From positions 347,945 through 411,944 of the forward strand of contig NZ_JACIBY010000004.1 of assembly GCF_014195535.1 (NCBI RefSeq): a stretch of 64,000 bases of DNA, written 5' to 3'. The stretch comes from Runella defluvii. Lineage in GTDB: Bacteria > Bacteroidota > Bacteroidia > Cytophagales > Spirosomataceae. Of the stretch, positions 1 to 64,000 are shown in pieces. Position numbers and translations under genes: made by a program. Positions within the stretch are counted from its first letter, which is position 1. Every line of letters begins with the position of its first letter. The notes below the pieces were generated by a model that was given only the letters and a program-made list of their open reading frames with translations, made no database searches and was not told the DNA's origin.

Positions 1-36
1 AAAAGTCCTGTGAAAATATCGTCACAGGACTTTTTT
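1..36 (+). terminator. Rho-independent terminator of an upstream gene
   Basis: A 13-bp inverted repeat (AAAAGTCCTGTGA and its complement) with an 8-base loop ends in a T run. It must end a gene lying left of the window. Its core AAAAGTCCTG is also the stem of the terminator behind G6 (49680-49717), suggesting that the unseen upstream gene belongs to the same array. Confidence 0.85.
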
Positions 37-51
37 ATAGGTGTCTGTTCT

Positions 52-59
52 TACATTTG
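52..59 (+). promoter_or_regulatory. Putative -7 promoter element for the 88-1785 regulator
   Basis: TACATTTG matches the Bacteroidetes -7 consensus TAnnTTTG and lies 28 bases before the chosen ATG. No clear TTTG -33 box is visible; the position it would occupy overlaps the T run of the terminator at 1-36. Confidence 0.45.
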
Positions 60-87
60 CGTGTAGATAAATTGGAAGTTGTTAACA

Positions 88-1785
88 ATGAAAAAACTCG
101 TGTACCTGTTATTCGTTCTACTGTCGTTCAATGGCTTGGGACAACTGAATTATAACTACCTATTACACAAGACCTATGCCCAACGGTTTCCGACCATGTT
201 TGACTTGGATAACGGAACCCCCAATAGCCTTTCAGTCGAAAAATACAAAGCCTACGTTGGAAACATCAAAAAAATAGCCGAAAAAGCAGGCGACGAGGAA
301 TTAACCGTAGAAACGGATATTTTAATCCATAGAGATTATTTCTATCATTCAGAATTTACTAAGGAATCGTTGGGTTTTATTGATAGTGTGTATCAGCTCA
401 ATACAGAAAAAAAGTGGCGATGGCTGGAAATCAAACTGGAATATTTATACGGGATTACTTATTTCAATGCTGTGCGTAATTACGAACAGGCGTTTATCCA
501 CTTTGAAAAACTAGCGGAGCTGTTGGCCAATACTCCCGACATCGAAATTCCCGATAAGTTGTTGTATTACTACAAAATCGGAGAAGCGTATTATTTTTTT
601 TCGGACTATCTGACTACGATCAAGTACCTTGAGTTGGCCTTGACGGTGCCACCCTATACGCAGGATTGTAAAAGGCAATTAACGCACACGGCTAACACGC
701 TTGGGTTGTGTTATCAAAAGTTGAAGCAATACGACAAAGCCAATTATTATTTTCAAAAAGCGTACGAGTTTTACGAGCCAAGTTGCTATGAAAAAGGGGT
801 ATGGAAGGCAATTGCGAGCGGAAATATTGGGTATAGTTATTACCTGACGAAGCAGTATCAAAAAGCGAAACCCTTGTTGGAGTTGGATGCGCAATCAGCG
901 ATTGAGGTTCTCAAAGACTACGGATTGGCGGTTGGGTCGCTTACTCCTTTGGGGGCGATTGCCTTGGATGAGGGGGATGTGGCTTTAGCTGAAAAATACT
1001 TGAGCAAGGCTAAAAAATGTGCCATTTTGTCGGGGCAATACAAGCGTTTTGAGCTGCTTTACCCGCAGCTGGCTCGTTTGGAATCGGCTAAGGGTAACAA
1101 TAAATTAGCTTCGGTGTATCTGGACTCGGCCTTGATCATCAGAGATAGCCTTTCGCGTCAATTCAATGCGCTTCAAATCATGCGGGCCAAACAAAAGACG
1201 GACTTTGAAATCCACAAAGCAGAGGTTTTAAAACTCGAACATGAGAAAAGTGTGAGTCTTTTTATCCGCAATTCGCTGATTGTAATGGTGATTTTACTGA
1301 TGATAGCGGCGGTGTGGGTGTATCGTTGGCAATCTCACAAAGCGAAGCAAAAAGAAGCAGCTTTGCAACAAGCGCAAAAAGAGCTGGACGAAGCCACTGT
1401 TGAACTAAACGGCTTTGCGAAGAAATTGATGGATAACAATCAACTGGTTGAAACCTTAGCCCAAAAGACGGGTGAAGAAAACGCGGAAATCATCAATCAA
1501 TTGCAGAGAGTTACACTGCTCAGGGAAGAGGAATGGGATAGATTTCGGCGACTTTTTGATAAAGTGCATACCGATTATTTGCTTCGCTTAAAAACCAAAT
1601 ACCCAGAATTGAGTCCAGCCGAAATTCGATTTGTGGTGTTATCAAAACTGAAGTTTTCCAACAACGAGATGGCTACGGCTTTGGGCGTTGGGTCGGATAC
1701 CATCCGTCAATACAAGAGTAGGTTGCGAAAAAAGCTCCAACTTTCTGAGCAAACGAGTTTGGAAGAGTTGATAGAAAGTATTTAG
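88..1785 (+). CDS. Membrane-anchored TPR protein with C-terminal HTH (one-component regulator)
   Basis: 565 residues. I chose the ATG at 88 (MKKLVYLLFVLL, a clear signal peptide) over a TTG three codons earlier. Residues ~25-370 are helical TPR-like repeats, expected in the periplasm. A transmembrane helix follows at ~392-413 (IVMVILLMIAAVWVY), then a basic, glutamine- and glutamate-rich coiled coil (~415-480). The C-terminal ~80 residues hold a LuxR-like helix-turn-helix (LSPAEIRFVVLSKLKFSNNE, then a helix with TIRQYKSRLRKKL). This is a common Bacteroidetes architecture: a periplasmic sensor arm joined to a cytoplasmic DNA-binding head. A paralogue with the same layout is at 49801-51615. Each stands just before a giant of the same type (G1, G7), so regulation of that gene is likely but inferred. 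Ligand and operator are unknown. Confidence 0.85.
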   Translation: MKKLVYLLFVLLSFNGLGQLNYNYLLHKTYAQRFPTMFDLDNGTPNSLSVEKYKAYVGNIKKIAEKAGDEELTVETDILIHRDYFYHSEFTKESLGFIDSVYQLNTEKKWRWLEIKLEYLYGITYFNAVRNYEQAFIHFEKLAELLANTPDIEIPDKLLYYYKIGEAYYFFSDYLTTIKYLELALTVPPYTQDCKRQLTHTANTLGLCYQKLKQYDKANYYFQKAYEFYEPSCYEKGVWKAIASGNIGYSYYLTKQYQKAKPLLELDAQSAIEVLKDYGLAVGSLTPLGAIALDEGDVALAEKYLSKAKKCAILSGQYKRFELLYPQLARLESAKGNNKLASVYLDSALIIRDSLSRQFNALQIMRAKQKTDFEIHKAEVLKLEHEKSVSLFIRNSLIVMVILLMIAAVWVYRWQSHKAKQKEAALQQAQKELDEATVELNGFAKKLMDNNQLVETLAQKTGEENAEIINQLQRVTLLREEEWDRFRRLFDKVHTDYLLRLKTKYPELSPAEIRFVVLSKLKFSNNEMATALGVGSDTIRQYKSRLRKKLQLSEQTSLEELIESI

Positions 1786-1857
1786 CCTTTTAAGGCGAAG
1801 GTGATTGAGTTGTTTTATAAACCCCTGCCACACAGGGGTTTATTTTTTGTAGCTATT

Positions 1858-1886
1858 TTGTCACAGGCTTGTCACGCTTTTGTCAC
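1858..1886 (+). promoter_or_regulatory. Three TTGTCAC repeats spaced exactly 11 bp
   Basis: TTGTCAC occurs at 1858, 1869 and 1880, one helical turn apart, in the leader between the TPR/HTH regulator and G1. Such phasing suits a protein binding one DNA face. The equivalent region before G7 has TTGTGAT at 51731, 51738 and 51749. No good promoter box could be placed around it. The rest of 1786-1947 shows no gene. Confidence 0.35.
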
Positions 1887-1947
1887 GCCCCAAAATTGGG
1901 AAGATGAACAAATTCATGGAGCATTGCACTGCTTATTTCAGACGTCC

Positions 1948-2136
1948 ATGAATAAACTGACTCCAACCAAATCAATTCTGTGGCTAATTGCCATTCTGTT
2001 GCTGCTTCTCCTGGGCTTGCTTTTTATATGGCTATGGTACGATGCCAAAATACAGGACATCAATCGCCAAACCCGACAACTGCAATCAAGCTATCAACAA
2101 TACCCTACTCAATTTTTCAACCCATTTACCAAGTAA
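1948..2136 (+). CDS. Possible small single-pass membrane protein
   Basis: A 62-residue frame starting MNKLTPTKS has one strongly hydrophobic helix (~9-33, rich in Leu, Ile and Trp) and a polar, glutamine-rich tail. It stops 3 bp before the G1 start, so it could be translationally coupled to G1. Against it: the last ~35 bases are conserved in the leader of G7 (51806-51844), where no equivalent reading frame exists, so that stretch may simply be a shared untranslated leader. No family recognised. Confidence 0.35.
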   Translation: MNKLTPTKSILWLIAILLLLLLGLLFIWLWYDAKIQDINRQTRQLQSSYQQYPTQFFNPFTK

Positions 2137-2139
2137 GTT

Positions 2140-5100
2140 ATGAAACAAACTCTTCAACTTTTTTTATTGATGTTGTGCGGGGTGCTTTGCCTGCGCAGCC
2201 AAGCCCAAACCTGCCCAGGCGAAGTGCTGAATATTTCTGCGCCTGACCCTAGTACGAGTGGTACGAAACAATCGTGGCAAGTGCCAGCGGGGGGCATTTA
2301 TAAGGTAAGAATCACGGCCCGGGGAGCGGCTGGGGGAAGTAAGCTCTTGTCCTTGGCCAAAGAGGCAGGTAAAGGTGCGTTGATGAGTGGTGATTTTTTT
2401 GTGGCCTCGGGGCAAGTTCTTGAGGCCATTGCAGGGGCACGCGGCCAATCAGCCAATCAGGCTGGCGGAGGTGGTGGTGGCTCGGGCGTACAAATCCAAT
2501 CGTCGGGTTTGGTGTTGGTACTGGCAGGTGGCGGCGGCGGCGCAGGTGCTGATTTTAGCAGCGGTGCGGGGGGAGGTGCGCCCATTACCAACTCAGGTAC
2601 CAACGGCGGCAGTGCCAGCAACGGCGGTGGTGGCGGTGGCGGTTTGGGCGGAAATGGCCAAAACGGCACCAGCAGTTTAGCGGGTGGCGGCGGCTACGAT
2701 GGTATTGGCGGCTCTGCCCCAATGAACAGTAGTGATGTTGGATTTGGTGGCGGCGGATTTGGGGCTGGTGGTAGTGGTGGCAGCAGCGGCGGTGGCGGCG
2801 GTGGCGGCTACAGCGGTGGCAATGCGGGCACCAGCAGCGGCAGTGGTGGCAGCGGAGGCGGGTCTTATAATATTGGAACCAATCAAAGTAACTTTCTTAA
2901 CACTAACGCCAATGCCTTAAATGGTCAAGTGATTATTCAGTGCCTCGGTACGGCGGCGTTTTCGGCCATCGTTACGCCGACGTTGCCCAATTGTGGTTCT
3001 AACCAAGGAAGCATAAACATTGATTTAACGGGCGACCTCAACGGTTTTTCCAACGACGTTGTGGAATACGCCATTGTTTCGGGAACCAGCTTTTCAGGGA
3101 ATCCAACCTTTACGAGTATTGCCGCTGAACCCTTTGACGTGACGACTGGCACAGGTACGACACCAGGAACCTATACCGTGCGGATTCGACTCAAATATAA
3201 CCCCGATCTTTTTACGGATCAAACTTATACCCTCGATGCTTCGGGACCGATGCTTTATGTCAAGGCCAATGCGACGGGCGCTAATAACGGTCGTTCTTGG
3301 GCCAATGCGTTTACGGATTTAGAAGCAGCACTTAATGCTGCTCGTGCCAATCCTTCGTGTGTATCTCAAATCTGGGTCGCGGCGGGGACGTATCAGCCCG
3401 CGGTTAATGCCAGTTTTAGTATGCTTCCTGGAGTAGCTATCTTGGGGGGCTTTCCCAATACGGGCAACCCGACGCTTGCGGAACGCAATTGGAGTGCGAA
3501 TCCCACTATTTTGCGAGGGAATGGCAACCGAGTTATAAATAATTTTCAGAACGGCTTAACAAATACGGCGATATTAGATGGCTTTACGGTTACGGGGGGA
3601 GGAGTTCCCACAGGCGATAGTGGTGCTGGTATTTTCAATAGCGGTGTTTCACCTCAATACCGCAATTGTATCATTTCGGGGAATACTTCAGACGGGAATG
3701 GTGGTGGTATGAGCATTAATGGAAGTTCACCTACGTTGATTAATTGTGTTTTTATAGGTAACACCGCTCCGCAAGGAGGTGGGCTTCATATTGCTTTTAA
3801 CGGTACTACTTCACCAACGATTACCAATTGTAGTTTTTCAGGTAATAAGGCCTCACTAAAGGGGGGAGGAGTATATTGTGGTGCTAGCCCTATTTTTAAT
3901 AATTGCCTTGTTTGGGGAAATGAGGGTGAGTTTTATGATAACCCTGGTATTAGTCTTAGACCAACGATTACTAATACGGTCATCAAAGGCCAAAACTTAG
4001 GGGCGGGCATATTCAATGGCAGCATTGATCCTCTGTTTGTAAGCCAGCCGACGGTTGGCTTAGGTACGGCAGGAGATTTGAGGCTACAATCCTGTTCGCC
4101 CGCCATCAATGCAGGTGACCCTGCTACTACTTCGGCTACAGTGGGGAGTTTAGATTTGGGAGGAAATTCACGTTTTTATAACAATGGTAGAATTGATATA
4201 GGTGCCTACGAGTATCAATCTACCTATGATGTGTGCGCTTGTATCAGTAATAATGGCATTGTCTATGTCAATGCGTCGGCCTCTGGGGGCAACAGCGGCC
4301 GTTCGTGGGCAAATGCTTATACGGATTTAGAAGCAGCACTTAATGCCGCTCGTGCCAATCCTTCGTGTGTATCTCAGATTTGGGTAGCGGCGGGGACGTA
4401 CAAGCCGACGGCTGATGCTTCGGGCAATACGTCTCCCGCCGATGCCCGTATGAAAAGCTTTGTGATGGTTAACGGAGTGGCGATTTACGGCGGCTTCAAC
4501 GGTACGGAGACGCAGCTTACCGCCCGAAATTGGCGCAGTAATCCCACGATTTTGAGTGGGAATATTGGTGATACTGGAATAGACACCGACAACAGCTACC
4601 GAGTGATTAACAATAACTTTACCTCGGGTTCACCGTTGGGAAATACGGCCATTTTGGATGGAGTTATTGTTGAAAAAGGGTATGCTACTGGCGATTTTCC
4701 GTTCAATTTGGGGGGCGGCATGTGGAATGCGTATGCTTCACCAAAAGTACAAAACTGCGTGTTTCGTAACAATTATGCGGAATCTGGAGGTGCTATGTTC
4801 AACGATAACTCCTCATCAAACATTACGAACTGTTTGTTTTTCAACAACACGGCAACGACTGCAGGGTCAGCGTTGTCCAACGGCGGTGGAACTAACCAAG
4901 CAAAAGTGGTGAATTGTACGTTTTATGGCAATACAGGCTCGACAATCACAATTAATAACCAAAGCAGTGCTGCCATTACCAATTGTATCGTATGGGGAAA
5001 CGGCGGCGGCATTTCTGGTGGTACGGTGACGTACTCGAACGTACAAGGAGGCGTGAGTGGAACGGGGAATGTCAATAGTGACCCGCGTTTTGAGAATGCG

Positions 5101-8100
5101 GTTGGAGGAGATTTTCGCTTGCAACAATGTTCGCCCGCGATAGATGCAGGCACTGCTACGAATGTTCCAATAACAGACTTTGAGGGTAACAATCGTGTGG
5201 ACGCCGTTACTGTGGGTGGAGTGGTGGACATGGGGGCGTATGAGTACCAAGGTACATATGATATTTGCTCGGCTTGTGCCAATACCACTGGAGTTATTGT
5301 TTATGTGAATGCCTCGGCTTCGGGGAACAACAGTGGTCGTTCGTGGGCGGATGCTTTTACGGATTTACAATCGGCACTCACTTTGGCTCGGAATTATCCT
5401 TCGTGCGTAACTCAAATCTGGGTAGCGGCGGGGACGTATCAGCCCGCGGTTAATGCCAGTTTTAGTATGCTTCCAGGGGTAGCAATCTTAGGTGGCTTCC
5501 CCACTACTGGCAATCCGACTCTCACAGATCGTAATTGGAGTGCAAATCCCACTATTTTGCGAGGGAATGGCAGTCGAGTTATTAATAATAATGAAAACGG
5601 CTTAACTAATACGGCAATATTAGATGGCTTTACGGTTACGGGGGGAACTCTCACAGGCAGTGGTGCTGGTATTTACAATATCTTAGTTTCTCCTCAATAC
5701 CGCAATTGTATCATTTCGGGGAATACTTCAGACGGGAATGGTGGTGGTATGAGCATTGTTGGAAGTTCACCTACGTTGATTAATTGTGTCTTTATAGGTA
5801 ACACCGCTCAGAAAGGAGGTGGGCTTCATATTGTTTATATTGTTTATAACAGGTTTACTTCACCGATTATTACCAATTGTAGTTTTTCAGGTAATAAGGC
5901 CTTACAAAACGGCGGAGGAATATATTGTGCTGCTAGCCCTATTTTTAATAATTGCCTTGTTTGGGGAAATGAAGATGAGTTTTATGATAATTCTACTCCT
6001 TTGAGACCAACGATTACTAATACGGTCATCAAAGGCCAAAACTTAGGGGCGGGCATATTGAATGGCAGCATTGATCCTCTGTTTGTAAGCCAGCCGACGG
6101 TTGGCTTAGGTACGGCAGGAGATTTGAGGCTACAATCCTGTTCGCCCGCCATCAATGCAGGCGACCCTGCTACTACTTCAGCTACGGTGGGGAGTTTAGA
6201 TTTGGGAGGAAATTCACGTTTTTATAACAATGGTAGAATTGATATAGGTGCCTACGAGTACCAATCTACCTATGATGTGTGCGCTTGTATCAGTAATAAT
6301 GGCATTGTCTATGTCAATGCGTCGGCCTCTGGGGGCAACAACGGCCGTTCGTGGGCAAATGCTTATACGGATTTAGAAGCAGCACTTAATGCCGCTCGTG
6401 CCAATCCGTCGTGCGTATCTCAAATCTGGGTCGCGGCGGGGACGTATAAACCTACTTCAGGTACTGACCGTGGCATTTCTTTCTCGATGGTCAATGGCGT
6501 AGCTATTTATGGAGGCTTCCCTAATGATGGTTCTGGTACGATGGCCAACCGCAACTGGATTACCAATCAGACCATTTTGAGCGGAGATTTGAACGGCGAT
6601 GATACCTTTACGGGGACGGGTACAAGCCTCGTTATTGGAAATACGTCCGATAACAGCTACTGTGTTATTCGCAACGGCAATACTACCGATAACACCGCCC
6701 GTTTAGACGGTTTCATCGTGTCTGGGGCCAATAATTCAAGTTTTCTTGGTGTTGGTAGTGGGGTGTATAACAACGGGATCGATGGCATTTGCAATCCCGT
6801 ATTTGTGAACTGTGTGTTTCGACATAATCTCAGTAGACTTGGCGGAGCCATAGCTAACTACGGCAACAATGGCACCTGCAACCCCACCTTTACCCACTGC
6901 TTGTTTTACCAAAATCAGGCTATTTATAATGGTAACATCTCCGACGGTGGAGCTATGCGCTGCATAGGCAACGTAACAACCGTGCTGAGTCACTGCACCT
7001 TCAGCCAAAATAAAGCACTGGGACAAGGTGGTGCGATTTATGCAGCTTTTAATTCTGGAAGTCCCAACGTCACTTTGCGCAACTGTATTTTGTGGGATAA
7101 TACTGCCGTTAACGGTGGCAATCAGATATTCCTTGGTAGTTCCACCCTCACCCTCAACCACACACTTTTGCAGGGGGGGACGGGGGCAATTGATAATACC
7201 AACGGTATTATAAACAACAACGGTAGGTTACTTGATACCAATCCCCTCTTTGTCGATGCCGCCAACGGCAATTTTCGCCTCCAACAATGTTCTCCTGCAA
7301 TAGATGCGGGTACCTCTATGGATGCCCCAACGACTGACCTTGATGGTAACAATCGCGTGGATGCGATTGCAGGTGGCGGTGTGGTGGACATGGGGGCGTA
7401 TGAGTATCAAACGACGTTTGATTTTTGTTCGGCTTGTGCCAATACCACGGGAGGTATTGTTTATGTGAATGCCTCGGCTTCGGGCGGCAGCAATAATGGG
7501 AGTTCGTGGGCCAATGCTTACACGGATTTACAATCGGCACTTACGTTAGCCCGTACCTATCCTTCGTGCGTATCTCAAATCTGGGTGGCCAAAGGTACCT
7601 ATAAACCTACTTCTGGTTCTGAGCGTGGTATTTCTTTCTCAATGGTCAACGGCGTGGCGATGTATGGAGGGTTTCCTAATGATGGCACAGGCACAATGGC
7701 TAATCGAAATTGGAATACAAATCCTACGATTTTGAGTGGAGACATTGGAACGGCTGAGGATTCTGACAACAGCTATACTGTAGTAGTTGCTGGTTCTGGT
7801 TTAAATGCTACGGCCATTCTTGATGGTTTCTCGGTGACTGGTGCGGCTGGCGCAGCTTATGGGGCAGGTATATACGTGGATAACAGTTCTCCTATCATCA
7901 CTAATTGTTTACTCACCAGAAATTCAAGCACCAATTTTGGTGGTGGTTTGGCTTGCTATAATGCGTCCCCTGTTGTTTCGAATTGCACCTTATCCTACAA
8001 CACATCGTATTCTGGGGGAGGGATGGCAAATGGTTTTGGAGGCATGCCTATTGTAACCAATTGTCTTTTTATCCATAATAATTCTACTTATCACGCTGGT

Positions 8101-11100
8101 GGAGGGGGCTTATATAGCCAAACTACATCCATGACCCTGACCAACTGTACTTTTTCGGGTAATTCACCAGAAAGCATCCACTGCAATGCAGCCATTAACA
8201 TTTCTAATTGTGTTATTTGGGGGAATTCGCTTAATTTTTACAATGCCAATGCCAGCATTAGCAATTGTATTGTAGAGGGTGGGTACAATCTATGCAACAA
8301 CTGCCCTAATGGAAATGGCAATGCTAACCCTCTCTTCGTGAACGCAGCAGGCGGCAACTTTCAGCTTCAAGTTTGCTCACCCGCCATCAATGCGGGCGAC
8401 CCTGCTACTACTTTGGCTACGGTAGGGAGTTTAGATTTGGGAGGAAATTCACGTTTTTATAACAATGGTAGAATTGATATAGGTGCCTACGAATATCAGG
8501 GTACGTTTGACGCAGTAGCACCAATAGCCCAAGTGACTAACAGTACTTGTACAACAGCAGGGGGCATACCCTCAGGTGGCGTTATCAGCGCACCAAGTGG
8601 CAGTTGTCCCGCAGGTTCGAGCTTATACTATTCGACCGATAACGGCGGTAACTGGAGCACGACCGTACCAACTTACGCTCAATCAGGCCCTGCGCAGACA
8701 ATCTGGACTCGTTGTACTTGTGATACCAATCCCGCAAGTTTTGGCCCAACGAGCATGGTAACGACCGTCCCAGGCACGTGCCCAACTTGTCCCGATTTGA
8801 CGGTAGCAGCCCCAGCGGTACAAGTGACGAACAGTGTTTGTACAACGTTTAATGGAACGGCATCGGGTGGTGTTATTAGCGCACCAAGTGGCAGTTGTCC
8901 CGCAGGTTCGATTTTACAATATTCGACCGATAACGGCGGAAATTGGAGCACGACTTTGCCAACTTACACCCAAACAGGCCCTGCGCAGACGATAGTGACG
9001 CGTTGTAATTGTACTGCCGACGTGACTAAATCAAGTCCAACGAGCACCGTGACAACCGTGCCAGGCACGTGCCCAACTTGTCCCGATTTGACAGCAGCAG
9101 CGCCCGCGGTACAAGTGACCAACAGTGTTTGTATGACTTATGGCGGAACGGCATCGGGTGGTAGTATCAGCGCGCCAAGTGGCAGTTGCCCCGTAGGTTC
9201 TACGTTACAATATTCAACCGATAACGGCGGAAATTGGAGTACTACTTTACCTACTTACGCGCAAACAGGCCCTGCGCAGACGATAGTAACGCGTTGCAAC
9301 TGTACTGCCGACGTGACTAAATCAAGTCCAACAAGCACAGTAACGACCGTACCAGGCACGTGCCCAGCTTGTCCTGATTTGACGGCAACAGCGCCCGCGG
9401 TACAAGTGACGAACAGTGTTTGTATGACTTATGGCGGAACGGCATCGGGGGGCGTTATCAGCGTACCAAGTGGCAGTTGTCCCGCAGGTTCGACTCTACA
9501 ATATTCGACCGACAACGGCGGAAATTGGAGCACGACTTTACCGACTTACGCCCAAACAGGCCCCGCGCAGACGATAGTAACGCGTTGTAATTGTACTGCC
9601 GACGTGACTAAATCAAGTCCAACGAGCACGGTAACGACCGTGCCAGGCACGTGCCCAGCTTGTCCCGATTTGACAGCAGCGGCCCCAGCGGTACAAGTGA
9701 CGAACAGTGTTTGCACAACGTTTAATGGAACGGCATCGGGTGGTAGTATCAGCGCACCAAGTGGCAGCTGCCCCGCAGGTTCGACTCTACAATATTCGAC
9801 CGACAACGGTGGAAATTGGAGCACAACTTTGCCGATTTACGCCCAAACAGGCCCCGCGCAGACGATAGTAACGCGTTGCAACTGTACTGCAGACGTGACT
9901 AAATCAAGTCCAATGAGCACCGTGACAACCGTTCCAGGCACGTGCCCAGTTTGTCCTGATTTGACGGCAGCAGCGCCAGTGGTGCAAGTGACCAACAGCG
10001 TTTGTACAACTTATGGGGGAATGGCTTCAGGAGGCGTTATCATTGCGCCAAGTGGCAGTTGTCCCGCAGGTTCGACTCTACAATATTCGACTGACAACGG
10101 TGGTAATTGGAGTACTACTTTACCCACTTACGCGCAAACAGGCCCTGCGCAAACGATAGTAACGCGTTGCAACTGTACTGCTGACGCAACTAAATCAAGT
10201 CCAATGAGCACCGTGACAACCGTCCCAGGCACGTGTCCAGCTTGTCCCGTGTTGACGGCAGCGGCCCCAGCGGTGCAAGTGACAAACAGTGTTTGCACGA
10301 CTTATGGCGGAACGGCTTCAGGGGGCGTTATCAGCGCGCCAAGTGGCAGCTGCCCAGCAGGTTCAACCTTACAATATTCGACCGACAACGGTGGAAATTG
10401 GAGCACGACTTTGCCTACTTACGCGCAAACAGGCCCTGCGCAAACGATAGTAACGCGTTGCAACTGTACTGCTGACGTGACTAAATCAAGTCCAATGAGC
10501 ACCGTGACAACCGTCCCAGGCACGTGTCCAGCTTGTCCCGTGTTGACAGCATCAGCCCCAGTGGTACAAGTGACCAACAGTGTTTGTCAGGCAGGTTGTA
10601 TGATAGGTGGCGGCAGTATTTCCGCACCAAGTGGCAGTTGCCCTGTGGGCTCGACCTTACAATACCAGCTCAATGTCGGCGGTTGGAGTACGACGCTACC
10701 GACCTATGCACAGACGGGACCCGCCCAAACCATCAAAACGCGTTGTGTGTGCAATTCTGATGCGAATCAAATGAGTCCAGAGTCATCAGTGACGACGATT
10801 CCAGGGACGGTGCCAGCGTTGGTGGTTCCTGTCAATGGCTCGGCCGTGGTGTCTTGCCCTGCTTTGGCCATTGCCCCAACGCTTCCTGTGGTCAATGACT
10901 GCAACGGCAATCCGATTACACCATCCGCCCCTGTAATTACCAACAACCCCGACCCACTGACGTGCGAAGGGACGCGTACTTACACGTATAGCTACGTATG
11001 TGGAAGCGCTACGGCGACGTGGAGTTTTGTCTATACCATTGAACGGGAACCGTTTACGATTTCGGTAGCGAACGGTTCGGCAACGGTGTATGACCCCGCG

Positions 11101-13515
11101 TTGGCGGTAGCTCCAACGCCACCGACGGTGATGAGTGCTTGTGGGGAGGTGCTAACTCCGAGTGCGCCCGTGATAACCAACAGTCCAAATCCGCTGTTGT
11201 GCGAAGGTACTAGAACCTATACCTACACTTACACGGATTGTGAAGGGAATACGGCAGTCTGGAGCTTTGTCTATACGGTTCTAGACAACATAGCACCAAC
11301 GATTTCTTGTCCAGCAGACGTGGTTGGATGTGCAGGTCAGTTGATTACGTTTACCCCTCCCGTGGGAATGGATAATTGTTTGGGAGCAGTGACGACGCAA
11401 ATCGCGGGTTTACCCACGGGCAGTGTTTTTCCTGTTGGAATAACGACCAGTACGTTCAAAGTGACGGCGGTAAATGGTCAGACAGCGGAGTGTTCGTTTA
11501 CGGCGACTATCCAAGGCAAACCCACGATTACGCTCAATACTTTACAACAAACGCTCAACGAAGGCAACGCTCAAACTTTGTGCGACACGGATTCGAATCC
11601 TGTTAATGGTTTGCAGTTTACGGTTTCGGGTTCTTGTGTTTCGGGCAATCCCGTTTGGCGGGTACAAGTGGGCAGTGGCGCGTGGAGCGCATGGTCATCC
11701 AATGCCCCAGTTTCCCAATTGTCCAATAACCAACCCCACCGCTACCAAGCGGCTTGTGATGCGAGTTGTGCTGTGACGTACACGAGTCCGATTGAGTTGA
11801 CGATTAATTATCGTTCAACCGTACCACAAAATGTAACAATGCTAGTGGATGGTGTGAGTGTGGCCGTTGGGGAGACCAAGGAAGTGTGCAGTTTGGTGAA
11901 TATACCACTTAGTTTTACGACCAATTGTGGGGCGAATGAAGTGACAATTTATTCGGTGGATGGCGGTGAATACAGCGCGGGTGTACCCGTTGGTTTGGTT
12001 GATAATCAGTACCACAATTACCGCGTACGTTGTCGCCAATTAGGTGGAACGGTTTCCTGTGTGGAATCAGAATCAGGAGTGATGCGGTTAAAATTGGTAG
12101 TAATTCCATCGGCACCGACGGTATCGTTGTCCTCGACGGGAAGCTGCAACAGTGGTTCAAGCTTTAGTGGCCAATCGTCATGCGGAAGTTTGCGGACGGT
12201 TTGGTACAATGCTAGCACAAATGTGGCCTTGCCAAGTTTGCCTGCGACCTTACCTTTGGAAACAATCTCATACTACGCTCGTTGTCAGACGGAAAATGGC
12301 TGTGTGAGTGAAAAGAGCAATGTGGTGACATTCACAGTGACGCCAATTCACGTCGCGCCAGCGATTACGGCAAGTCAAGACATCGTTTGCACGGGCACGA
12401 CGGTGAAAGTTTCAGCCAACTGCCCCGCAGGCAGTCAAACGTTCTGGAACACGGGGGTAACGGCCTCAAGTTTTGAGGTAGCTTTCAGCAACGTGACGAA
12501 GCAGACGTATTGGGCGAAGTGTCTTTTTGACGGCGGTTGTCAGAGCGCGGAAAGTATTCGCAAAGATGTGTACTGGAATGCGTTTGTTGTGACGTTGATT
12601 AACATTGGTGAATCTAAATCGGCGATAAAAACCAACGACCGTTCGGCATGGACAAGCCAGTTTATCACCCGTGATGGCGGCCCTGAATTGGAACAAAGTA
12701 CGCAAGTAAATCCGACTTTGTATTACGTAGAAAATGCCAACAAACAAGCGCCTCGTTACTGGACCATCAACGTAGAAGCGTGTGGATTAAGCACCGACGG
12801 CTCGTTGACGTTCGACATGTTGGCGACGCCAGAAATGGGCATAATTCGTTCTTTCAACACGCACGAAAATAATGCGCCTTACTTCATGTACGCCAACCGT
12901 GAAGGCTGGACGGAATTGTATGCCCAAAACCACCCCGCCTACGGTTTTTACCAAGACAACGGCGCAGGCGGTAACGTATATGACGCAGGTTTACCGAAGG
13001 GTTTGTATAAACTAGGGATTCGCTACTGGGATCAAAAAGGTTGGGGCAGCATTTATCCTTCGACGCGGAAAGCACAAGGCAACGTGTTGGCCTATCAAGA
13101 ATATTGGTTCAGAATCCAGTCGAAAGACGGGGTAGGCGTAGGCGCAGCGAGAGAAGGGGCAAATGGCAAGGAGCAAGAGGCAAAAAGCAAAGGGCAAGGA
13201 GCAAGGGTCGGACCGTCGCACGGCAATGGGTCGGATAACGGAAAACAGATAACTGATAACGGAGCATTCGCCACCGTTCTGCCCAACCCCGTTACGCATA
13301 CGCTTCGCTTGAAAGTGCAAGATAGCAAGGGGCAAGTGGTGCAAGCAGCATTAACCGATGCCGCAGGGCGTGAAGTTTTAAGCCGCCAATTTGTGCCCGA
13401 AACCAATACCCACCAAGAGGAATTTGGGGTGAGTGAATTGACGATGGGTATATATTTCTTGAAGGTGACAACGCCAGACAAACAAGTCACCTTGAAAGTG
13501 ATAAAGGTGCATTAA
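2140..13515 (+). CDS. G1: giant T9SS-exported adhesin-like protein, five beta-helix modules
   Basis: 3791 residues. Signal peptide 1-23 (ending SQAQ). Residues ~25-268 form a glycine-rich domain (resembles the Gly_rich family) and ~270-367 an Ig-like module. Five right-handed beta-helix modules follow, starting near 372, 708, 1054, 1390 and 1774. Each opens with YVNASASG and SWANAYTDL, contains IYGGF and GGG(M/I)-N-C-F rungs, and closes with AINAGDP and GAYEYQ, typical of choice-of-anchor Q/polymorphic proteins. Next are eight ~97-residue cysteine-containing repeats (~2126-2890), two repeats with TPSAPVITN and CEGTRTYTY (~2891-3050), one HYR domain (~3050-3125), the family C-terminal region (~3126-3672), the heptamer linker, and a T9SS type A sorting domain (~3709-3791, opening ATVLPNPV and closing YFLKVTT...LKVIKV). 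The product is expected on the cell surface or released. Its binding partner is unknown; adhesion is inferred from architecture. Confidence 0.95.
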   Translation: MKQTLQLFLLMLCGVLCLRSQAQTCPGEVLNISAPDPSTSGTKQSWQVPAGGIYKVRITARGAAGGSKLLSLAKEAGKGALMSGDFFVASGQVLEAIAGARGQSANQAGGGGGGSGVQIQSSGLVLVLAGGGGGAGADFSSGAGGGAPITNSGTNGGSASNGGGGGGGLGGNGQNGTSSLAGGGGYDGIGGSAPMNSSDVGFGGGGFGAGGSGGSSGGGGGGGYSGGNAGTSSGSGGSGGGSYNIGTNQSNFLNTNANALNGQVIIQCLGTAAFSAIVTPTLPNCGSNQGSINIDLTGDLNGFSNDVVEYAIVSGTSFSGNPTFTSIAAEPFDVTTGTGTTPGTYTVRIRLKYNPDLFTDQTYTLDASGPMLYVKANATGANNGRSWANAFTDLEAALNAARANPSCVSQIWVAAGTYQPAVNASFSMLPGVAILGGFPNTGNPTLAERNWSANPTILRGNGNRVINNFQNGLTNTAILDGFTVTGGGVPTGDSGAGIFNSGVSPQYRNCIISGNTSDGNGGGMSINGSSPTLINCVFIGNTAPQGGGLHIAFNGTTSPTITNCSFSGNKASLKGGGVYCGASPIFNNCLVWGNEGEFYDNPGISLRPTITNTVIKGQNLGAGIFNGSIDPLFVSQPTVGLGTAGDLRLQSCSPAINAGDPATTSATVGSLDLGGNSRFYNNGRIDIGAYEYQSTYDVCACISNNGIVYVNASASGGNSGRSWANAYTDLEAALNAARANPSCVSQIWVAAGTYKPTADASGNTSPADARMKSFVMVNGVAIYGGFNGTETQLTARNWRSNPTILSGNIGDTGIDTDNSYRVINNNFTSGSPLGNTAILDGVIVEKGYATGDFPFNLGGGMWNAYASPKVQNCVFRNNYAESGGAMFNDNSSSNITNCLFFNNTATTAGSALSNGGGTNQAKVVNCTFYGNTGSTITINNQSSAAITNCIVWGNGGGISGGTVTYSNVQGGVSGTGNVNSDPRFENAVGGDFRLQQCSPAIDAGTATNVPITDFEGNNRVDAVTVGGVVDMGAYEYQGTYDICSACANTTGVIVYVNASASGNNSGRSWADAFTDLQSALTLARNYPSCVTQIWVAAGTYQPAVNASFSMLPGVAILGGFPTTGNPTLTDRNWSANPTILRGNGSRVINNNENGLTNTAILDGFTVTGGTLTGSGAGIYNILVSPQYRNCIISGNTSDGNGGGMSIVGSSPTLINCVFIGNTAQKGGGLHIVYIVYNRFTSPIITNCSFSGNKALQNGGGIYCAASPIFNNCLVWGNEDEFYDNSTPLRPTITNTVIKGQNLGAGILNGSIDPLFVSQPTVGLGTAGDLRLQSCSPAINAGDPATTSATVGSLDLGGNSRFYNNGRIDIGAYEYQSTYDVCACISNNGIVYVNASASGGNNGRSWANAYTDLEAALNAARANPSCVSQIWVAAGTYKPTSGTDRGISFSMVNGVAIYGGFPNDGSGTMANRNWITNQTILSGDLNGDDTFTGTGTSLVIGNTSDNSYCVIRNGNTTDNTARLDGFIVSGANNSSFLGVGSGVYNNGIDGICNPVFVNCVFRHNLSRLGGAIANYGNNGTCNPTFTHCLFYQNQAIYNGNISDGGAMRCIGNVTTVLSHCTFSQNKALGQGGAIYAAFNSGSPNVTLRNCILWDNTAVNGGNQIFLGSSTLTLNHTLLQGGTGAIDNTNGIINNNGRLLDTNPLFVDAANGNFRLQQCSPAIDAGTSMDAPTTDLDGNNRVDAIAGGGVVDMGAYEYQTTFDFCSACANTTGGIVYVNASASGGSNNGSSWANAYTDLQSALTLARTYPSCVSQIWVAKGTYKPTSGSERGISFSMVNGVAMYGGFPNDGTGTMANRNWNTNPTILSGDIGTAEDSDNSYTVVVAGSGLNATAILDGFSVTGAAGAAYGAGIYVDNSSPIITNCLLTRNSSTNFGGGLACYNASPVVSNCTLSYNTSYSGGGMANGFGGMPIVTNCLFIHNNSTYHAGGGGLYSQTTSMTLTNCTFSGNSPESIHCNAAINISNCVIWGNSLNFYNANASISNCIVEGGYNLCNNCPNGNGNANPLFVNAAGGNFQLQVCSPAINAGDPATTLATVGSLDLGGNSRFYNNGRIDIGAYEYQGTFDAVAPIAQVTNSTCTTAGGIPSGGVISAPSGSCPAGSSLYYSTDNGGNWSTTVPTYAQSGPAQTIWTRCTCDTNPASFGPTSMVTTVPGTCPTCPDLTVAAPAVQVTNSVCTTFNGTASGGVISAPSGSCPAGSILQYSTDNGGNWSTTLPTYTQTGPAQTIVTRCNCTADVTKSSPTSTVTTVPGTCPTCPDLTAAAPAVQVTNSVCMTYGGTASGGSISAPSGSCPVGSTLQYSTDNGGNWSTTLPTYAQTGPAQTIVTRCNCTADVTKSSPTSTVTTVPGTCPACPDLTATAPAVQVTNSVCMTYGGTASGGVISVPSGSCPAGSTLQYSTDNGGNWSTTLPTYAQTGPAQTIVTRCNCTADVTKSSPTSTVTTVPGTCPACPDLTAAAPAVQVTNSVCTTFNGTASGGSISAPSGSCPAGSTLQYSTDNGGNWSTTLPIYAQTGPAQTIVTRCNCTADVTKSSPMSTVTTVPGTCPVCPDLTAAAPVVQVTNSVCTTYGGMASGGVIIAPSGSCPAGSTLQYSTDNGGNWSTTLPTYAQTGPAQTIVTRCNCTADATKSSPMSTVTTVPGTCPACPVLTAAAPAVQVTNSVCTTYGGTASGGVISAPSGSCPAGSTLQYSTDNGGNWSTTLPTYAQTGPAQTIVTRCNCTADVTKSSPMSTVTTVPGTCPACPVLTASAPVVQVTNSVCQAGCMIGGGSISAPSGSCPVGSTLQYQLNVGGWSTTLPTYAQTGPAQTIKTRCVCNSDANQMSPESSVTTIPGTVPALVVPVNGSAVVSCPALAIAPTLPVVNDCNGNPITPSAPVITNNPDPLTCEGTRTYTYSYVCGSATATWSFVYTIEREPFTISVANGSATVYDPALAVAPTPPTVMSACGEVLTPSAPVITNSPNPLLCEGTRTYTYTYTDCEGNTAVWSFVYTVLDNIAPTISCPADVVGCAGQLITFTPPVGMDNCLGAVTTQIAGLPTGSVFPVGITTSTFKVTAVNGQTAECSFTATIQGKPTITLNTLQQTLNEGNAQTLCDTDSNPVNGLQFTVSGSCVSGNPVWRVQVGSGAWSAWSSNAPVSQLSNNQPHRYQAACDASCAVTYTSPIELTINYRSTVPQNVTMLVDGVSVAVGETKEVCSLVNIPLSFTTNCGANEVTIYSVDGGEYSAGVPVGLVDNQYHNYRVRCRQLGGTVSCVESESGVMRLKLVVIPSAPTVSLSSTGSCNSGSSFSGQSSCGSLRTVWYNASTNVALPSLPATLPLETISYYARCQTENGCVSEKSNVVTFTVTPIHVAPAITASQDIVCTGTTVKVSANCPAGSQTFWNTGVTASSFEVAFSNVTKQTYWAKCLFDGGCQSAESIRKDVYWNAFVVTLINIGESKSAIKTNDRSAWTSQFITRDGGPELEQSTQVNPTLYYVENANKQAPRYWTINVEACGLSTDGSLTFDMLATPEMGIIRSFNTHENNAPYFMYANREGWTELYAQNHPAYGFYQDNGAGGNVYDAGLPKGLYKLGIRYWDQKGWGSIYPSTRKAQGNVLAYQEYWFRIQSKDGVGVGAAREGANGKEQEAKSKGQGARVGPSHGNGSDNGKQITDNGAFATVLPNPVTHTLRLKVQDSKGQVVQAALTDAAGREVLSRQFVPETNTHQEEFGVSELTMGIYFLKVTTPDKQVTLKVIKVH
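3371..4400 (+). repeat. Internal ~1-kb direct duplication in G1, copy 1
   Basis: This stretch (most of beta-helix module 1 and the start of module 2) recurs at 5415-6445 with an offset of ~2045 bp. Long runs are identical, including the block around AATACTTCAGACGGGAATGG, and small in-frame differences are scattered between them. It shows that modules multiplied in pairs. Confidence 0.85.
5415..6445 (+). repeat. Internal ~1-kb direct duplication in G1, copy 2
   Basis: Second copy of 3371-4400, spanning most of module 3 and the start of module 4. The two copies part company near 4400/6446, where the continuation changes to a different rung sequence. Confidence 0.85.
8515..10810 (+). repeat. 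Eight tandem ~291-bp coding repeats in G1
   Basis: Seven regular units plus a shortened eighth variant, with starts near 8515, 8812, 9103, 9394, 9685, 9976, 10267 and 10558. Each encodes ~97 residues with landmarks QVTNSVC, SAPSGSCP, STDNGGNWSTT, GPAQTI, TRCNC and PGTCPxCPDL. Most units carry six cysteines, so disulphides are plausible in an exported protein. The last unit (CQAGC...YQLNVGGWS) is the conserved cap also found in G2 and G7. Confidence 0.9.
13159..13261 (+). repeat. Heptanucleotide linker tract in G1 (GCAARRR then GATAACN)
   Basis: Seven perfect-length units of type GCAARRR run from 13159 to 13207, followed after 26 bases by four units of type GATAACN (13234-13261). Translated, they form the hydrophilic linker before the sorting domain. 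Because the unit is 7 bp, gain or loss of one unit would shift the frame. Confidence 0.9.
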
Positions 13516-13540
13516 CCCTGCATCACTTGAGGTTATGCCT

Positions 13541-13576
13541 AAAAATCCTGTTATCAATATTGGTAACAGGATTTTT
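13541..13576 (+). terminator. Rho-independent terminator of G1
   Basis: A 13-bp perfect stem (AAAAATCCTGTTA and complement) around a 10-base loop, ending in TTTTT, 25 bp after the G1 stop. The flanking A and T runs make it potentially bidirectional. Confidence 0.85.
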
Positions 13577-13621
13577 CAGTTATTTGCCCTAACTTGCAAT
13601 CCGATTTGATAGGATTGAAAA

Positions 13622-15523
13622 ATGTACCCGACGGATAAAAATAGTATAGAAAAACTCGACCAACTCATTGATAAAAATATTCTAAATGGTAGCTATTCCA
13701 TTGATGATATATGCCTTGAATTAGGAATGAGTCGCTCTCAGTTGTTTCGACTTGTAAAAGAGGAAACGGACCTCTCTACCTCTCGTTATATCCGTCGTCG
13801 GCGTTTGTTGAAAGGGAAAGAATTAATTGAAACTACCGATCATAAAATAGCTGAAATATCGTACGAAATCGGCTTGGATAGTCCCCAAACTTTTACCAAA
13901 TATTTTACTGAAGAATTTGGCGTTTCTCCCTCCGAATACCGTAAAAATAGAGGAAAAGAACCTCTTGAAGAACCGTCTTATGAGGAGTTAGAGGTTGTTC
14001 AGGTGCCTAAAATTCAGGTAGTTGAGGAGGTGCCTTTTGTTGCGAATAAGCAAGGTAAATACAAGTATGTGGCGTTGGCCCTGCTGGTGATTGTGCTGGC
14101 AGCAGCGGGGGTTTGGATAATCAAAGGGAGCGGAGCATTCAGCGAATCAGAAAATTCTATTGCGGTCTTGCCTTTCAAAAGCAACGGCAATCCTGAAGCG
14201 GTCTTGTTAGCTGAGGGCGTAACCGATCAAATCCATGGCTCTTTGACTACTCTTAGGCACCTAAAAGTCATTTCTAAAAATTCATCAGAACTCTTTAGAG
14301 AGTCAAAAAAAACAGTTCCTCAAATTGCCTCGGAACTGCACGTGGCCTATGTTTTGGGCGGTACAACCACCCACAATGGAGCGCGTGTACGGATAACGAT
14401 GGAACTGGTAAAAGCATCGGAAGATCGGGTGGTATGGACAAGACAATACGAAGGTAAAGCGAGCGAAATTATTGGCTTGATTAACAAAATAGCCCAAGAC
14501 ATCACTAAACGATTTCAGTTAAAACCTTCGCAGTCGCTGGCTGCCAAGTCAAACCAAATGCCAACCGATAATCCAGAAGCCTACAATGAATATTTGCAGG
14601 GAAAACAATTGTTGGCGACTCGAACCAAAGAAAAACTGTTGGCAAGCATCACAAAATTTGACAAAGCAATTGCCTTGGATTCTAATTTTTCGGATGCCTA
14701 TGCTTGTAAAGCGAGTGCATATTTTAGCCTGGGAAATTTGAGCCATATTGACCTCGACTCAAGTTTTAGAATGACCGAGCGAGAAGTGCTAAAATCCATT
14801 CGACTGGATGCCGATAACGCCCAAGCGTATGGATTATTAGCTGCCGTTTACCGAGATGAATACCGCTGGGAACAAGCCAACTCGACGTTTCAGATTGCTT
14901 TGCGGTGCAATCCAAACAACGCACAAGTCAATTATTGGTATAGCCTGATGTTGCGTTCGTTGGGGCTGCTGGAGGAAGCTTTGAAGTACAGCAGCCGAGC
15001 CGTGGCGTTGGATCCGCTCTCCCCCGTGATTTTGAGTGGACACATCCGCAACTGTTCTTACGCCCATAAGCAAGAAATGACCAAAGAAGGCATTGACAAC
15101 GGAAAGTTGTTGTTCAATGATTCCTTTTTGTTTTATTGGTCAACGGGTTATCACTATTTGGAAATAAAAGACTATCCTGCGGCCCTACGGGATTTGACCA
15201 AAGCACAACAACTCAACCCCAGCGTTAAAGGGCTAGAGGCAGCTGTTGTCTATACCAAAGCCCGTTTAGGGCAGGTACCTGCGGCAAAAACGTATCTGGC
15301 CACTTTGCCCGAAACGCCCGACAATTATACTTTTATTGCGATGGTGTATGCAGGGTTAAATGACAAACAAAACTGCCTTCGTTATCTTGAAAAAATGGCC
15401 TCTTTGGGGAAAATTCCTACCGACATGAAGGTGTCTCCTTTCTTTCATTTCTTGCACGGTGAGGCGCGATTTAATGCCTTATTGCAACAATTTGGCTTAG
15501 TGAACTTCAAATTGTCGATTTAA
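13622..15523 (+). CDS. AraC-type HTH / transmembrane / TolB-like / TPR regulator
   Basis: 633 residues. The N-terminus (~10-112) is an AraC-family double helix-turn-helix: SIDDICLELGMSRSQLFRLV, then KIAEISYEIGLDSPQTFTKY and FGVSPSEYRK. A transmembrane helix lies at ~147-168 (YVALALLVIVLAAAGVWII). After it comes a TolB/adenylate-cyclase-associated type domain (~175-300, SIAVLPFKSN, VLGGTTTHNG, ASEDRVVWTRQYEG), then TPR-like repeats to the end. The head is thus cytoplasmic and the C-terminal sensor periplasmic, the reverse polarity of the regulators at 88 and 49801. It sits between the G1 terminator and G2 (168 bp downstream). The 21-bp direct repeats in that gap fit the geometry of AraC-family sites, making this protein the best candidate regulator of G2 and the two lipoprotein operons (inference). 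Confidence 0.88.
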   Translation: MYPTDKNSIEKLDQLIDKNILNGSYSIDDICLELGMSRSQLFRLVKEETDLSTSRYIRRRRLLKGKELIETTDHKIAEISYEIGLDSPQTFTKYFTEEFGVSPSEYRKNRGKEPLEEPSYEELEVVQVPKIQVVEEVPFVANKQGKYKYVALALLVIVLAAAGVWIIKGSGAFSESENSIAVLPFKSNGNPEAVLLAEGVTDQIHGSLTTLRHLKVISKNSSELFRESKKTVPQIASELHVAYVLGGTTTHNGARVRITMELVKASEDRVVWTRQYEGKASEIIGLINKIAQDITKRFQLKPSQSLAAKSNQMPTDNPEAYNEYLQGKQLLATRTKEKLLASITKFDKAIALDSNFSDAYACKASAYFSLGNLSHIDLDSSFRMTEREVLKSIRLDADNAQAYGLLAAVYRDEYRWEQANSTFQIALRCNPNNAQVNYWYSLMLRSLGLLEEALKYSSRAVALDPLSPVILSGHIRNCSYAHKQEMTKEGIDNGKLLFNDSFLFYWSTGYHYLEIKDYPAALRDLTKAQQLNPSVKGLEAAVVYTKARLGQVPAAKTYLATLPETPDNYTFIAMVYAGLNDKQNCLRYLEKMASLGKIPTDMKVSPFFHFLHGEARFNALLQQFGLVNFKLSI

Positions 15524-15579
15524 GCTGGTTTTCTAAAATTAAAGAGCTGTTTTACTTCAAAAGGGTGATTTTTTAGCGT

Positions 15580-15659
15580 TTTTCTAAGTTTTTGACCGTA
15601 TTGTCTAAGTTTTTGACCGTATTGTCTAACATGGTCAAGGGACTTTGCTTCTATTTTTG
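15580..15659 (+). promoter_or_regulatory. 21-bp direct-repeat operator and -7 box before G2
   Basis: TTTTCTAAG/TTGTCTAAG/TTGTCTAAC occur at 15580, 15601 and 15622, and TTGACCGTA at 15592 and 15613, all with a 21-bp period. An inverted GGTCAA is at 15633-15638. The -7 element TATTTTTG (15652-15659, matching TAnnTTTG) begins 14 bp after the last base of GGTCAA. No TTTG -33 box is at the usual distance, so an activator-dependent promoter is likely. The same arrangement precedes 24204 and 37915. Confidence 0.75.
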
Positions 15660-15691
15660 GGCCATCATTTTTCAATGGCAACCGAATCAGA

Positions 15692-18600
15692 ATGAAAAAC
15701 TCCCTACTTCTTTTACGTGATCAAAAAATATGTTTGTTTTTGATTAGAAATGCGTTTGCATTATGTCTATTATTTAGCAGTTGCTTCATTGCCAAATCTC
15801 AAACCCTGGGCACGTATCCAGCCACAACGGTGATAGCGGGTCAAAATGCCAGCATCGCGCCATCGACTGCTCCGACGAATGTTACGTCGGCTGTTGCATA
15901 TAGCACTACTAATTTTACGGGCGTCTTGACGGTCAATCCAACGACGGGCGCAGTAACGGTGACGAAAGCGATGCAGGCGGGGACGTATGCGATTACGGTG
16001 AAAGCCTTTAACGGTTCGGCCTCCACGACTACTACGTTTACACTCACGGTGACCAACCCCGCTTGCAGCCAAGGTAATTTTAGTGTCAGTACCGACGTAG
16101 CGGTTGGGTCGAGTTCAAGAAGTGTAGCCGTTGGGGATTTCAATGGGGATGGCAAGCAGGATATTGCCGTGGCAAATTACCAAAGTAGCGGTACGGTTTC
16201 GATTCGCCTGGGCGATGGTGGGGGCGGTTTCAGTGTCAGTACCGACGTAGCGGTTGGGCCGGTTCCACAAAGTTTAGCGATTGGGGACTTCAACGGGGAT
16301 GGCAAGCAAGATCTTGCCGTGGCAAATTCGACTAGTGGTACTGTTTCGATTCGTCTGGGGGATGGTTTGGGCGGTTTCAGCGGCAGTACCGACGTAGCGG
16401 TTGGGAATGGTCCATTCAGTGTAGCCGTAGGGGACTTCAATGGGGATGGCAATCAGGATATTGCCGCGGTAAATGCGTCTGGTATTAGTGTTTCGATCCG
16501 TTTGGGCGATGGTAAGGGCAGCTTCAGCGGCAGTACCATCGTAACGGTTGGGGTACGGCCATACAGTGTAGCCGTAGGGGACTTCAATGGGGATGGCAAT
16601 CAGGATATTGCCGCGGCAAATTATGGTAGCACTACTGTTTCGATTCGCCTTGGCGATGGTCAGGGCGGCTTCAGCGGCAGTACCAACGTAGAGGTTGGGG
16701 ATGCTCCATACAGTGTAGCCGTTGGGGACTTCAATGGGGATGGCAATCAGGATATTGCCGCGGCAAATGCGTTTAGTGGTACTGTTTCGATTCGTCTGGG
16801 GGATGGTTTGGGCGGTTTCAGCGGCAGTACCGACCTAACGGTTGGGGGACAGCCATTCAGTGTAGCCGTAGGGGACTTCAATGGTGATGGTAAGCAGGAT
16901 ATTGCCGCGGCAAATTCGAATAGTGGTACTGTTTCGATTCGTCTGGGGGATGGCGTTGGCGGTTTCAGTGGTAACACCAATATAATAGTTAATAATCGAC
17001 CAATCGGTGTGTCGGTTGGGGATTTTAACAGCGATGGTAAGCAAGATTTTGCCGTGGCAGATATTAGCACTAGTTTTGTTTCGATTCGTCTGGGGGGCGA
17101 GGCAGAAATCAATCTTCAAGGCGGTTCTCCCCTTAGCGATATTCCTGACGGTGACAATACGCCCACGGTGGCCAAAGGGACTGATTTTGAGAATGTAAAC
17201 GTGAATAGCAACACTGCAAAAACTTACACGATTCAAAACACAGGCACTACGCCGCTGAGCATTAGTAGTATTGTCTCCAATAATGGGCGGTTTGTGGTGA
17301 GTGGCTTAACGCTTCCTGCTAGTATCGCCGCGGGGGGGGCTGCGACTTTTACGGTCACTTTTTCTCCGACGGCATTAGGGGTACAGAATGCCACGATTAC
17401 GGTCAACAACGATGATTGTAACGAGGCGGTGTATGATTTTGCGGTGAGGGGTACGGGCGTTGTTCCTACGCTGGGTACGTATTCAAACACCTCTATCATA
17501 GCGGGCCAAAATGCCAGCATCGCGCCATCGGCAGCACCGACGAATGTTACGTCGGCTGTTGCATATAGCACTACTAACTTTACGGGCGTCTTGACGGTCA
17601 ATCCAACGACGGGCGTAGTAACGGTGACGAAAGCGATGCAGGCGGGGACGTATGCGATTACGGTGAAAGCCTTTAACGGCACAGCCTCTACTACTGCTAC
17701 TTTCACACTTACGGTGACCAATCCCACGTGTAGTCAAGGGATGTTCAGGGGTACCACCAACATAGGAATTGGGAGTCTTCCATACTGTGTCGCGATTGGG
17801 GACTTCAACGGGGATGGCAAGCAGGATATTGCTGCTACAAACACCTCTAGTAATAATGTTTCAATTCTATTAGGTGATGGAGGGGGTGGCTTCAACAGCA
17901 GTACGGCAGTTGCGGTTGGGTTGGATTCAAGAAGCATAGTTGTTGGGGATTTCAACGGTGATGGCAATCAGGATATTGCTGTGGCAAATTTTGGAGGCAC
18001 TACAGTTTCAATTCGATTAGGTAACGGTGTGGGTGGTTTTAGCGGGAATACCGAGGTGGGGGTTGAGAGCGCCCCATGGAGTATAGCGATTGGGGACTTC
18101 AACGGTGATGGTAAGCAGGACCTTGCTGTGTCAAACAATAGTAGCAAAAGTGTTTCAATTCGCTTAGGCGATGGTTTGGGCGGATTCAACGGTAGCACCA
18201 ACATAGTAGTGGGGGAAACTCCAAGAGGCGTAGCGATTGGCGACTTCAACAGTGATGGCAAGCAGGATATTGCCGTGGCGAACTTTGTTGGGAATACGGT
18301 TTCGATTCTATTAGGTGATGGTGGGGGCGGTTTTAGCGTTAGTGCCGACTTAGTAGCTGGGGTTGACCCACTTAGTGTAGCGATAGGCGATTTTAACGGG
18401 GATGGTAAGCAGGATCTTGCCGTGGCAAATCATAGTGGCCGCTCGGTTTCGATTCGCTTAGGCGATGGTTTGGGTGGGTTCAGCGGCAGTACCAACTTGA
18501 CGGTTGATACAAGTCTAACCAGTGTAGTGATTGGCGACTTCAATGGTGATGGTAAGCAGGATCTTGCCATCTCAAATTTTGGTGGTAAGGTTTCGATTCG

Positions 18601-21600
18601 ATTAGGGGATGGACTGGGTGGGTTCAGTAGCAGTACCGACATAGTAGTTGGACAAAGACCAACCAGTGTCGAGATTGGAGACTTCAACGGGGATGGCAAG
18701 CAAGATCTTGCGGTGGTTAATGCTTTTAGCAATGAGGTTTCCATTCGATTAGGGGGCGAGGCAGACATCAATCTCCAAGGAGGTTCTCCCCTTAGTGATA
18801 TTACCGATGGTGACATTACGCCCACAGTGGCCAAAGGGACTGATTTTGGGAATGTAAACGTGAATAGCACCACTGCAAAAACTTATACGATTCAAAACAC
18901 GGGCACTACGCCGCTGAGAATTAGTAGTATTTTCTCCAATAATGGGCGGTTTGTGGTGAGCAGCTTAACGCTTCCCGCCACTATCGCTGCGGGTGGTTCT
19001 GCGACTTTTACGGTTACTTTTTCTCCGACGGCATTAGGGGTACAGAATGCCACGATTACGGTCAACAACGATGATTGTAACGAGGCGGTGTATGATTTTG
19101 CGGTGAGGGGTACGGGCGTTGTTCCTACGCTGGGTACGTATTCAAACACCTCCATCATAGCGGGCCAAAATGCCAGCATCACGCCATCGGCTGTTCCGAC
19201 GAATGTTACGTCGGCCGTTGCTTATAGCAGTACTACTAATTTTACGGGAGTGTTGGCAGTTAACCCAACGACAGGGGTAGTAACGGTGACGAAAGCGATG
19301 CAGGCGGGGACGTATGCGATTACGGTGAAAGCCTTTAACGGCACAGCCTCCACTACTGCTACTTTCACACTTACGGTGACCAATCCCACGTGCAGCCAAG
19401 GGGCTTTCGGAGGCGTTACCGATGTCGCAGTTGGGCAGACTCCAGGCAGTGTCGTGGTTGGGGACTTCAACGGCGATGGCAAGCAGGATATTGCTGTCGC
19501 AAACTTTGTTAGCGGTACGGTTTCGATTCAATTAGGGGATGGCCTGGGCGGTTTCAGCGGTACTACTGAGGTAGCGGTTGGGTTACGGCCAGCTAGTATA
19601 GCGATTGGTGACTTCAACGGGGATGGCAAGCAAGATTTTGCCGTGGCTAATGCTTTTAGCAATGAGGTTTCGATTCGATTAGGCGATGGTTTAGGCGGTT
19701 TCAGCGGAAGTACCGAGGTAGCGGTGGGGATGGAACCAAATGGTGTAGCGATTGGCGACTTCAACGGGGATGGCAAGCAGGATATGGCCGTGGCGAACTT
19801 TGTTGGGAGTACGGTTTCGATTCGATTAGGCAATGGTTTGGGTGATTTCAGCGGCAGTACTGAGGTCGTGGTTGGAATGAATCCCAACAGGGTAGCGATT
19901 GAGGATTTCAACGGGGATGGCAGACAGGATATTGCCACGGCAAATTATAATAATAATACTGTCTCGATTCGATTAGGGGATGGCCTGGGTGGTTTCAGTG
20001 GCAGTACCGAGGTAGTGGTTGGAGCGAATCCAGCCAGTGTGGCGGTTGGAGATTTCAACGGGGATGGAAAGCCAGATATTGCCGCGACAAATGCTGGTGG
20101 TACGACAGTTTCCGTTCGATTAGGGAATGGTTTGGGTGATTTTAGCGGTACTAGCGAGGTGGTGGTCGGAATGGGTCCATTCAGTGTAGCGATTGGCGAC
20201 TTCAACGGAGATGGAAAGCAAGACATTGCCGCGGTAAACAATGGTAGTACTACGATTTCGATTCGATTAGGTGATGGCTTAGGCGGTTTTAGCGGCGCAA
20301 CGAATGTTACTGTTGGGGTAGAACCAATCAGTGTGTCGATTGGTGACTTCAACAGCGATGGCAAGCAAGATATGGCTGTGGCAAATTCTGTTAGCAATAC
20401 AGTTTCGATTCGTTTAGGGGGAGAGGCAGATATCAATCTCCAAGGCGGTTCACCCCTTAGCGATATTCCTGACGGTGACAATACGCCCACGGTGGCCAAA
20501 GGAACTGATTTTGGAAATGTAAACGTGAGTAGCAACACTGCAAAAACCTATACGATTCAAAACACAGGCACTACGCTGCTGAGCATTAGTAGTATTGTCT
20601 CCAATAATGGGCGGTTTGTGGTGAGCGGCTTAACGCTTCCCGCGAGTATCGCTGCGGGTGGTTCTGCGACTTTTACGGTCACTTTTTCTCCGACGGCATT
20701 AGGGGTACAGAATGCCACGATTACGGTCAACAACGATGATTGTAACGAAGCAGTATATGATTTTGCGGTGACGGGTATGGGCAACTGCCCCGATTTGACA
20801 GCAGCAGCCCCAGCGGTACAAGTGACGAACAGTGTTTGTACAACGTTTAATGGAATGGCTTCAGGGGGCGTTATCAGCGCGCCAAGTGGCAGTTGCCCCG
20901 TAGGTTCAACCTTACAATATTCGACTGACAACGGTGGAAATTGGAGCACGACTTTGCCGATTTACGCCCAAACAGGCCCTGCGCAAACGATAGTAACGCG
21001 TTGTAACTGTACTGCCGACGCGACTAAATCAAGCCCGACGAGCACGGTAACGACTGTCCCAGGCACGTGTCCAGCTTGTCCCGTGTTGACAGCATCAGCC
21101 CCAGCGGTACAAGTGACCAACAGTGTTTGTCAGGCAGGTTGTACGATAGGTGGTGGCAGTATTTCCGCCCCAAGTGGCAGTTGCCCCGTCGGTTCGACCT
21201 TACAATACCAGCTCAATGTCGGCGGTTGGAGTACGACGCTACCGACCTATGCACAGACGGGCCCCGCCCAAACCATCAAAACGCGTTGTGTGTGCAATGC
21301 AGATGCGAATCAAATGAGTCCAGAGTCATCGGTGACGACGATTCCAGGGACGGTGCCTGCGTTGGTGGTTCCTGTCAATGGCTCGGCCGTGGTGTCTTGC
21401 CCTGCTTTGGCCATTGCCCCAACGCTTCCTGTGGTCAATGACTGCAACGGCAACCCGATTACGCCATCTGCCCCTGTAATTACCAACGATCCAACTTCGC
21501 TGACGTGCGAAGGGACGCGTACTTACACGTATAGCTACGTGTGTGGTAGCGCTACGGCGACGTGGAGCTTTGTTTATACCATTGAACGGGAGCCGTTTAC

Positions 21601-24061
21601 GATTTCGACAGCGAATGGTTCGGCAACGGTGTATGACCCAGCGTTAGCGGTAGCTCCAACGCCACCGACGGTGATGAGTGCTTGCGGGGAGGTGCTAACT
21701 CCGAGTGCGCCCGAGATAACCAACAGTCCGAATCCGCTGTTATGCGAAGGAACACGAACCTATACCTACACCTATACGGATTGTGAAGGGAACACGGCGA
21801 CTTGGAGCTTCGTCTATACAGTTCTTGATAATATTGCGCCAACGATTTCGTGTCCAGTGAACGTGGTTGGATGTGCAGGTCAGACGATTACGTTTGCTCC
21901 CCCCGTGGGAATGGATAATTGTTTGGGAGCAGTGACGACGCAAATCGCGGGCTTACCCACGGGCAGTGTCTTCCCCGTTGGAATAACGACCAATAGGTTC
22001 AAAGTGACGGCGGCGAATGGTCAGACAGCGGAGTGTTCGTTTACGGTAACAGTGATAAGCAAACCCACGATTACGTTAACGACCTTACAACAAACCCTCA
22101 ACGAAGGCAACGCTCAAACTTTCTGCGACACGGATGCGAATCCTATTAACGGTTTACAGTTTACGGTTTCGGGTTCTTGTGTTACAGGTTCGCCCGTTTG
22201 GCGGGTACAAGTGGGCAGTGGAGCGTGGAGCGAGTGGATGACCAATGCCCCAGTTTCCCAATTGTCTAATAACCAATCCCACCGCTACCAAGCGGCTTGT
22301 GATGCGAGTTGTTCAAGCACTTATACCAGTCCGATTGAGTTGACGATTAATTATCGATCAACGGTACCACAAAATGTATCATTGGTTGCCGACGGGGTGA
22401 GTGTCAATGCGGGAGAGACGAAAGAGGTGTGTAATATCGAAGGCAATGCGCTAACGTTCAACGCGACTTGTGGAGCGGGAGAGATGCTACTTTATTCAGT
22501 CGATGGCGGCGAATATAGCAGTGCTGTACCGACGCAGTTGATGGATGGCCAGTACCATAATTACCGCGTGCGCTGCCGCAAGTCGGACGGGACGGTGTCG
22601 TGCGTGGAGACCGAATCAGGGGTGATGCGTTTGCGAATCGTGAGCAGTTTGTTGGTGGCACCCGTGGCGAGCCTGAACGTAACGAGTGGTTGCGGTAGCC
22701 CAGTGCCGTTTAGTGGCACGGCCAATTGCGGAGCGCTGACGACAATTTGGTACAATGCGTTGACAAACGTAGCGTTGTCGTCTTTGCCGAATCAAACGCC
22801 TACGGAAACGACTTCATATTATGCCCGATGCCAAGCGGGAGGGGGGTGTTTGAGTGAAAAGAGCAACGTGGTGACTTACACGGTGATACCCGTTGGGGTC
22901 GCCCCTGCGGTTACCGTTTCGCAAGACATCGTTTGTACGGGCACAACGGTGAGAATTTCAGCCAACTGTCCCGCAGGCAGTCAAACGTTTTGGAATACAG
23001 GCGTAACGGCCTCAAGTTTTGAGGTAGCATTCAGCAACGTGACGAAGCAGAGTTACTGGGCAAAGTGTCTTTTTGAAGGTGGTTGTCAAAGTGCGGAAAG
23101 TATTCGCAAAGATGTGTACTGGAATGCGTTTGTGGTGACGTTAATCAACATTGGTGAATCTAAATCGGCGATAAAAACCAACGACCGTTCGGCATGGACA
23201 AGTCAGTTCATCACCCGTGATGGCGGCCCCGAATTGGAACAAAGTACGCAAGTAAATCCGACTTTATATTATGTCGAAAACGCCAATAAACAAGCTCCAC
23301 GCTATTGGACTATCAACGTAGAAGCGTGTGGATTAAGCACCGACGGCTCGTTGACGTTCGACATGTTGGCGACGCCAGAAATGGGCATAATTCGTTCTTT
23401 CAACACGCACGAAAATAATGCGCCTTACTTCATGTACGCCAATCGCGAAGGCTGGACGGAATTGTATGCCCAAAACCATCCCGCCTACGGTTTTTACCAA
23501 GACAACGGCGCAGGAGGAAATTCGTACGATGCAGGTTTACCGAAGGGCTTATACAAGTTGGGCATTCGTTATTGGGACATGAAAGGCTGGGGCAGCATTT
23601 ACCCATCGACTCGTAAACCGCAAGGTAACGTGCTAGCTTATCAAGAGTATTGGTTTAGAATCCAGTCGAAAGACGGGGTAGGAGTAGGCGCAGCGAGAGA
23701 AGGGGCAAATGGCAAGGAGCAAGAGGCAAAAAGCAAAGGGCAAGGAGCAAGGGTCGGACCGTCGCACGGCAATGGGTCGGATAACAGACAACCGATAACT
23801 GATAACGGATCTTTCGCCACGGTTCTCCCCAATCCTGTTACGCATACGCTTCGCTTGAACGTACAAGATAGCAAGGGGCAAGTGGTGCAAGCGGCGTTGA
23901 TGGATGCCGCAGGGCGTGACGTTTTAAGCCGTCAATTTGTGCCCGAGACGAACACGCACCAAGAAGAATTTGGCGTAAATGCGTTACCAGCGGGGATGTA
24001 TTTCTTGAAGGTGACGACTTCGGAAAAACAAGCGACGTTGAAGGTGGTGAAGGTGCCTTGA
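15692..24061 (+). CDS. G2: giant T9SS-exported protein with three seven-bladed FG-GAP propellers
   Basis: 2789 residues. Signal peptide ~1-37 (ends FIAKSQ). A three-fold unit then repeats: an Ig/cadherin-like domain (IIAGQNASIAPS...AGTYAITVKAFNG), seven FG-GAP/VCBS blades each with the calcium-binding loop DFNGDGKQD, and a choice-of-anchor D domain (INLQGGSPLSDI...DFGNVNV...ATFTVTFSPTALG). The blade blocks cover ~129-470, ~683-1022 and ~1237-1578. One regular 97-residue repeat and its cap follow (~1698-1890), then the TPSAP repeats, an HYR domain (~2047-2123), the family C-terminal region (~2125-2667), the heptamer linker, and the sorting domain (~2708-2789). FG-GAP propellers are known in integrins and bacterial surface proteins; here a ligand-binding role is inferred. 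A six-codon frame (15675-15695) overlaps the start codon. Confidence 0.95.
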   Translation: MKNSLLLLRDQKICLFLIRNAFALCLLFSSCFIAKSQTLGTYPATTVIAGQNASIAPSTAPTNVTSAVAYSTTNFTGVLTVNPTTGAVTVTKAMQAGTYAITVKAFNGSASTTTTFTLTVTNPACSQGNFSVSTDVAVGSSSRSVAVGDFNGDGKQDIAVANYQSSGTVSIRLGDGGGGFSVSTDVAVGPVPQSLAIGDFNGDGKQDLAVANSTSGTVSIRLGDGLGGFSGSTDVAVGNGPFSVAVGDFNGDGNQDIAAVNASGISVSIRLGDGKGSFSGSTIVTVGVRPYSVAVGDFNGDGNQDIAAANYGSTTVSIRLGDGQGGFSGSTNVEVGDAPYSVAVGDFNGDGNQDIAAANAFSGTVSIRLGDGLGGFSGSTDLTVGGQPFSVAVGDFNGDGKQDIAAANSNSGTVSIRLGDGVGGFSGNTNIIVNNRPIGVSVGDFNSDGKQDFAVADISTSFVSIRLGGEAEINLQGGSPLSDIPDGDNTPTVAKGTDFENVNVNSNTAKTYTIQNTGTTPLSISSIVSNNGRFVVSGLTLPASIAAGGAATFTVTFSPTALGVQNATITVNNDDCNEAVYDFAVRGTGVVPTLGTYSNTSIIAGQNASIAPSAAPTNVTSAVAYSTTNFTGVLTVNPTTGVVTVTKAMQAGTYAITVKAFNGTASTTATFTLTVTNPTCSQGMFRGTTNIGIGSLPYCVAIGDFNGDGKQDIAATNTSSNNVSILLGDGGGGFNSSTAVAVGLDSRSIVVGDFNGDGNQDIAVANFGGTTVSIRLGNGVGGFSGNTEVGVESAPWSIAIGDFNGDGKQDLAVSNNSSKSVSIRLGDGLGGFNGSTNIVVGETPRGVAIGDFNSDGKQDIAVANFVGNTVSILLGDGGGGFSVSADLVAGVDPLSVAIGDFNGDGKQDLAVANHSGRSVSIRLGDGLGGFSGSTNLTVDTSLTSVVIGDFNGDGKQDLAISNFGGKVSIRLGDGLGGFSSSTDIVVGQRPTSVEIGDFNGDGKQDLAVVNAFSNEVSIRLGGEADINLQGGSPLSDITDGDITPTVAKGTDFGNVNVNSTTAKTYTIQNTGTTPLRISSIFSNNGRFVVSSLTLPATIAAGGSATFTVTFSPTALGVQNATITVNNDDCNEAVYDFAVRGTGVVPTLGTYSNTSIIAGQNASITPSAVPTNVTSAVAYSSTTNFTGVLAVNPTTGVVTVTKAMQAGTYAITVKAFNGTASTTATFTLTVTNPTCSQGAFGGVTDVAVGQTPGSVVVGDFNGDGKQDIAVANFVSGTVSIQLGDGLGGFSGTTEVAVGLRPASIAIGDFNGDGKQDFAVANAFSNEVSIRLGDGLGGFSGSTEVAVGMEPNGVAIGDFNGDGKQDMAVANFVGSTVSIRLGNGLGDFSGSTEVVVGMNPNRVAIEDFNGDGRQDIATANYNNNTVSIRLGDGLGGFSGSTEVVVGANPASVAVGDFNGDGKPDIAATNAGGTTVSVRLGNGLGDFSGTSEVVVGMGPFSVAIGDFNGDGKQDIAAVNNGSTTISIRLGDGLGGFSGATNVTVGVEPISVSIGDFNSDGKQDMAVANSVSNTVSIRLGGEADINLQGGSPLSDIPDGDNTPTVAKGTDFGNVNVSSNTAKTYTIQNTGTTLLSISSIVSNNGRFVVSGLTLPASIAAGGSATFTVTFSPTALGVQNATITVNNDDCNEAVYDFAVTGMGNCPDLTAAAPAVQVTNSVCTTFNGMASGGVISAPSGSCPVGSTLQYSTDNGGNWSTTLPIYAQTGPAQTIVTRCNCTADATKSSPTSTVTTVPGTCPACPVLTASAPAVQVTNSVCQAGCTIGGGSISAPSGSCPVGSTLQYQLNVGGWSTTLPTYAQTGPAQTIKTRCVCNADANQMSPESSVTTIPGTVPALVVPVNGSAVVSCPALAIAPTLPVVNDCNGNPITPSAPVITNDPTSLTCEGTRTYTYSYVCGSATATWSFVYTIEREPFTISTANGSATVYDPALAVAPTPPTVMSACGEVLTPSAPEITNSPNPLLCEGTRTYTYTYTDCEGNTATWSFVYTVLDNIAPTISCPVNVVGCAGQTITFAPPVGMDNCLGAVTTQIAGLPTGSVFPVGITTNRFKVTAANGQTAECSFTVTVISKPTITLTTLQQTLNEGNAQTFCDTDANPINGLQFTVSGSCVTGSPVWRVQVGSGAWSEWMTNAPVSQLSNNQSHRYQAACDASCSSTYTSPIELTINYRSTVPQNVSLVADGVSVNAGETKEVCNIEGNALTFNATCGAGEMLLYSVDGGEYSSAVPTQLMDGQYHNYRVRCRKSDGTVSCVETESGVMRLRIVSSLLVAPVASLNVTSGCGSPVPFSGTANCGALTTIWYNALTNVALSSLPNQTPTETTSYYARCQAGGGCLSEKSNVVTYTVIPVGVAPAVTVSQDIVCTGTTVRISANCPAGSQTFWNTGVTASSFEVAFSNVTKQSYWAKCLFEGGCQSAESIRKDVYWNAFVVTLINIGESKSAIKTNDRSAWTSQFITRDGGPELEQSTQVNPTLYYVENANKQAPRYWTINVEACGLSTDGSLTFDMLATPEMGIIRSFNTHENNAPYFMYANREGWTELYAQNHPAYGFYQDNGAGGNSYDAGLPKGLYKLGIRYWDMKGWGSIYPSTRKPQGNVLAYQEYWFRIQSKDGVGVGAAREGANGKEQEAKSKGQGARVGPSHGNGSDNRQPITDNGSFATVLPNPVTHTLRLNVQDSKGQVVQAALMDAAGRDVLSRQFVPETNTHQEEFGVNALPAGMYFLKVTTSEKQATLKVVKVP
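16076..17098 (+). repeat. FG-GAP blade array 1 of G2 (seven units)
   Basis: Seven ~147-150-bp units, each coding one blade with DFN(G/S)DG(K/N)QD and VSIRLGDG. The last blade is more divergent (DFNSDGKQDF), as in the other two arrays. Confidence 0.9.
17740..18755 (+). repeat. FG-GAP blade array 2 of G2 (seven units)
   Basis: Again seven units, with the same motifs and more variation in the strand preceding DFNGDG (for example VGLDSRSIVV, VDTSLTSVVI). Confidence 0.9.
19400..20425 (+). repeat. FG-GAP blade array 3 of G2 (seven units)
   Basis: Seven units. One has EDFNGDGRQD in place of GDFNGDGKQD, and the last again reads DFNSDGKQD. Confidence 0.9.
20784..21360 (+). repeat. One regular 97-residue repeat plus its cap in G2
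   Basis: The same unit that is present eight times in G1 and ten times in G7 occurs here as one regular copy followed by the cap variant (CQAGCTIGGG, YQLNVGGWS). It joins directly to the third choice-of-anchor D domain. Confidence 0.88.
23705..23807 (+). repeat. Heptanucleotide linker tract in G2
   Basis: Seven GCAARRR-type units (23705-23753), then four GATAACN-type units (23780-23807). The GCAARRR part is identical to that of G1; the GATAACN part differs at a few bases. Confidence 0.9.
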
Positions 24062-24097
24062 GGGTGAAATTTATAATTTTGAATAAGATTTTCGTGT

Positions 24098-24177
24098 TTT
24101 TCTAAGTTTTTGACCGTATTGTCTAAGTTTTTGACCGTATTTTCTAACAGGGTCAAGGTAGTTTAGACCTACATTTG
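24098..24177 (+). promoter_or_regulatory. 21-bp direct-repeat operator and -7 box before the first lipoprotein
   Basis: TTTTCTAAG, TTGTCTAAG and TTTTCTAAC lie at 24098, 24119 and 24140; TTGACCGTA at 24110 and 24131; GGTCAA at 24151-24156. The -7 element TACATTTG is at 24170-24177, at the same distance from GGTCAA as before G2. It is almost identical to 37809-37888. No terminator separates it from G2. Confidence 0.75.
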
Positions 24178-24203
24178 GGACATCATTTTTCAAATACTTC
24201 TCC

Positions 24204-24767
24204 ATGAAAAAGGTGTTTTCCATAGCGCACATTACCCTACTTTGCATCGGACTTTGGCTCTGGTCGTTGGCATGTTCATCGACCGAGCAGAGTCCTTCAG
24301 CAAGTGAGCTTCCCTATACGATAGCGACCGAGAACTACGCGGTGCTGGCCGAAAAAGCATTGACCTACCAATCGGATTTTGATTGGGAAGGATGCGCCGA
24401 TTTATTGTCCGACGACGTGCAGTATTTTTTACCCGAGAGCGCCCGCCCGTTGGTGGGCAAGGCGGCGGTGTTGGCTTATTGGCGCAATGAACCTCAGCGA
24501 GTACATCTTCAATCGTGGCAGTTCAGCCACTTCAATCACATTCCTGTGCATAGCCACCAAGCCTTACCCTTTTCGGGTGTGGCGGGGGTATATGTGATTT
24601 CGATGTTTCGGGGGGAGCTCCGTTACGTGGATGGCCACACGCGCACGCTGAACCTGAACTGCTGCCTGCATTTCAACGCCCAAAAGCGCATTGACCGATG
24701 GTACAGTTACTACGAGCACCATCCGATGATTCCTACTTTGGCAACACTTGAAACAATTACTCTTTAA
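24204..24767 (+). CDS. Lipoprotein with SnoaL/NTF2-like domain, copy 1
   Basis: 187 residues. Residues 1-23 are a lipoprotein signal peptide ending SLA before Cys24. The rest looks like a SnoaL/NTF2-type cone fold: an N-terminal helix (YAVLAEKALTYQSDFDWEGC), LLSDDVQYFLPE, PLVGKAAVLAYWRN, and an LNLNCCLHFNAQKRIDRWYS strand pair. NTF2-like proteins may be enzymes or ligand binders; no catalytic set could be assigned. The stop is 4 bp before the G3 start, so the two are likely co-expressed. A ~95 % identical copy stands before G5. A membrane-anchored partner or accessory of the giant protein is possible but unproven. Confidence 0.85.
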   Translation: MKKVFSIAHITLLCIGLWLWSLACSSTEQSPSASELPYTIATENYAVLAEKALTYQSDFDWEGCADLLSDDVQYFLPESARPLVGKAAVLAYWRNEPQRVHLQSWQFSHFNHIPVHSHQALPFSGVAGVYVISMFRGELRYVDGHTRTLNLNCCLHFNAQKRIDRWYSYYEHHPMIPTLATLETITL

Positions 24768-24771
24768 ACTT

Positions 24772-27700
24772 ATGAATACTCGAACACTACCCTACTCACT
24801 ATTTCGACTTGGACTTGTATGTTTTTGGTTGACTGTTTTGCTATTTCCGCAAACTACCTTTGCTAAAACGTACCCAGCACCTTGCAACAATATTTTCTAC
24901 GTCAAGGCCAATGCTACGGGCGCCAACAATGGTAGCTCATGGGCGGATGCTTATACCTCGTTGCAAGATGCGTTGGCGGTGGCTTGCAGCGGAGCTCAAA
25001 TTTGGGTAGCGGCGGGGACGTATAAACCTACCGCTGACCCTTCTGGTAATACATCGCCAGCCGACCCTCGTACCAAGACCTTTGTGATGAAAAATGGGGT
25101 GGCGATTTATGGAGGTTTTCCCAATTCGGGTACGCCTGTAATGGCAAATAGAAACGTACTGGCCAATCCTACGATTTTGAGTGGGGATATTGGCAATTCA
25201 GGCGTGGATACCGACAATAGCTACCGAGTAATCAATAATACGTTTACATCGGGTTCACCATTGGATAATACCGCCATTTTGGATGGAGTTATTGTTGAAA
25301 AAGGCTATGCCGATGGCAATTTTCCATTGGCGCTCGGTGGGGGAATGTGGAATTCTTATGCGTCACCCAAGGTTCAAAATTGCGTGTTTCGTAACAATTT
25401 TGCAGTAGCAGGTGGAGGAATGTTTAATGATAATTCGTCATCAACGGTAGCGGGTTGTTTATTTTTTAATAATACATGTACAGCGTCAGGAGCAGGCATT
25501 TCTAATGGCGGGGGGACAGCATTGGTTAAGATACTAAACTGCACTTTTTATGGTAATACAGGTTCGGTGACTATTGCCAACGAAAGGTCAGAGACTTCCA
25601 TTATTAACAGTATTATTTGGGGGAATAGCGGAGGAATTTCTAATGGGTTAGTGAGCTACTCAATTGTGCAGGGTGGCTTCTTTGGTATGAATAATACCAA
25701 TGTTGATCCGCGTTTTGTGAATGCAGCAGGAGGTGATTTTCGTTTGCAACAATACTCGCCAGCCATAGATGCTGGAATTGACACAGATGCCCCAACCACA
25801 GATTTGACGGGCAACGTTCGGCCCTTTAATGCAACTGGAATAAATAAGGCTGATATGGGGGCTTACGAATATCAATCAACGTATGATTTTTGTGCAACTT
25901 ATGACAATACTACGGGTGAAGTATTAAATATTTCGACGTCTGTTCCTAATCGATTGGCTAATGTGTCTGTTTGGAGGGCATGTGGATTGTCTAAAGTGAG
26001 GATTACGGCAAAAGGAGCAGTAGGAGGACCTGGAGGAAACTCCGAGGAAGTGCCTGGAGGTGCTGGTGCTACCATGATTGGTGAATTTATTTTGCTTTCC
26101 GGACAAATATTGCAGGCAGTTGCTGGTGCTTCCGGGGCAAGAGAATGTGGCGGTGGCGGCTCAGGTGTTCAGATATCAGGAGGCAATTTGTTAATTCTTG
26201 CAGGTGCAGGTGGTGGGGGAACTTTTGGCGGTTCAGTGGGTAAACCTGGACAGATAACCACGGGGTCAGGAAACGGAGGGTCGGGCAATATAAATACTGG
26301 CGGAGGCGGAGGCGGCTTTTACAGTGGTGGTGGTGGTGCCTATCGAGATGGTAGTTTTAGTGGTGGTGGTGGCGGCTTTGCTGCTACAGGTGGCTTTTAT
26401 TCTGTAAGTGGATTTTTTGGTGGTGGCGGATTTGGTGCAGGTGGTTCATTTTACAATGGAGCTGGTGGCGGTGGTGGGTACGATGGAGGCTCAGGTACGA
26501 GTTATGGCACCGGTGCTAATGGAGGTGGGTCCTACAACATCGGCTCTAACCAAAACAACACCGCAGGTGCCAATAACGCTGGTGGCCAAGTTATTATTGA
26601 GTACCTCGGAACAGCCACGTTATCAGCTACCGTTACGCCGACCGAACTCACGTGTACGTCGCCCTCGCAGGGTAGCATAAGCATAGACCTCACGGGGGAT
26701 TTGAATGGTAATACCTCAGGTGGGGTAGAGTACGCCATCGTATCTGGCAATAGCTTTACTGGGACGCCCACCTTTGCCGATGTTACAGCCGACCCATTCA
26801 ATGTGACTTCTGGGACGGGTACCATGACGGGTACATATACGGTACGGATTCGTTTGAAATACAATCCTGATATTTTTGTAGATAGAAATTATAGCATTGG
26901 TCCCCGCCCTTGCAATTGTACCTTCTATGTTAAAGAAAACGCATCGGGTGCCAACAATGGTAGCTCATGGGCGGATGCTTATACTTCGTTGCAAGATGCG
27001 TTGGCGGTGGCCTGTTCAGGTGCCCAAATTTGGGTCGCCAAAGGCACCTATAAGCCTGACCAAGGCGTGGGTTATACACCGGGCAACCGCAGTCACTCTT
27101 TCTCGATGAAAAACGGCGTAGCCATCTACGGAGGCTTTGCAGGAAACGAAGCGGCCAACTATGACCTTTCATTACGAAATTTCACAACGAACGAAACCCT
27201 CCTGAGCGGAGATATTGACGGCACCCCCGACGTAGTAACGGGCAGTGGCAGTACACTCAGTATTACAGGTAACGATGGCAATTCTTATCACGTAATAAGC
27301 AACGTAAATAATCAGTTGATAAATGGAGTTATACTTAGTGGATTTACGGTAACGGGAGGGAATGCAACCCAAACGGGGACACCAAACGGCCTTGGATTTT
27401 CCGGCGGAGGAATGCTCAACCGAGCCGACGGTGCTGGAAAAACCTGCAACATTACGATCAATAACTGTACCTTTCGGGGCAATAATGCCTTAGCGACAGG
27501 CGGAGGCATTTACTCCAAATTGGCTAATGGCGGTACCATGTATTTACAGCTTAATAAGTGCACAATCAAACAAAATACGGCCCAAAATAGTGGCGGAGGA
27601 ATTGCCAATTCTTCAAATTTAGACATAAATCGGTGTACAATCAGCGAAAACAGAGTTTTTAGTTTCGGTGGAGGGATGGCTAATGACAACGGCGGAACTT

Positions 27701-30700
27701 TGAACATAGCCTATTCTGTAATTGACGGCAATTTTTCAGGCTCTCTGGGCGGCGGAATTAGCTTTCAATCATTGACTGCCGGAGTAATTCCCGCCTCAAA
27801 CATTACTCATTCTACCATTTCAAATAACGTATCCAAATTTGGAGCGGGACTGCATAGTCAGGGAACAAACCTGAGCATGACAAATTGCCTTGTTATCGGC
27901 AATACTTCGTCCGGCTCTGACCCTACAGGAGGCGCAGGTGGGTTGGAAAACGTGGCATATATTAATAATGCCACAGCCACTTTAATCAACTGTTCCTTCC
28001 AAAACAATAAACATACTTCAGGCAGCGACCCTACTGGCGACGATATTTATTCAGGTAATTTCGGCGGGGTGCAATCCACCGTTAATTTAAAAAACACCAT
28101 CATTAATGGCAGCACAACCACTTCAACGCCTAATGCCCGTGTTTACACTGATGGTGCTATTGCTGCGATGGGTAAAATTGTCTCACAGGGCAACAACCTT
28201 GACAGCGATGGCACGAGTGGATTTACCAACGGTGTCAATGGTGATTTGGTCAACGTCAATCCATTGTTTGTATCGGCTACGGATGCAAGGTTACAAGCCT
28301 GTTCACCCGCTATTAATGCTGGCGATCCTTCCACTACCTCGGCTACGGTGGGAAATGTGGATTTGGGAGGAAATTCACGATTTTATAACAACGAAAGGAT
28401 AGACATGGGTGCGTACGAGTACCAATCTACCCCACCTGCGGCAATTACTCCGACAGTGAGCAGTTCTAATCCTACCACTTGCGGAGGTGTTGAAGGTAGC
28501 ATTACGTTGAGCGGATTTTTGGCCAATACCATTTATTCGGTTACGTACAAAAAGAACAATGTGGCGATTTCGGCGGCTAATTTTACTTCAAATAGCAGCG
28601 GAGTTATTACCTTGACGGGCTTAGGGGTAGGAAGCTATACCGATATTGTGGCCACGTACGGAGTTTGCGTTAGCAATGCGGTGACGGCAACTCTTGAAGA
28701 CCCAGCCAAGCCAAGCCTGACACTAGGAACCATTCCTGCTATCTGCGCTAGTTCCACGACTTTTTCGATTCCATACAACAATCCCACGGATTCACCCAAT
28801 AAATATACCATTACGGGAATGGGCATCACCACGGTGAGCGACGGTGATTTGACCAGTCCTATCACGGTGCAGTTGAACGGCCCTTCTTCGGGGAGTTTGA
28901 TTTCTTTTACGCTTACGGTGAAAAATTCAACGACTACGTGTGTTTCAAACAGTATTCAAGGCAGTGTGACAGTTGACCCCGTGAGCGCAGGCGGCAGCAT
29001 TGCAGGTTCGGCCACGGTGTGTTCGGGGACAAATAGCACCACATTGACTTTATCGGGTCAGGTGGGTGCAATCCAAAAATGGCAATCGTCGTTGAGTTCA
29101 GATTTTAGCGGAGCGGTAGATATTGCTAATACGACGACGGAGTTGACAGCGAGCAACTTAACGCAAACGACCTATTACCGCGCTATTGTAAAAAACGGGG
29201 TTTGTTCGGAAGCGATTTCATCTTCGGCGACGGTAACGGTTGACCCTGTGAGCGCAGGCGGCAGCATTGCTGGCTCGGCCACGGTCTGTTCGGGGACAAA
29301 TAGCACCACATTGACTTTATCGGGTCAGGTGGGTGCAATCCAAAAATGGCAATCGTCGTTGAGTTCAGATTTTAGCGGAGCGGTAGATATTGCTAATACG
29401 ACAACGGAGTTGACAGCGAGCAACTTAACGCAAACGACCTATTACCGCGCTATTGTAAAAAGCGGGGTATGTTCGCAAGCGAATTCAACTTCGGTAACCG
29501 TGACAGTTGACCCCGTGAGCGTCGGCGGTAGCATTTCAGGTTCGGTGACGGTTTGTTCGGGGACGAACAGCACAGTATTGACTTTATCGGGTCAGGTGGG
29601 TGCAATCCAAAAATGGCAATCATCGTTGAGTTCAGATTTTAGCGGGGCGGTGGATATATCAAACACGACGACAGAGTTGACAGCGAGCAATTTAACACAG
29701 CCGACTTACTACCGCGCTATTGTAAAAAGTGGGGTATGTTCGGAAGCGTTTTCATCTTCGGCAATGGTGACAGTTGACCCTGTGAGCGTCGGCGGTAGCA
29801 TTGCAGGTTTGGCCACGGTTTGTTCGGGGGCGAATAGCACCACATTGACTTTATCGGGTCACGTGGGTACAATCCAAAAATGGCAATCGTCGTTGAGTTC
29901 AGATTTTAGCGGGGCGTTGGATATTGCTAACACGACGACGGAATTGATAGCGAGCAATTTAACGCAAACGACCTATTACCGAGCTATTGTAAAAAGTGGG
30001 GTATGTTCGCAAGCCATTTCGATGACGGCGAGGATACAAGTCCAAATGAAACCAACCATCACGTTAACGACATTACAACAAACCCTAAACGAAGGCAACG
30101 CTCAAACTTTCTGTGATACAGATGCGAATCCTATTAACGGTTTACAGTTTACGGTTTCGGGTTTGTGTGTGGTGGGCAATCCCGTTTGGCGGGTACAAGT
30201 GGGAAGCAATGGGTGGAGCGCATGGTCACCCAATGCTCCAGTTTCCCAATTGTCTAATAACCAATCCCACCGCTACCAAGCAGCTTGTGATGCGAGTTGC
30301 CCCGTGACGTACACGAGTCCGATTGAGTTGACGATAAATTACCGTGCATCGACGCCACAAAATGTGTCGCTAGTTGCTGATGGGGTGGGTGTAGCAGTAG
30401 GTGAGACGAAAGAAGTATGTAATATTGAAGGCAATGCGATAACTTTTAATGCGACCTGTGGATTGGGAGAAATCCTGCTTTATTCGGTGGATGGAGCCGA
30501 GTACAGCAGCACGCTTCCAGTACAGTTGGTGGATGGTCAGTACCACAATTACCGCGTACGTTGCCGCAAGTCGGATGGGACGGTTTCCTGTGTGGAGACC
30601 GAATCTGGGGTGATGCGTTTGCGAATCGTGAGCAGTTCGTTGGTGGCTCCCGTGGCGAGCCTGAACGTAACAAGCGGCTGCGGCAGCCCCGTGTCGTTTA

Positions 30701-32034
30701 GTGGCACGGCCAACTGCGGAGCGCTGACGACAATTTGGTACAATGCGTTGACAAACGTAGCGTTGTCGTCTTTGCCCAATCAAACACCTACGGAGACGAG
30801 TTCATATTACGCCCGATGCCAAGCGGGAGGGGGTTGTTTGAGTGAAAAGAGCAACGTGGTGACTTATACAGTGATACCTCTTGGGGTCGCGCCTGCGGTG
30901 ACCGTTTCGCAAGAGATAGTATGTACGGGCACGACGGTGAGAATCTCGGCCAACTGCCCCGCAGGCAGTCAAACGTTCTGGAACACTGGGGTAACGGCCT
31001 CAAGTTTTGAGGTATCGTTCAGCAACGTGACCAAGCAGAGTTACTGGGCAAAGTGTCTTTTTGAAGGCGGTTGTCAAAGTGCGGAAAGCGTTCGCAAAGA
31101 TGTTTACTGGAACGCGTTTGTGGTGACGTTAATCAACATTGGTGAATCTAAATCGGCAGTGAAGGTAAACAACCGTTCGGCATGGACAAGCCAATTCATC
31201 ACCCGTGATGGCGGCCCCGAATTGGAACAAAGTACGCAAATAAACCCAACTTTGTATTACGTAGAAAATACCAACAAAATGGCACCTCGTTACTGGACCA
31301 TCAACGTGGATGCCTGTGCGTTGGGGACAAACGGCTCATTGACGTTTGACATGTTGGCGACGCCCGAAATGGGTGTGCTTCGTTCGTTCAACACGCACGA
31401 GAACAACGCGCCTTACTTTATGTACGCCAACCGCGAAGGCTGGACAGAATTGTACGCGCAAAACCACCCCGCCTACGGTTTTTACCAAGACAACGGCGCA
31501 GGCGCTAACGTATATGACGCAGGTTTACCGAAGGGTTTGTATAAACTAGGGATTCGTTACTGGGATCAAAAAGGTTGGGGCAGCATTTATCCTTCGACGC
31601 GGAAAGCACAAGGCAACGTGTTGGCCTATCAAGAGTATTGGTTCAGAATCCAGTCGAAAGACGGGGTAGGTGTGGGAGCAGCGAGAGAAGGGGCAAATGG
31701 CAAGGAGCAAGAGGCAAAAAGCAAGTGGCAAGGAGCAAATGGGCAAGGGTCGGATAACGGAAAACAGATAACTGATAACGGAGCCTTCGCCACGGTTCTC
31801 CCCAATCCTGTTACGCATACGCTCCGCTTGAACGTGCAAGATAGCAAGGGGCAAGTGGTGCAAACTACATTAACCGATGCCGCAGGGCGTGACGTTTTAA
31901 GCCGCCAGTTTGTGCCCGAAACCAACACCCACCAAGAGGAGTTTGGGGTGAGTGCGTTACCGACGGGGATGTATTTCTTGAAGGTCAGTACGGCCGAGAA
32001 ACAAGCGACGTTGAAGGTGGTGAAGGTAGAGTAG
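24772..32034 (+). CDS. G3: giant T9SS-exported protein, two beta-helix modules around a glycine-rich domain
   Basis: 2420 residues from the ATG at 24772, chosen because the paralogue G5 starts at the equivalent MNTRTLPYSLFRL; a longer frame would overlap the lipoprotein gene. Signal peptide ~1-31. Beta-helix module 1 at ~40-373, glycine-rich domain ~382-613, Ig-like module ~615-710 (as in G1 and G7), beta-helix module 2 ~717-1220 with longer rungs, a linker domain ~1222-1400 (TYKKNNVAI, ATLEDPAKPSL), then four 89-residue repeats (~1401-1756). The family C-terminal region (~1759-2303), heptamer linker and sorting domain (~2338-2420) end it. Placing the glycine-rich domain between helices rather than at the N-terminus, as in G1 and G7, shows module shuffling. 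Likely operon: lipoprotein, G3, G4. Confidence 0.94.
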   Translation: MNTRTLPYSLFRLGLVCFWLTVLLFPQTTFAKTYPAPCNNIFYVKANATGANNGSSWADAYTSLQDALAVACSGAQIWVAAGTYKPTADPSGNTSPADPRTKTFVMKNGVAIYGGFPNSGTPVMANRNVLANPTILSGDIGNSGVDTDNSYRVINNTFTSGSPLDNTAILDGVIVEKGYADGNFPLALGGGMWNSYASPKVQNCVFRNNFAVAGGGMFNDNSSSTVAGCLFFNNTCTASGAGISNGGGTALVKILNCTFYGNTGSVTIANERSETSIINSIIWGNSGGISNGLVSYSIVQGGFFGMNNTNVDPRFVNAAGGDFRLQQYSPAIDAGIDTDAPTTDLTGNVRPFNATGINKADMGAYEYQSTYDFCATYDNTTGEVLNISTSVPNRLANVSVWRACGLSKVRITAKGAVGGPGGNSEEVPGGAGATMIGEFILLSGQILQAVAGASGARECGGGGSGVQISGGNLLILAGAGGGGTFGGSVGKPGQITTGSGNGGSGNINTGGGGGGFYSGGGGAYRDGSFSGGGGGFAATGGFYSVSGFFGGGGFGAGGSFYNGAGGGGGYDGGSGTSYGTGANGGGSYNIGSNQNNTAGANNAGGQVIIEYLGTATLSATVTPTELTCTSPSQGSISIDLTGDLNGNTSGGVEYAIVSGNSFTGTPTFADVTADPFNVTSGTGTMTGTYTVRIRLKYNPDIFVDRNYSIGPRPCNCTFYVKENASGANNGSSWADAYTSLQDALAVACSGAQIWVAKGTYKPDQGVGYTPGNRSHSFSMKNGVAIYGGFAGNEAANYDLSLRNFTTNETLLSGDIDGTPDVVTGSGSTLSITGNDGNSYHVISNVNNQLINGVILSGFTVTGGNATQTGTPNGLGFSGGGMLNRADGAGKTCNITINNCTFRGNNALATGGGIYSKLANGGTMYLQLNKCTIKQNTAQNSGGGIANSSNLDINRCTISENRVFSFGGGMANDNGGTLNIAYSVIDGNFSGSLGGGISFQSLTAGVIPASNITHSTISNNVSKFGAGLHSQGTNLSMTNCLVIGNTSSGSDPTGGAGGLENVAYINNATATLINCSFQNNKHTSGSDPTGDDIYSGNFGGVQSTVNLKNTIINGSTTTSTPNARVYTDGAIAAMGKIVSQGNNLDSDGTSGFTNGVNGDLVNVNPLFVSATDARLQACSPAINAGDPSTTSATVGNVDLGGNSRFYNNERIDMGAYEYQSTPPAAITPTVSSSNPTTCGGVEGSITLSGFLANTIYSVTYKKNNVAISAANFTSNSSGVITLTGLGVGSYTDIVATYGVCVSNAVTATLEDPAKPSLTLGTIPAICASSTTFSIPYNNPTDSPNKYTITGMGITTVSDGDLTSPITVQLNGPSSGSLISFTLTVKNSTTTCVSNSIQGSVTVDPVSAGGSIAGSATVCSGTNSTTLTLSGQVGAIQKWQSSLSSDFSGAVDIANTTTELTASNLTQTTYYRAIVKNGVCSEAISSSATVTVDPVSAGGSIAGSATVCSGTNSTTLTLSGQVGAIQKWQSSLSSDFSGAVDIANTTTELTASNLTQTTYYRAIVKSGVCSQANSTSVTVTVDPVSVGGSISGSVTVCSGTNSTVLTLSGQVGAIQKWQSSLSSDFSGAVDISNTTTELTASNLTQPTYYRAIVKSGVCSEAFSSSAMVTVDPVSVGGSIAGLATVCSGANSTTLTLSGHVGTIQKWQSSLSSDFSGALDIANTTTELIASNLTQTTYYRAIVKSGVCSQAISMTARIQVQMKPTITLTTLQQTLNEGNAQTFCDTDANPINGLQFTVSGLCVVGNPVWRVQVGSNGWSAWSPNAPVSQLSNNQSHRYQAACDASCPVTYTSPIELTINYRASTPQNVSLVADGVGVAVGETKEVCNIEGNAITFNATCGLGEILLYSVDGAEYSSTLPVQLVDGQYHNYRVRCRKSDGTVSCVETESGVMRLRIVSSSLVAPVASLNVTSGCGSPVSFSGTANCGALTTIWYNALTNVALSSLPNQTPTETSSYYARCQAGGGCLSEKSNVVTYTVIPLGVAPAVTVSQEIVCTGTTVRISANCPAGSQTFWNTGVTASSFEVSFSNVTKQSYWAKCLFEGGCQSAESVRKDVYWNAFVVTLINIGESKSAVKVNNRSAWTSQFITRDGGPELEQSTQINPTLYYVENTNKMAPRYWTINVDACALGTNGSLTFDMLATPEMGVLRSFNTHENNAPYFMYANREGWTELYAQNHPAYGFYQDNGAGANVYDAGLPKGLYKLGIRYWDQKGWGSIYPSTRKAQGNVLAYQEYWFRIQSKDGVGVGAAREGANGKEQEAKSKWQGANGQGSDNGKQITDNGAFATVLPNPVTHTLRLNVQDSKGQVVQTTLTDAAGRDVLSRQFVPETNTHQEEFGVSALPTGMYFLKVSTAEKQATLKVVKVE
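28972..30039 (+). repeat. Four tandem 267-bp coding repeats in G3
   Basis: Units begin at 28972, 29239, 29506 and 29773. Each codes 89 residues with VDPVS(A/V)GGSI, TVCSG, LTLSGQVG, IQKWQSSLSSDFSGA and YYRAIVK. The first two are almost identical at base level. G5 carries six such units. Confidence 0.92.
31693..31780 (+). repeat. Heptanucleotide linker tract in G3
   Basis: Eight GCAARRR-type units with one extra G before the last, then four GATAACN units (31753-31780). The extra base keeps the frame (8 x 7 + 1 is divisible by 3). Confidence 0.88.
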
Positions 32035-32078
32035 AAGTCAAAAAGAGCTAAAAAAGGTAGTGAACAACAATTTGTGGT

Positions 32079-35000
32079 ATGAAAAACATCGTCTTGATTT
32101 TTGTAATTTGGGTTAGTATAATAAATGTTTGCCGTGCGACTACTTTTACGGTAAGCAATACCAACGACACTGGAGTAGGCTCTTTGCGGCAGGCCATCTT
32201 TGATGCCAATGCGGACGGAAGCGCAACGGCGGCGAGCCCCCACCAGATTAATTTTACCGTGCCTAATGGCTCAACCATTACGGTAATTAGCCCATTTTTG
32301 GTGATTACCAACCATGTTAGTATCAATGGTTTAGGGGTGAATAATCTGACAATTAGTGGCGGGGGTATTTCTCGCATTTTTTGGATACAAAATGGAACGA
32401 TAACGATTCAAAATCTGACGCTGGCGAACGGCTATGCCAAAGGTGGCAATGGTGATGGAGGTGGAATGGGGGCAGGTGGAGCCATTTTTATGCACGAGGG
32501 AAGAGAAGGAGGGAGTGGAAGTATTAATTTGAGGTTGATCAATGTTAACCTTATCAACAATAAGGCTCAGGGGGGGGATTACGCAGATCTGCTTGGTGGC
32601 GGCGGTATGGGAGGGAATGGTGGAAGAAACATGACCAATATTAATGGTGGTGGCGGTGGTGTACTTGGTAATGGTAGTATAGCGGGTGGCAGTGTAACAG
32701 ACGCGAGTGGGAGTACGCCTGGTTCGAACGGGGGAGTGCCTATTTTTGGCAATGGTGGTCGGGTTATTACATTAGGTATTGCTGGTTTTGGTGGCGGAGG
32801 AGGTAGTGGTGTTGACAATGTTGCTGGTTTTGGTGGCGGAGGGGGTAGTGGTGTTGACAATGTTGCTGGTTTTGGTGGTGGTGGTGGTAATGGTGTTAAC
32901 AATGTTGCTGGTTTTGGTGGTGGTGGTGGTGCTCTGGCTCTTGCTGGCTTTGGTGGTGGTAATAATAACGGAGGTGGAATGGGGGCAGGTGGAGCTATTT
33001 TTGTAACCAGTGGTCGGTTGAATCTAATGAGCGTTAGTTTTAATAATAATGCCGCTACCCGAGGTAACAATGGTGCTAAGGGGTATGGCGGAGCACTTTT
33101 TGTTTTCAACAAAGCAGATAACGGGGGGAATGCTGCTCCAGGTTCAACCAATGATCCATTCGTTAGTATGTGCAATGTGACTTTTAGTGGCAACTCTGCG
33201 GATGATGATAATGGGAGCAGGAACATAAACGATGACAACATTTACGCAAGTAATATGGCCAGTTTGAGCCTAGGACTTAACGGAACTGGAACTATTACCA
33301 GTAACGTAACGACCGTCTGTGCAGGAGAAAGCATTCAGCTTAGTTTTACGTCTTCTTCGGGTATTGCTCCTTTTGATATTGTGGTCAATGGCGTCACATA
33401 CAATGGTGTCACAAGTGGTAGTGTATTTGCTACCTTGACCGAAGGTACTGATTTTACGGGCACGACTAGCTTTAACCTCACCCAAATCACGGATGCTACT
33501 GGTTGTGCCATTAGCGGTTTGGCTCAAACTACCACAGTGAATGTCAATACGGTAGATGCAGGTAGTGTCGGAGGAAGTCAAGAGGTTTGTGTTGGAGTAG
33601 ATCCACAAGCGTTTACCTCCGTAACCGCAGGAACTGGAACGGGCACCATTACCTACCGTTGGGAGCAAAGCACCACTAATTGTAACGGTGTTTTTACTCC
33701 AATACCGAACACCAATAGCGCAACGTACGATCCTGCTAGTCCCACCCAAACGACTCACTACCGTCGGGTGACAATTTCCACCTTAAATGGGGTTGTGTGT
33801 GAAAAGAGTAGCAATTGTGTGGATGTTACACCCGACATCGTGCCGCCGAGCGTCACCTGTCCTGCTACTCAAACGCTGGCACTAGGGACGAACTGCTCAG
33901 CCATTTTACCAGCCTACACAAGTTTGGCAGTTGCTTCGGACAATTGTGGGATAAAAAGTGTGATACAATCACCACAAGTAGGAACTGTTATCTCGGGGGC
34001 TAGTACTGTGATAATTAGGGTAACAGACAATAGGAACAATAGTGCTTCTTGTTCTTTTACAGTGGTGGTAGTGGACAATACGCCTCCCAACGTTACTTGT
34101 CCAAATACGCAAACATTGTCATTGGATGCCAACTGCTCCGCTACTTTACCTGATTATAGTAGTTTGGTAACTCGCTCTGACAATTGTGGGATAAAAAGTG
34201 TGACACAATCGCCAGCAGCAGGAACAATAGTATCTGGTGCGGGCAACATGACTGTTACCATCACAGTAACAGATAACAGCGATAATGTGAGTACCTGTAC
34301 TTTTACGGTAAATACAACGGATGTTACCCCGCCAAGTCTTAGCTGTCCAGCTACCCAAACGCTAGAGTTGGGGGCAAACTGTTCAGCTATTCTGCCAGAC
34401 TACAGGAATTTGGCGACAGCCTCCGACTTTTGTGGGATGCAAGGGGTGGTTCAAAGCCCGTCGGCGGGGACAAATGTTTCGGGTGTTGGCACAATGACCG
34501 TCACAATCAGGGCCACTGATATTAATGGTAACTTTACTGACTGTACTTTTACGGTGAATGTAGTAGATAATACCGCCCCAACGATTACGTGCCCCGCCAA
34601 TATATCGGTGAATAGCACCGCAGGTCAGTGCGGAGCGGTAGTAACGTACATGGCTCCTGTAGGCAGTGACAATTGTTCAGGCGTCGTGACGACTCAAATT
34701 GCAGGCTTGGCCTCGGGGGCTACCTTCCCCGTGGGAGTAACGACAAACACGTTTCGAGTAACGGATGGGAATAACCAAACGGCGGAGTGTTCGTTTACGG
34801 TGACGGTGGTCGATGCCGAAGCGCCTAAGATTACGTGTCCCGCCAATATTACGATGAATAACACAACAGGTCAGTGCGGGGCGGTAGTGACGTACACGGC
34901 TCCTGTAGGCAGTGACAATTGTTCAGGCGCTGTCACGACGCAGATAGCAGGCTTGGCTTCGGGTGCGACCTTCCCCGTGGGAGTGACGACAAACACGTTT

Positions 35001-37772
35001 CGAGTGACGGATGGGAATGGCCAAACGGCGGAGTGCTCGTTTACAGTGACGGTAGTTGACAATGAGCCACCAACTGTCACTTGCCCAGCTACCCAAACCT
35101 TAGCGCTAGGGTTGAATTGCTCGGCTCTTATGCCAGACTATAAAAATTTGGTTACCCAGTCTGATAATTGTGGGATAAAAAGTGTGACCCAATCGCCAGT
35201 AGCGGGAACAGTAGTATCAGGGAATAGTACGGTGACCATCACTGTAACGGACAACAGCGATAATACAAGTAGTTGCACTTTTACGGTGAATGTAGTAGAT
35301 AATACCGCCCCAACGATTACGTGTCCCGCCAATATTACGGTGAACAACACGACAGGTCAGTGCGGGGCAGTAGTGACCTATACGGCTCCTGTAGGCAGTG
35401 ACAATTGTTCAGGCGCTGTCACAACGCAGATAGCAGGCTTGGCTTCAGGTGCTACCTTCCCCGTGGGAGTGACGACAAACACGTTTCGAGTAACGGATGC
35501 CAATAACCAAACGGCGGAGTGCTCGTTTACGGTGACGGTGGTCGATGCCGAAGCGCCTAAAATTACGTGTCCCGCCAATATTGTAGTTTATGAGGGTACG
35601 CTTGTGACGTACGTTGCCCCCGTTGGCACAGATAATTGTGCAGGTGCTGTAACGACCCAGACGTCAGGTTTGGGAACTGGTGTGCAGTATCCCGTAGGAG
35701 TGACGACGAATACCTTCAAAGTGACAGCGGCGAATGGTCAGACGACGGAGTGTTCGTTTACAGTGACGGTGATAAGCAAGCCGACGATTACGCTCAGCAC
35801 TTTGCAACAAACCTTAAACGAAGGCAATTCTCAAGTTTTGTGCGATACGGATGCCAATACAGTTAATGGTTTGCAATTCAACATTACGAGCGGATGCGTA
35901 GTAAGTACGCCCGTATGGCGGGTACAAGTGGGCAGTGGTTTGTGGAGTGACTGGTCATCCAATGCTCCCGTTTCCCAGTTATCCAACAACCAACCCCACC
36001 GCTACCAAGCGGCTTGTGATGCGAACCGTCCTGTGACGTACACGAGTCCGATTGAGTTGACGATTAATTACCGCGCCTCGACGCCACAAAACGTATCGTT
36101 GGTTGCCGATGGGGTGAGTGTCAATGCGGGAGAAACCAAAGAAGTATGTAATATCGAAGGCAATGCGCTAATGTTCAACGCGACCTGTGGAGCGGGAGAA
36201 ATGCTACTTTATTCAGTCGATGGCGGCGAATATAGCAGTGCTGTACCGACGCAGTTGATGGATGGCCAGTACCATAATTACCGCGTGCGCTGCCGCAAGT
36301 CGGATGGTACGGTTTCGTGTGTAGAGACAGAATCGGGGGTGATGCGTTTGCGAATCGTGAGCAGTTCGTTGGCGGCACCCGTGGCGAGTTTGAACGTGAC
36401 AAGCGGTTGCGGCAGCCCCGTGTCGTTTAGTGGCACGGCCAATTGCGGAACGCTGACGACAATTTGGTACAATGCGTTGACAAACGTAGCGTTGTCGTCT
36501 TTGCCCAATCAAACACCTACGGAGACGAGTTCATATTATGCCCGATGCCAAGCGGGAGGGGGTTGTTTGAGTGAAAAGAGTAATGTGGTGACTTATACAG
36601 TGATACCCGTTGGGGTAGCTCCTGCGGTGACCGTTTCGCAAGACATTGTCTGTACAGGCACAACGGTGAGAATTTCGGCGAATTGCCCTGCAGGCAGTCA
36701 AACGTTTTGGAACACTGGGGTAACTGCGTCAAGTTTTGAAGTATCGTTCAGCAACGTGACGAAGCAGAGTTATTGGGCAAAGTGTCTTTTTGAGGGCGGT
36801 TGTCAGAGCGCCGAAAGTATTCGCAAAGATGTTTACTGGAATGCGTTTGTGGTGACGTTGATAAACATTGGCGAGAGCAAATCAGCGATAAAAACCAACG
36901 ACCGTTCGGCATGGACAAGCCAATTCATCACGCGCGATGGCGGTCCTGAATTGGAACAAAGCACGCAAGTAAACCCAACCCTATATTTTGTAGAAAACGC
37001 TAACAAAACGGCCCCTCGTTATTGGACGATCAACGTGGATGCCTGTGCGTTGGGCACAAACGGCTCGTTGACGTTCGATATGTTAGCGACTCCCGAAATG
37101 GGCGTGCTTCGTTCGTTCAACACGCACGAGAACAACGCGCCTTACTTTATGTACGCCAACCGCGAAGGCTGGACGGAATTGTACGCGCAAAACCATCCCG
37201 CCTACGGTTTTTACCAAGACAACGGCGCAGGCGGTAACGTATATGACGCAGGTTTACCGAAGGGTTTGTATAAACTAGGGATTCGCTACTGGGATCAAAA
37301 AGGTTGGGGCAGCATTTATCCTTCAACGCGGAAAGCACAAGGAAATGTGTTGGCCTATCAAGAATATTGGTTCAGAATCCAGTCGAAAGACGGGGTAGGC
37401 GTGGGAGCAGCGAGAGAAGTGGCAAATGGCAAGGAGCAAGAGGCAAATGGCAGTGGTGAAGGGTCGGTTCGTCGTATAGAAAGTGTTTCGGATAACGGAA
37501 AACAGATAACTGATAACGTGTCTTTCGCCACGGTTCTCCCCAACCCCGTTACGCATACGCTTCGCTTGAAAGTGCAAGAGAGCAAGGGGCAAGTGGTGCA
37601 AACTACCTTGAGCGATGCCGCAGGGCGTGACGTTTTAAGCCGTCAATTTGTGCCCGAGACCAACACGCACCAAGAAGAATTTGGCGTAAATGCGTTACCA
37701 GCGGGGCTGTATTTCTTGAAGGTGACGACTTCGGAAAAACAAGCGACGCTGAAGGTGGTGAAGGTGCCTTGA
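32079..37772 (+). CDS. G4: T9SS-exported protein with beta-helix, glycine-rich insert and eight HYR domains
   Basis: 1897 residues. Signal peptide ~1-20. The N-terminal ~380 residues are a beta-helix of a different type from G1, G3, G5 and G7 (TFTVSNTNDTGVGSLRQAIF, SINGLGVNNLTISGG), interrupted by glycine-rich sequence (~168-294) containing 14-residue repeats. Two Ig-like segments (~404-590) precede eight HYR domains (~589-1231). Four of these are of a TQTLxLGxNC subtype and four of the TCPANI subtype, the last a shortened VVYEGTLVTYV form. The family C-terminal region (~1233-1780), a shortened heptamer linker and a sorting domain (~1816-1897) complete it. It starts 44 bp after G3 with no visible terminator, so it is probably the third gene of that operon. 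Confidence 0.94.
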   Translation: MKNIVLIFVIWVSIINVCRATTFTVSNTNDTGVGSLRQAIFDANADGSATAASPHQINFTVPNGSTITVISPFLVITNHVSINGLGVNNLTISGGGISRIFWIQNGTITIQNLTLANGYAKGGNGDGGGMGAGGAIFMHEGREGGSGSINLRLINVNLINNKAQGGDYADLLGGGGMGGNGGRNMTNINGGGGGVLGNGSIAGGSVTDASGSTPGSNGGVPIFGNGGRVITLGIAGFGGGGGSGVDNVAGFGGGGGSGVDNVAGFGGGGGNGVNNVAGFGGGGGALALAGFGGGNNNGGGMGAGGAIFVTSGRLNLMSVSFNNNAATRGNNGAKGYGGALFVFNKADNGGNAAPGSTNDPFVSMCNVTFSGNSADDDNGSRNINDDNIYASNMASLSLGLNGTGTITSNVTTVCAGESIQLSFTSSSGIAPFDIVVNGVTYNGVTSGSVFATLTEGTDFTGTTSFNLTQITDATGCAISGLAQTTTVNVNTVDAGSVGGSQEVCVGVDPQAFTSVTAGTGTGTITYRWEQSTTNCNGVFTPIPNTNSATYDPASPTQTTHYRRVTISTLNGVVCEKSSNCVDVTPDIVPPSVTCPATQTLALGTNCSAILPAYTSLAVASDNCGIKSVIQSPQVGTVISGASTVIIRVTDNRNNSASCSFTVVVVDNTPPNVTCPNTQTLSLDANCSATLPDYSSLVTRSDNCGIKSVTQSPAAGTIVSGAGNMTVTITVTDNSDNVSTCTFTVNTTDVTPPSLSCPATQTLELGANCSAILPDYRNLATASDFCGMQGVVQSPSAGTNVSGVGTMTVTIRATDINGNFTDCTFTVNVVDNTAPTITCPANISVNSTAGQCGAVVTYMAPVGSDNCSGVVTTQIAGLASGATFPVGVTTNTFRVTDGNNQTAECSFTVTVVDAEAPKITCPANITMNNTTGQCGAVVTYTAPVGSDNCSGAVTTQIAGLASGATFPVGVTTNTFRVTDGNGQTAECSFTVTVVDNEPPTVTCPATQTLALGLNCSALMPDYKNLVTQSDNCGIKSVTQSPVAGTVVSGNSTVTITVTDNSDNTSSCTFTVNVVDNTAPTITCPANITVNNTTGQCGAVVTYTAPVGSDNCSGAVTTQIAGLASGATFPVGVTTNTFRVTDANNQTAECSFTVTVVDAEAPKITCPANIVVYEGTLVTYVAPVGTDNCAGAVTTQTSGLGTGVQYPVGVTTNTFKVTAANGQTTECSFTVTVISKPTITLSTLQQTLNEGNSQVLCDTDANTVNGLQFNITSGCVVSTPVWRVQVGSGLWSDWSSNAPVSQLSNNQPHRYQAACDANRPVTYTSPIELTINYRASTPQNVSLVADGVSVNAGETKEVCNIEGNALMFNATCGAGEMLLYSVDGGEYSSAVPTQLMDGQYHNYRVRCRKSDGTVSCVETESGVMRLRIVSSSLAAPVASLNVTSGCGSPVSFSGTANCGTLTTIWYNALTNVALSSLPNQTPTETSSYYARCQAGGGCLSEKSNVVTYTVIPVGVAPAVTVSQDIVCTGTTVRISANCPAGSQTFWNTGVTASSFEVSFSNVTKQSYWAKCLFEGGCQSAESIRKDVYWNAFVVTLINIGESKSAIKTNDRSAWTSQFITRDGGPELEQSTQVNPTLYFVENANKTAPRYWTINVDACALGTNGSLTFDMLATPEMGVLRSFNTHENNAPYFMYANREGWTELYAQNHPAYGFYQDNGAGGNVYDAGLPKGLYKLGIRYWDQKGWGSIYPSTRKAQGNVLAYQEYWFRIQSKDGVGVGAAREVANGKEQEANGSGEGSVRRIESVSDNGKQITDNVSFATVLPNPVTHTLRLKVQESKGQVVQTTLSDAAGRDVLSRQFVPETNTHQEEFGVNALPAGLYFLKVTTSEKQATLKVVKVP
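32781..32906 (+). repeat. Three 42-bp tandem repeats in G4
   Basis: Units at 32781, 32823 and 32865 each encode AGFGGGGG(S/N)GV(D/N)NV; a partial fourth unit follows. The period is a multiple of three, so copy change would keep the frame. Confidence 0.9.
33843..35770 (+). repeat. Eight HYR-type coding repeats in G4
   Basis: Tandem ~80-residue units with TCPA at the start, DNC(S/G) in the middle, VTD and CxFTVxVVD at the end. The stretch ~35055-35765 is nearly identical to ~46993-47705 in G6. Confidence 0.88.
37422..37518 (+). repeat. Heptanucleotide linker tract in G4 (degenerate)
   Basis: Four GCAARRR-type units from 37422, two decayed units, a unique stretch, then four GATAACN units (37491-37518). 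It is the most degenerate of the seven linkers, still in frame. Confidence 0.8.
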
Positions 37773-37808
37773 GGGTGAAATTTATAATTTTGAATAAGAT
37801 TTTCGTGT

Positions 37809-37888
37809 TTTTCTAAGTTTTTGACCGTATTGTCTAAGTTTTTGACCGTATTTTCTAACAGGGTCAAGGTGGTTTAGACCTACTTTTG
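37809..37888 (+). promoter_or_regulatory. 21-bp direct-repeat operator and -7 box before the second lipoprotein
   Basis: TTTTCTAAG, TTGTCTAAG and TTTTCTAAC at 37809, 37830 and 37851; TTGACCGTA at 37821 and 37842; GGTCAA at 37862-37867; -7 element TACTTTTG at 37881-37888. It differs from 24098-24177 at only a couple of bases. Confidence 0.75.
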
Positions 37889-37914
37889 GGACATCATTTT
37901 TCAAATACTTCTCC

Positions 37915-38478
37915 ATGAAAAAGGTGTTTTCCATAGCGCACATTACCCTACTTTGCATCGGACTTTGGCTCTGGTCGTTGGCATGTTCATCGACCGAGCA
38001 AAGTCCTTCAGCAAGTGAGCTTCCCTATACGATAGCGACCGAGAACTACGCGGTGTTGGCCGAAAAAGCGTTGACCTACCAATCGGATTTTGATTGGGAA
38101 GGATGTGCCGATTTATTGTCCGACGACGTGCAGTATTTTCTACCCGAGAGCTCCCGCCCGTTGGTGGGCAAGGCGGCGGTGTTGGCTTATTGGCGCAATG
38201 AGCCTCAGCGAGTGCATCTTCAATCGTGGCAGTTTAGCCACTTCAATCACATTCCTGTGCATAGCCACCAAGCCTTACCCTTTTCGGGTGTGGCGGGGGT
38301 ATATGTGATTTCGATGTTTCGGGGCGAGCTCCGTTACGTGGATGGCCACACGCGCACGCTGAACCTGAACTGCTGCCTGCATTTCAACGCCCAAAAACGC
38401 ATTGACCGATGGTATTGTTACTACGAGCACCATCTGATGACTCCTACTTTGATAACCTTTAAAACAATTACTCTTTAA
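37915..38478 (+). CDS. Lipoprotein with SnoaL/NTF2-like domain, copy 2
   Basis: 187 residues and ~95 % identical to the protein at 24204. Differences concentrate in the last 20 residues (YCYYEHHLMTPTLITFKTITL here). The lipoprotein signal and Cys24 are kept. The promoter region, the gene and the start of the following giant are all duplicated. The stop is 4 bp before G5. Function is as uncertain as for copy 1; conservation after duplication suggests both are in use. Confidence 0.85.
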   Translation: MKKVFSIAHITLLCIGLWLWSLACSSTEQSPSASELPYTIATENYAVLAEKALTYQSDFDWEGCADLLSDDVQYFLPESSRPLVGKAAVLAYWRNEPQRVHLQSWQFSHFNHIPVHSHQALPFSGVAGVYVISMFRGELRYVDGHTRTLNLNCCLHFNAQKRIDRWYCYYEHHLMTPTLITFKTITL

Positions 38479-38482
38479 ACTT

Positions 38483-41400
38483 ATGAATACTCGAACATTA
38501 CCCTACTCACTATTTCGCCTTGGACTTGTATGTTTTTGGTTGACTGTTTTGCTATTTCGGCAAACTACCTTTGCTAAAACGTATACAGTACCTTGCAACA
38601 GTATTTTCTACGTCAAGGCCAATGCTACGGGCGCCAACAATGGTAGCTCATGGGCGGATGCTTATACCTCGTTGCAAGATGCGTTGGCGGTGACCTGTTC
38701 AGGCGCCCAAATTTGGGTAGCGGCGGGGACGTATAAACCCGACCAAGGCATAGGCTATACACTGGGTAACCGCAGCCATTCTTTTTCGATGAAGAGTGGA
38801 GTGGCCATATACGGAGGTTTCAGTGGCACAGAGACACAGCATGCGCAACGAAACTGGCGGACGAATGTAACAACGCTGAGCGGTGATATTGGAATGTCGG
38901 GGAATAATGGAGACAACAGCCATAGTGTAATCACTAATTATGGAACCAATTCTGTCATAGTTGATGGGTTTACGGTAACGCAGGCAAATGCTACTCCTCC
39001 AGCGGGAAATCTCATCGGCGGAGGAATTTACAATGTAGGGTCATCTCCTACTATTAGAAATTGTATTTTTTCTAATAATACTGGGAATTATGCAAATGCA
39101 GGGATATTTAATGAGAATACTGGGACTCCAACGATTATCAATTGCCTTTTTATCAACAATGTCGGGACTTTATATTCCTCTGGCGTGTTTAACTTTAATG
39201 GCGGTGTGGACATAACAAATTGTACGTTTTATGGCAATCATACTGCTATTATAAATCAAGGAGGAAATTTACTGTCAGTTAGAAATTGTATTCTCTGGGG
39301 GAATAATAACTCATTTAACATCCTAGCTGCTGCTGCTACCTCAACTGTTGCTAATTCTATTATTCGGGGCGACTGGAGTGATACGGGTAATCTCAACACG
39401 GACCCCCTCTTCGTCAACGCCGCGAGCGGCGACTTCCGTCTCCAGCCTTGCTCACCCGCCATCAATGCGGGAGACCTCGCCACTACTTCGGCTACAGTGG
39501 GTAATTTGGACTTGGGAGGAAATCCACGGTTTTACAACAATGGAAGGATAGATATGGGGGCGTACGAATACCAATCTCCTCCACCTGCTGCCATTACTCC
39601 GACGGTGGCAACATCAAATCCCACGACCTGTGGAGGTTCAGGGGGTAGCATTATGTTGAGTGGGTTTTTGAACAATACGAACTATTCGGTTACGTACAAA
39701 AAGAACAATGTGGCGATTCCGGCGGCTAATTTTACTTCCAACGGCAGCGGAGTGATTACCTTGACGGGCTTAGGGGCAGGAAGCTATACCGATATTGTGG
39801 CCACGTACGGAGTTTGCGTTAGCAATGCGGTGACGGCAACCCTTGAAGACCCTGCCAAACCAAGCCTGACGTTAGGAACCATTCCTGCTATCTGCGCTAG
39901 TGCCATGACTTTTTCGATTCCATACAACAATCCCACGGGCTCACCCAATAAATATACCATTACGGGAACGGGCATCACCACGGTGACCGACGGTGATTTG
40001 ATGAATCCTATCACGGTGGAGTTAAGCGGGTCTGTCTCGGGGAGTTTGATTTCTTTTACGCTTACGGTGAAAAATTCAACGACCAATTGTGCGTCAGATA
40101 TTATTCAGGGCAGTGTGACAGTCGACCCTGTGAGCGTGGGCGGTAGCATTGCAGGTTCGGCAACGGTTTGTTCGGGGACAAATAGCACCACATTGACTTT
40201 ATCGGGTCAGGTGGGTGCAATCCAAAAATGGCAATCGTCGTTGAGTTCAGATTTTAGCGGAGCGGTGGATATATCAAACACGACGACGGAATTAACAGCA
40301 AGCAATTTAACGCAAACGACCTATTACCGCGCGGTGGTAAAAAATGGGGTATGTTCGCAAACGAATTCAACTTCGGCAACGGTAACGGTTGACCCTGTGA
40401 GCGTGGGTGGCAGCATTTCAGGTTCGGCGACGGTATGTTCGGGCATAAATAGCACGGTGTTGACTTTATCGGGCCAAGTAGGTACAATCCAAAAATGGCA
40501 GTCGTCGTTGAGTTCAGATTTTAGCGGCGCGGTGGATATTACCAATACAACGACGGAATTGATAGCGAGCAATTTAACGCAAACAACCTATTACCGAGCT
40601 ATTGTAAAAAATGGGGTATGTTCGCAAGCGAATTCAACTTCGGCAACGGTAACGGTTGACCCCGTGAGCGTGGGCGGTAGCATTGCAGGTTCGGCGACGG
40701 TTTGTTCGGGGACGAATAGCACGGTGTTGACATTATCAGGCCAAGTAGGTACCATCCAAAAATGGCAATCATCTTTGAGTTCAGACTTTAGCGGCGCGGT
40801 GGATATTTCCAATACAACGGCACAGTTGACCGCGAGCAACTTAACGCAAACGACCTACTACCGCGCCATTGTAAAAAGTGGGGTATGTTCGCAAACAAAT
40901 TCAACTTCGGCAACGGTAACGGTTGACCCCGTGAGCGTGGGCGGTAGCATTGCAGGTTCGGCAACGGTATGTTCGGGGGTAAATAGCACAGTGTTGACTT
41001 TATCGGGCCAGGTAGGTACAATCCAAAAATGGCAATCGTCGTTGAGTTCAGATTTTAGTGGGGCGGTGGATATTGCTAACACGACGACGGAATTGACCGC
41101 GAGCAATTTAACGCAAACGACGTACTACCGCGCGGTGGTAAAAAGCGGGGTATGTTCGCAAGCAAATTCAGCTTCGGCGACGGTGACGGTTGACCCCGTG
41201 AGCGTGGGTGGCAGCATTTCAGGTTCAGCGACGGTGTGTTCGGGGGTGAATAGCACCACATTGACTTTATCGGGCCAGGTAGGCACAATCCAAAAATGGC
41301 AGTCGTCGTTGCGTTCAGACTTTAGCGGGGCGGTGGATATTTCCAATACGACGACGGAATTGATAGCGAGCAATTTAACGCAAACGACTTACTACCGAGC

Positions 41401-43708
41401 GGTGGTCAAGAGCGGCGTATGTTCGCAAGCGATTTCATCTTCGGTAACCGTAACAGTTGACCCTGTGAGCGTGGGTGGCAGCATTGCTGGTTCGGCGACG
41501 GTTTGTTCGGGGGTAAATAGCACAGTGTTGACTTTATCGGGCCAGGTAGGTACAATCCAAAAATGGCAATCGTCGTTGAGTTCAGATTTTAGTGGGGCGG
41601 TGGATATTGCTAACACGACGACGGAATTGACCGCGAGCAACTTAACGCAAACGACCTATTACCGCGCGGTGGTAAAAAGCGGGGTATGTTCCCAAGCCAT
41701 TTCGATGACGGCGAGGATACAAGTCCAAATGAAACCAACCATCACGTTGACGATCTTGCAACAAACGCTCAACGAAGGCAACGCTCAAACTTTCTGTGAT
41801 ACAGATGCGAATCCAGTTAATAGTTTGCAGTTTACGGTTTCGGGTTCTTGCGTAGTGGGCAATCCCGTTTGGCGGGTACAAGTGGGCAGTGGTTCGTGGA
41901 GCGAGTGGATGACCAATGCCCCAGTTTCCCAATTGTCTAATAACCAATCCCACCGCTACCAAGCGGCTTGTGATGCGAGTTGTGCTGTGACCTACACGAG
42001 TCCGATTGAGTTGACGATAAATTATCGCGCATCGACGCCACAAAATGTGTCGCTAGTTGCTGACGGGGTGACGGTAAATGCGGGAGAAACCAAAGAAGTA
42101 TGTAATATCGAAGGCAATGCGCTAACGTTCAACGCGACTTGTGGAGCGGGAGAAATGCTACTTTATTCAGTCGATGGGGGTGAATATAGCAGCACCCTTC
42201 CAACGCAGTTGGTGGATGGTCAGTACCATAATTACCGCGTACGCTGCCGCAAGTCGGACGGTACGGTTTCGTGCGTGGAAACGGAATCAGGGGTGATGCG
42301 TTTGCGAATCGTGAGCAGTTCGTTGGCGGCACCCGTGGCGAGCCTGAACGTAACGAGTGGTTGCGGTAGCCCCGTGCCGTTTAGTGGCACGGCCAACTGC
42401 GGAACGCTGACGACAATTTGGTACAATGCGTTGACAAACGTAGCGTTGTCGTCTTTGCCCAATCAAACACCTACGGAGACGAATTCATATTATGCCCGAT
42501 GCCAAGCGGGAGGGGGTTGTTTGAGTGAAAAGAGTAACGTGGTGACTTACACGGTGATACCCGTTGGGGTAGCTCCTGCAATTACGGTGAGTCAAGAAAT
42601 AGTCTGTACAGGCACAACGGTGAGAATTTCGGCGAATTGCCCTGCAGGCAGTCAAACGTTTTGGAACACGGGTGTAACTGCGTCAAGTTTTGAGGTAGCT
42701 TTCAGCAACGTGACGAAGCAGAGTTATTGGGCAAAGTGTCTTTTTGAAGGCGGTTGCCAGAGTGCGGAAAGCGTTCGCAAAGATGTTTACTGGAACGCGT
42801 TTGTGGTGACGTTGATAAACATTGGCGAGAGCAAATCAGCGATAAAAACCAACGACCCAAGTGTTTGGTCAAGTCAATTCATCACGCGCGACGGCGGTCC
42901 TGAATTGGAACAAAGCACGCAAGTAAACCCAACCCTATATTTTGTAGAAAACGCTAACAAAACGGCCCCTCGTTATTGGACGATTAACGTGGATGCCTGT
43001 GCTTGGGGCACAAACGGTTCATTGACGTTCGACATGTTAGCGACGCCCGAAATGGGCGTGCTTCGTTCCTTCAACACGCACGAAAACAACGCGCCTTACT
43101 TTATGTACGCCAACCGCGAAGGCTGGACAGAATTGTACGCCCAAAACCATCCCGCTTACGGCTTTTACCAAGACAACGGCGCAGGCGCTAACGTATATGA
43201 CGCAGGTTTACCGAAGGGTTTGTATAAACTAGGGATTCGTTACTGGGATCAAAAAGGTTGGGGCAGCATTTATCCTTCGACGCGGAAAGCACAAGGCAAC
43301 GTGTTGGCCTATCAAGAATATTGGTTCAGAATCCAGTCGAAAGACGGGGTAGGCGTGGGAGCAGCGAGGACAGCGGAGAGCGGGGGGCAAGTGGCAAATG
43401 GCGAAGGAGCAAATGGCAAAGGTTCGGATAACGGACAACCGATAACTGAGAACGGCGCCTTCGCCACGGTTCTCCCCAACCCTGTTACGCATACGCTTCG
43501 CTTGAACGTGCAAGATAGCAAGGGGCAAGTGGTGCAAGCGGCATTAACCGATGCCGCAGGGCGTGACGTTTTGAGCCGTCAATTTGTGCCTGAGACTAAC
43601 ACGCACCAAGAGGAGTTTGGGGTGAGTGAACTACCGACGGGGATGTACTTCTTACGGGTTCAAACTGAAAGTAATAGAGCATTTCTTAAAGTGCTTAAAG
43701 TGAAATAA
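38483..43708 (+). CDS. G5: T9SS-exported protein with one beta-helix and six 89-residue repeats
   Basis: 1741 residues. Signal peptide ~1-31, nearly identical to that of G3. One beta-helix module (~41-366), the linker domain with TYKKNNVAIPAANFTSN (~368-546), six 89-residue repeats (~547-1080), the family C-terminal region (~1083-1630), heptamer linker and sorting domain (~1658-1741). Compared with G3 it lacks the glycine-rich domain, the Ig-like module and the second beta-helix, but has two more 89-residue repeats. Its extreme C-terminus (LRVQTESNRAFLKVLKVK) differs from the other six, pointing to a recombination junction or older sequence at the 3' end. No strong terminator follows; 43709-43948 holds only a weak GGAGG/CCTCC hairpin and AT-rich leader sequence. 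Confidence 0.94.
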   Translation: MNTRTLPYSLFRLGLVCFWLTVLLFRQTTFAKTYTVPCNSIFYVKANATGANNGSSWADAYTSLQDALAVTCSGAQIWVAAGTYKPDQGIGYTLGNRSHSFSMKSGVAIYGGFSGTETQHAQRNWRTNVTTLSGDIGMSGNNGDNSHSVITNYGTNSVIVDGFTVTQANATPPAGNLIGGGIYNVGSSPTIRNCIFSNNTGNYANAGIFNENTGTPTIINCLFINNVGTLYSSGVFNFNGGVDITNCTFYGNHTAIINQGGNLLSVRNCILWGNNNSFNILAAAATSTVANSIIRGDWSDTGNLNTDPLFVNAASGDFRLQPCSPAINAGDLATTSATVGNLDLGGNPRFYNNGRIDMGAYEYQSPPPAAITPTVATSNPTTCGGSGGSIMLSGFLNNTNYSVTYKKNNVAIPAANFTSNGSGVITLTGLGAGSYTDIVATYGVCVSNAVTATLEDPAKPSLTLGTIPAICASAMTFSIPYNNPTGSPNKYTITGTGITTVTDGDLMNPITVELSGSVSGSLISFTLTVKNSTTNCASDIIQGSVTVDPVSVGGSIAGSATVCSGTNSTTLTLSGQVGAIQKWQSSLSSDFSGAVDISNTTTELTASNLTQTTYYRAVVKNGVCSQTNSTSATVTVDPVSVGGSISGSATVCSGINSTVLTLSGQVGTIQKWQSSLSSDFSGAVDITNTTTELIASNLTQTTYYRAIVKNGVCSQANSTSATVTVDPVSVGGSIAGSATVCSGTNSTVLTLSGQVGTIQKWQSSLSSDFSGAVDISNTTAQLTASNLTQTTYYRAIVKSGVCSQTNSTSATVTVDPVSVGGSIAGSATVCSGVNSTVLTLSGQVGTIQKWQSSLSSDFSGAVDIANTTTELTASNLTQTTYYRAVVKSGVCSQANSASATVTVDPVSVGGSISGSATVCSGVNSTTLTLSGQVGTIQKWQSSLRSDFSGAVDISNTTTELIASNLTQTTYYRAVVKSGVCSQAISSSVTVTVDPVSVGGSIAGSATVCSGVNSTVLTLSGQVGTIQKWQSSLSSDFSGAVDIANTTTELTASNLTQTTYYRAVVKSGVCSQAISMTARIQVQMKPTITLTILQQTLNEGNAQTFCDTDANPVNSLQFTVSGSCVVGNPVWRVQVGSGSWSEWMTNAPVSQLSNNQSHRYQAACDASCAVTYTSPIELTINYRASTPQNVSLVADGVTVNAGETKEVCNIEGNALTFNATCGAGEMLLYSVDGGEYSSTLPTQLVDGQYHNYRVRCRKSDGTVSCVETESGVMRLRIVSSSLAAPVASLNVTSGCGSPVPFSGTANCGTLTTIWYNALTNVALSSLPNQTPTETNSYYARCQAGGGCLSEKSNVVTYTVIPVGVAPAITVSQEIVCTGTTVRISANCPAGSQTFWNTGVTASSFEVAFSNVTKQSYWAKCLFEGGCQSAESVRKDVYWNAFVVTLINIGESKSAIKTNDPSVWSSQFITRDGGPELEQSTQVNPTLYFVENANKTAPRYWTINVDACAWGTNGSLTFDMLATPEMGVLRSFNTHENNAPYFMYANREGWTELYAQNHPAYGFYQDNGAGANVYDAGLPKGLYKLGIRYWDQKGWGSIYPSTRKAQGNVLAYQEYWFRIQSKDGVGVGAARTAESGGQVANGEGANGKGSDNGQPITENGAFATVLPNPVTHTLRLNVQDSKGQVVQAALTDAAGRDVLSRQFVPETNTHQEEFGVSELPTGMYFLRVQTESNRAFLKVLKVK
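40121..41722 (+). repeat. Six tandem 267-bp coding repeats in G5
   Basis: Units start at 40121, 40388, 40655, 40922, 41189 and 41456. Same 89-residue unit as in G3; units 4 and 6 are especially alike in their first halves. The last unit ends in the shared SQAISMTARIQVQMKP junction also found in G3. Confidence 0.92.
43387..43454 (+). repeat. Heptanucleotide linker tract in G5
   Basis: Five GCAARRR-like units with one single-base insertion (43387-43422), then four GATAACN-like units (43427-43454). Shorter than in G1, G2, G3 and G7, but in frame. Confidence 0.82.
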
Positions 43709-43948
43709 GGTTATATTGGGAGGGGGCGTGTCCTCCTTCTAATATTCCATAGTAGAACATATTAATCAGTAATAAGTTTGGCCTTATTTTCGAGTAGAGC
43801 CTAATAATTCCTCTTTTACATTTGATATGGACTCCTTTTTAATTGAAGTAATGATTTGAAACAGAGGGGATACGTAGTATTGCTTAACTACTACTGAATC
43901 CGATATGAACGTCAATTGTAACTATTTTGTCAATCTATTCTAATACAT

Positions 43949-45643
43949 ATGAATACTATTTTACTTCCATTTTTCTCATCCCGATTATGGCTTATGCCTG
44001 TTGGAATAGTCTTATTATTGTTGGGACAAAATACGTTTGCGCAATCGACCTGGAATGGTATTTCCTGGAGCAATGGCGCGCCTACTGCTACCGTCGATGC
44101 CATCATCGCATCCAGTGTTGCACCTGGGAGTTTTACAGCCAAGACGCTCACCATCTCCAGCGGCGTAGAGCTGACGATTAATACCGACGATACAGTCATA
44201 CTCAATGGTAGCCTTACCAACTATGGTAACGGCGTGAGTGGTGTGGGGCACCTTCGCTTTGTAGCCAACGGCTCGTTGCTGGGAAATACGCTAAACTTCA
44301 ACGGCGTGCTCAGCACAGCTGCCGGGGCTACACTGACTACTGGTGGCCGGCTGCGCCTTACTTCAAATGCTACCAACACAGGTAGCATCGGTAACAGCCA
44401 AGGCGCAATCATTGGTGATATAACCATAGAACGTTACATACCCGGCGGCAGAAGGGCTTTCCGTTTCTTTGCCCATCCATTCGCTGGCAGTCTGCCCCTC
44501 ACCCAACTTACTGATGACATTGACATCACTGGTAACGGCGGGACAGTTAATGGTTTCTCCACTTCTGATACAAATAACCCTTCGGCTTTCTGGTTTAATA
44601 CAACTACGGGCGACAATTCTACTTCAGGAAACAACCCTGGCTGGAGTGCATTTACCAGTACTAATGGCACGGGAGTCAATGCTTGGGGTACTTATGGTGT
44701 CGTACGAGTATTAGTACGTGGCGCTGTAGGTGAAGGGCTTAGCCAGAATTCGTACACACCCAGTCCAGTGACTATAGATTTAACAGGCTCTCAGATTAAA
44801 CAGGGAAGTGGAAGCATACCTTTTACTAGGGGTACCAATACTAATTTTGTAATAGTAGGCAACCCGTACGCTGCATCTGTAAATGTTGATGCAATCATCC
44901 GAACTAACATAGGCAGTGCTTTCTTTGTGTGGGATGCCTATCAGGGAACCAAAGGTGGCTATACCAGCTATACCTTTGGCTCTTCCAATTTTGTCATGCC
45001 AATCTTTGGTTCATTTATCACCACACTTACTGCCAGTTCTGGCAGCTGCGCGTTAACAGAAGCCATGAAACGTACCAGCACACCTACAATTATTTTAAAT
45101 AACAGGGGCGATAATACCTACGGGCTGCAACTACGTCTAGAAGACAGCACGACGTTCTGGGATCGAATGGTTATAAATTTTGATAATAATTCGCAATCTG
45201 GTGATGACTATTTCGATGCACAAAAACTCGAAAACCCAGAAGTGAATTTTTATTGTAGAAGTAGTAATGGCAAAAACCTGAGCATTGACTCAAGGCCGTT
45301 TGTTGATGCGGAGGTGCTGAGTTTGGGTTTAGTAACACCCGTAAAACAGGGTTTTAAGATCAAGGCTGAAAATTTCAATCTGCCAGCAGGCACCCGGCTT
45401 TTTCTCAACGACAGGTACCTAGATAAGAAGATGGAAATTACTGGGAATGGTTTTGAATATTGGTTTAATGTAAATGAGGATGCAACCTCTTCAGGGAATG
45501 GTCGTTTTGAACTAATCACACAAGGCCAACTCTTACCTTCAGCCAGTTCGCTGACAATTACTAGTGATTTTAATATTACTAGTGATTCGACTAAGGATAA
45601 CTCAAAAGTCAACCTTAGAGGTGTCCATTCAATCAAAAACTAA
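43949..45643 (+). CDS. Secreted beta-rich protein without a recognisable T9SS sorting domain
   Basis: 564 residues. Signal peptide ~1-31 (ends TFAQS). The N-terminal part has repeated short beta-strand motifs (STWNGISWSNGAPTATVDAI, LTISSGVELTIN, NGSLTNYG), as in many Bacteroidetes surface proteins. The middle contains IIGDITIERYIPGGRRAFRF, followed by GNPYAASVNVDAI and a domain with TYGLQLRLEDST and DAQKLENPEVNFY. In related proteins a GRFEL segment is followed by the sorting domain; here only ~40 unrelated residues remain (ASSLTITSDFNITSD). No heptamer linker and no family C-terminal region are present. It lies 9 bp before G6 and is probably co-transcribed. I do not recognise a specific function. 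Retention, or export with the help of G6, are both open. Confidence 0.85.
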   Translation: MNTILLPFFSSRLWLMPVGIVLLLLGQNTFAQSTWNGISWSNGAPTATVDAIIASSVAPGSFTAKTLTISSGVELTINTDDTVILNGSLTNYGNGVSGVGHLRFVANGSLLGNTLNFNGVLSTAAGATLTTGGRLRLTSNATNTGSIGNSQGAIIGDITIERYIPGGRRAFRFFAHPFAGSLPLTQLTDDIDITGNGGTVNGFSTSDTNNPSAFWFNTTTGDNSTSGNNPGWSAFTSTNGTGVNAWGTYGVVRVLVRGAVGEGLSQNSYTPSPVTIDLTGSQIKQGSGSIPFTRGTNTNFVIVGNPYAASVNVDAIIRTNIGSAFFVWDAYQGTKGGYTSYTFGSSNFVMPIFGSFITTLTASSGSCALTEAMKRTSTPTIILNNRGDNTYGLQLRLEDSTTFWDRMVINFDNNSQSGDDYFDAQKLENPEVNFYCRSSNGKNLSIDSRPFVDAEVLSLGLVTPVKQGFKIKAENFNLPAGTRLFLNDRYLDKKMEITGNGFEYWFNVNEDATSSGNGRFELITQGQLLPSASSLTITSDFNITSDSTKDNSKVNLRGVHSIKN

Positions 45644-45652
45644 GCCAATATC

Positions 45653-48600
45653 ATGAACGATTTAAAAAAGATAATCACAGGATTGGCACTAGCTCTGTCG
45701 TGCTTATTCGCTACCAGTGTTCGAGCACAGGGTCCAGGATTTGACGACGATGTCGTGGATTTTAATTGTACTGTACCTGTCATCACCTGCCCCAACAATA
45801 TTATGGTGAATAATACACTGGGTCAATGTAGTGCAATTGTGACTTATACAGCACCTATAGGTGCCGATAATTGCGGAGGCGCAACGACAACGCAAATAGC
45901 AGGTTTAGCATCAGGTTCCACCTTTCCTGTGGGAGTGACGACAAACACGTTTCGAGTAACTTCAATAAATAACCAAACGGCGGAGTGTTCGTTTACGGTG
46001 ACTGTGGTCGATGCGGAAGCGCCTAAAATTACGTGTCCCGCCAATATTACGGTGAATAGTACCGCAGGCCAGTGCGGGGCAGTAGTGACGTACACGGCTC
46101 CAGTAGGCAGTGACAATTGTTCAGGCGCTGTGACGACTCAGATTGCAGGTTTAGCTTCGGGGGCGACGTTCCCCGTGGGAGTAACGACAAACACGTTTCG
46201 AGTGACGGATGCCAATAACCAAACGGCGGAGTGTTCGTTTACGGTGACTGTGGTCGATGCGGAAGCGCCTAAAATTACATGTCCCGCCAATATTACGGTG
46301 AATAACACAACGGGTCAGTGCGGGGCGGTAGTGACGTACACGGCTCCAGTAGGCAGTGACAACTGTTCAGGCGCTGTGACGATTCAGATCGCTGGTTTAG
46401 CTTCGGGGGCGACGTTCCCCGTTGGTGTCACCACAAACACGTTTCGAGTAACGGATGCCAATAACCAAACGGCGGAGTGTTCGTTTACGGTGACGGTGGT
46501 CGATGCCGAAGCGCCTAAGATTACGTGTCCCGCCAATATTACGATGAATAACACAACAGGACAGTGCGGGGCAGTAGTGACCTATACGGCTCCTGTAGGC
46601 AGTGACAACTGTTCAGGCGCTGTGACGACTCAGATAGCAGGCTTAGCTTCGGGGGCTACCTTCCCTGTGGGAGTAACGACAAACACGTTTCGAGTAACGG
46701 ATGCCAATAACCAAACGGCGGAGTGCTCGTTTACGGTGACGGTGGTCGATGCCGAAGCGCCTAAGATTACGTGTCCCGCCAATATTACGGTGAACAACAC
46801 AACAGGTCAGTGCGGGGCAGTAGTAACTTATACCGCACCCGTTGGGACTGATAACTGCTCAGGCGCTGTGACGACTCAGATTGCAGGCTTAGCTTCGGGG
46901 GCTACCTTCCCTGTGGGAGTAACGACAAACACGTTTCGAGTAACGGATGCCAATAACCAAACGGCGGAGTGTTCGTTTACGGTGACGGTGGTTGACAATG
47001 AGCCACCAACTGTCACTTGCCCAGCTACCCAAACCTTAGCGCTAGGGTTGAATTGCTCGGCTCTTATGCCAGACTATAAAAATTTGGTTACCCAGTCTGA
47101 TAATTGTGGGATAAAAAGTGTGACCCAATCGCCAGTAGCGGGAACAATAGTATCAGGGAATAGTACTGTGACCATCACTGTAACGGACAACAGCGATAAT
47201 ACAAGTAGTTGCACTTTTACGGTGAATGTAGTAGATAATACCGCCCCAACGATTACGTGTCCAGCCAATATTACGGTGAATAACACAACGGGTCAGTGCG
47301 GGGCGGCAGTAACGTACATGGCTCCAGTAGGCAGTGACAATTGTTCAGGAGCGGTGACTACGCAAATCGCAGGTTTAGCTTCGGGGGCGACGTTCCCCGT
47401 GGGAGTAACGACAAATACGTTTCGAGTAACGGATGCCAATAACCAAATGGCGGAGTGCTCGTTTACGGTGACAGTGGTTGATGCCGAAGCGCCCAAGATT
47501 ACGTGTCCCGCCAATATTGTAGTTTATGAGGGTACGCTTGTGACGTACGTTGCCCCCGTTGGCACAGATAATTGTGCAGGTGCTGTAACGACCCAGACGT
47601 CAGGTTTGGGAACTGGTGTGCAGTATCCCGTAGGAGTGACGACGAATACCTTCAAAGTGACAGCGGCGAATGGTCAGACGACGGAGTGTTCGTTTACGGT
47701 GACAGTGATAAGCAAACCCACGATTACGTTGACGACGTTGCAACAAACGTTTTCCGAAGGCAACTCTCAAGTTTTATGCGATACGGATGCAAATCCAGTG
47801 AACAGTTTACAATTCAACATTACGAGCGGATGCGTAGTAAGTACGCCCGTATGGCGGGTACAAGTGGGCAGTGGTTTGTGGAGTGACTGGTCATCCAATG
47901 CCCCAGTTTCCCAATCATCCACTAACCAAGCCCATCGCTACCAAGCGGCTTGCGACGCGAGTTGTGCTGTGACATACACGAATCCGATTGAGTTGACGAT
48001 TAATTATCGTTCGACCGTTCCACAAAATGTGTCGTTGCTCGTGGATGGAGTAACAGTAGCCGTAGGAGAGACGAAAGAAGTGTGTAGTTTGGTGAACATG
48101 CCTCTTACATTTACTACCAATTGTGGGGCAAATGAAGTGGTTGTTTATTCAGTAGATGGTGGCGAATACAGCGCAGGCGTACCTGTTGGTTTGGTGGATA
48201 ATCAGTATCATAATTATCGCGTACGTTGTCGTCAATCGGGAGGGATGGTTTCTTGTGTAGAGTCAGAATCAGGTGTGATGCGGTTAAAATTGGTGGTCAT
48301 CCCATCAGCACCGACAGTGTCATTGTCCTCGACAAGCAGTTGTAATCCATCGGCTAGTTTCAGTGGACAATCGTCATGCGGGAGTTTGCGGACGGTTTGG
48401 TACAATTCCAGCACAAATGTGGCTTTGCCAAGTCTTCCCGCCATCGTTCCTAGCCAAACGACATCTTACTACGCTCGTTGCCAAACGGAAAATGGCTGTG
48501 TGAGTGAAAAGAGCAATGTGGTGACGTTTACCCTGACGCCAACCCAAGTTGCGCCCGTGATTAAGGTGAGTCAAGCGATAGTCTGCACAGGCACAACGGT

Positions 48601-49660
48601 GAGAATCTCAGCCAACTGCCCCGCAGGCAGTCAAACGTTTTGGAACACGGGCGTAACTACTTCAAGTTTTGAAGTGTCGTTCAGCAACGTGACGAAGCAG
48701 AGTTACTGGGCAAAGTGTCTTTTTGAAGGCGGTTGCCAGAGTGCGGAAAGCGTTCGCAAAGATGTTTACTGGAACGCGTTTGTGGTGACGTTGATAAACA
48801 TTGGCGAGAGCAAATCAGCGATAAAAACCAACGACCCAAGTGCTTGGAGCAGTCAGTTCATCACGCGAGATGGCGGTCCTGAATTGGAACAAAGTACGCA
48901 AGTGAATCCAACCCTATATTTTGTAGAAAATGCCAATAAACAAGCGCCCCGCTACTGGACGATTAACGTGGATGCCTGTGCGTTGGGGACAAACGGTTCA
49001 TTGACGTTCGACATGTTAGCGACGCCCGAAATGGGTGTGCTTCGTTCGTTCAACACGCACGAAAACAACGCGCCTTACTTCATGTACGCCAACCGCGAAG
49101 GCTGGACAGAATTGTACGCCCAAAACCATCCCGCTTACGGCTTTTACCAAGATAATGGCGTAGGCGGTAACGTTTACGATGCAGGTTTACCGAAGGGGTT
49201 GTACAAGTTGGGCATTCGCTACTGGGATCAAAAAGGCTGGGGCAGTATTTATCCTTCGACGCGGAAAGCACAAGGAAATGTGTTGGCCTATCAAGAATAT
49301 TGGTTCAGAATCCAGTCGAAAGACGGGGTAGGGGTTGGAGCAGCGAGGCAAGTGGCAAAGGGCAAGTGGCAAGGGTCGGATAACGGACAACCGATAACTG
49401 AGAACGGCGCCTTCGCCATGGTTCTCCCCAACCCCGTCACGCATACGCTTCGCTTGAAAGTGCAAGATAGCAAGGGGCAACTAGTGCAGACTACCTTGAG
49501 CGATGCCGCAGGGCGTGACGTTTTAAGTCGCCAATTTGTGCCCGAGACCAACACCCACCAAGAAGAGTTTGGGGTGAGTGCGTTACCGACGGGGATGTAT
49601 TTTTTAAAGGTTTCGACGGCTAACCAGCAAGCGACGCTGAAGGTGGTGAAAGTAGAGTAG
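45653..49660 (+). CDS. G6: T9SS-exported protein with eight HYR domains
   Basis: 1335 residues, the smallest of the seven. Signal peptide ~1-25 (ends SVRA), then QGPGFDDDVVDFN, a start that resembles small Bacteroidetes proteins carrying a GPGFDDDV segment after the signal peptide; here it runs straight into HYR domains. Eight HYR units cover ~43-686: five near-identical TCPANI types, one TQTLALGLNC type, another TCPANI, and a final VVYEGTLVTYV form. The family C-terminal region (~687-1232) has upstream sequence of the G1/G7 type but downstream sequence of the G3/G4/G5 type. The shortest heptamer linker and a sorting domain (~1253-1335) follow. It ends at a clear terminator. Confidence 0.94.
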   Translation: MNDLKKIITGLALALSCLFATSVRAQGPGFDDDVVDFNCTVPVITCPNNIMVNNTLGQCSAIVTYTAPIGADNCGGATTTQIAGLASGSTFPVGVTTNTFRVTSINNQTAECSFTVTVVDAEAPKITCPANITVNSTAGQCGAVVTYTAPVGSDNCSGAVTTQIAGLASGATFPVGVTTNTFRVTDANNQTAECSFTVTVVDAEAPKITCPANITVNNTTGQCGAVVTYTAPVGSDNCSGAVTIQIAGLASGATFPVGVTTNTFRVTDANNQTAECSFTVTVVDAEAPKITCPANITMNNTTGQCGAVVTYTAPVGSDNCSGAVTTQIAGLASGATFPVGVTTNTFRVTDANNQTAECSFTVTVVDAEAPKITCPANITVNNTTGQCGAVVTYTAPVGTDNCSGAVTTQIAGLASGATFPVGVTTNTFRVTDANNQTAECSFTVTVVDNEPPTVTCPATQTLALGLNCSALMPDYKNLVTQSDNCGIKSVTQSPVAGTIVSGNSTVTITVTDNSDNTSSCTFTVNVVDNTAPTITCPANITVNNTTGQCGAAVTYMAPVGSDNCSGAVTTQIAGLASGATFPVGVTTNTFRVTDANNQMAECSFTVTVVDAEAPKITCPANIVVYEGTLVTYVAPVGTDNCAGAVTTQTSGLGTGVQYPVGVTTNTFKVTAANGQTTECSFTVTVISKPTITLTTLQQTFSEGNSQVLCDTDANPVNSLQFNITSGCVVSTPVWRVQVGSGLWSDWSSNAPVSQSSTNQAHRYQAACDASCAVTYTNPIELTINYRSTVPQNVSLLVDGVTVAVGETKEVCSLVNMPLTFTTNCGANEVVVYSVDGGEYSAGVPVGLVDNQYHNYRVRCRQSGGMVSCVESESGVMRLKLVVIPSAPTVSLSSTSSCNPSASFSGQSSCGSLRTVWYNSSTNVALPSLPAIVPSQTTSYYARCQTENGCVSEKSNVVTFTLTPTQVAPVIKVSQAIVCTGTTVRISANCPAGSQTFWNTGVTTSSFEVSFSNVTKQSYWAKCLFEGGCQSAESVRKDVYWNAFVVTLINIGESKSAIKTNDPSAWSSQFITRDGGPELEQSTQVNPTLYFVENANKQAPRYWTINVDACALGTNGSLTFDMLATPEMGVLRSFNTHENNAPYFMYANREGWTELYAQNHPAYGFYQDNGVGGNVYDAGLPKGLYKLGIRYWDQKGWGSIYPSTRKAQGNVLAYQEYWFRIQSKDGVGVGAARQVAKGKWQGSDNGQPITENGAFAMVLPNPVTHTLRLKVQDSKGQLVQTTLSDAAGRDVLSRQFVPETNTHQEEFGVSALPTGMYFLKVSTANQQATLKVVKVE
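45779..47710 (+). repeat. Eight HYR-type coding repeats in G6 (period 246 bp in the regular part)
   Basis: The regular units have landmarks ITCPANITVN, TTGQCGAVVTYTAPVG, GLASGATFPVGVTTNTFRVT and AECSFTVTVVDAEAPK, spaced 246 bp at 46028, 46274 and 46520. Neighbouring copies are nearly identical at base level, indicating recent expansion or conversion. Confidence 0.9.
49348..49406 (+). repeat. Heptanucleotide linker tract in G6 (shortest)
   Basis: Four GCAARRR-type units (49348-49375), then four GATAACN-like units (49379-49406). Minimal form of the linker. Confidence 0.88.
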
Positions 49661-49679
49661 AATTAGAGAATTATATACC

Positions 49680-49717
49680 AAAAGTCCTGCGAGCGTAAAG
49701 CTTCAGGACTTTTTTTG
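49680..49717 (+). terminator. Rho-independent terminator of G6
   Basis: AAAAGTCCTG pairs with CAGGACTTTT around a 16-base loop that can extend the stem further (GAGC/GCTT), followed by TTTTTTT. Same stem core as 1-36. Confidence 0.85.
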
Positions 49718-49800
49718 TTTGTTTTTTGTCTCTAAATTTACCCTCTCAATGAAACTGACTAAACTCCTACTCTAACTTCAAGTACAAACCACGTTGGTAA

Positions 49801-51615
49801 ATGTACCTAATAAAATGTATGATTTGGTGTAAACACAAACAGTACTTTTTTGCCGCTTTTTTGCTGCTTTTTTTACTCATTAATGAGTGCATTGGGCAAG
49901 ATTTACATCATCCCGAAGCGTACAGTTCTAGCTACGACATCGCCTATCAATACCCTTATCCTAAGCGTTGGACGATGATTGATTCCATTCGTTCAAATTT
50001 GTTTACCCACTTAAAAAGCAAAGAAGGGTATTTGTTTAGGGTGGCTGTAGCGGAGTTAGCGGCCAAACGGCACAAGGATGACAAAGCGCTGCTGATTGCG
50101 GAGTTGGCCAAAATGGATTACCTCCAACGAAGTAGCAAAGTGGATTTACGAACGTTTGAAGACTGGTACAAAAGTAGCCTAGAAGAGGCGGATAAATTGG
50201 ATTTTTCGGAAATCAAATCAGCCTTTACTTTTTTGTACGCAGTTAATTTGAGTCTTAATTACCAACAAGATGTGCAATCATTGTATTTTCTCAACAAGGC
50301 GATTGACTACAGCAGTGCATTGGGAGAAGGGATGTCCACCCAAAAAGGACTGTTATTGAGTGGAGTAACGCGGATATTTTATCAATTTGATGATTTTGCC
50401 AGTGCTGTTAAGTATGGTAAAGAAGTAGAAAAATACGACATCAACCAAGTGGAGAAGTTTTTGACCTTGGACATTGTGGGAGTGTCGTACTTAAAACTTA
50501 AAAACTATGACTCTGCGCAGATTTACGTGGATAAATCGCTGCAAATGTTCCATCGGGACTTTGCCAACAAAGACGATAAAAAAGTGTGGTATGGAATATT
50601 GATGGGGAATAAGGCGCATGTGCTGAAAGGGCTAGGAAATTTGACAAGTGCCATCCAACATTATAAAATTGGAATCGAAGAAACTAGTAAGCACAACTTG
50701 TTGGACAATACCTGTCGGTTTGCGATTGGCTTGGCGGACTTGTATCTATCCCAAAACAACATGGCAGAGGCTGGTAAACTCCTTCCACTAGCCCAAAAAG
50801 CTACCTACAGCCAAGGCAACGAGTCGGATCATCTGCAATTACACCAGTTACTAAGCAAGTATTACAAGGTGGTTGGGGATATGTCGTTGGTAGTGCTTCA
50901 CAAAGACTCAATTAACTATTGGACGGAGGTGTTGGAAAAACGCAGGGGGAAAAATGTGCAAATTCAGGCCGATTTGAAGCTAGAAACGGAGCGCAGACAG
51001 CATGCCGAAATGACGCTTGATGAAAATATCCGCCAGCAAAAACTCAACCGAATCATTACGATTGTGATTATTCTGTTGGTAACGGGCATAGCTTTTGTCG
51101 GGATACATCGACAACGCTTGTTGATGAAGGTGAGGGAAAAAGAGTTAAAAATTCAGCAACAAGAGGCAGAAAAACAACTGATGCTTGAACAAGAAAAAGC
51201 CAAACGCGAGCAGATGTTGGCGCAGCTAAAGCTGGAAGAGTTTACGAACATCATCGTGGCGAAAAACAAGCAAATCGAAATGTTGGAGGCCGAAAACGAA
51301 CGGGGAAGTAATGACGCAAGTATTCGGCAATTGCAAAGTAATTCGCTACTTACCGATGAACAATGGAGTAGTTTTAAGTTGCTTTTTGAAGAAGTGCACA
51401 CGGGTTATTTGTCACGTTTGAAAGAAAAAGTCCCGAGCATATCACCTGCCGAAATTCGCTTTATGGCCTTGGCCAAACTAAAACTGGATTCCAAGGAAAT
51501 GGCCTCATCGCTGGGAGTTTCTCCGAATGCGGTTCGTAACGTGTGGTTTAGGCTTAGGAAGAAAATAGACCTGCCTGAAGAGGTGACGTGGAATGATTTT
51601 TCGGATACTATTTAG
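49801..51615 (+). CDS. Membrane-anchored TPR protein with C-terminal HTH (paralogue of 88-1785)
   Basis: 604 residues; a second in-frame ATG six codons on (MIWCKHKQYFFAAFLLLFLL) is an equally good start. Signal peptide to ~33 (ends ECIGQ). Helical TPR-like repeats occupy ~40-390 and a transmembrane helix ~416-437 (IITIVIILLVTGIAFVGI). A long charged coiled coil follows (KVREKELKIQQQEAEKQLM). The HTH is at ~528-590 (SISPAEIRFMALAKLKLDSK, EMASSLGVSPNAVRNVWFRL). It shares the whole layout and the VHTGYLSRLK/VHTDYLLRLK segment with the 88-1785 protein but is clearly diverged elsewhere, unlike the giants beside it. It stands 229 bp before G7, separated by a long hairpin, so it is transcribed on its own. 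Confidence 0.85.
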   Translation: MYLIKCMIWCKHKQYFFAAFLLLFLLINECIGQDLHHPEAYSSSYDIAYQYPYPKRWTMIDSIRSNLFTHLKSKEGYLFRVAVAELAAKRHKDDKALLIAELAKMDYLQRSSKVDLRTFEDWYKSSLEEADKLDFSEIKSAFTFLYAVNLSLNYQQDVQSLYFLNKAIDYSSALGEGMSTQKGLLLSGVTRIFYQFDDFASAVKYGKEVEKYDINQVEKFLTLDIVGVSYLKLKNYDSAQIYVDKSLQMFHRDFANKDDKKVWYGILMGNKAHVLKGLGNLTSAIQHYKIGIEETSKHNLLDNTCRFAIGLADLYLSQNNMAEAGKLLPLAQKATYSQGNESDHLQLHQLLSKYYKVVGDMSLVVLHKDSINYWTEVLEKRRGKNVQIQADLKLETERRQHAEMTLDENIRQQKLNRIITIVIILLVTGIAFVGIHRQRLLMKVREKELKIQQQEAEKQLMLEQEKAKREQMLAQLKLEEFTNIIVAKNKQIEMLEAENERGSNDASIRQLQSNSLLTDEQWSSFKLLFEEVHTGYLSRLKEKVPSISPAEIRFMALAKLKLDSKEMASSLGVSPNAVRNVWFRLRKKIDLPEEVTWNDFSDTI

Positions 51616-51654
51616 GGTTAAAATGAGCTTGCTCTATCGTTGAAAGTACCTCCT

Positions 51655-51713
51655 TATTTCTACAAGCAAAAATGCCTTCAAGTCACTTGAAGGCATTTTT
51701 GCTTGTAGAAATA
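51655..51713. terminator. Very long perfect hairpin (28-bp arms, 3-base loop)
   Basis: Arms 51655-51682 and 51686-51713 are perfect inverted repeats around TCA. The inner part (AATGCCTTCAAG with flanking A/T runs) is a standard bidirectional terminator, but the arms continue well past the T run (GCTTGTAGAAAT), longer than a terminator needs. Confidence 0.85.
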
Positions 51714-51730
51714 GTCTGATTATTAGGGGG

Positions 51731-51755
51731 TTGTGATTTGTGATGTTTTTGTGAT
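51731..51755 (+). promoter_or_regulatory. TTGTGAT repeats before G7
   Basis: TTGTGAT occurs at 51731, 51738 and 51749; the last two are 11 bp apart. It parallels the three TTGTCAC repeats before G1. Possible operator; inferred from repetition and position only. Confidence 0.3.
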
Positions 51756-51764
51756 GCGACAATT

Positions 51765-51795
51765 TTTGTAAACAGGGTAGTGTTCGCTAATCTTA
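51765..51795 (+). promoter_or_regulatory. Putative G7 promoter
   Basis: TTTG (51765-51768), a 19-bp spacer, then TAATCTTA (51788-51795). This matches the Bacteroidetes -33 box and spacing, with a partly degenerate -7 box. The start codon lies ~50 bp downstream. Confidence 0.4.
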
Positions 51796-51844
51796 CCAAT
51801 AAAAAATACCCTACTCATTTTTCAACCCATTCACAAAGTAAGTT

Positions 51845-54800
51845 ATGAAACAAACTCTTCAACTTTTTTTATTGATTCTGTGCAGTGTACTTTGCCTGGG
51901 AAGCCATGCCCAAACCTGCTCAGGCGAAGTGCTGAATATTTCTGCGCCTGATCCCAATACAAAAGGTACCAAACAATCGTGGCAAGTGCCATCGGGTGGC
52001 ATTTATAAGGTAAGAATCACGGCCCGGGGAGCGGCTGGGGGAAGTAAGCTCGTTTTCCCCTCCAACACTGGAGGCAGCGGGGCATCAATGAGTGGTGATT
52101 TTTTTGTGGCTTCGGGCCAAGTTCTTCAGGCCATTGCAGGGACCCGCGGCCAAACAGCTAATCAGGCTGGCGGAGGTGGTGGTGGCTCGGGCGTACAAAT
52201 CCAATCGTCGGGTTTGGTGTTGGTACTGGCAGGTGGCGGCGGCGGCGCAGGTGCTGATTTTAGCAGCGGTGCGGGGGGAGGTGCGCCCATTACCAACTCG
52301 GGCTCCAACGGCGGCAGTGCCAGCAACGGCGGTGGTGGCGGTGGTGGTTTGAGCGGAAATGGCCAAAACGGCACTAGCAGTTTAGCGGGTGGTGGCGGCT
52401 ACGATGGTACTGGCGGCTCTGCCCCAATGAATAGCAGTGATGTTGGATTTGGTGGCGGTGGATTTGGGGCTGGTGGTAGTGGTGGCAGCAGCGGCGGTGG
52501 CGGCGGTGGCGGCTACAGCGGTGGCAATGCGGGCACCAGCAGCGGCAGTGGTGGCAGCGGAGGCGGCTCTTATAATATTGGAACCAATCAAAGTAATTTT
52601 CCGAACGCCAACTCCTCAGGTGGTCAAGTGATTATTCAGTGCCTCGGTACGGCGGCTTTTTCGGCCATCGTTACGCCGACGTTGCCCAATTGTGGTTCTA
52701 ACCAAGGCAGCATAAACATTGACTTAACGGGCGACCTCAACGGTTTTCCCAACGACGTTGTGGAATACGCCATTGTTTCGGGAACCAGCTTTTCGGGGAA
52801 TCCAACCTTTACGAGTATCGCCGCCGAACCGTTTGACGTGACAACTGGCACTGGCACGACGCCAGGTACCTACACCGTACGGATTCGCCTCAAATACAAT
52901 CCCGATCTTTTTACGGATCAAACTTATACGATTGGGGCTAGGGGCACGACGGTTTACGTCAATGTCAACGCTACAGGCGGGGCTAACAATGGTAGTTCGT
53001 GGGCAGATGCGTTTGTTTCGTTACAGCAGGCGTTGGTGTCGTCTTGCCCCGGTTCGCAAATTTGGGTAGCAGCAGGGACGTATAAACCCCACGCATCTGA
53101 CCGTAATGCCTCGTTTGTCATGGTCAGAGATGTGGCTATTTACGGTGGTTTTAATGGTACGGAGACACAGTTAGCAGCACGCAATTGGACAACGAATGAA
53201 ACCATTCTCAGTGGGGATTTAGGCGCTACAGGTAACGAAGATAATAGCTATATAGTTATTAAGAACGTCAACAATGACTTGACTCCTTCCAATTCGTTAT
53301 TAGATGGCTTTACCATTACGGGTGGCAATAATATAAGTGGTAGCAGTGGTAATGGCAATGGAGGAGGGATGTGCAATATCAACGTTTCTCCCAGTATCAA
53401 CAATTGTAAATTCTTATCAAATGTGGCCCATTATGGTGGAGGGATGTATAATCAAAACGCATCTCCAAGCCTCTTAAATTGCAGCTTTTCAAACAATACA
53501 GGTTATGACTATGGCGGTGGTATGTATAACATTAACTCCAATCCTGCCTTGACGAATGTAACTTTCTTAAACAATCGGGGCAGTATTGTAGCAGGGGGGG
53601 GAGTGTATAATCAAAATTCGTCACCTACTTTGGCAAATTGTACTTTCTCGGGCAATTATTCCCCCAAAGGAGGTGGTATGTATAACAGAGACAATTCTAA
53701 CCCTGACCTGAGAGGTGTATCTTTTAAAGGAAATCGGGCTGAATATGGTGGCGGGATGGATAATGAATCTTCTTCGTCTCCTAAGTTGACAAATTGTATA
53801 TTCTCTGGTAACTATGGAGATAATTTTGGAGGTGGAATGCGTAATACGAATTCTTCTCCCATTCTAACGAATGTTACTTTTTCAGGTAACTGGGCGGTTA
53901 TTAACTATGGCGGGATAGCTAATTATAGCTCCAATCCTGTCTTCAAAAACTGCATCTTGTGGGGGAATAGTAGTGGTGTTTATAACGATGCGAGTAGTAC
54001 TTCTTCTTATACACATTGTTTGATACAAGGGCTAAATCCCTCGGGGACTGGTAACTTAGATGGTACTTTGACCACAAATAATCCATTGTTTGTAAGTCAG
54101 CCCGACTTTACAGCTGCCCCTACTACTACTGGTGATTTGCGTTTGTGGCAATGCTCCCCCGCCATTGATGCGGGTACTGCTACTGATGCCCCCACTACCG
54201 ACCTCGACGGCAACAACCGCGTGGATGCTAACCCAGGTGGTGGAATAGTGGACCTGGGAGCATACGAATACCAATCAGTGGGCACTTCGGGAGGTATCGT
54301 GTACGTCAATGCTTCAGCTTCGGGCAGTAACAATGGTAGTTCTTGGGCAAATGCCTATACGGATTTACAATCGGCACTTAGCCTGGCTCGTGCCAATCCT
54401 TCGTGCGTTTCCCAAATCTGGGTAGCGGCGGGAACGTATAAACCTACTTCGGGTATTGACCGTGGCATTTCTTTCTCGATGGTCAATGGCGTGGCTATTT
54501 ATGGAGGCTTCCCTAATGATGGTTCTGGTACGATGGCCAACCGCAACTGGACTACTAACCCTACTGTTCTTAGCGGAGATTTAGGGTCACCTGGAGTTAA
54601 CGAAGATAATTCTCGCTATGTCATCCGTAACGATAATAATGGATTAACCAGCAGTGCTATCCTCGACGGATTTGTTGTTACCGAAGGAAATGCCAATACT
54701 GGATTTGGCCCAGAACAGATAGGTGCTGGGATGCACAACACTAATGCTTCTCCTACTATTTCAAATTGTATTTTTAGGGGTAATTCAGCGGGCTTTAACG

Positions 54801-57800
54801 GAGGCGCCATGTACAACAATTTTTCATCACCTGTAGTCATCAATTGTAGCTTTTACGGAAATGCGGCTACCTATAATGGCGGAGCCGTATCTAACGAACA
54901 AGCCACTCCCAGCTTTAAAAATTGCAGTTTTACAGGCAATGTATCCCAAAGTAACGGTGGTGTAGTAGCAAGTAACAGAGCTGGGGTGACTCTGACCAAT
55001 TGTATTTTGTGGGGTAACAGCAGCGGAATTTCAAACACCAATGGCGGTTCCACCACTGTGACTTACAGTATCGTGGAGGGTGGCTATTCGGGCGTCGGTA
55101 ATAAAAATATAAATCCCCTCTTTGTGAGCCAACCAGCTATTGGCTTAGGCACTACAGGTAATTTACGCTTACAGCAATGTTCGCCCGCAATAGATGCGGG
55201 TACCTCTACGGGTGCCCCTACCACCGATTTAGATGGTAAAAATCGGGTGGATGCGATTGCAGGTGGTGGCGTAGTGGATATGGGCGCGTATGAGTACCAA
55301 GCTACCTACGATGTGTGTAGTAGTTGTATTGGGAGTAATGGCATTGTTTACGTCAATGCGTCGGCCTCTGGTAACAACAGCGGTCGTTCGTGGGCGAACG
55401 CTTATACGGATTTACAATCGGCACTTAACGTGGCTCGCACGTATCCTTCGTGTGTGTCTCAAATCTGGGTAGCGGCGGGAACGTATAAACCTACATCGGG
55501 TATTGACCGTGGCATATCTTTCTCGATGGTCAATGGCGTGGCTATTTATGGAGGCTTTCCGAACTCGGGTAATCCTGTGATGTCGGATAGAAACTGGACA
55601 CTTAACCCTACTATTTTGAGTGGGGATATTGGTGATTCAGGCCATGAGGATGATAACAGTTTTCGCGTGATTTTCAATGATGGGGGTGGCCTAAACAATA
55701 CCGCCATTTTGGATGGGGTGATTATACAGGATGCTTATAATTCTGGTACAGGGAATGGAAGCGAAGGAGGGGGGATAAGGAATGTCAATGCTTCTCCATT
55801 GTTCCGTAATTGTATCATTCGAAACAATTTTTCTAATCAAAATGGAGGAGGTGTGTATGCTGAGTCTTCCTCGCCATCTTTTGTGAATTGTGCATTCATT
55901 CGCAACCAAGCAAGGTATATCGGCGGTGCAGCCTTTTTACAGATTGGTACTTATACATTTACAAATTGCATCATTTATGAGAACTCCGCTACTGAGCCAG
56001 AACCGTTTTTTGGGCTTATTGAAGGAGGAGGGCTTTATAGTAACGATTCTCAAACATCGGTATTTGTAACTAACTCTATTGCCTGGGGGAACTTTCAGGG
56101 TAATAAATCCTCCTCATCGTCAAAGCAAATAAGTTATTTTAATATAGCACCAGTGGTTAGTTATTCCATTGTGCAGGGCGGTTATACTGGTACGGGGAAC
56201 CTGTCTGCTGATCCTCTTTTTGTCAACGCCGCGAACGGCGATTTTCGCCTTCAACAATGCTCACCCGCCATCAATGCAGGTGACCCTGCTACCACGTCAG
56301 CTACGGTAGGGAGTTTAGATTTGGGAGGAAATCCACGGTTTTACAATAGTGGCAGGGTAGATATGGGCGCGTACGAATATCAGGGTACGTTTGACGCAGT
56401 AGCACCAATAGCCCAAGTGACTAACAGCACTTGTACAACAGTAGGGGGCACACCCTCAGGTGGCGTTATCAGCGCACCAAGTGGCAGTTGTCCCGCAGGT
56501 TCGAGCTTATACTATTCGACCGATAACGGCGGTAACTGGAGCACAACGGTACCGACTTACGCTCAATCAGGCCCTGCGCAGACAATCTTGACTCGTTGTA
56601 CATGTGATGCTAATCCCGCAAGTTTTGGCCCAACGAGCACGGTAACGACCGTCCCAGGCACGTGCCCAGCTTGTCCCGATTTGACAGCAGTAGCCCCATC
56701 GGTGCAAGTAACGAACAGTGTTTGTACAACGTTTAATGGAACGGCATCGGGTGGTAGTATCAGCGCGCCAAGTGGCAGCTGCCCCGCAGGTTCGATTTTA
56801 CAATATTCGACCGATAACGGTGGGAATTGGAGCACGACTTTGCCCACGTATGCGCAAACAGGGCCTGCACAAACGATTTTAACGCGTTGCAACTGTGGAG
56901 CTAACTCAAGTCCAACGAGCACGGTAACGACTGTCCCAGGCACGTGTCCAGCTTGTCCCGTGTTGACGGCAGCAGCGCCAGCGGTACAAGTGACGAACAG
57001 CGTTTGTACAACTTATGGGGGAATGGCTTCGGGGGGCGTTATCAGCGCGCCAAGTGGCAGTTGTCCCGCAGGTTCTACCTTACAATATTCAACGGATAAC
57101 GGTGGTAACTGGAGTGTAAACCTGCCGACGTACGCGCAAACAGGCCCCGCGCAGACGATTTTAACGCGTTGCAACTGTGGAGCTAACTCAAGCCCAATGA
57201 GCACCGTGACAACCGTACCAGGCACGTGCCCAACTTGTCCCGATTTGACGGCAGCAGCGCCAGCGGTACAAGTGACGAACAGTGTTTGTACGACTTATGG
57301 GGGAACGGCCTCGGGTGGTAGTATCATTGCACCAAGTGGCAGCTGTCCCACAGGTTCGACCTTACAATATTCGACCGACAACGGTGGAAATTGGAGTATG
57401 ACTTTGCCGACTTATGCGCAAACAGGCCCTGCGCAGACGATAGTAACGCGTTGCAACTGTGGAGCTAACTCAAGCCCAACGAGCACGGTAACGACGGTTC
57501 CAGGTACGTGCCCAGTTTGTCCTGATTTGACGGCAGCAGCGCCCGCGGTACAAGTGACCAACAGTGTTTGTATGACTTATGGCGGAACGGCATCGGGAGG
57601 TGTTATCAGCGCGCCAAGTGGCAGTTGTCCCGCAGGTTCGACCTTACAATATTCGACTGACAACGGTGGAAATTGGAGCACGACTTTGCCGACGTACGCG
57701 CAAACGGGACCCGCGCAGACGATAGTAACGCGTTGCAACTGTGGAGCTAACTCAAGCCCAACGAGTACTGTGACAACCGTACCAGGCACGTGCCCGGTTT

Positions 57801-60800
57801 GTCCTGATTTGACGGCAGCAGCGCCCGCGGTACAAGTGACGAACAGTGTTTGCACAACTTATGGGGGAACGGCCTCGGGAGGTGTTATCAGCGTACCAAG
57901 TGGCAGTTGCCCCGTAGGTTCGACCTTACAATATTCAACCGACGGCGGTAATTGGAGTACAACTTTGCCTACTTACGCGCAAACAGGCCCTGCGCAGACG
58001 ATAATAACGCGTTGCAACTGTACTGCTGACGTGACTAAATCAAGTCCAATGAGCACCGTAACAACCGTGCCAGGTACGTGCCCAGCTTGTCCCGATTTGA
58101 CAGCAGCGGCCCCAGCGGTACAAGTGACGAACAGTGTTTGCACAACGTTTAATGGAACGGCATCGGGTGGTAGTATCAGCGCACCAAGTGGCAGTTGCCC
58201 CACAGGTTCGACCTTACAATATTCAACCGATAACGGTGGAAATTGGAGTACTACTTTACCTACTTACGCGCAAACAGGCCCTGCGCAGACGATAATAACG
58301 CGTTGCAACTGTACTGCTGACGTGACTAAATCAAGCCCGACGAGCACGGTAACGACCGTTCCAGGCACGTGTCCAGCTTGTCCTGATTTGACGGTAGCAG
58401 CCCCAGCGGTACAAGTGACGAACAGTGTTTGTACAACGTTTAATGGAACGGCATCGGGTGGTAGTATCAGCGCACCAAGTGGCAGCTGCCCCGCAGGTTC
58501 GACTCTACAATATTCGACCGACAACGGTGGAAATTGGAGCATGACTTTGCCTACTTACGCGCAAACAGGCCCCGCGCAGACGATAATAACGCGTTGTAAT
58601 TGTACTGCCGACGTGACTAAATCAAGTCCAACGAGCACGGTAACGACCGTTCCAGGCACGTGCCCAACTTGTCCCGATTTGACAGCAGCAGCGCCCGCGG
58701 TACAAGTGACCAACAGTGTTTGTATGACTTATGGCGGAACGGCATCGGGTGGTAGTATCAGCGCACCAAGTGGTAGTTGTCCCGTAGGTTCGACCTTACA
58801 ATACTCAACCGATAACGGCGGAAATTGGAGCATGACTTTGCCTACTTACGCGCAAACAGGCCCCGCGCAGACGATAGTAACGCGTTGTAACTGTACTGCC
58901 GACGCGACTAAATCAAGCCCGACGAGCACGGTAACGACCGTACCAGGCACGTGTCCAGCTTGTCCCGTGTTGACAGCAGCAGCTCCCGCGGTGCAAGTGA
59001 CCAACAGTGTTTGTCAGGCAGGTTGTACGATAGGTGGTGGCAGTATTTCCGCCCCAAGTGGCAGTTGCCCCGTCGGTTCGACCTTACAATACCAGCTCAA
59101 TGTCGGCGGTTGGAGTACAACGCTACCGACCTATGCACAGACGGGACCCGCCCAAACCATCAAAACGCGTTGTGTGTGCAATTCTGATGCGAATCAAATG
59201 AGTCCAGAGTCATCGGTGACGACGATTCCAGGGACGGTGCCAGCGTTGGTGGTTCCTGTCAATGGCTCGGCCGTGGTGTCTTGCCCTGCTTTGGCCATTG
59301 CTCCAAGCCTTCCTGTGGTCAATGACTGCAACGGCAATCCGATTACACCATCCGCCCCTGTAATTACCAACAACCCCGACCCATTGACGTGCGAAGGGAC
59401 GCGTACTTACACGTATAGCTACGTATGTGGAAGCGCTACGGCGACGTGGAGTTTTGTCTATACCATTGAACGGGAGCCGTTTACGATTTCGACAGCGAAT
59501 GGTTCGGCGACGGTGTATGACCCAGCGTTAGCGGTAGCGCCAACGCCACCGACGGTGATGAGTGCTTGCGGGGAGGTATTAACTCCGAGTGCGCCCGTGA
59601 TAACCAACAGCCCAAATCCGCTGTTGTGCGAAGGGACTAGAACCTATACCTACACCTATACGGATTGTGAAGGGAATACGGCAGTCTGGAGCTTTGTCTA
59701 TACGGTGCTTGACAACATAGCGCCCACGATTTCTTGTCCAGCCAACGTGGTTGGATGTGCAGGTCAGTTGATTACGTTTACCCCTCCCGTGGGAATGGAT
59801 AATTGTTTGGGAGCAGTGACGACACAAATCGCGGGCTTACCCACGGGCAGTGTTTTTCCCGTTGGAATAACGACCAATACGTTCAAAGTGACGGCGGCGA
59901 ATGGTCAGACAGCGGAGTGTTCGTTTACGGTAACAGTGATAAGCAAACCTACGATTACGTTGACTACTTTACAACAAACGCTTAACGAAGGCAACAGCCA
60001 AACCTTCTGCGACACGGATGCGAATCCTGTTAACGGTTTGCAGTTTAATGTTTCGGGTTCTTGCGTAGTGGGCAATCCCGTTTGGCGGGTACAAGTGGGC
60101 AGTGGTGCGTGGAGCGAGTGGATGACCAATCCACCAGTTTCCCAATTGTCCAATAACCAACCCCATCGCTACCAAGCAGCTTGCGATGCGAGTTGTGCTG
60201 TGACGTACACGAATCCGATTGAGTTGACGATTAATTATCGTTCAACTGTTCCACAAAATGTGTCTCTGCTAGTGGACGGTGTGAGTGTAGCTGTGGGCGA
60301 GACCAAAGAAGTGTGTAGTTTGGTGAATATACCTCTTAGTTTTAATGCCAATTGTGGGGCAAATGAAGTGACGATTTATTCGGTGGACGGTGGCGAATAC
60401 AGCGCGGGTTTGCCCGTTGGTTTGGTGGATAATCAGTACCACAATTACCGAGTACGTTGTCGCCAATCGGGAGGAGTTGCATCTTGTGTAGAAAGTGAAT
60501 CTGGAGTGATGCGGTTAAAATTGGTAGTAATTCCATCGGCACCAACGGTTTCATTGTCCTCGACGGGAAGTTGCAACAGCGGCTCAAGTTTCAGTGGCCA
60601 ATCGTCCTGCGGAAGTCTGCGGACAGTTTGGTACAATGCCAGCACCAACGTTGCTTTGCCAAGTCTTCCATCGACTGTACCTAGCCAAACGACGTCGTAC
60701 TACGCTCGTTGTCAGACGGAGAATGGTTGTGTAAGTGAAAAGAGCAATGTGGTGACATTCACTTTAACACCAACCCAAGTAGCGCCAATCATTACGGTGT

Positions 60801-61927
60801 CTCAAGAGATAGTCTGTACAGGCACGACAGTGAAAATTTCAGCCAACTGTCCCGCAGGTAGCCAAACTTTCTGGAACACGGGCGTAACTACTTCAAGTTT
60901 TGAAGTGTCGTTCAGCAACGTGACGAAGCAGAGTTACTGGGCAAAGTGCCTTTTTGAGGGCGGTTGTCAGAGCGCCGAAAGCGTTCGCAAGGAGGTGTAC
61001 TGGAATGCGTTTGTGGTGACGTTGATCAACATTGGTGAATCTAAATCGGCAGTAAAGGTAAATGACCGTTCGGCGTGGAGTAGTCAATTCATCACGCGCG
61101 ACGGTGGCCCTGAATTGGAACAAAGCACGCAAGTAAATCCGACTTTGTATTACGTAGAAAATGCCAATAAAATGGCACCTCGTTACTGGACCATCAACGT
61201 AGAAGCGTGTGGATTAAATACCGAAGGTTCGCTGACGTTTGACATGTTAGCGACGCCAGAAATGGGCATAATTCGTTCTTTCAACACGCACGAAAATAAT
61301 GCGCCGTATTTCATGTACGCCAACCGTGAAGGCTGGACGGAATTGTACGCTCAAAACCATCCCGCCTACGGCTTTTACCAAGACAACGGCGCAGGAGGAA
61401 ATTCGTACGATGCAGGTTTGCCGAAAGGGTTGTACAAGTTAGGCATTCGTTACTGGGATCAAAAAGGCTGGGGCAGCATTTACCCCTCGACCCGTAAACC
61501 TCAAGGGAACGTGTTAGCCTATCAAGAATATTGGTTCCGAATCCAGTCGAAAGACGGGGTAGGTGTGGGAGCAGCGAGAGAAGGGGTAAATGGCAAGGAG
61601 CAAGAGGCAAAAAGCAAAGGGCAAGGAGCAAATGGGCAAGGGTCGGATAACGGAAAACAGATAACTGATAACGGAGCATTCGCCAATGTAATGCCCAACC
61701 CCGTCACCAACACCCTCCGCCTTCAAATCCAAAATAGCAAGGGGCAAGTGGTGCAAGCGGCATTGAGCGATGCCGCAGGCCGTGAAGTTTTGAGCCGCCA
61801 ATTTGTGCCTGAGACCAACACCCACCAAGAGGAGTTTGGGGTGAGTGCGTTACCGACGGGGATGTATTTCTTGAAGGTTGCGACGGCTGAGCAGCAAGCG
61901 ACGCTGAAGGTGGTGAAAGTGGAGTAA
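51845..61927 (+). CDS. G7: giant T9SS-exported adhesin-like protein, three beta-helix modules and ten 97-residue repeats
   Basis: 3360 residues and the closest relative of G1. Signal peptide 1-23 (ends SHAQ), glycine-rich domain ~25-266, Ig-like module ~267-364. Three beta-helix modules (~368-811, ~816-1154, ~1164-1514); the first is unusually long, with many GGGM(Y/D)N rungs. Ten cysteine-containing repeats follow (~1516-2466), including the conserved cap, then the two TPSAP repeats, an HYR domain (~2626-2699), the family C-terminal region (~2701-3242), heptamer linker and sorting domain (~3279-3360). The leader, signal peptide and glycine-rich domain match G1 almost base for base, while the beta-helix modules differ in number and content. 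This is the pattern expected if recognition modules vary inside a constant scaffold. It ends at a bidirectional terminator facing radC. Confidence 0.95.
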   Translation: MKQTLQLFLLILCSVLCLGSHAQTCSGEVLNISAPDPNTKGTKQSWQVPSGGIYKVRITARGAAGGSKLVFPSNTGGSGASMSGDFFVASGQVLQAIAGTRGQTANQAGGGGGGSGVQIQSSGLVLVLAGGGGGAGADFSSGAGGGAPITNSGSNGGSASNGGGGGGGLSGNGQNGTSSLAGGGGYDGTGGSAPMNSSDVGFGGGGFGAGGSGGSSGGGGGGGYSGGNAGTSSGSGGSGGGSYNIGTNQSNFPNANSSGGQVIIQCLGTAAFSAIVTPTLPNCGSNQGSINIDLTGDLNGFPNDVVEYAIVSGTSFSGNPTFTSIAAEPFDVTTGTGTTPGTYTVRIRLKYNPDLFTDQTYTIGARGTTVYVNVNATGGANNGSSWADAFVSLQQALVSSCPGSQIWVAAGTYKPHASDRNASFVMVRDVAIYGGFNGTETQLAARNWTTNETILSGDLGATGNEDNSYIVIKNVNNDLTPSNSLLDGFTITGGNNISGSSGNGNGGGMCNINVSPSINNCKFLSNVAHYGGGMYNQNASPSLLNCSFSNNTGYDYGGGMYNINSNPALTNVTFLNNRGSIVAGGGVYNQNSSPTLANCTFSGNYSPKGGGMYNRDNSNPDLRGVSFKGNRAEYGGGMDNESSSSPKLTNCIFSGNYGDNFGGGMRNTNSSPILTNVTFSGNWAVINYGGIANYSSNPVFKNCILWGNSSGVYNDASSTSSYTHCLIQGLNPSGTGNLDGTLTTNNPLFVSQPDFTAAPTTTGDLRLWQCSPAIDAGTATDAPTTDLDGNNRVDANPGGGIVDLGAYEYQSVGTSGGIVYVNASASGSNNGSSWANAYTDLQSALSLARANPSCVSQIWVAAGTYKPTSGIDRGISFSMVNGVAIYGGFPNDGSGTMANRNWTTNPTVLSGDLGSPGVNEDNSRYVIRNDNNGLTSSAILDGFVVTEGNANTGFGPEQIGAGMHNTNASPTISNCIFRGNSAGFNGGAMYNNFSSPVVINCSFYGNAATYNGGAVSNEQATPSFKNCSFTGNVSQSNGGVVASNRAGVTLTNCILWGNSSGISNTNGGSTTVTYSIVEGGYSGVGNKNINPLFVSQPAIGLGTTGNLRLQQCSPAIDAGTSTGAPTTDLDGKNRVDAIAGGGVVDMGAYEYQATYDVCSSCIGSNGIVYVNASASGNNSGRSWANAYTDLQSALNVARTYPSCVSQIWVAAGTYKPTSGIDRGISFSMVNGVAIYGGFPNSGNPVMSDRNWTLNPTILSGDIGDSGHEDDNSFRVIFNDGGGLNNTAILDGVIIQDAYNSGTGNGSEGGGIRNVNASPLFRNCIIRNNFSNQNGGGVYAESSSPSFVNCAFIRNQARYIGGAAFLQIGTYTFTNCIIYENSATEPEPFFGLIEGGGLYSNDSQTSVFVTNSIAWGNFQGNKSSSSSKQISYFNIAPVVSYSIVQGGYTGTGNLSADPLFVNAANGDFRLQQCSPAINAGDPATTSATVGSLDLGGNPRFYNSGRVDMGAYEYQGTFDAVAPIAQVTNSTCTTVGGTPSGGVISAPSGSCPAGSSLYYSTDNGGNWSTTVPTYAQSGPAQTILTRCTCDANPASFGPTSTVTTVPGTCPACPDLTAVAPSVQVTNSVCTTFNGTASGGSISAPSGSCPAGSILQYSTDNGGNWSTTLPTYAQTGPAQTILTRCNCGANSSPTSTVTTVPGTCPACPVLTAAAPAVQVTNSVCTTYGGMASGGVISAPSGSCPAGSTLQYSTDNGGNWSVNLPTYAQTGPAQTILTRCNCGANSSPMSTVTTVPGTCPTCPDLTAAAPAVQVTNSVCTTYGGTASGGSIIAPSGSCPTGSTLQYSTDNGGNWSMTLPTYAQTGPAQTIVTRCNCGANSSPTSTVTTVPGTCPVCPDLTAAAPAVQVTNSVCMTYGGTASGGVISAPSGSCPAGSTLQYSTDNGGNWSTTLPTYAQTGPAQTIVTRCNCGANSSPTSTVTTVPGTCPVCPDLTAAAPAVQVTNSVCTTYGGTASGGVISVPSGSCPVGSTLQYSTDGGNWSTTLPTYAQTGPAQTIITRCNCTADVTKSSPMSTVTTVPGTCPACPDLTAAAPAVQVTNSVCTTFNGTASGGSISAPSGSCPTGSTLQYSTDNGGNWSTTLPTYAQTGPAQTIITRCNCTADVTKSSPTSTVTTVPGTCPACPDLTVAAPAVQVTNSVCTTFNGTASGGSISAPSGSCPAGSTLQYSTDNGGNWSMTLPTYAQTGPAQTIITRCNCTADVTKSSPTSTVTTVPGTCPTCPDLTAAAPAVQVTNSVCMTYGGTASGGSISAPSGSCPVGSTLQYSTDNGGNWSMTLPTYAQTGPAQTIVTRCNCTADATKSSPTSTVTTVPGTCPACPVLTAAAPAVQVTNSVCQAGCTIGGGSISAPSGSCPVGSTLQYQLNVGGWSTTLPTYAQTGPAQTIKTRCVCNSDANQMSPESSVTTIPGTVPALVVPVNGSAVVSCPALAIAPSLPVVNDCNGNPITPSAPVITNNPDPLTCEGTRTYTYSYVCGSATATWSFVYTIEREPFTISTANGSATVYDPALAVAPTPPTVMSACGEVLTPSAPVITNSPNPLLCEGTRTYTYTYTDCEGNTAVWSFVYTVLDNIAPTISCPANVVGCAGQLITFTPPVGMDNCLGAVTTQIAGLPTGSVFPVGITTNTFKVTAANGQTAECSFTVTVISKPTITLTTLQQTLNEGNSQTFCDTDANPVNGLQFNVSGSCVVGNPVWRVQVGSGAWSEWMTNPPVSQLSNNQPHRYQAACDASCAVTYTNPIELTINYRSTVPQNVSLLVDGVSVAVGETKEVCSLVNIPLSFNANCGANEVTIYSVDGGEYSAGLPVGLVDNQYHNYRVRCRQSGGVASCVESESGVMRLKLVVIPSAPTVSLSSTGSCNSGSSFSGQSSCGSLRTVWYNASTNVALPSLPSTVPSQTTSYYARCQTENGCVSEKSNVVTFTLTPTQVAPIITVSQEIVCTGTTVKISANCPAGSQTFWNTGVTTSSFEVSFSNVTKQSYWAKCLFEGGCQSAESVRKEVYWNAFVVTLINIGESKSAVKVNDRSAWSSQFITRDGGPELEQSTQVNPTLYYVENANKMAPRYWTINVEACGLNTEGSLTFDMLATPEMGIIRSFNTHENNAPYFMYANREGWTELYAQNHPAYGFYQDNGAGGNSYDAGLPKGLYKLGIRYWDQKGWGSIYPSTRKPQGNVLAYQEYWFRIQSKDGVGVGAAREGVNGKEQEAKSKGQGANGQGSDNGKQITDNGAFANVMPNPVTNTLRLQIQNSKGQVVQAALSDAAGREVLSRQFVPETNTHQEEFGVSALPTGMYFLKVATAEQQATLKVVKVE
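56392..59240 (+). repeat. Ten tandem ~282-291-bp coding repeats in G7
   Basis: Nine units plus the cap. Units 2 to 5 have the shortened segment RCNCGANSSP instead of RCNCTADVTKSSP, three codons less. Unit 6 lacks one Asn (STDGGN). Units 6 to 9 are of the long form seen in G1. Confidence 0.9.
61586..61673 (+). repeat. Heptanucleotide linker tract in G7
   Basis: Eight units of GCAARRR type (the first decayed to GTAAATG) with one inserted G, then four GATAACN units (61646-61673). Same unit count and inserted base as G3. Confidence 0.88.
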
Positions 61928-61948
61928 GGTTAAGAGCACAAAATCCAT

Positions 61949-61995
61949 AAAAACCTCCGTAGGCGTGATACGTTTTGCACCTACGGAGGTTTTTT
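61949..61995. terminator. Bidirectional terminator between G7 and radC
   Basis: A 15-bp perfect stem (AAAAACCTCCGTAGG and complement) with a 16-base loop and flanking A and T runs. It can serve both converging genes. Confidence 0.88.
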
Positions 61996-62017
61996 ATAGA
62001 GACAATTCGACATTTGG

Positions 62018-62728
62018 TTACAACAGCCCTTCATCGGCAAAACTTAGGTAGCCAAGTTCAGAGATAATCAAATGATCTAAAATCGGAATGTCAAGCAATT
62101 TGCCTGAAGTTACCAGCCGACGGGTAAGCTCTTTGTCTGCCTCACTTGGTTTTAGGTTGCCAGAAGGATGATTATGCACCAAAATCATCGAACTCGCAAG
62201 GTGTTCTAACGCTGATTTAAAAATGATTTTGGGGTCGGCAATGGTACCCGAAATGCCTCCTTGACTAATTTGAACGGGGCGTATGACTTCATTGGAACGG
62301 GTGAGGAGTAAAACCCAAAATTCTTCATGGGGCAAATCCATCAAGTACGACCTGATTTGTTCATAAGCATCTTTAGAGGAAGTTATCTTAGGGCGGCGCA
62401 CTACGTCGCTGTCTTTTCTGCGCCTTCCTAATTCCAAGGCTGCGGCAATTGAAATGGCTTTTGCTTCGCCAATTCCTTTGATTTTCATCAAATCCTTCAG
62501 GCTAAGTTTGGCCAACTCATTGAGGTTGTTGCTCGCTTTTTGAAGGATAATTTTTGACAAATCAACCGCTGATAATTCTCGCGTGCCCGAGCCAATTAAA
62601 ATGGCAATGAGCTCAGCATCAGATAGTGCCCCTTTCCCTTTTAACAATAGCTTTTCGCGGGGACGGTCTTCTTCTGCCCAACTTAAAATTCGCCGTGAGG
62701 TGTTGTACGCTGTTTCTTCAAAAGTCAT
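62018..62728 (-). CDS. radC: RadC family JAMM-domain protein (UPF0758)
   Basis: 236 residues from the start MTFEETAYNT; a 24-residue longer frame exists but would leave only a 7-base overlap-prone gap problem with the divergent glycosyltransferase promoter, so the shorter start is preferred. Helix-hairpin-helix region with LMKIKGIGEAKAISIAAALE at ~80-99. JAB/MPN metal-binding motif H-N-H-P-S-G at 185-190, continuing to PSEAD (Asp198). The family is called RadC for historical reasons; its role in repair is doubtful and its enzymatic activity remains unclear. It is core-chromosomal in appearance and converges on G7 across a shared terminator. Confidence 0.92.
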   Translation of the reverse strand: MTFEETAYNTSRRILSWAEEDRPREKLLLKGKGALSDAELIAILIGSGTRELSAVDLSKIILQKASNNLNELAKLSLKDLMKIKGIGEAKAISIAAALELGRRRKDSDVVRRPKITSSKDAYEQIRSYLMDLPHEEFWVLLLTRSNEVIRPVQISQGGISGTIADPKIIFKSALEHLASSMILVHNHPSGNLKPSEADKELTRRLVTSGKLLDIPILDHLIISELGYLSFADEGLL

Positions 62729-62792
62729 GTTCAAAGGGAGTTGGTCAATCTTGCTGAAAATTATAGTAACTTGCCGTGGTAAATCATGCGAT

Positions 62793-63803
62793 ATGCGCAA
62801 CTATAGTATTATCATTCCCGTTTATAATCGCCCCGATGAATTAGGCGAGTTATTGGAGTGCCTTGCCCAACAAACCTTCAAAAATTTTGAGGTTGTGGTG
62901 GTGGAAGATGGCTCCAAAATCAAATGTAAAGACGTTGTTGATTCCTTTAAGTCACACTTGCAAATTGCTTACTATTACAAAGAAAACGGCGGGCAAGGGT
63001 TTGCGAGAAACTATGGTTTTGAACGGGCCAAAGGCGATTATTTTATTCTTTTAGATTCGGATGCCCTCTTAGAACCCAATTACTTAGCCATCGTTGACAA
63101 TCGCTTAAATACTGATTATGTGGACTTGTATGGTGGCCCTGATACCGACCATCCGAGTTTTACACCCATTCAAAAAGCGATTAGCTACTCAATGACCTCC
63201 GTTTTTACGACGGGCGGGATTCGGGGAAAGAAAAGCAATTTAGGCGGTACGTTTCACCCGCGAAGTTTTAATATGGGATTGTCGAGAAAAGTGTGGGAAA
63301 AAACGGGCGGTTTTCAAATCAGCCGAATGGGGGAGGATATTATTTTCAGTATTTCGGCATTACGATTCGGTTTCAAATCAGCGCTTATTCCCGAAGCTTT
63401 TATATACCATAAGCGAAGGACAGGCTTTGCGGCTTTTTTTCGGCAATTGCGCTTTTTTGGGCGTGCTCGCATCAATATTGGACGGTTTTATCCTACTGAG
63501 CTAAAATTGGTACACACCTTTCCGTTGTTGTTTACGTTGGGTTGCCTGAGTATTCCTTTTTTAGGATTAATTCATCCGTGGTTGTTTTATTTTGGGGCTG
63601 GCTTCTTGTGTCTTTATGTTGTGCTCCTTTTTATGGATGCTATCCGTCAATCCAAAAGTGTAAAAGTTGGTTTTTTGAGTGTCATCGCGGCTTTTGTTCA
63701 GTTGTTTGGCTACGGTTTTGGGTTTATTCAAGAAGGTTGGAAACGCTTATTTGAAAGTAAAACGCACCGCGAAACAGGTGCTCATATTGAATATCCTTCT
63801 TAG
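62793..63803 (+). CDS. Family 2 glycosyltransferase with C-terminal membrane helices
   Basis: 336 residues from MRNYSIIIPVYNRPDELGEL; longer frames would run through the radC start and were rejected. The GT-A fold is visible from the IIPVYN strand, VVVEDGS (first aspartate), ILLDSDALLEPNYL (DxD-type metal site) and NMGLSRKVWEKTGGFQ with GEDIIF (acidic catalytic region). Two to three hydrophobic helices follow (~245-315, FPLLFTLGCLSIPFLGL and FYFGAGFLCLYVVLLFM). It probably transfers an activated sugar to a lipid or polysaccharide at the inner face of the cytoplasmic membrane; the substrate is not predictable. Divergent from radC with 64 bp between starts. Confidence 0.9.
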   Translation: MRNYSIIIPVYNRPDELGELLECLAQQTFKNFEVVVVEDGSKIKCKDVVDSFKSHLQIAYYYKENGGQGFARNYGFERAKGDYFILLDSDALLEPNYLAIVDNRLNTDYVDLYGGPDTDHPSFTPIQKAISYSMTSVFTTGGIRGKKSNLGGTFHPRSFNMGLSRKVWEKTGGFQISRMGEDIIFSISALRFGFKSALIPEAFIYHKRRTGFAAFFRQLRFFGRARINIGRFYPTELKLVHTFPLLFTLGCLSIPFLGLIHPWLFYFGAGFLCLYVVLLFMDAIRQSKSVKVGFLSVIAAFVQLFGYGFGFIQEGWKRLFESKTHRETGAHIEYPS

Positions 63804-63823
63804 AAAATAAAAAGTTGGAAAAT

Positions 63824-63853
63824 AAAAAAGGCGACCCTCGGGCCGCCTTTTTT
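63824..63853. terminator. Bidirectional terminator after the glycosyltransferase
   Basis: AAAAAAGGCG pairs with CGCCTTTTTT around a 10-base GC-rich loop. It sits between the glycosyltransferase stop and the stop of the converging minus-strand gene. Confidence 0.85.
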
Positions 63854-63867
63854 GTAGTTTCGTTGGA

Positions 63868-64000
63868 TTAGTATTCCCACAAACCGTGCTCTAGTTCCAT
63901 CAATTCGTTTTCAACTTGAATTGATTTCCAAAGCGCTGATTTTTCGCTACCATAGATACTGATAAGGTCGCGATCCATTGGGTTTGAAAGTTTAGTAATA
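63868..64000 (-). CDS. 3' end of a minus-strand gene, possibly gldN-like
   Basis: The last 44 codons of a gene continuing beyond the window. The visible C-terminus reads NPMDRDLISIYGSEKSALWK, then SIQVENELMELEHGLWEY and a stop. An ending with an acidic helix and EH-LWEY reminds me of GldN/PorN, a T9SS and gliding protein, but this rests on memory of the family and too little sequence. The reading frame itself is supported by the stop lying just inside a bidirectional terminator. Confidence 0.5.
   Translation of the reverse strand, partial: ITKLSNPMDRDLISIYGSEKSALWKSIQVENELMELEHGLWEY

Follow-up and report, generated by a model that had tools for sequence, protein, structure and literature searches.

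Variable heads on a constant tail in a Runella family of giant, probably T9SS-exported proteins

A run of very long genes on contig C4 of the draft genome of Runella defluvii, alike at their 3' ends and different at their 5' ends, raises the question of what recombination between such tandem copies does. A sequence-only reading of this DNA had likened the genes to systems that diversify surface proteins by exchange of modules between neighbouring copies. The stretch analysed, referred to here as the window, is 64,000 bp long (C4:347945-411944 of genome G000, which has 7,991,252 bp in 50 contigs). The explanation considered probable is that these genes belong to a Runella multigene family of giant, probably T9SS-exported surface proteins, each composed of a head and a constant tail, in which the tails would be homogenised by ordinary gene conversion, the heads would for the most part be inherited vertically, and the whole would form a regulated repertoire.

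The array, its common tail and the family

There are seven giant ORFs in the window, all on the same strand and head-to-tail in the ORF listing, and their coordinates bear out the seven genes (G1 to G7) that had been described. Three further cargo genes of the same array lie upstream of the window, bringing the array to 10.

2140..13515, + strand: G1 cargo gene, 3791 aa; head (2140-11517) with Gly-rich, beta-helix/DUF5123, 97-residue repeat, HYR_4C and HYR regions; tail from 11518
15692..24061, + strand: G2 cargo gene, 2789 aa; head with FG-GAP repeats, ASH/HYDIN-like Ig, HYR_4C and HYR; tail from 22061
24772..32034, + strand: G3 cargo gene; head with beta-helix, Gly-rich region and 89-residue repeats; tail from 30049
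32079..37772, + strand: G4 cargo gene, 1897 aa; Gly-rich region and HYR array; tail from 35778
38483..43708, + strand: G5 cargo gene, 1741 aa; 89-residue (Ig_7) repeats; tail from 41732
45653..49660, + strand: G6 cargo gene, 1335 aa; HYR array; tail from 47714
51845..61927, + strand: G7 cargo gene, 3360 aa; head close to that of G1 at its 5' end and in the 97-residue repeats; tail from 59945

The G3 reading frame opens with a TTG at 24748; the ATG at 24772 is the likelier start and matches the start of G5. Tandem arrays of 291/282 bp (97 residues) are present in G1 and G7, of 267 bp (89 residues) in G3 and G5, and of 246 bp (HYR) in G4 and G6. The 89-residue repeats are thus where the sequence-only reading had put them, and the propellers that it assigned to G2 alone agree with the Pfam matches, in which FG-GAP repeats are restricted to G2 within the window. 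Its other assignments require adjustment: the 97-residue repeats hold for G1 and G7, while in G2 they amount to barely over one unit (~342 bp by blastn); HYR/HYR_4C domains are found before the junction in G1, G2 and G7 (Pfam), besides the arrays of G4 and G6; and the glycine-rich domain of G1, G3 and G7 is in G4 as well (stretches of at least 30% G).

In every gene of the window a variable head (V) is joined at one codon, KPTITL, to a constant tail (C). From KPTITL to the stop the tail has 648–666 residues, containing Ig-like domains, a conserved region, a linker and a T9SS sorting domain (Por_Secre_tail, PF18962), the last being above the Pfam cut-off at the C-terminal end of all seven proteins. 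Over the last ~600 residues, the six other tails of the window are 79–90% identical to that of G7. The nearly constant 3' ends previously noted therefore stand as a common tail of ~650 residues, except for one internal stretch of ~440 bp that occurs in two classes, one in G1, G6 and G7 and the other in G2 to G5. Imperfect tandem repeats of 14/21 bp (13150-13204, 23696-23750, 31688-31748, 61581-61642) encode the linker that precedes this domain and are possibly a source of the length differences between tails.

A function for the tail was sought in its predicted structure and the attempt was rejected, the AlphaFold model (mean pLDDT 64.8, residues 301–517 mostly below 50) matching only generic Ig domains in Foldseek. 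The top matches were to Grappling hook protein A of Aureispira, with query TM-scores below 0.3 and rmsd up to ~50. This is a giant surface protein of the Bacteroidota with chains of Ig-like domains, and its likeness to the Runella tail is that of the generic Ig fold, no family relation being claimed.

With the last 600 residues of G7 as the query there are 66 matches in the R. defluvii genome, 45 of them covering at least 460 residues; this length is reached by 40 of 56 matches in another close Runella species (G010, in 4 contigs) and by 36 of 52 in Runella limosa DSM 17973 (G003), one genome per species being compared. Other R. defluvii arrays are on contigs C16, C27 and C30, with further copies elsewhere. 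Among 59 genomes searched, including that of R. defluvii, with at most 22 candidates scored in each, many close copies of the tail are present only in these three species; two congeners (G006 and G007) have few, divergent copies, and the remaining genomes have weak matches to Ig or sorting domains. A scan of 84,980 species genomes with two peptide patterns, in which source-genome records may be left out, found 38 loci, all in Runella. Searches of the open-licence papers of PMC found no published description of a Runella head-tail family.

The comparisons that follow use 101 tail-bearing ORFs from fetched stretches (39 from R. defluvii, six of its 45 being left out, 32 from G010 and 30 from R. 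limosa), of which 98 are in the tail alignment, the other three having an incomplete tail match. The 39 R. defluvii genes total 307,413 bp of the 7,991,252 bp genome, so that at least 3.8% of it, on the fetched copies alone, consists of one family of probable surface proteins. Copies that match only tail residues 138–600 are present at C8:138945-143720 in R. defluvii, at C16:3178-7905 in R. limosa (G003) and once in G007. The first two branch beside the root of a tree rooted on the G007 row, and such copies are possibly a form of the founder gene.

When the window is compared with itself by blastn, blocks shared by differently headed genes begin at the one codon, at 22061, 30049, 41732, 47714 and 59945 (pairs 22061/30049, 22061/41732, 30049/59945, 30049/47714, 41732/47714 and 41732/59945). 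Across the R. defluvii family, the 100 residues upstream of the junction fall into 9 clusters (38 genes) and residues 31–180 into 28 (37 genes); the first 100 residues of the tail fall into 2 (37+1) and a later segment of it into 1. That one codon joins 9 upstream clusters to the tail is what would be seen if the tail were a mobile cassette, attached site-specifically at precisely the KPTITL codon. However, no special DNA recombination motif is seen in the column conservation of 94 genes (three of the 98 without a motif match and one that is too short were left out); the consensus frequency merely steps from ~0.4 at 50–90 bp upstream to 0.64 in the last 15 bp and 0.80 at the junction codon. 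There are 12 tyrosine recombinase (PF00589) matches in the genome, none of them in the fetched array stretches, and fusion at a domain boundary explains the precision of the junction, which makes site-specific joining scarcely credible.

Recombination among the tails

In 300 bp windows anchored at the junction, the best match of tail sequence is in the same genome for 415 and in another species for 173 of 588 windows across the three genomes. For heads the balance is reversed, with 268 of 1732 windows matching best in the same genome, 1186 in another species and 278 nowhere, the last number being raised by orthologues in unfetched stretches. The switch in the source of the best match falls at the junction. 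The same is visible at the ends of the array stretches, where R. defluvii flanking DNA is mostly 89–99% identical to G010 and ~83–96% to R. limosa, without a paralogue of its own, and where the best match inside the array is often a paralogue from the same genome at 90–97%.

Seventeen orthologue pairs, hand-picked by head matches (84–97% identity), were compared at the third positions of their tails. Paralogues are closer on both sides in 11 pairs and on one side in 1, and the orthologue is closer in 5. In the clearest pair (G000_C16b_136053 and G010_C_3521918) the heads are 97.3% identical, while the tail third positions are 54% identical against 73–77% to paralogues of the same genome. If concerted evolution is taken to mean that paralogues are more alike than orthologues, it is seen in most tails, fully so in 11 of the 17 pairs, and not in the heads. 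That 5 of the 17 pairs keep orthologous tails would mean that homogenisation misses some copies.

A tree of the last 480 residues is in keeping with this, 19 of 29 R. limosa tails being in one clade (local SH 99) and several other copies remaining in orthologous sets. There are 31 species changes on the tree against a mean of 47.9 after shuffling (0 of 200 shuffles as low). R. defluvii by itself clusters more weakly, with 25 changes against 31.1 (5 of 500 as low).

The seven tails of the window gave a PHI value of 0.312 against 0.507 ± 0.004 in a home-made implementation of the test (0 of 1000 shuffles), and four other arrays across the three genomes, two of them in G010, gave 0 of 300. For a control set of orthologues the figure was 73 of 300; 20 simulated sets gave p from 0.01 to 0.915, three being below 0.02, and because some of these controls gave low p the claim of recombination is based on the size of the effect. 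Along each of the ten C4 tails, different parts have different nearest neighbours. A GENECONV-like test of the window found 23 common fragments that pass the permutation threshold, their median length being 82 alignment columns (33–259); it treats sites as exchangeable, and its fragment and tract lengths, which rate variation can inflate, are used as support only.

These sequence comparisons are taken to show that within each genome the ~650-residue tail has recombined between copies, and that many tails resemble others of their own genome more than they resemble those of their orthologues. The protein tail is highly conserved and some dispersed copies are still orthologous, which would be in line with tails kept alike by strong purifying selection, or by late duplication, without gene conversion. 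However, late duplication of whole genes would have brought the head along, 11 of 17 pairs with heads 84–97% identical have tail third positions less alike than those of their own paralogues, and the PHI result together with the shifting nearest neighbours rejects a single tree; this explanation is thought highly improbable. Mosaics might also be mimicked by assembly chimeras between repeats, since the R. defluvii genome is a 50-contig draft in which several contigs end in or near tails, and the R. limosa assembly has gaps of N inside array genes. Against this, the 4-contig G010 assembly agrees in its tail windows (145 of 192 best in the same genome), in PHI (0 of 300 in two arrays) and in its clustering by species, and the locus borders agree across the three genomes, so that chimeras can be given hardly any credence as the source of the pattern.

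Gene conversion of the tails is accordingly retained as the reading to be preferred, conversion rather than crossover with loss being what we would infer. Ordinary homologous recombination had been named as its simplest engine, and this is upheld by the lack of PF00589 matches in the fetched array stretches and by the position of the sole reverse transcriptase (PF00078) of the genome, the mark looked for of a diversity-generating retroelement, at C18:66440-66898, off the window contig. This reverse transcriptase gene is ~16 kb from a cargo gene.

Inheritance and exchange of the heads

Between and before the cargo genes of the window are the following features.

79..1785, + strand: TPR protein, probable regulator, with LuxR-type HTH and SusR/DUF6377 similarity, all below cut-off; just upstream of G1
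13622..15523, + strand: regulator with AraC-family HTH_18 and TPR; just upstream of G2
15569..15629, + strand: 21-bp direct repeats of the TTTTTGACCGTATTGTCTAAG type, putative operator; upstream of G2
24101..24147, + strand: 21-bp direct repeats of the TTTTTGACCGTATTGTCTAAG type; upstream of the first 187-aa gene and G3
24204..24767, + strand: 187-aa gene, first copy, with weak SnoaL_2 similarity below cut-off
37812..37858, + strand: 21-bp direct repeats of the TTTTTGACCGTATTGTCTAAG type; upstream of the second 187-aa gene and G5
37915..38478, + strand: 187-aa gene, second copy, its protein 96% identical to the first
43949..45643, + strand: 564-aa ORF with a signal-like start (by eye)
49801..51615, + strand: TPR protein of 604 aa, 28% identical to the 79-1785 protein; just upstream of G7

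The 564-aa ORF has no Pfam or NCBIfam match and no homologue among the fetched array ORFs of the three genomes.

The same module content and order with congruent module trees was the outcome that the sequence-only reading had set against itself, and in a comparison between species the opposite was found at the position of G1. The G010 gene at this position (G010_A_3969420), flanked by orthologous TPR and AraC genes, matches G1 in 16 of 31 head windows, and the last 3 kb before the junction carry 97-residue repeats in G1 and 89-residue repeats in the G010 gene. The block of G1 is common to G7, G2 and R. limosa and has no close match in the fetched G010 stretches; that of G010_A_3969420 is common to its own neighbour at 88–93%. 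Elsewhere, G000_C16a_37290 is a chimera with the 5' part of G010_C_3494501 (90–97%) followed by G010_B_3373062 in 25 of the next 26 windows (78–91%). A cassette at C4:333070-347920 is in another array in G010, and one from the counterpart array of G010 (locus A) is on C30 in R. defluvii. Comparison of these sequences is taken to show that some heads differ through replaced blocks or in how many repeats they have, and that whole cassettes of cargo gene and partner are in different arrays in different species.

Within the window, the block that runs from the tail of G2 through the 21-bp repeats and the 187-aa gene to the start of G3 recurs from the tail of G4 to the start of G5 (3056 bp, 89.5%), as unequal crossing-over between tails would give. 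In G010 there are two tracts of 2.1–2.2 kb between copies at 98.6–98.9%; in R. defluvii, no tract of at least 200 bp at 98.5% or more was found between copies. G010:C1:3373062-3385676 and 386356-394632, ~3 Mb apart, have a common head tract of 2138 bp at 98.6%, which points to recent copying across that distance. Of 178 head windows in the window's own array, 70 match best in the same genome, 75 in another species and 33 nowhere; heads are exchanged more here than in other arrays. Exchange of heads is real, and rarer than that of tails.

The array might, as first suggested, serve programmed diversification, in the manner of antigenic or phase variation, with tandem copies donating head modules and changing the surface within a lineage. 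It would account for head blocks that change from one close species to another at a given position, for 5' and repeat blocks common to genes within the window, for the 70 of 178 head windows of this array that match own paralogues, and for the two near-identical tracts in G010. Such systems would be expected to include an expression site and silent, incomplete donor copies; no such copies were found in the fetched R. defluvii and G010 stretches, where there are no head-only cassettes outside tail-bearing ORFs beyond short overlaps at two gene starts (a 324-aa ORF across a cargo start in R. defluvii and a spot at one cargo start in G010). By a crude test (a hydrophobic 11-mer), a signal-like N-terminus is present in 37 of 37 ORFs with their own start in R. 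defluvii, 30 of 31 in G010 and 21 of 28 in R. limosa, where five of the seven misses adjoin runs of N. The fetched tail-bearing copies look like mostly complete genes. Nor do the fetched array stretches contain an integrase. The majority of head windows have their best match in another species, and R. defluvii lacks near-identical tracts of the kind seen in G010. Programmed diversification is therefore thought unlikely, though less so at strain level, above all for the window's own array. What stands of the original suggestion is that the heads are modular mosaics and that recombination is strong; head swapping does not appear to be the main process or purpose, the tail being exchanged most.

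In R. limosa, head windows match ORFs of 566–3068 aa other than the tail-bearing ones, the majority truncated by N runs or at the end of a contig, and one tail remnant with stops is present in G010 near 3535500-3536200. Two split ORFs of R. limosa (56739/59329 and 62508/64619) were considered as phase-variable frameshifts and rejected, both splits being at runs of N and so assembly gaps.

Among 28 R. defluvii heads outside the window, searched over at most their first 980 residues, five have no Pfam match at E ≤ 1e-4. The domains in these heads include Big_2, FG-GAP, Kelch, laminin-G, DUF285, beta-helix, Calx-beta and cadherin-like domains, the proprotein-convertase P-domain and one M36 peptidase, which is compatible with predicted roles in binding at the surface and, for one head, in proteolysis.

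Comparable systems, the array border and regulators

The KLIKK proteases of Tannerella forsythia, as presented in PMC4404884, are likewise clustered T9SS cargo genes with differing N-terminal parts and a near-identical C-terminal end. There are six, in two clusters, with a conserved end of 86 residues, and they are absent from a close relative (PMC4404884); the words 'recombination' and 'duplication' do not occur in the main text of that paper. The Runella family, by comparison, has 45 copies, a tail of ~650 residues and mostly non-enzymatic heads, and its concerted evolution has been tested. No KLIKK-ending C-terminal domain was found in the tails of the window, which end in VIKVH, VVKVP, VVKVE or VLKVK. 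The gingipain/haemagglutinin adhesins of Porphyromonas gingivalis are outlined in PMC5266723 as T9SS surface proteins in which adhesin modules occur in varying combinations and alleles are exchanged by recombination; these are few genes that vary between strains, whereas Runella has dozens of paralogues per genome and a tail homogenised within the genome. In the spider silks, clustered giant repeat genes of eukaryotes, terminal regions are described as converted between genes within species (PMC9779670), but there the repeats are homogenised too, while the Runella heads diverge.

The right border of the array is formed by two genes.

62018..62800, - strand: RadC family gene, array right border
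62583..63803, + strand: glycosyltransferase 2, true start probably ~62751 as inferred from relatives

Past the end of the window, glycosyltransferase 2 is followed by gldN-gldM-gldL-gldK-porP; GldK, L, M, N and the PorP family are above cut-offs in G010, and R. defluvii has the syntenic orthologues. The radC-glycosyltransferase pair is kept in five congeners (G002, G005, G007, G008 and G009), with gldN adjoining wherever the stretch shows it (G002, G007 and G009). In these five there is no cargo array at the border and no ORF matching the cargo genes of this array (the G006 stretch being too short), and the far side of radC has a permease-like gene or, in G007, a 247-aa ORF (names by eye). This would suggest that the array was probably gained at the radC border, beside porP-gldKLMN, in the lineage of the three species. 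SusC/D-like genes, judged by eye, only flank the array.

The exact 21-bp repeat has six copies in the genome, all in the window, before G2 and the two 187-aa genes; with two mismatches there are three matches elsewhere in the genome, against one for the control. The AraC-TPR gene is followed directly by the first pair, and in G010 and R. limosa too the 187-aa genes have copies upstream of them. The repeats are a probable operator of the neighbouring AraC-TPR gene, to judge from this placement. The TPR gene at 79-1785 has an orthologue at the same position in G010.

The probable sensor-regulators among the cargo genes are hybrid two-component proteins with an AraC-type HTH, AraC-TPR proteins, and TPR proteins in which an HTH is weak or not found. 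Where the stretch shows what precedes a cargo ORF (96 cases), the gene directly upstream is a regulator-class ORF in 28, another cargo gene in 25 and some other gene in 43, a number of these last being pieces of heads interrupted by R. limosa assembly gaps; the link between regulator and cargo is positional. The 28 pairs are on the same strand in 26 cases and divergent in 2. Fifteen of the regulators belong to classes represented by a protein with an AraC-type HTH, 11 are of the TPR class, with an HTH below cut-off or not found, and 2 are of a propeller-sensor class without a detected HTH or kinase.

In the preferred explanation, ordinary homologous recombination would bring about gene conversion of the tails, with unequal crossing-over between them, and the heads would be inherited mostly vertically with occasional block exchange. 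The tail would be a common stalk for export and anchoring, and the heads (lectin-like, propeller, beta-helix, HYR/Ig and one M36 protease) would make contacts. Many units would be switched by the adjacent sensor-regulator (AraC-TPR, TPR or hybrid two-component), so that the repertoire would be deployed by regulation more than by rearrangement. A further step, tentative and rather doubtful, is to see here a display system in which dozens of sensor-switched giant heads are carried on one interchangeable 650-residue tail, with one array beside the genes of the export motor; gene conversion would keep the tails interchangeable, so that new heads could be taken up, transferred from array to array together with their regulator, and put to use immediately. 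The two halves of one family evolve in opposite ways, which offers a natural test of the reasons for homogenising a constant part (export, anchoring or partner binding) while heads diversify, and the family bears on whether recombination or regulation gives a bacterium its varied surface. The conserved region of the tail and the regulator-cargo pairs are handles for research on the T9SS and gliding.

In the SusR/HTCS-regulated surface loci of the Bacteroidota, hybrid two-component and TPR-type regulators adjoin genes for surface proteins. The regulators in Runella are similar, and differ in having giant T9SS cargo as their neighbours. One AraC-TPR gene of R. defluvii (C4:315854-317770) is 72% identical to R. 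limosa in the middle of the gene and 98% near its 3' end, as if it too had been partly exchanged.
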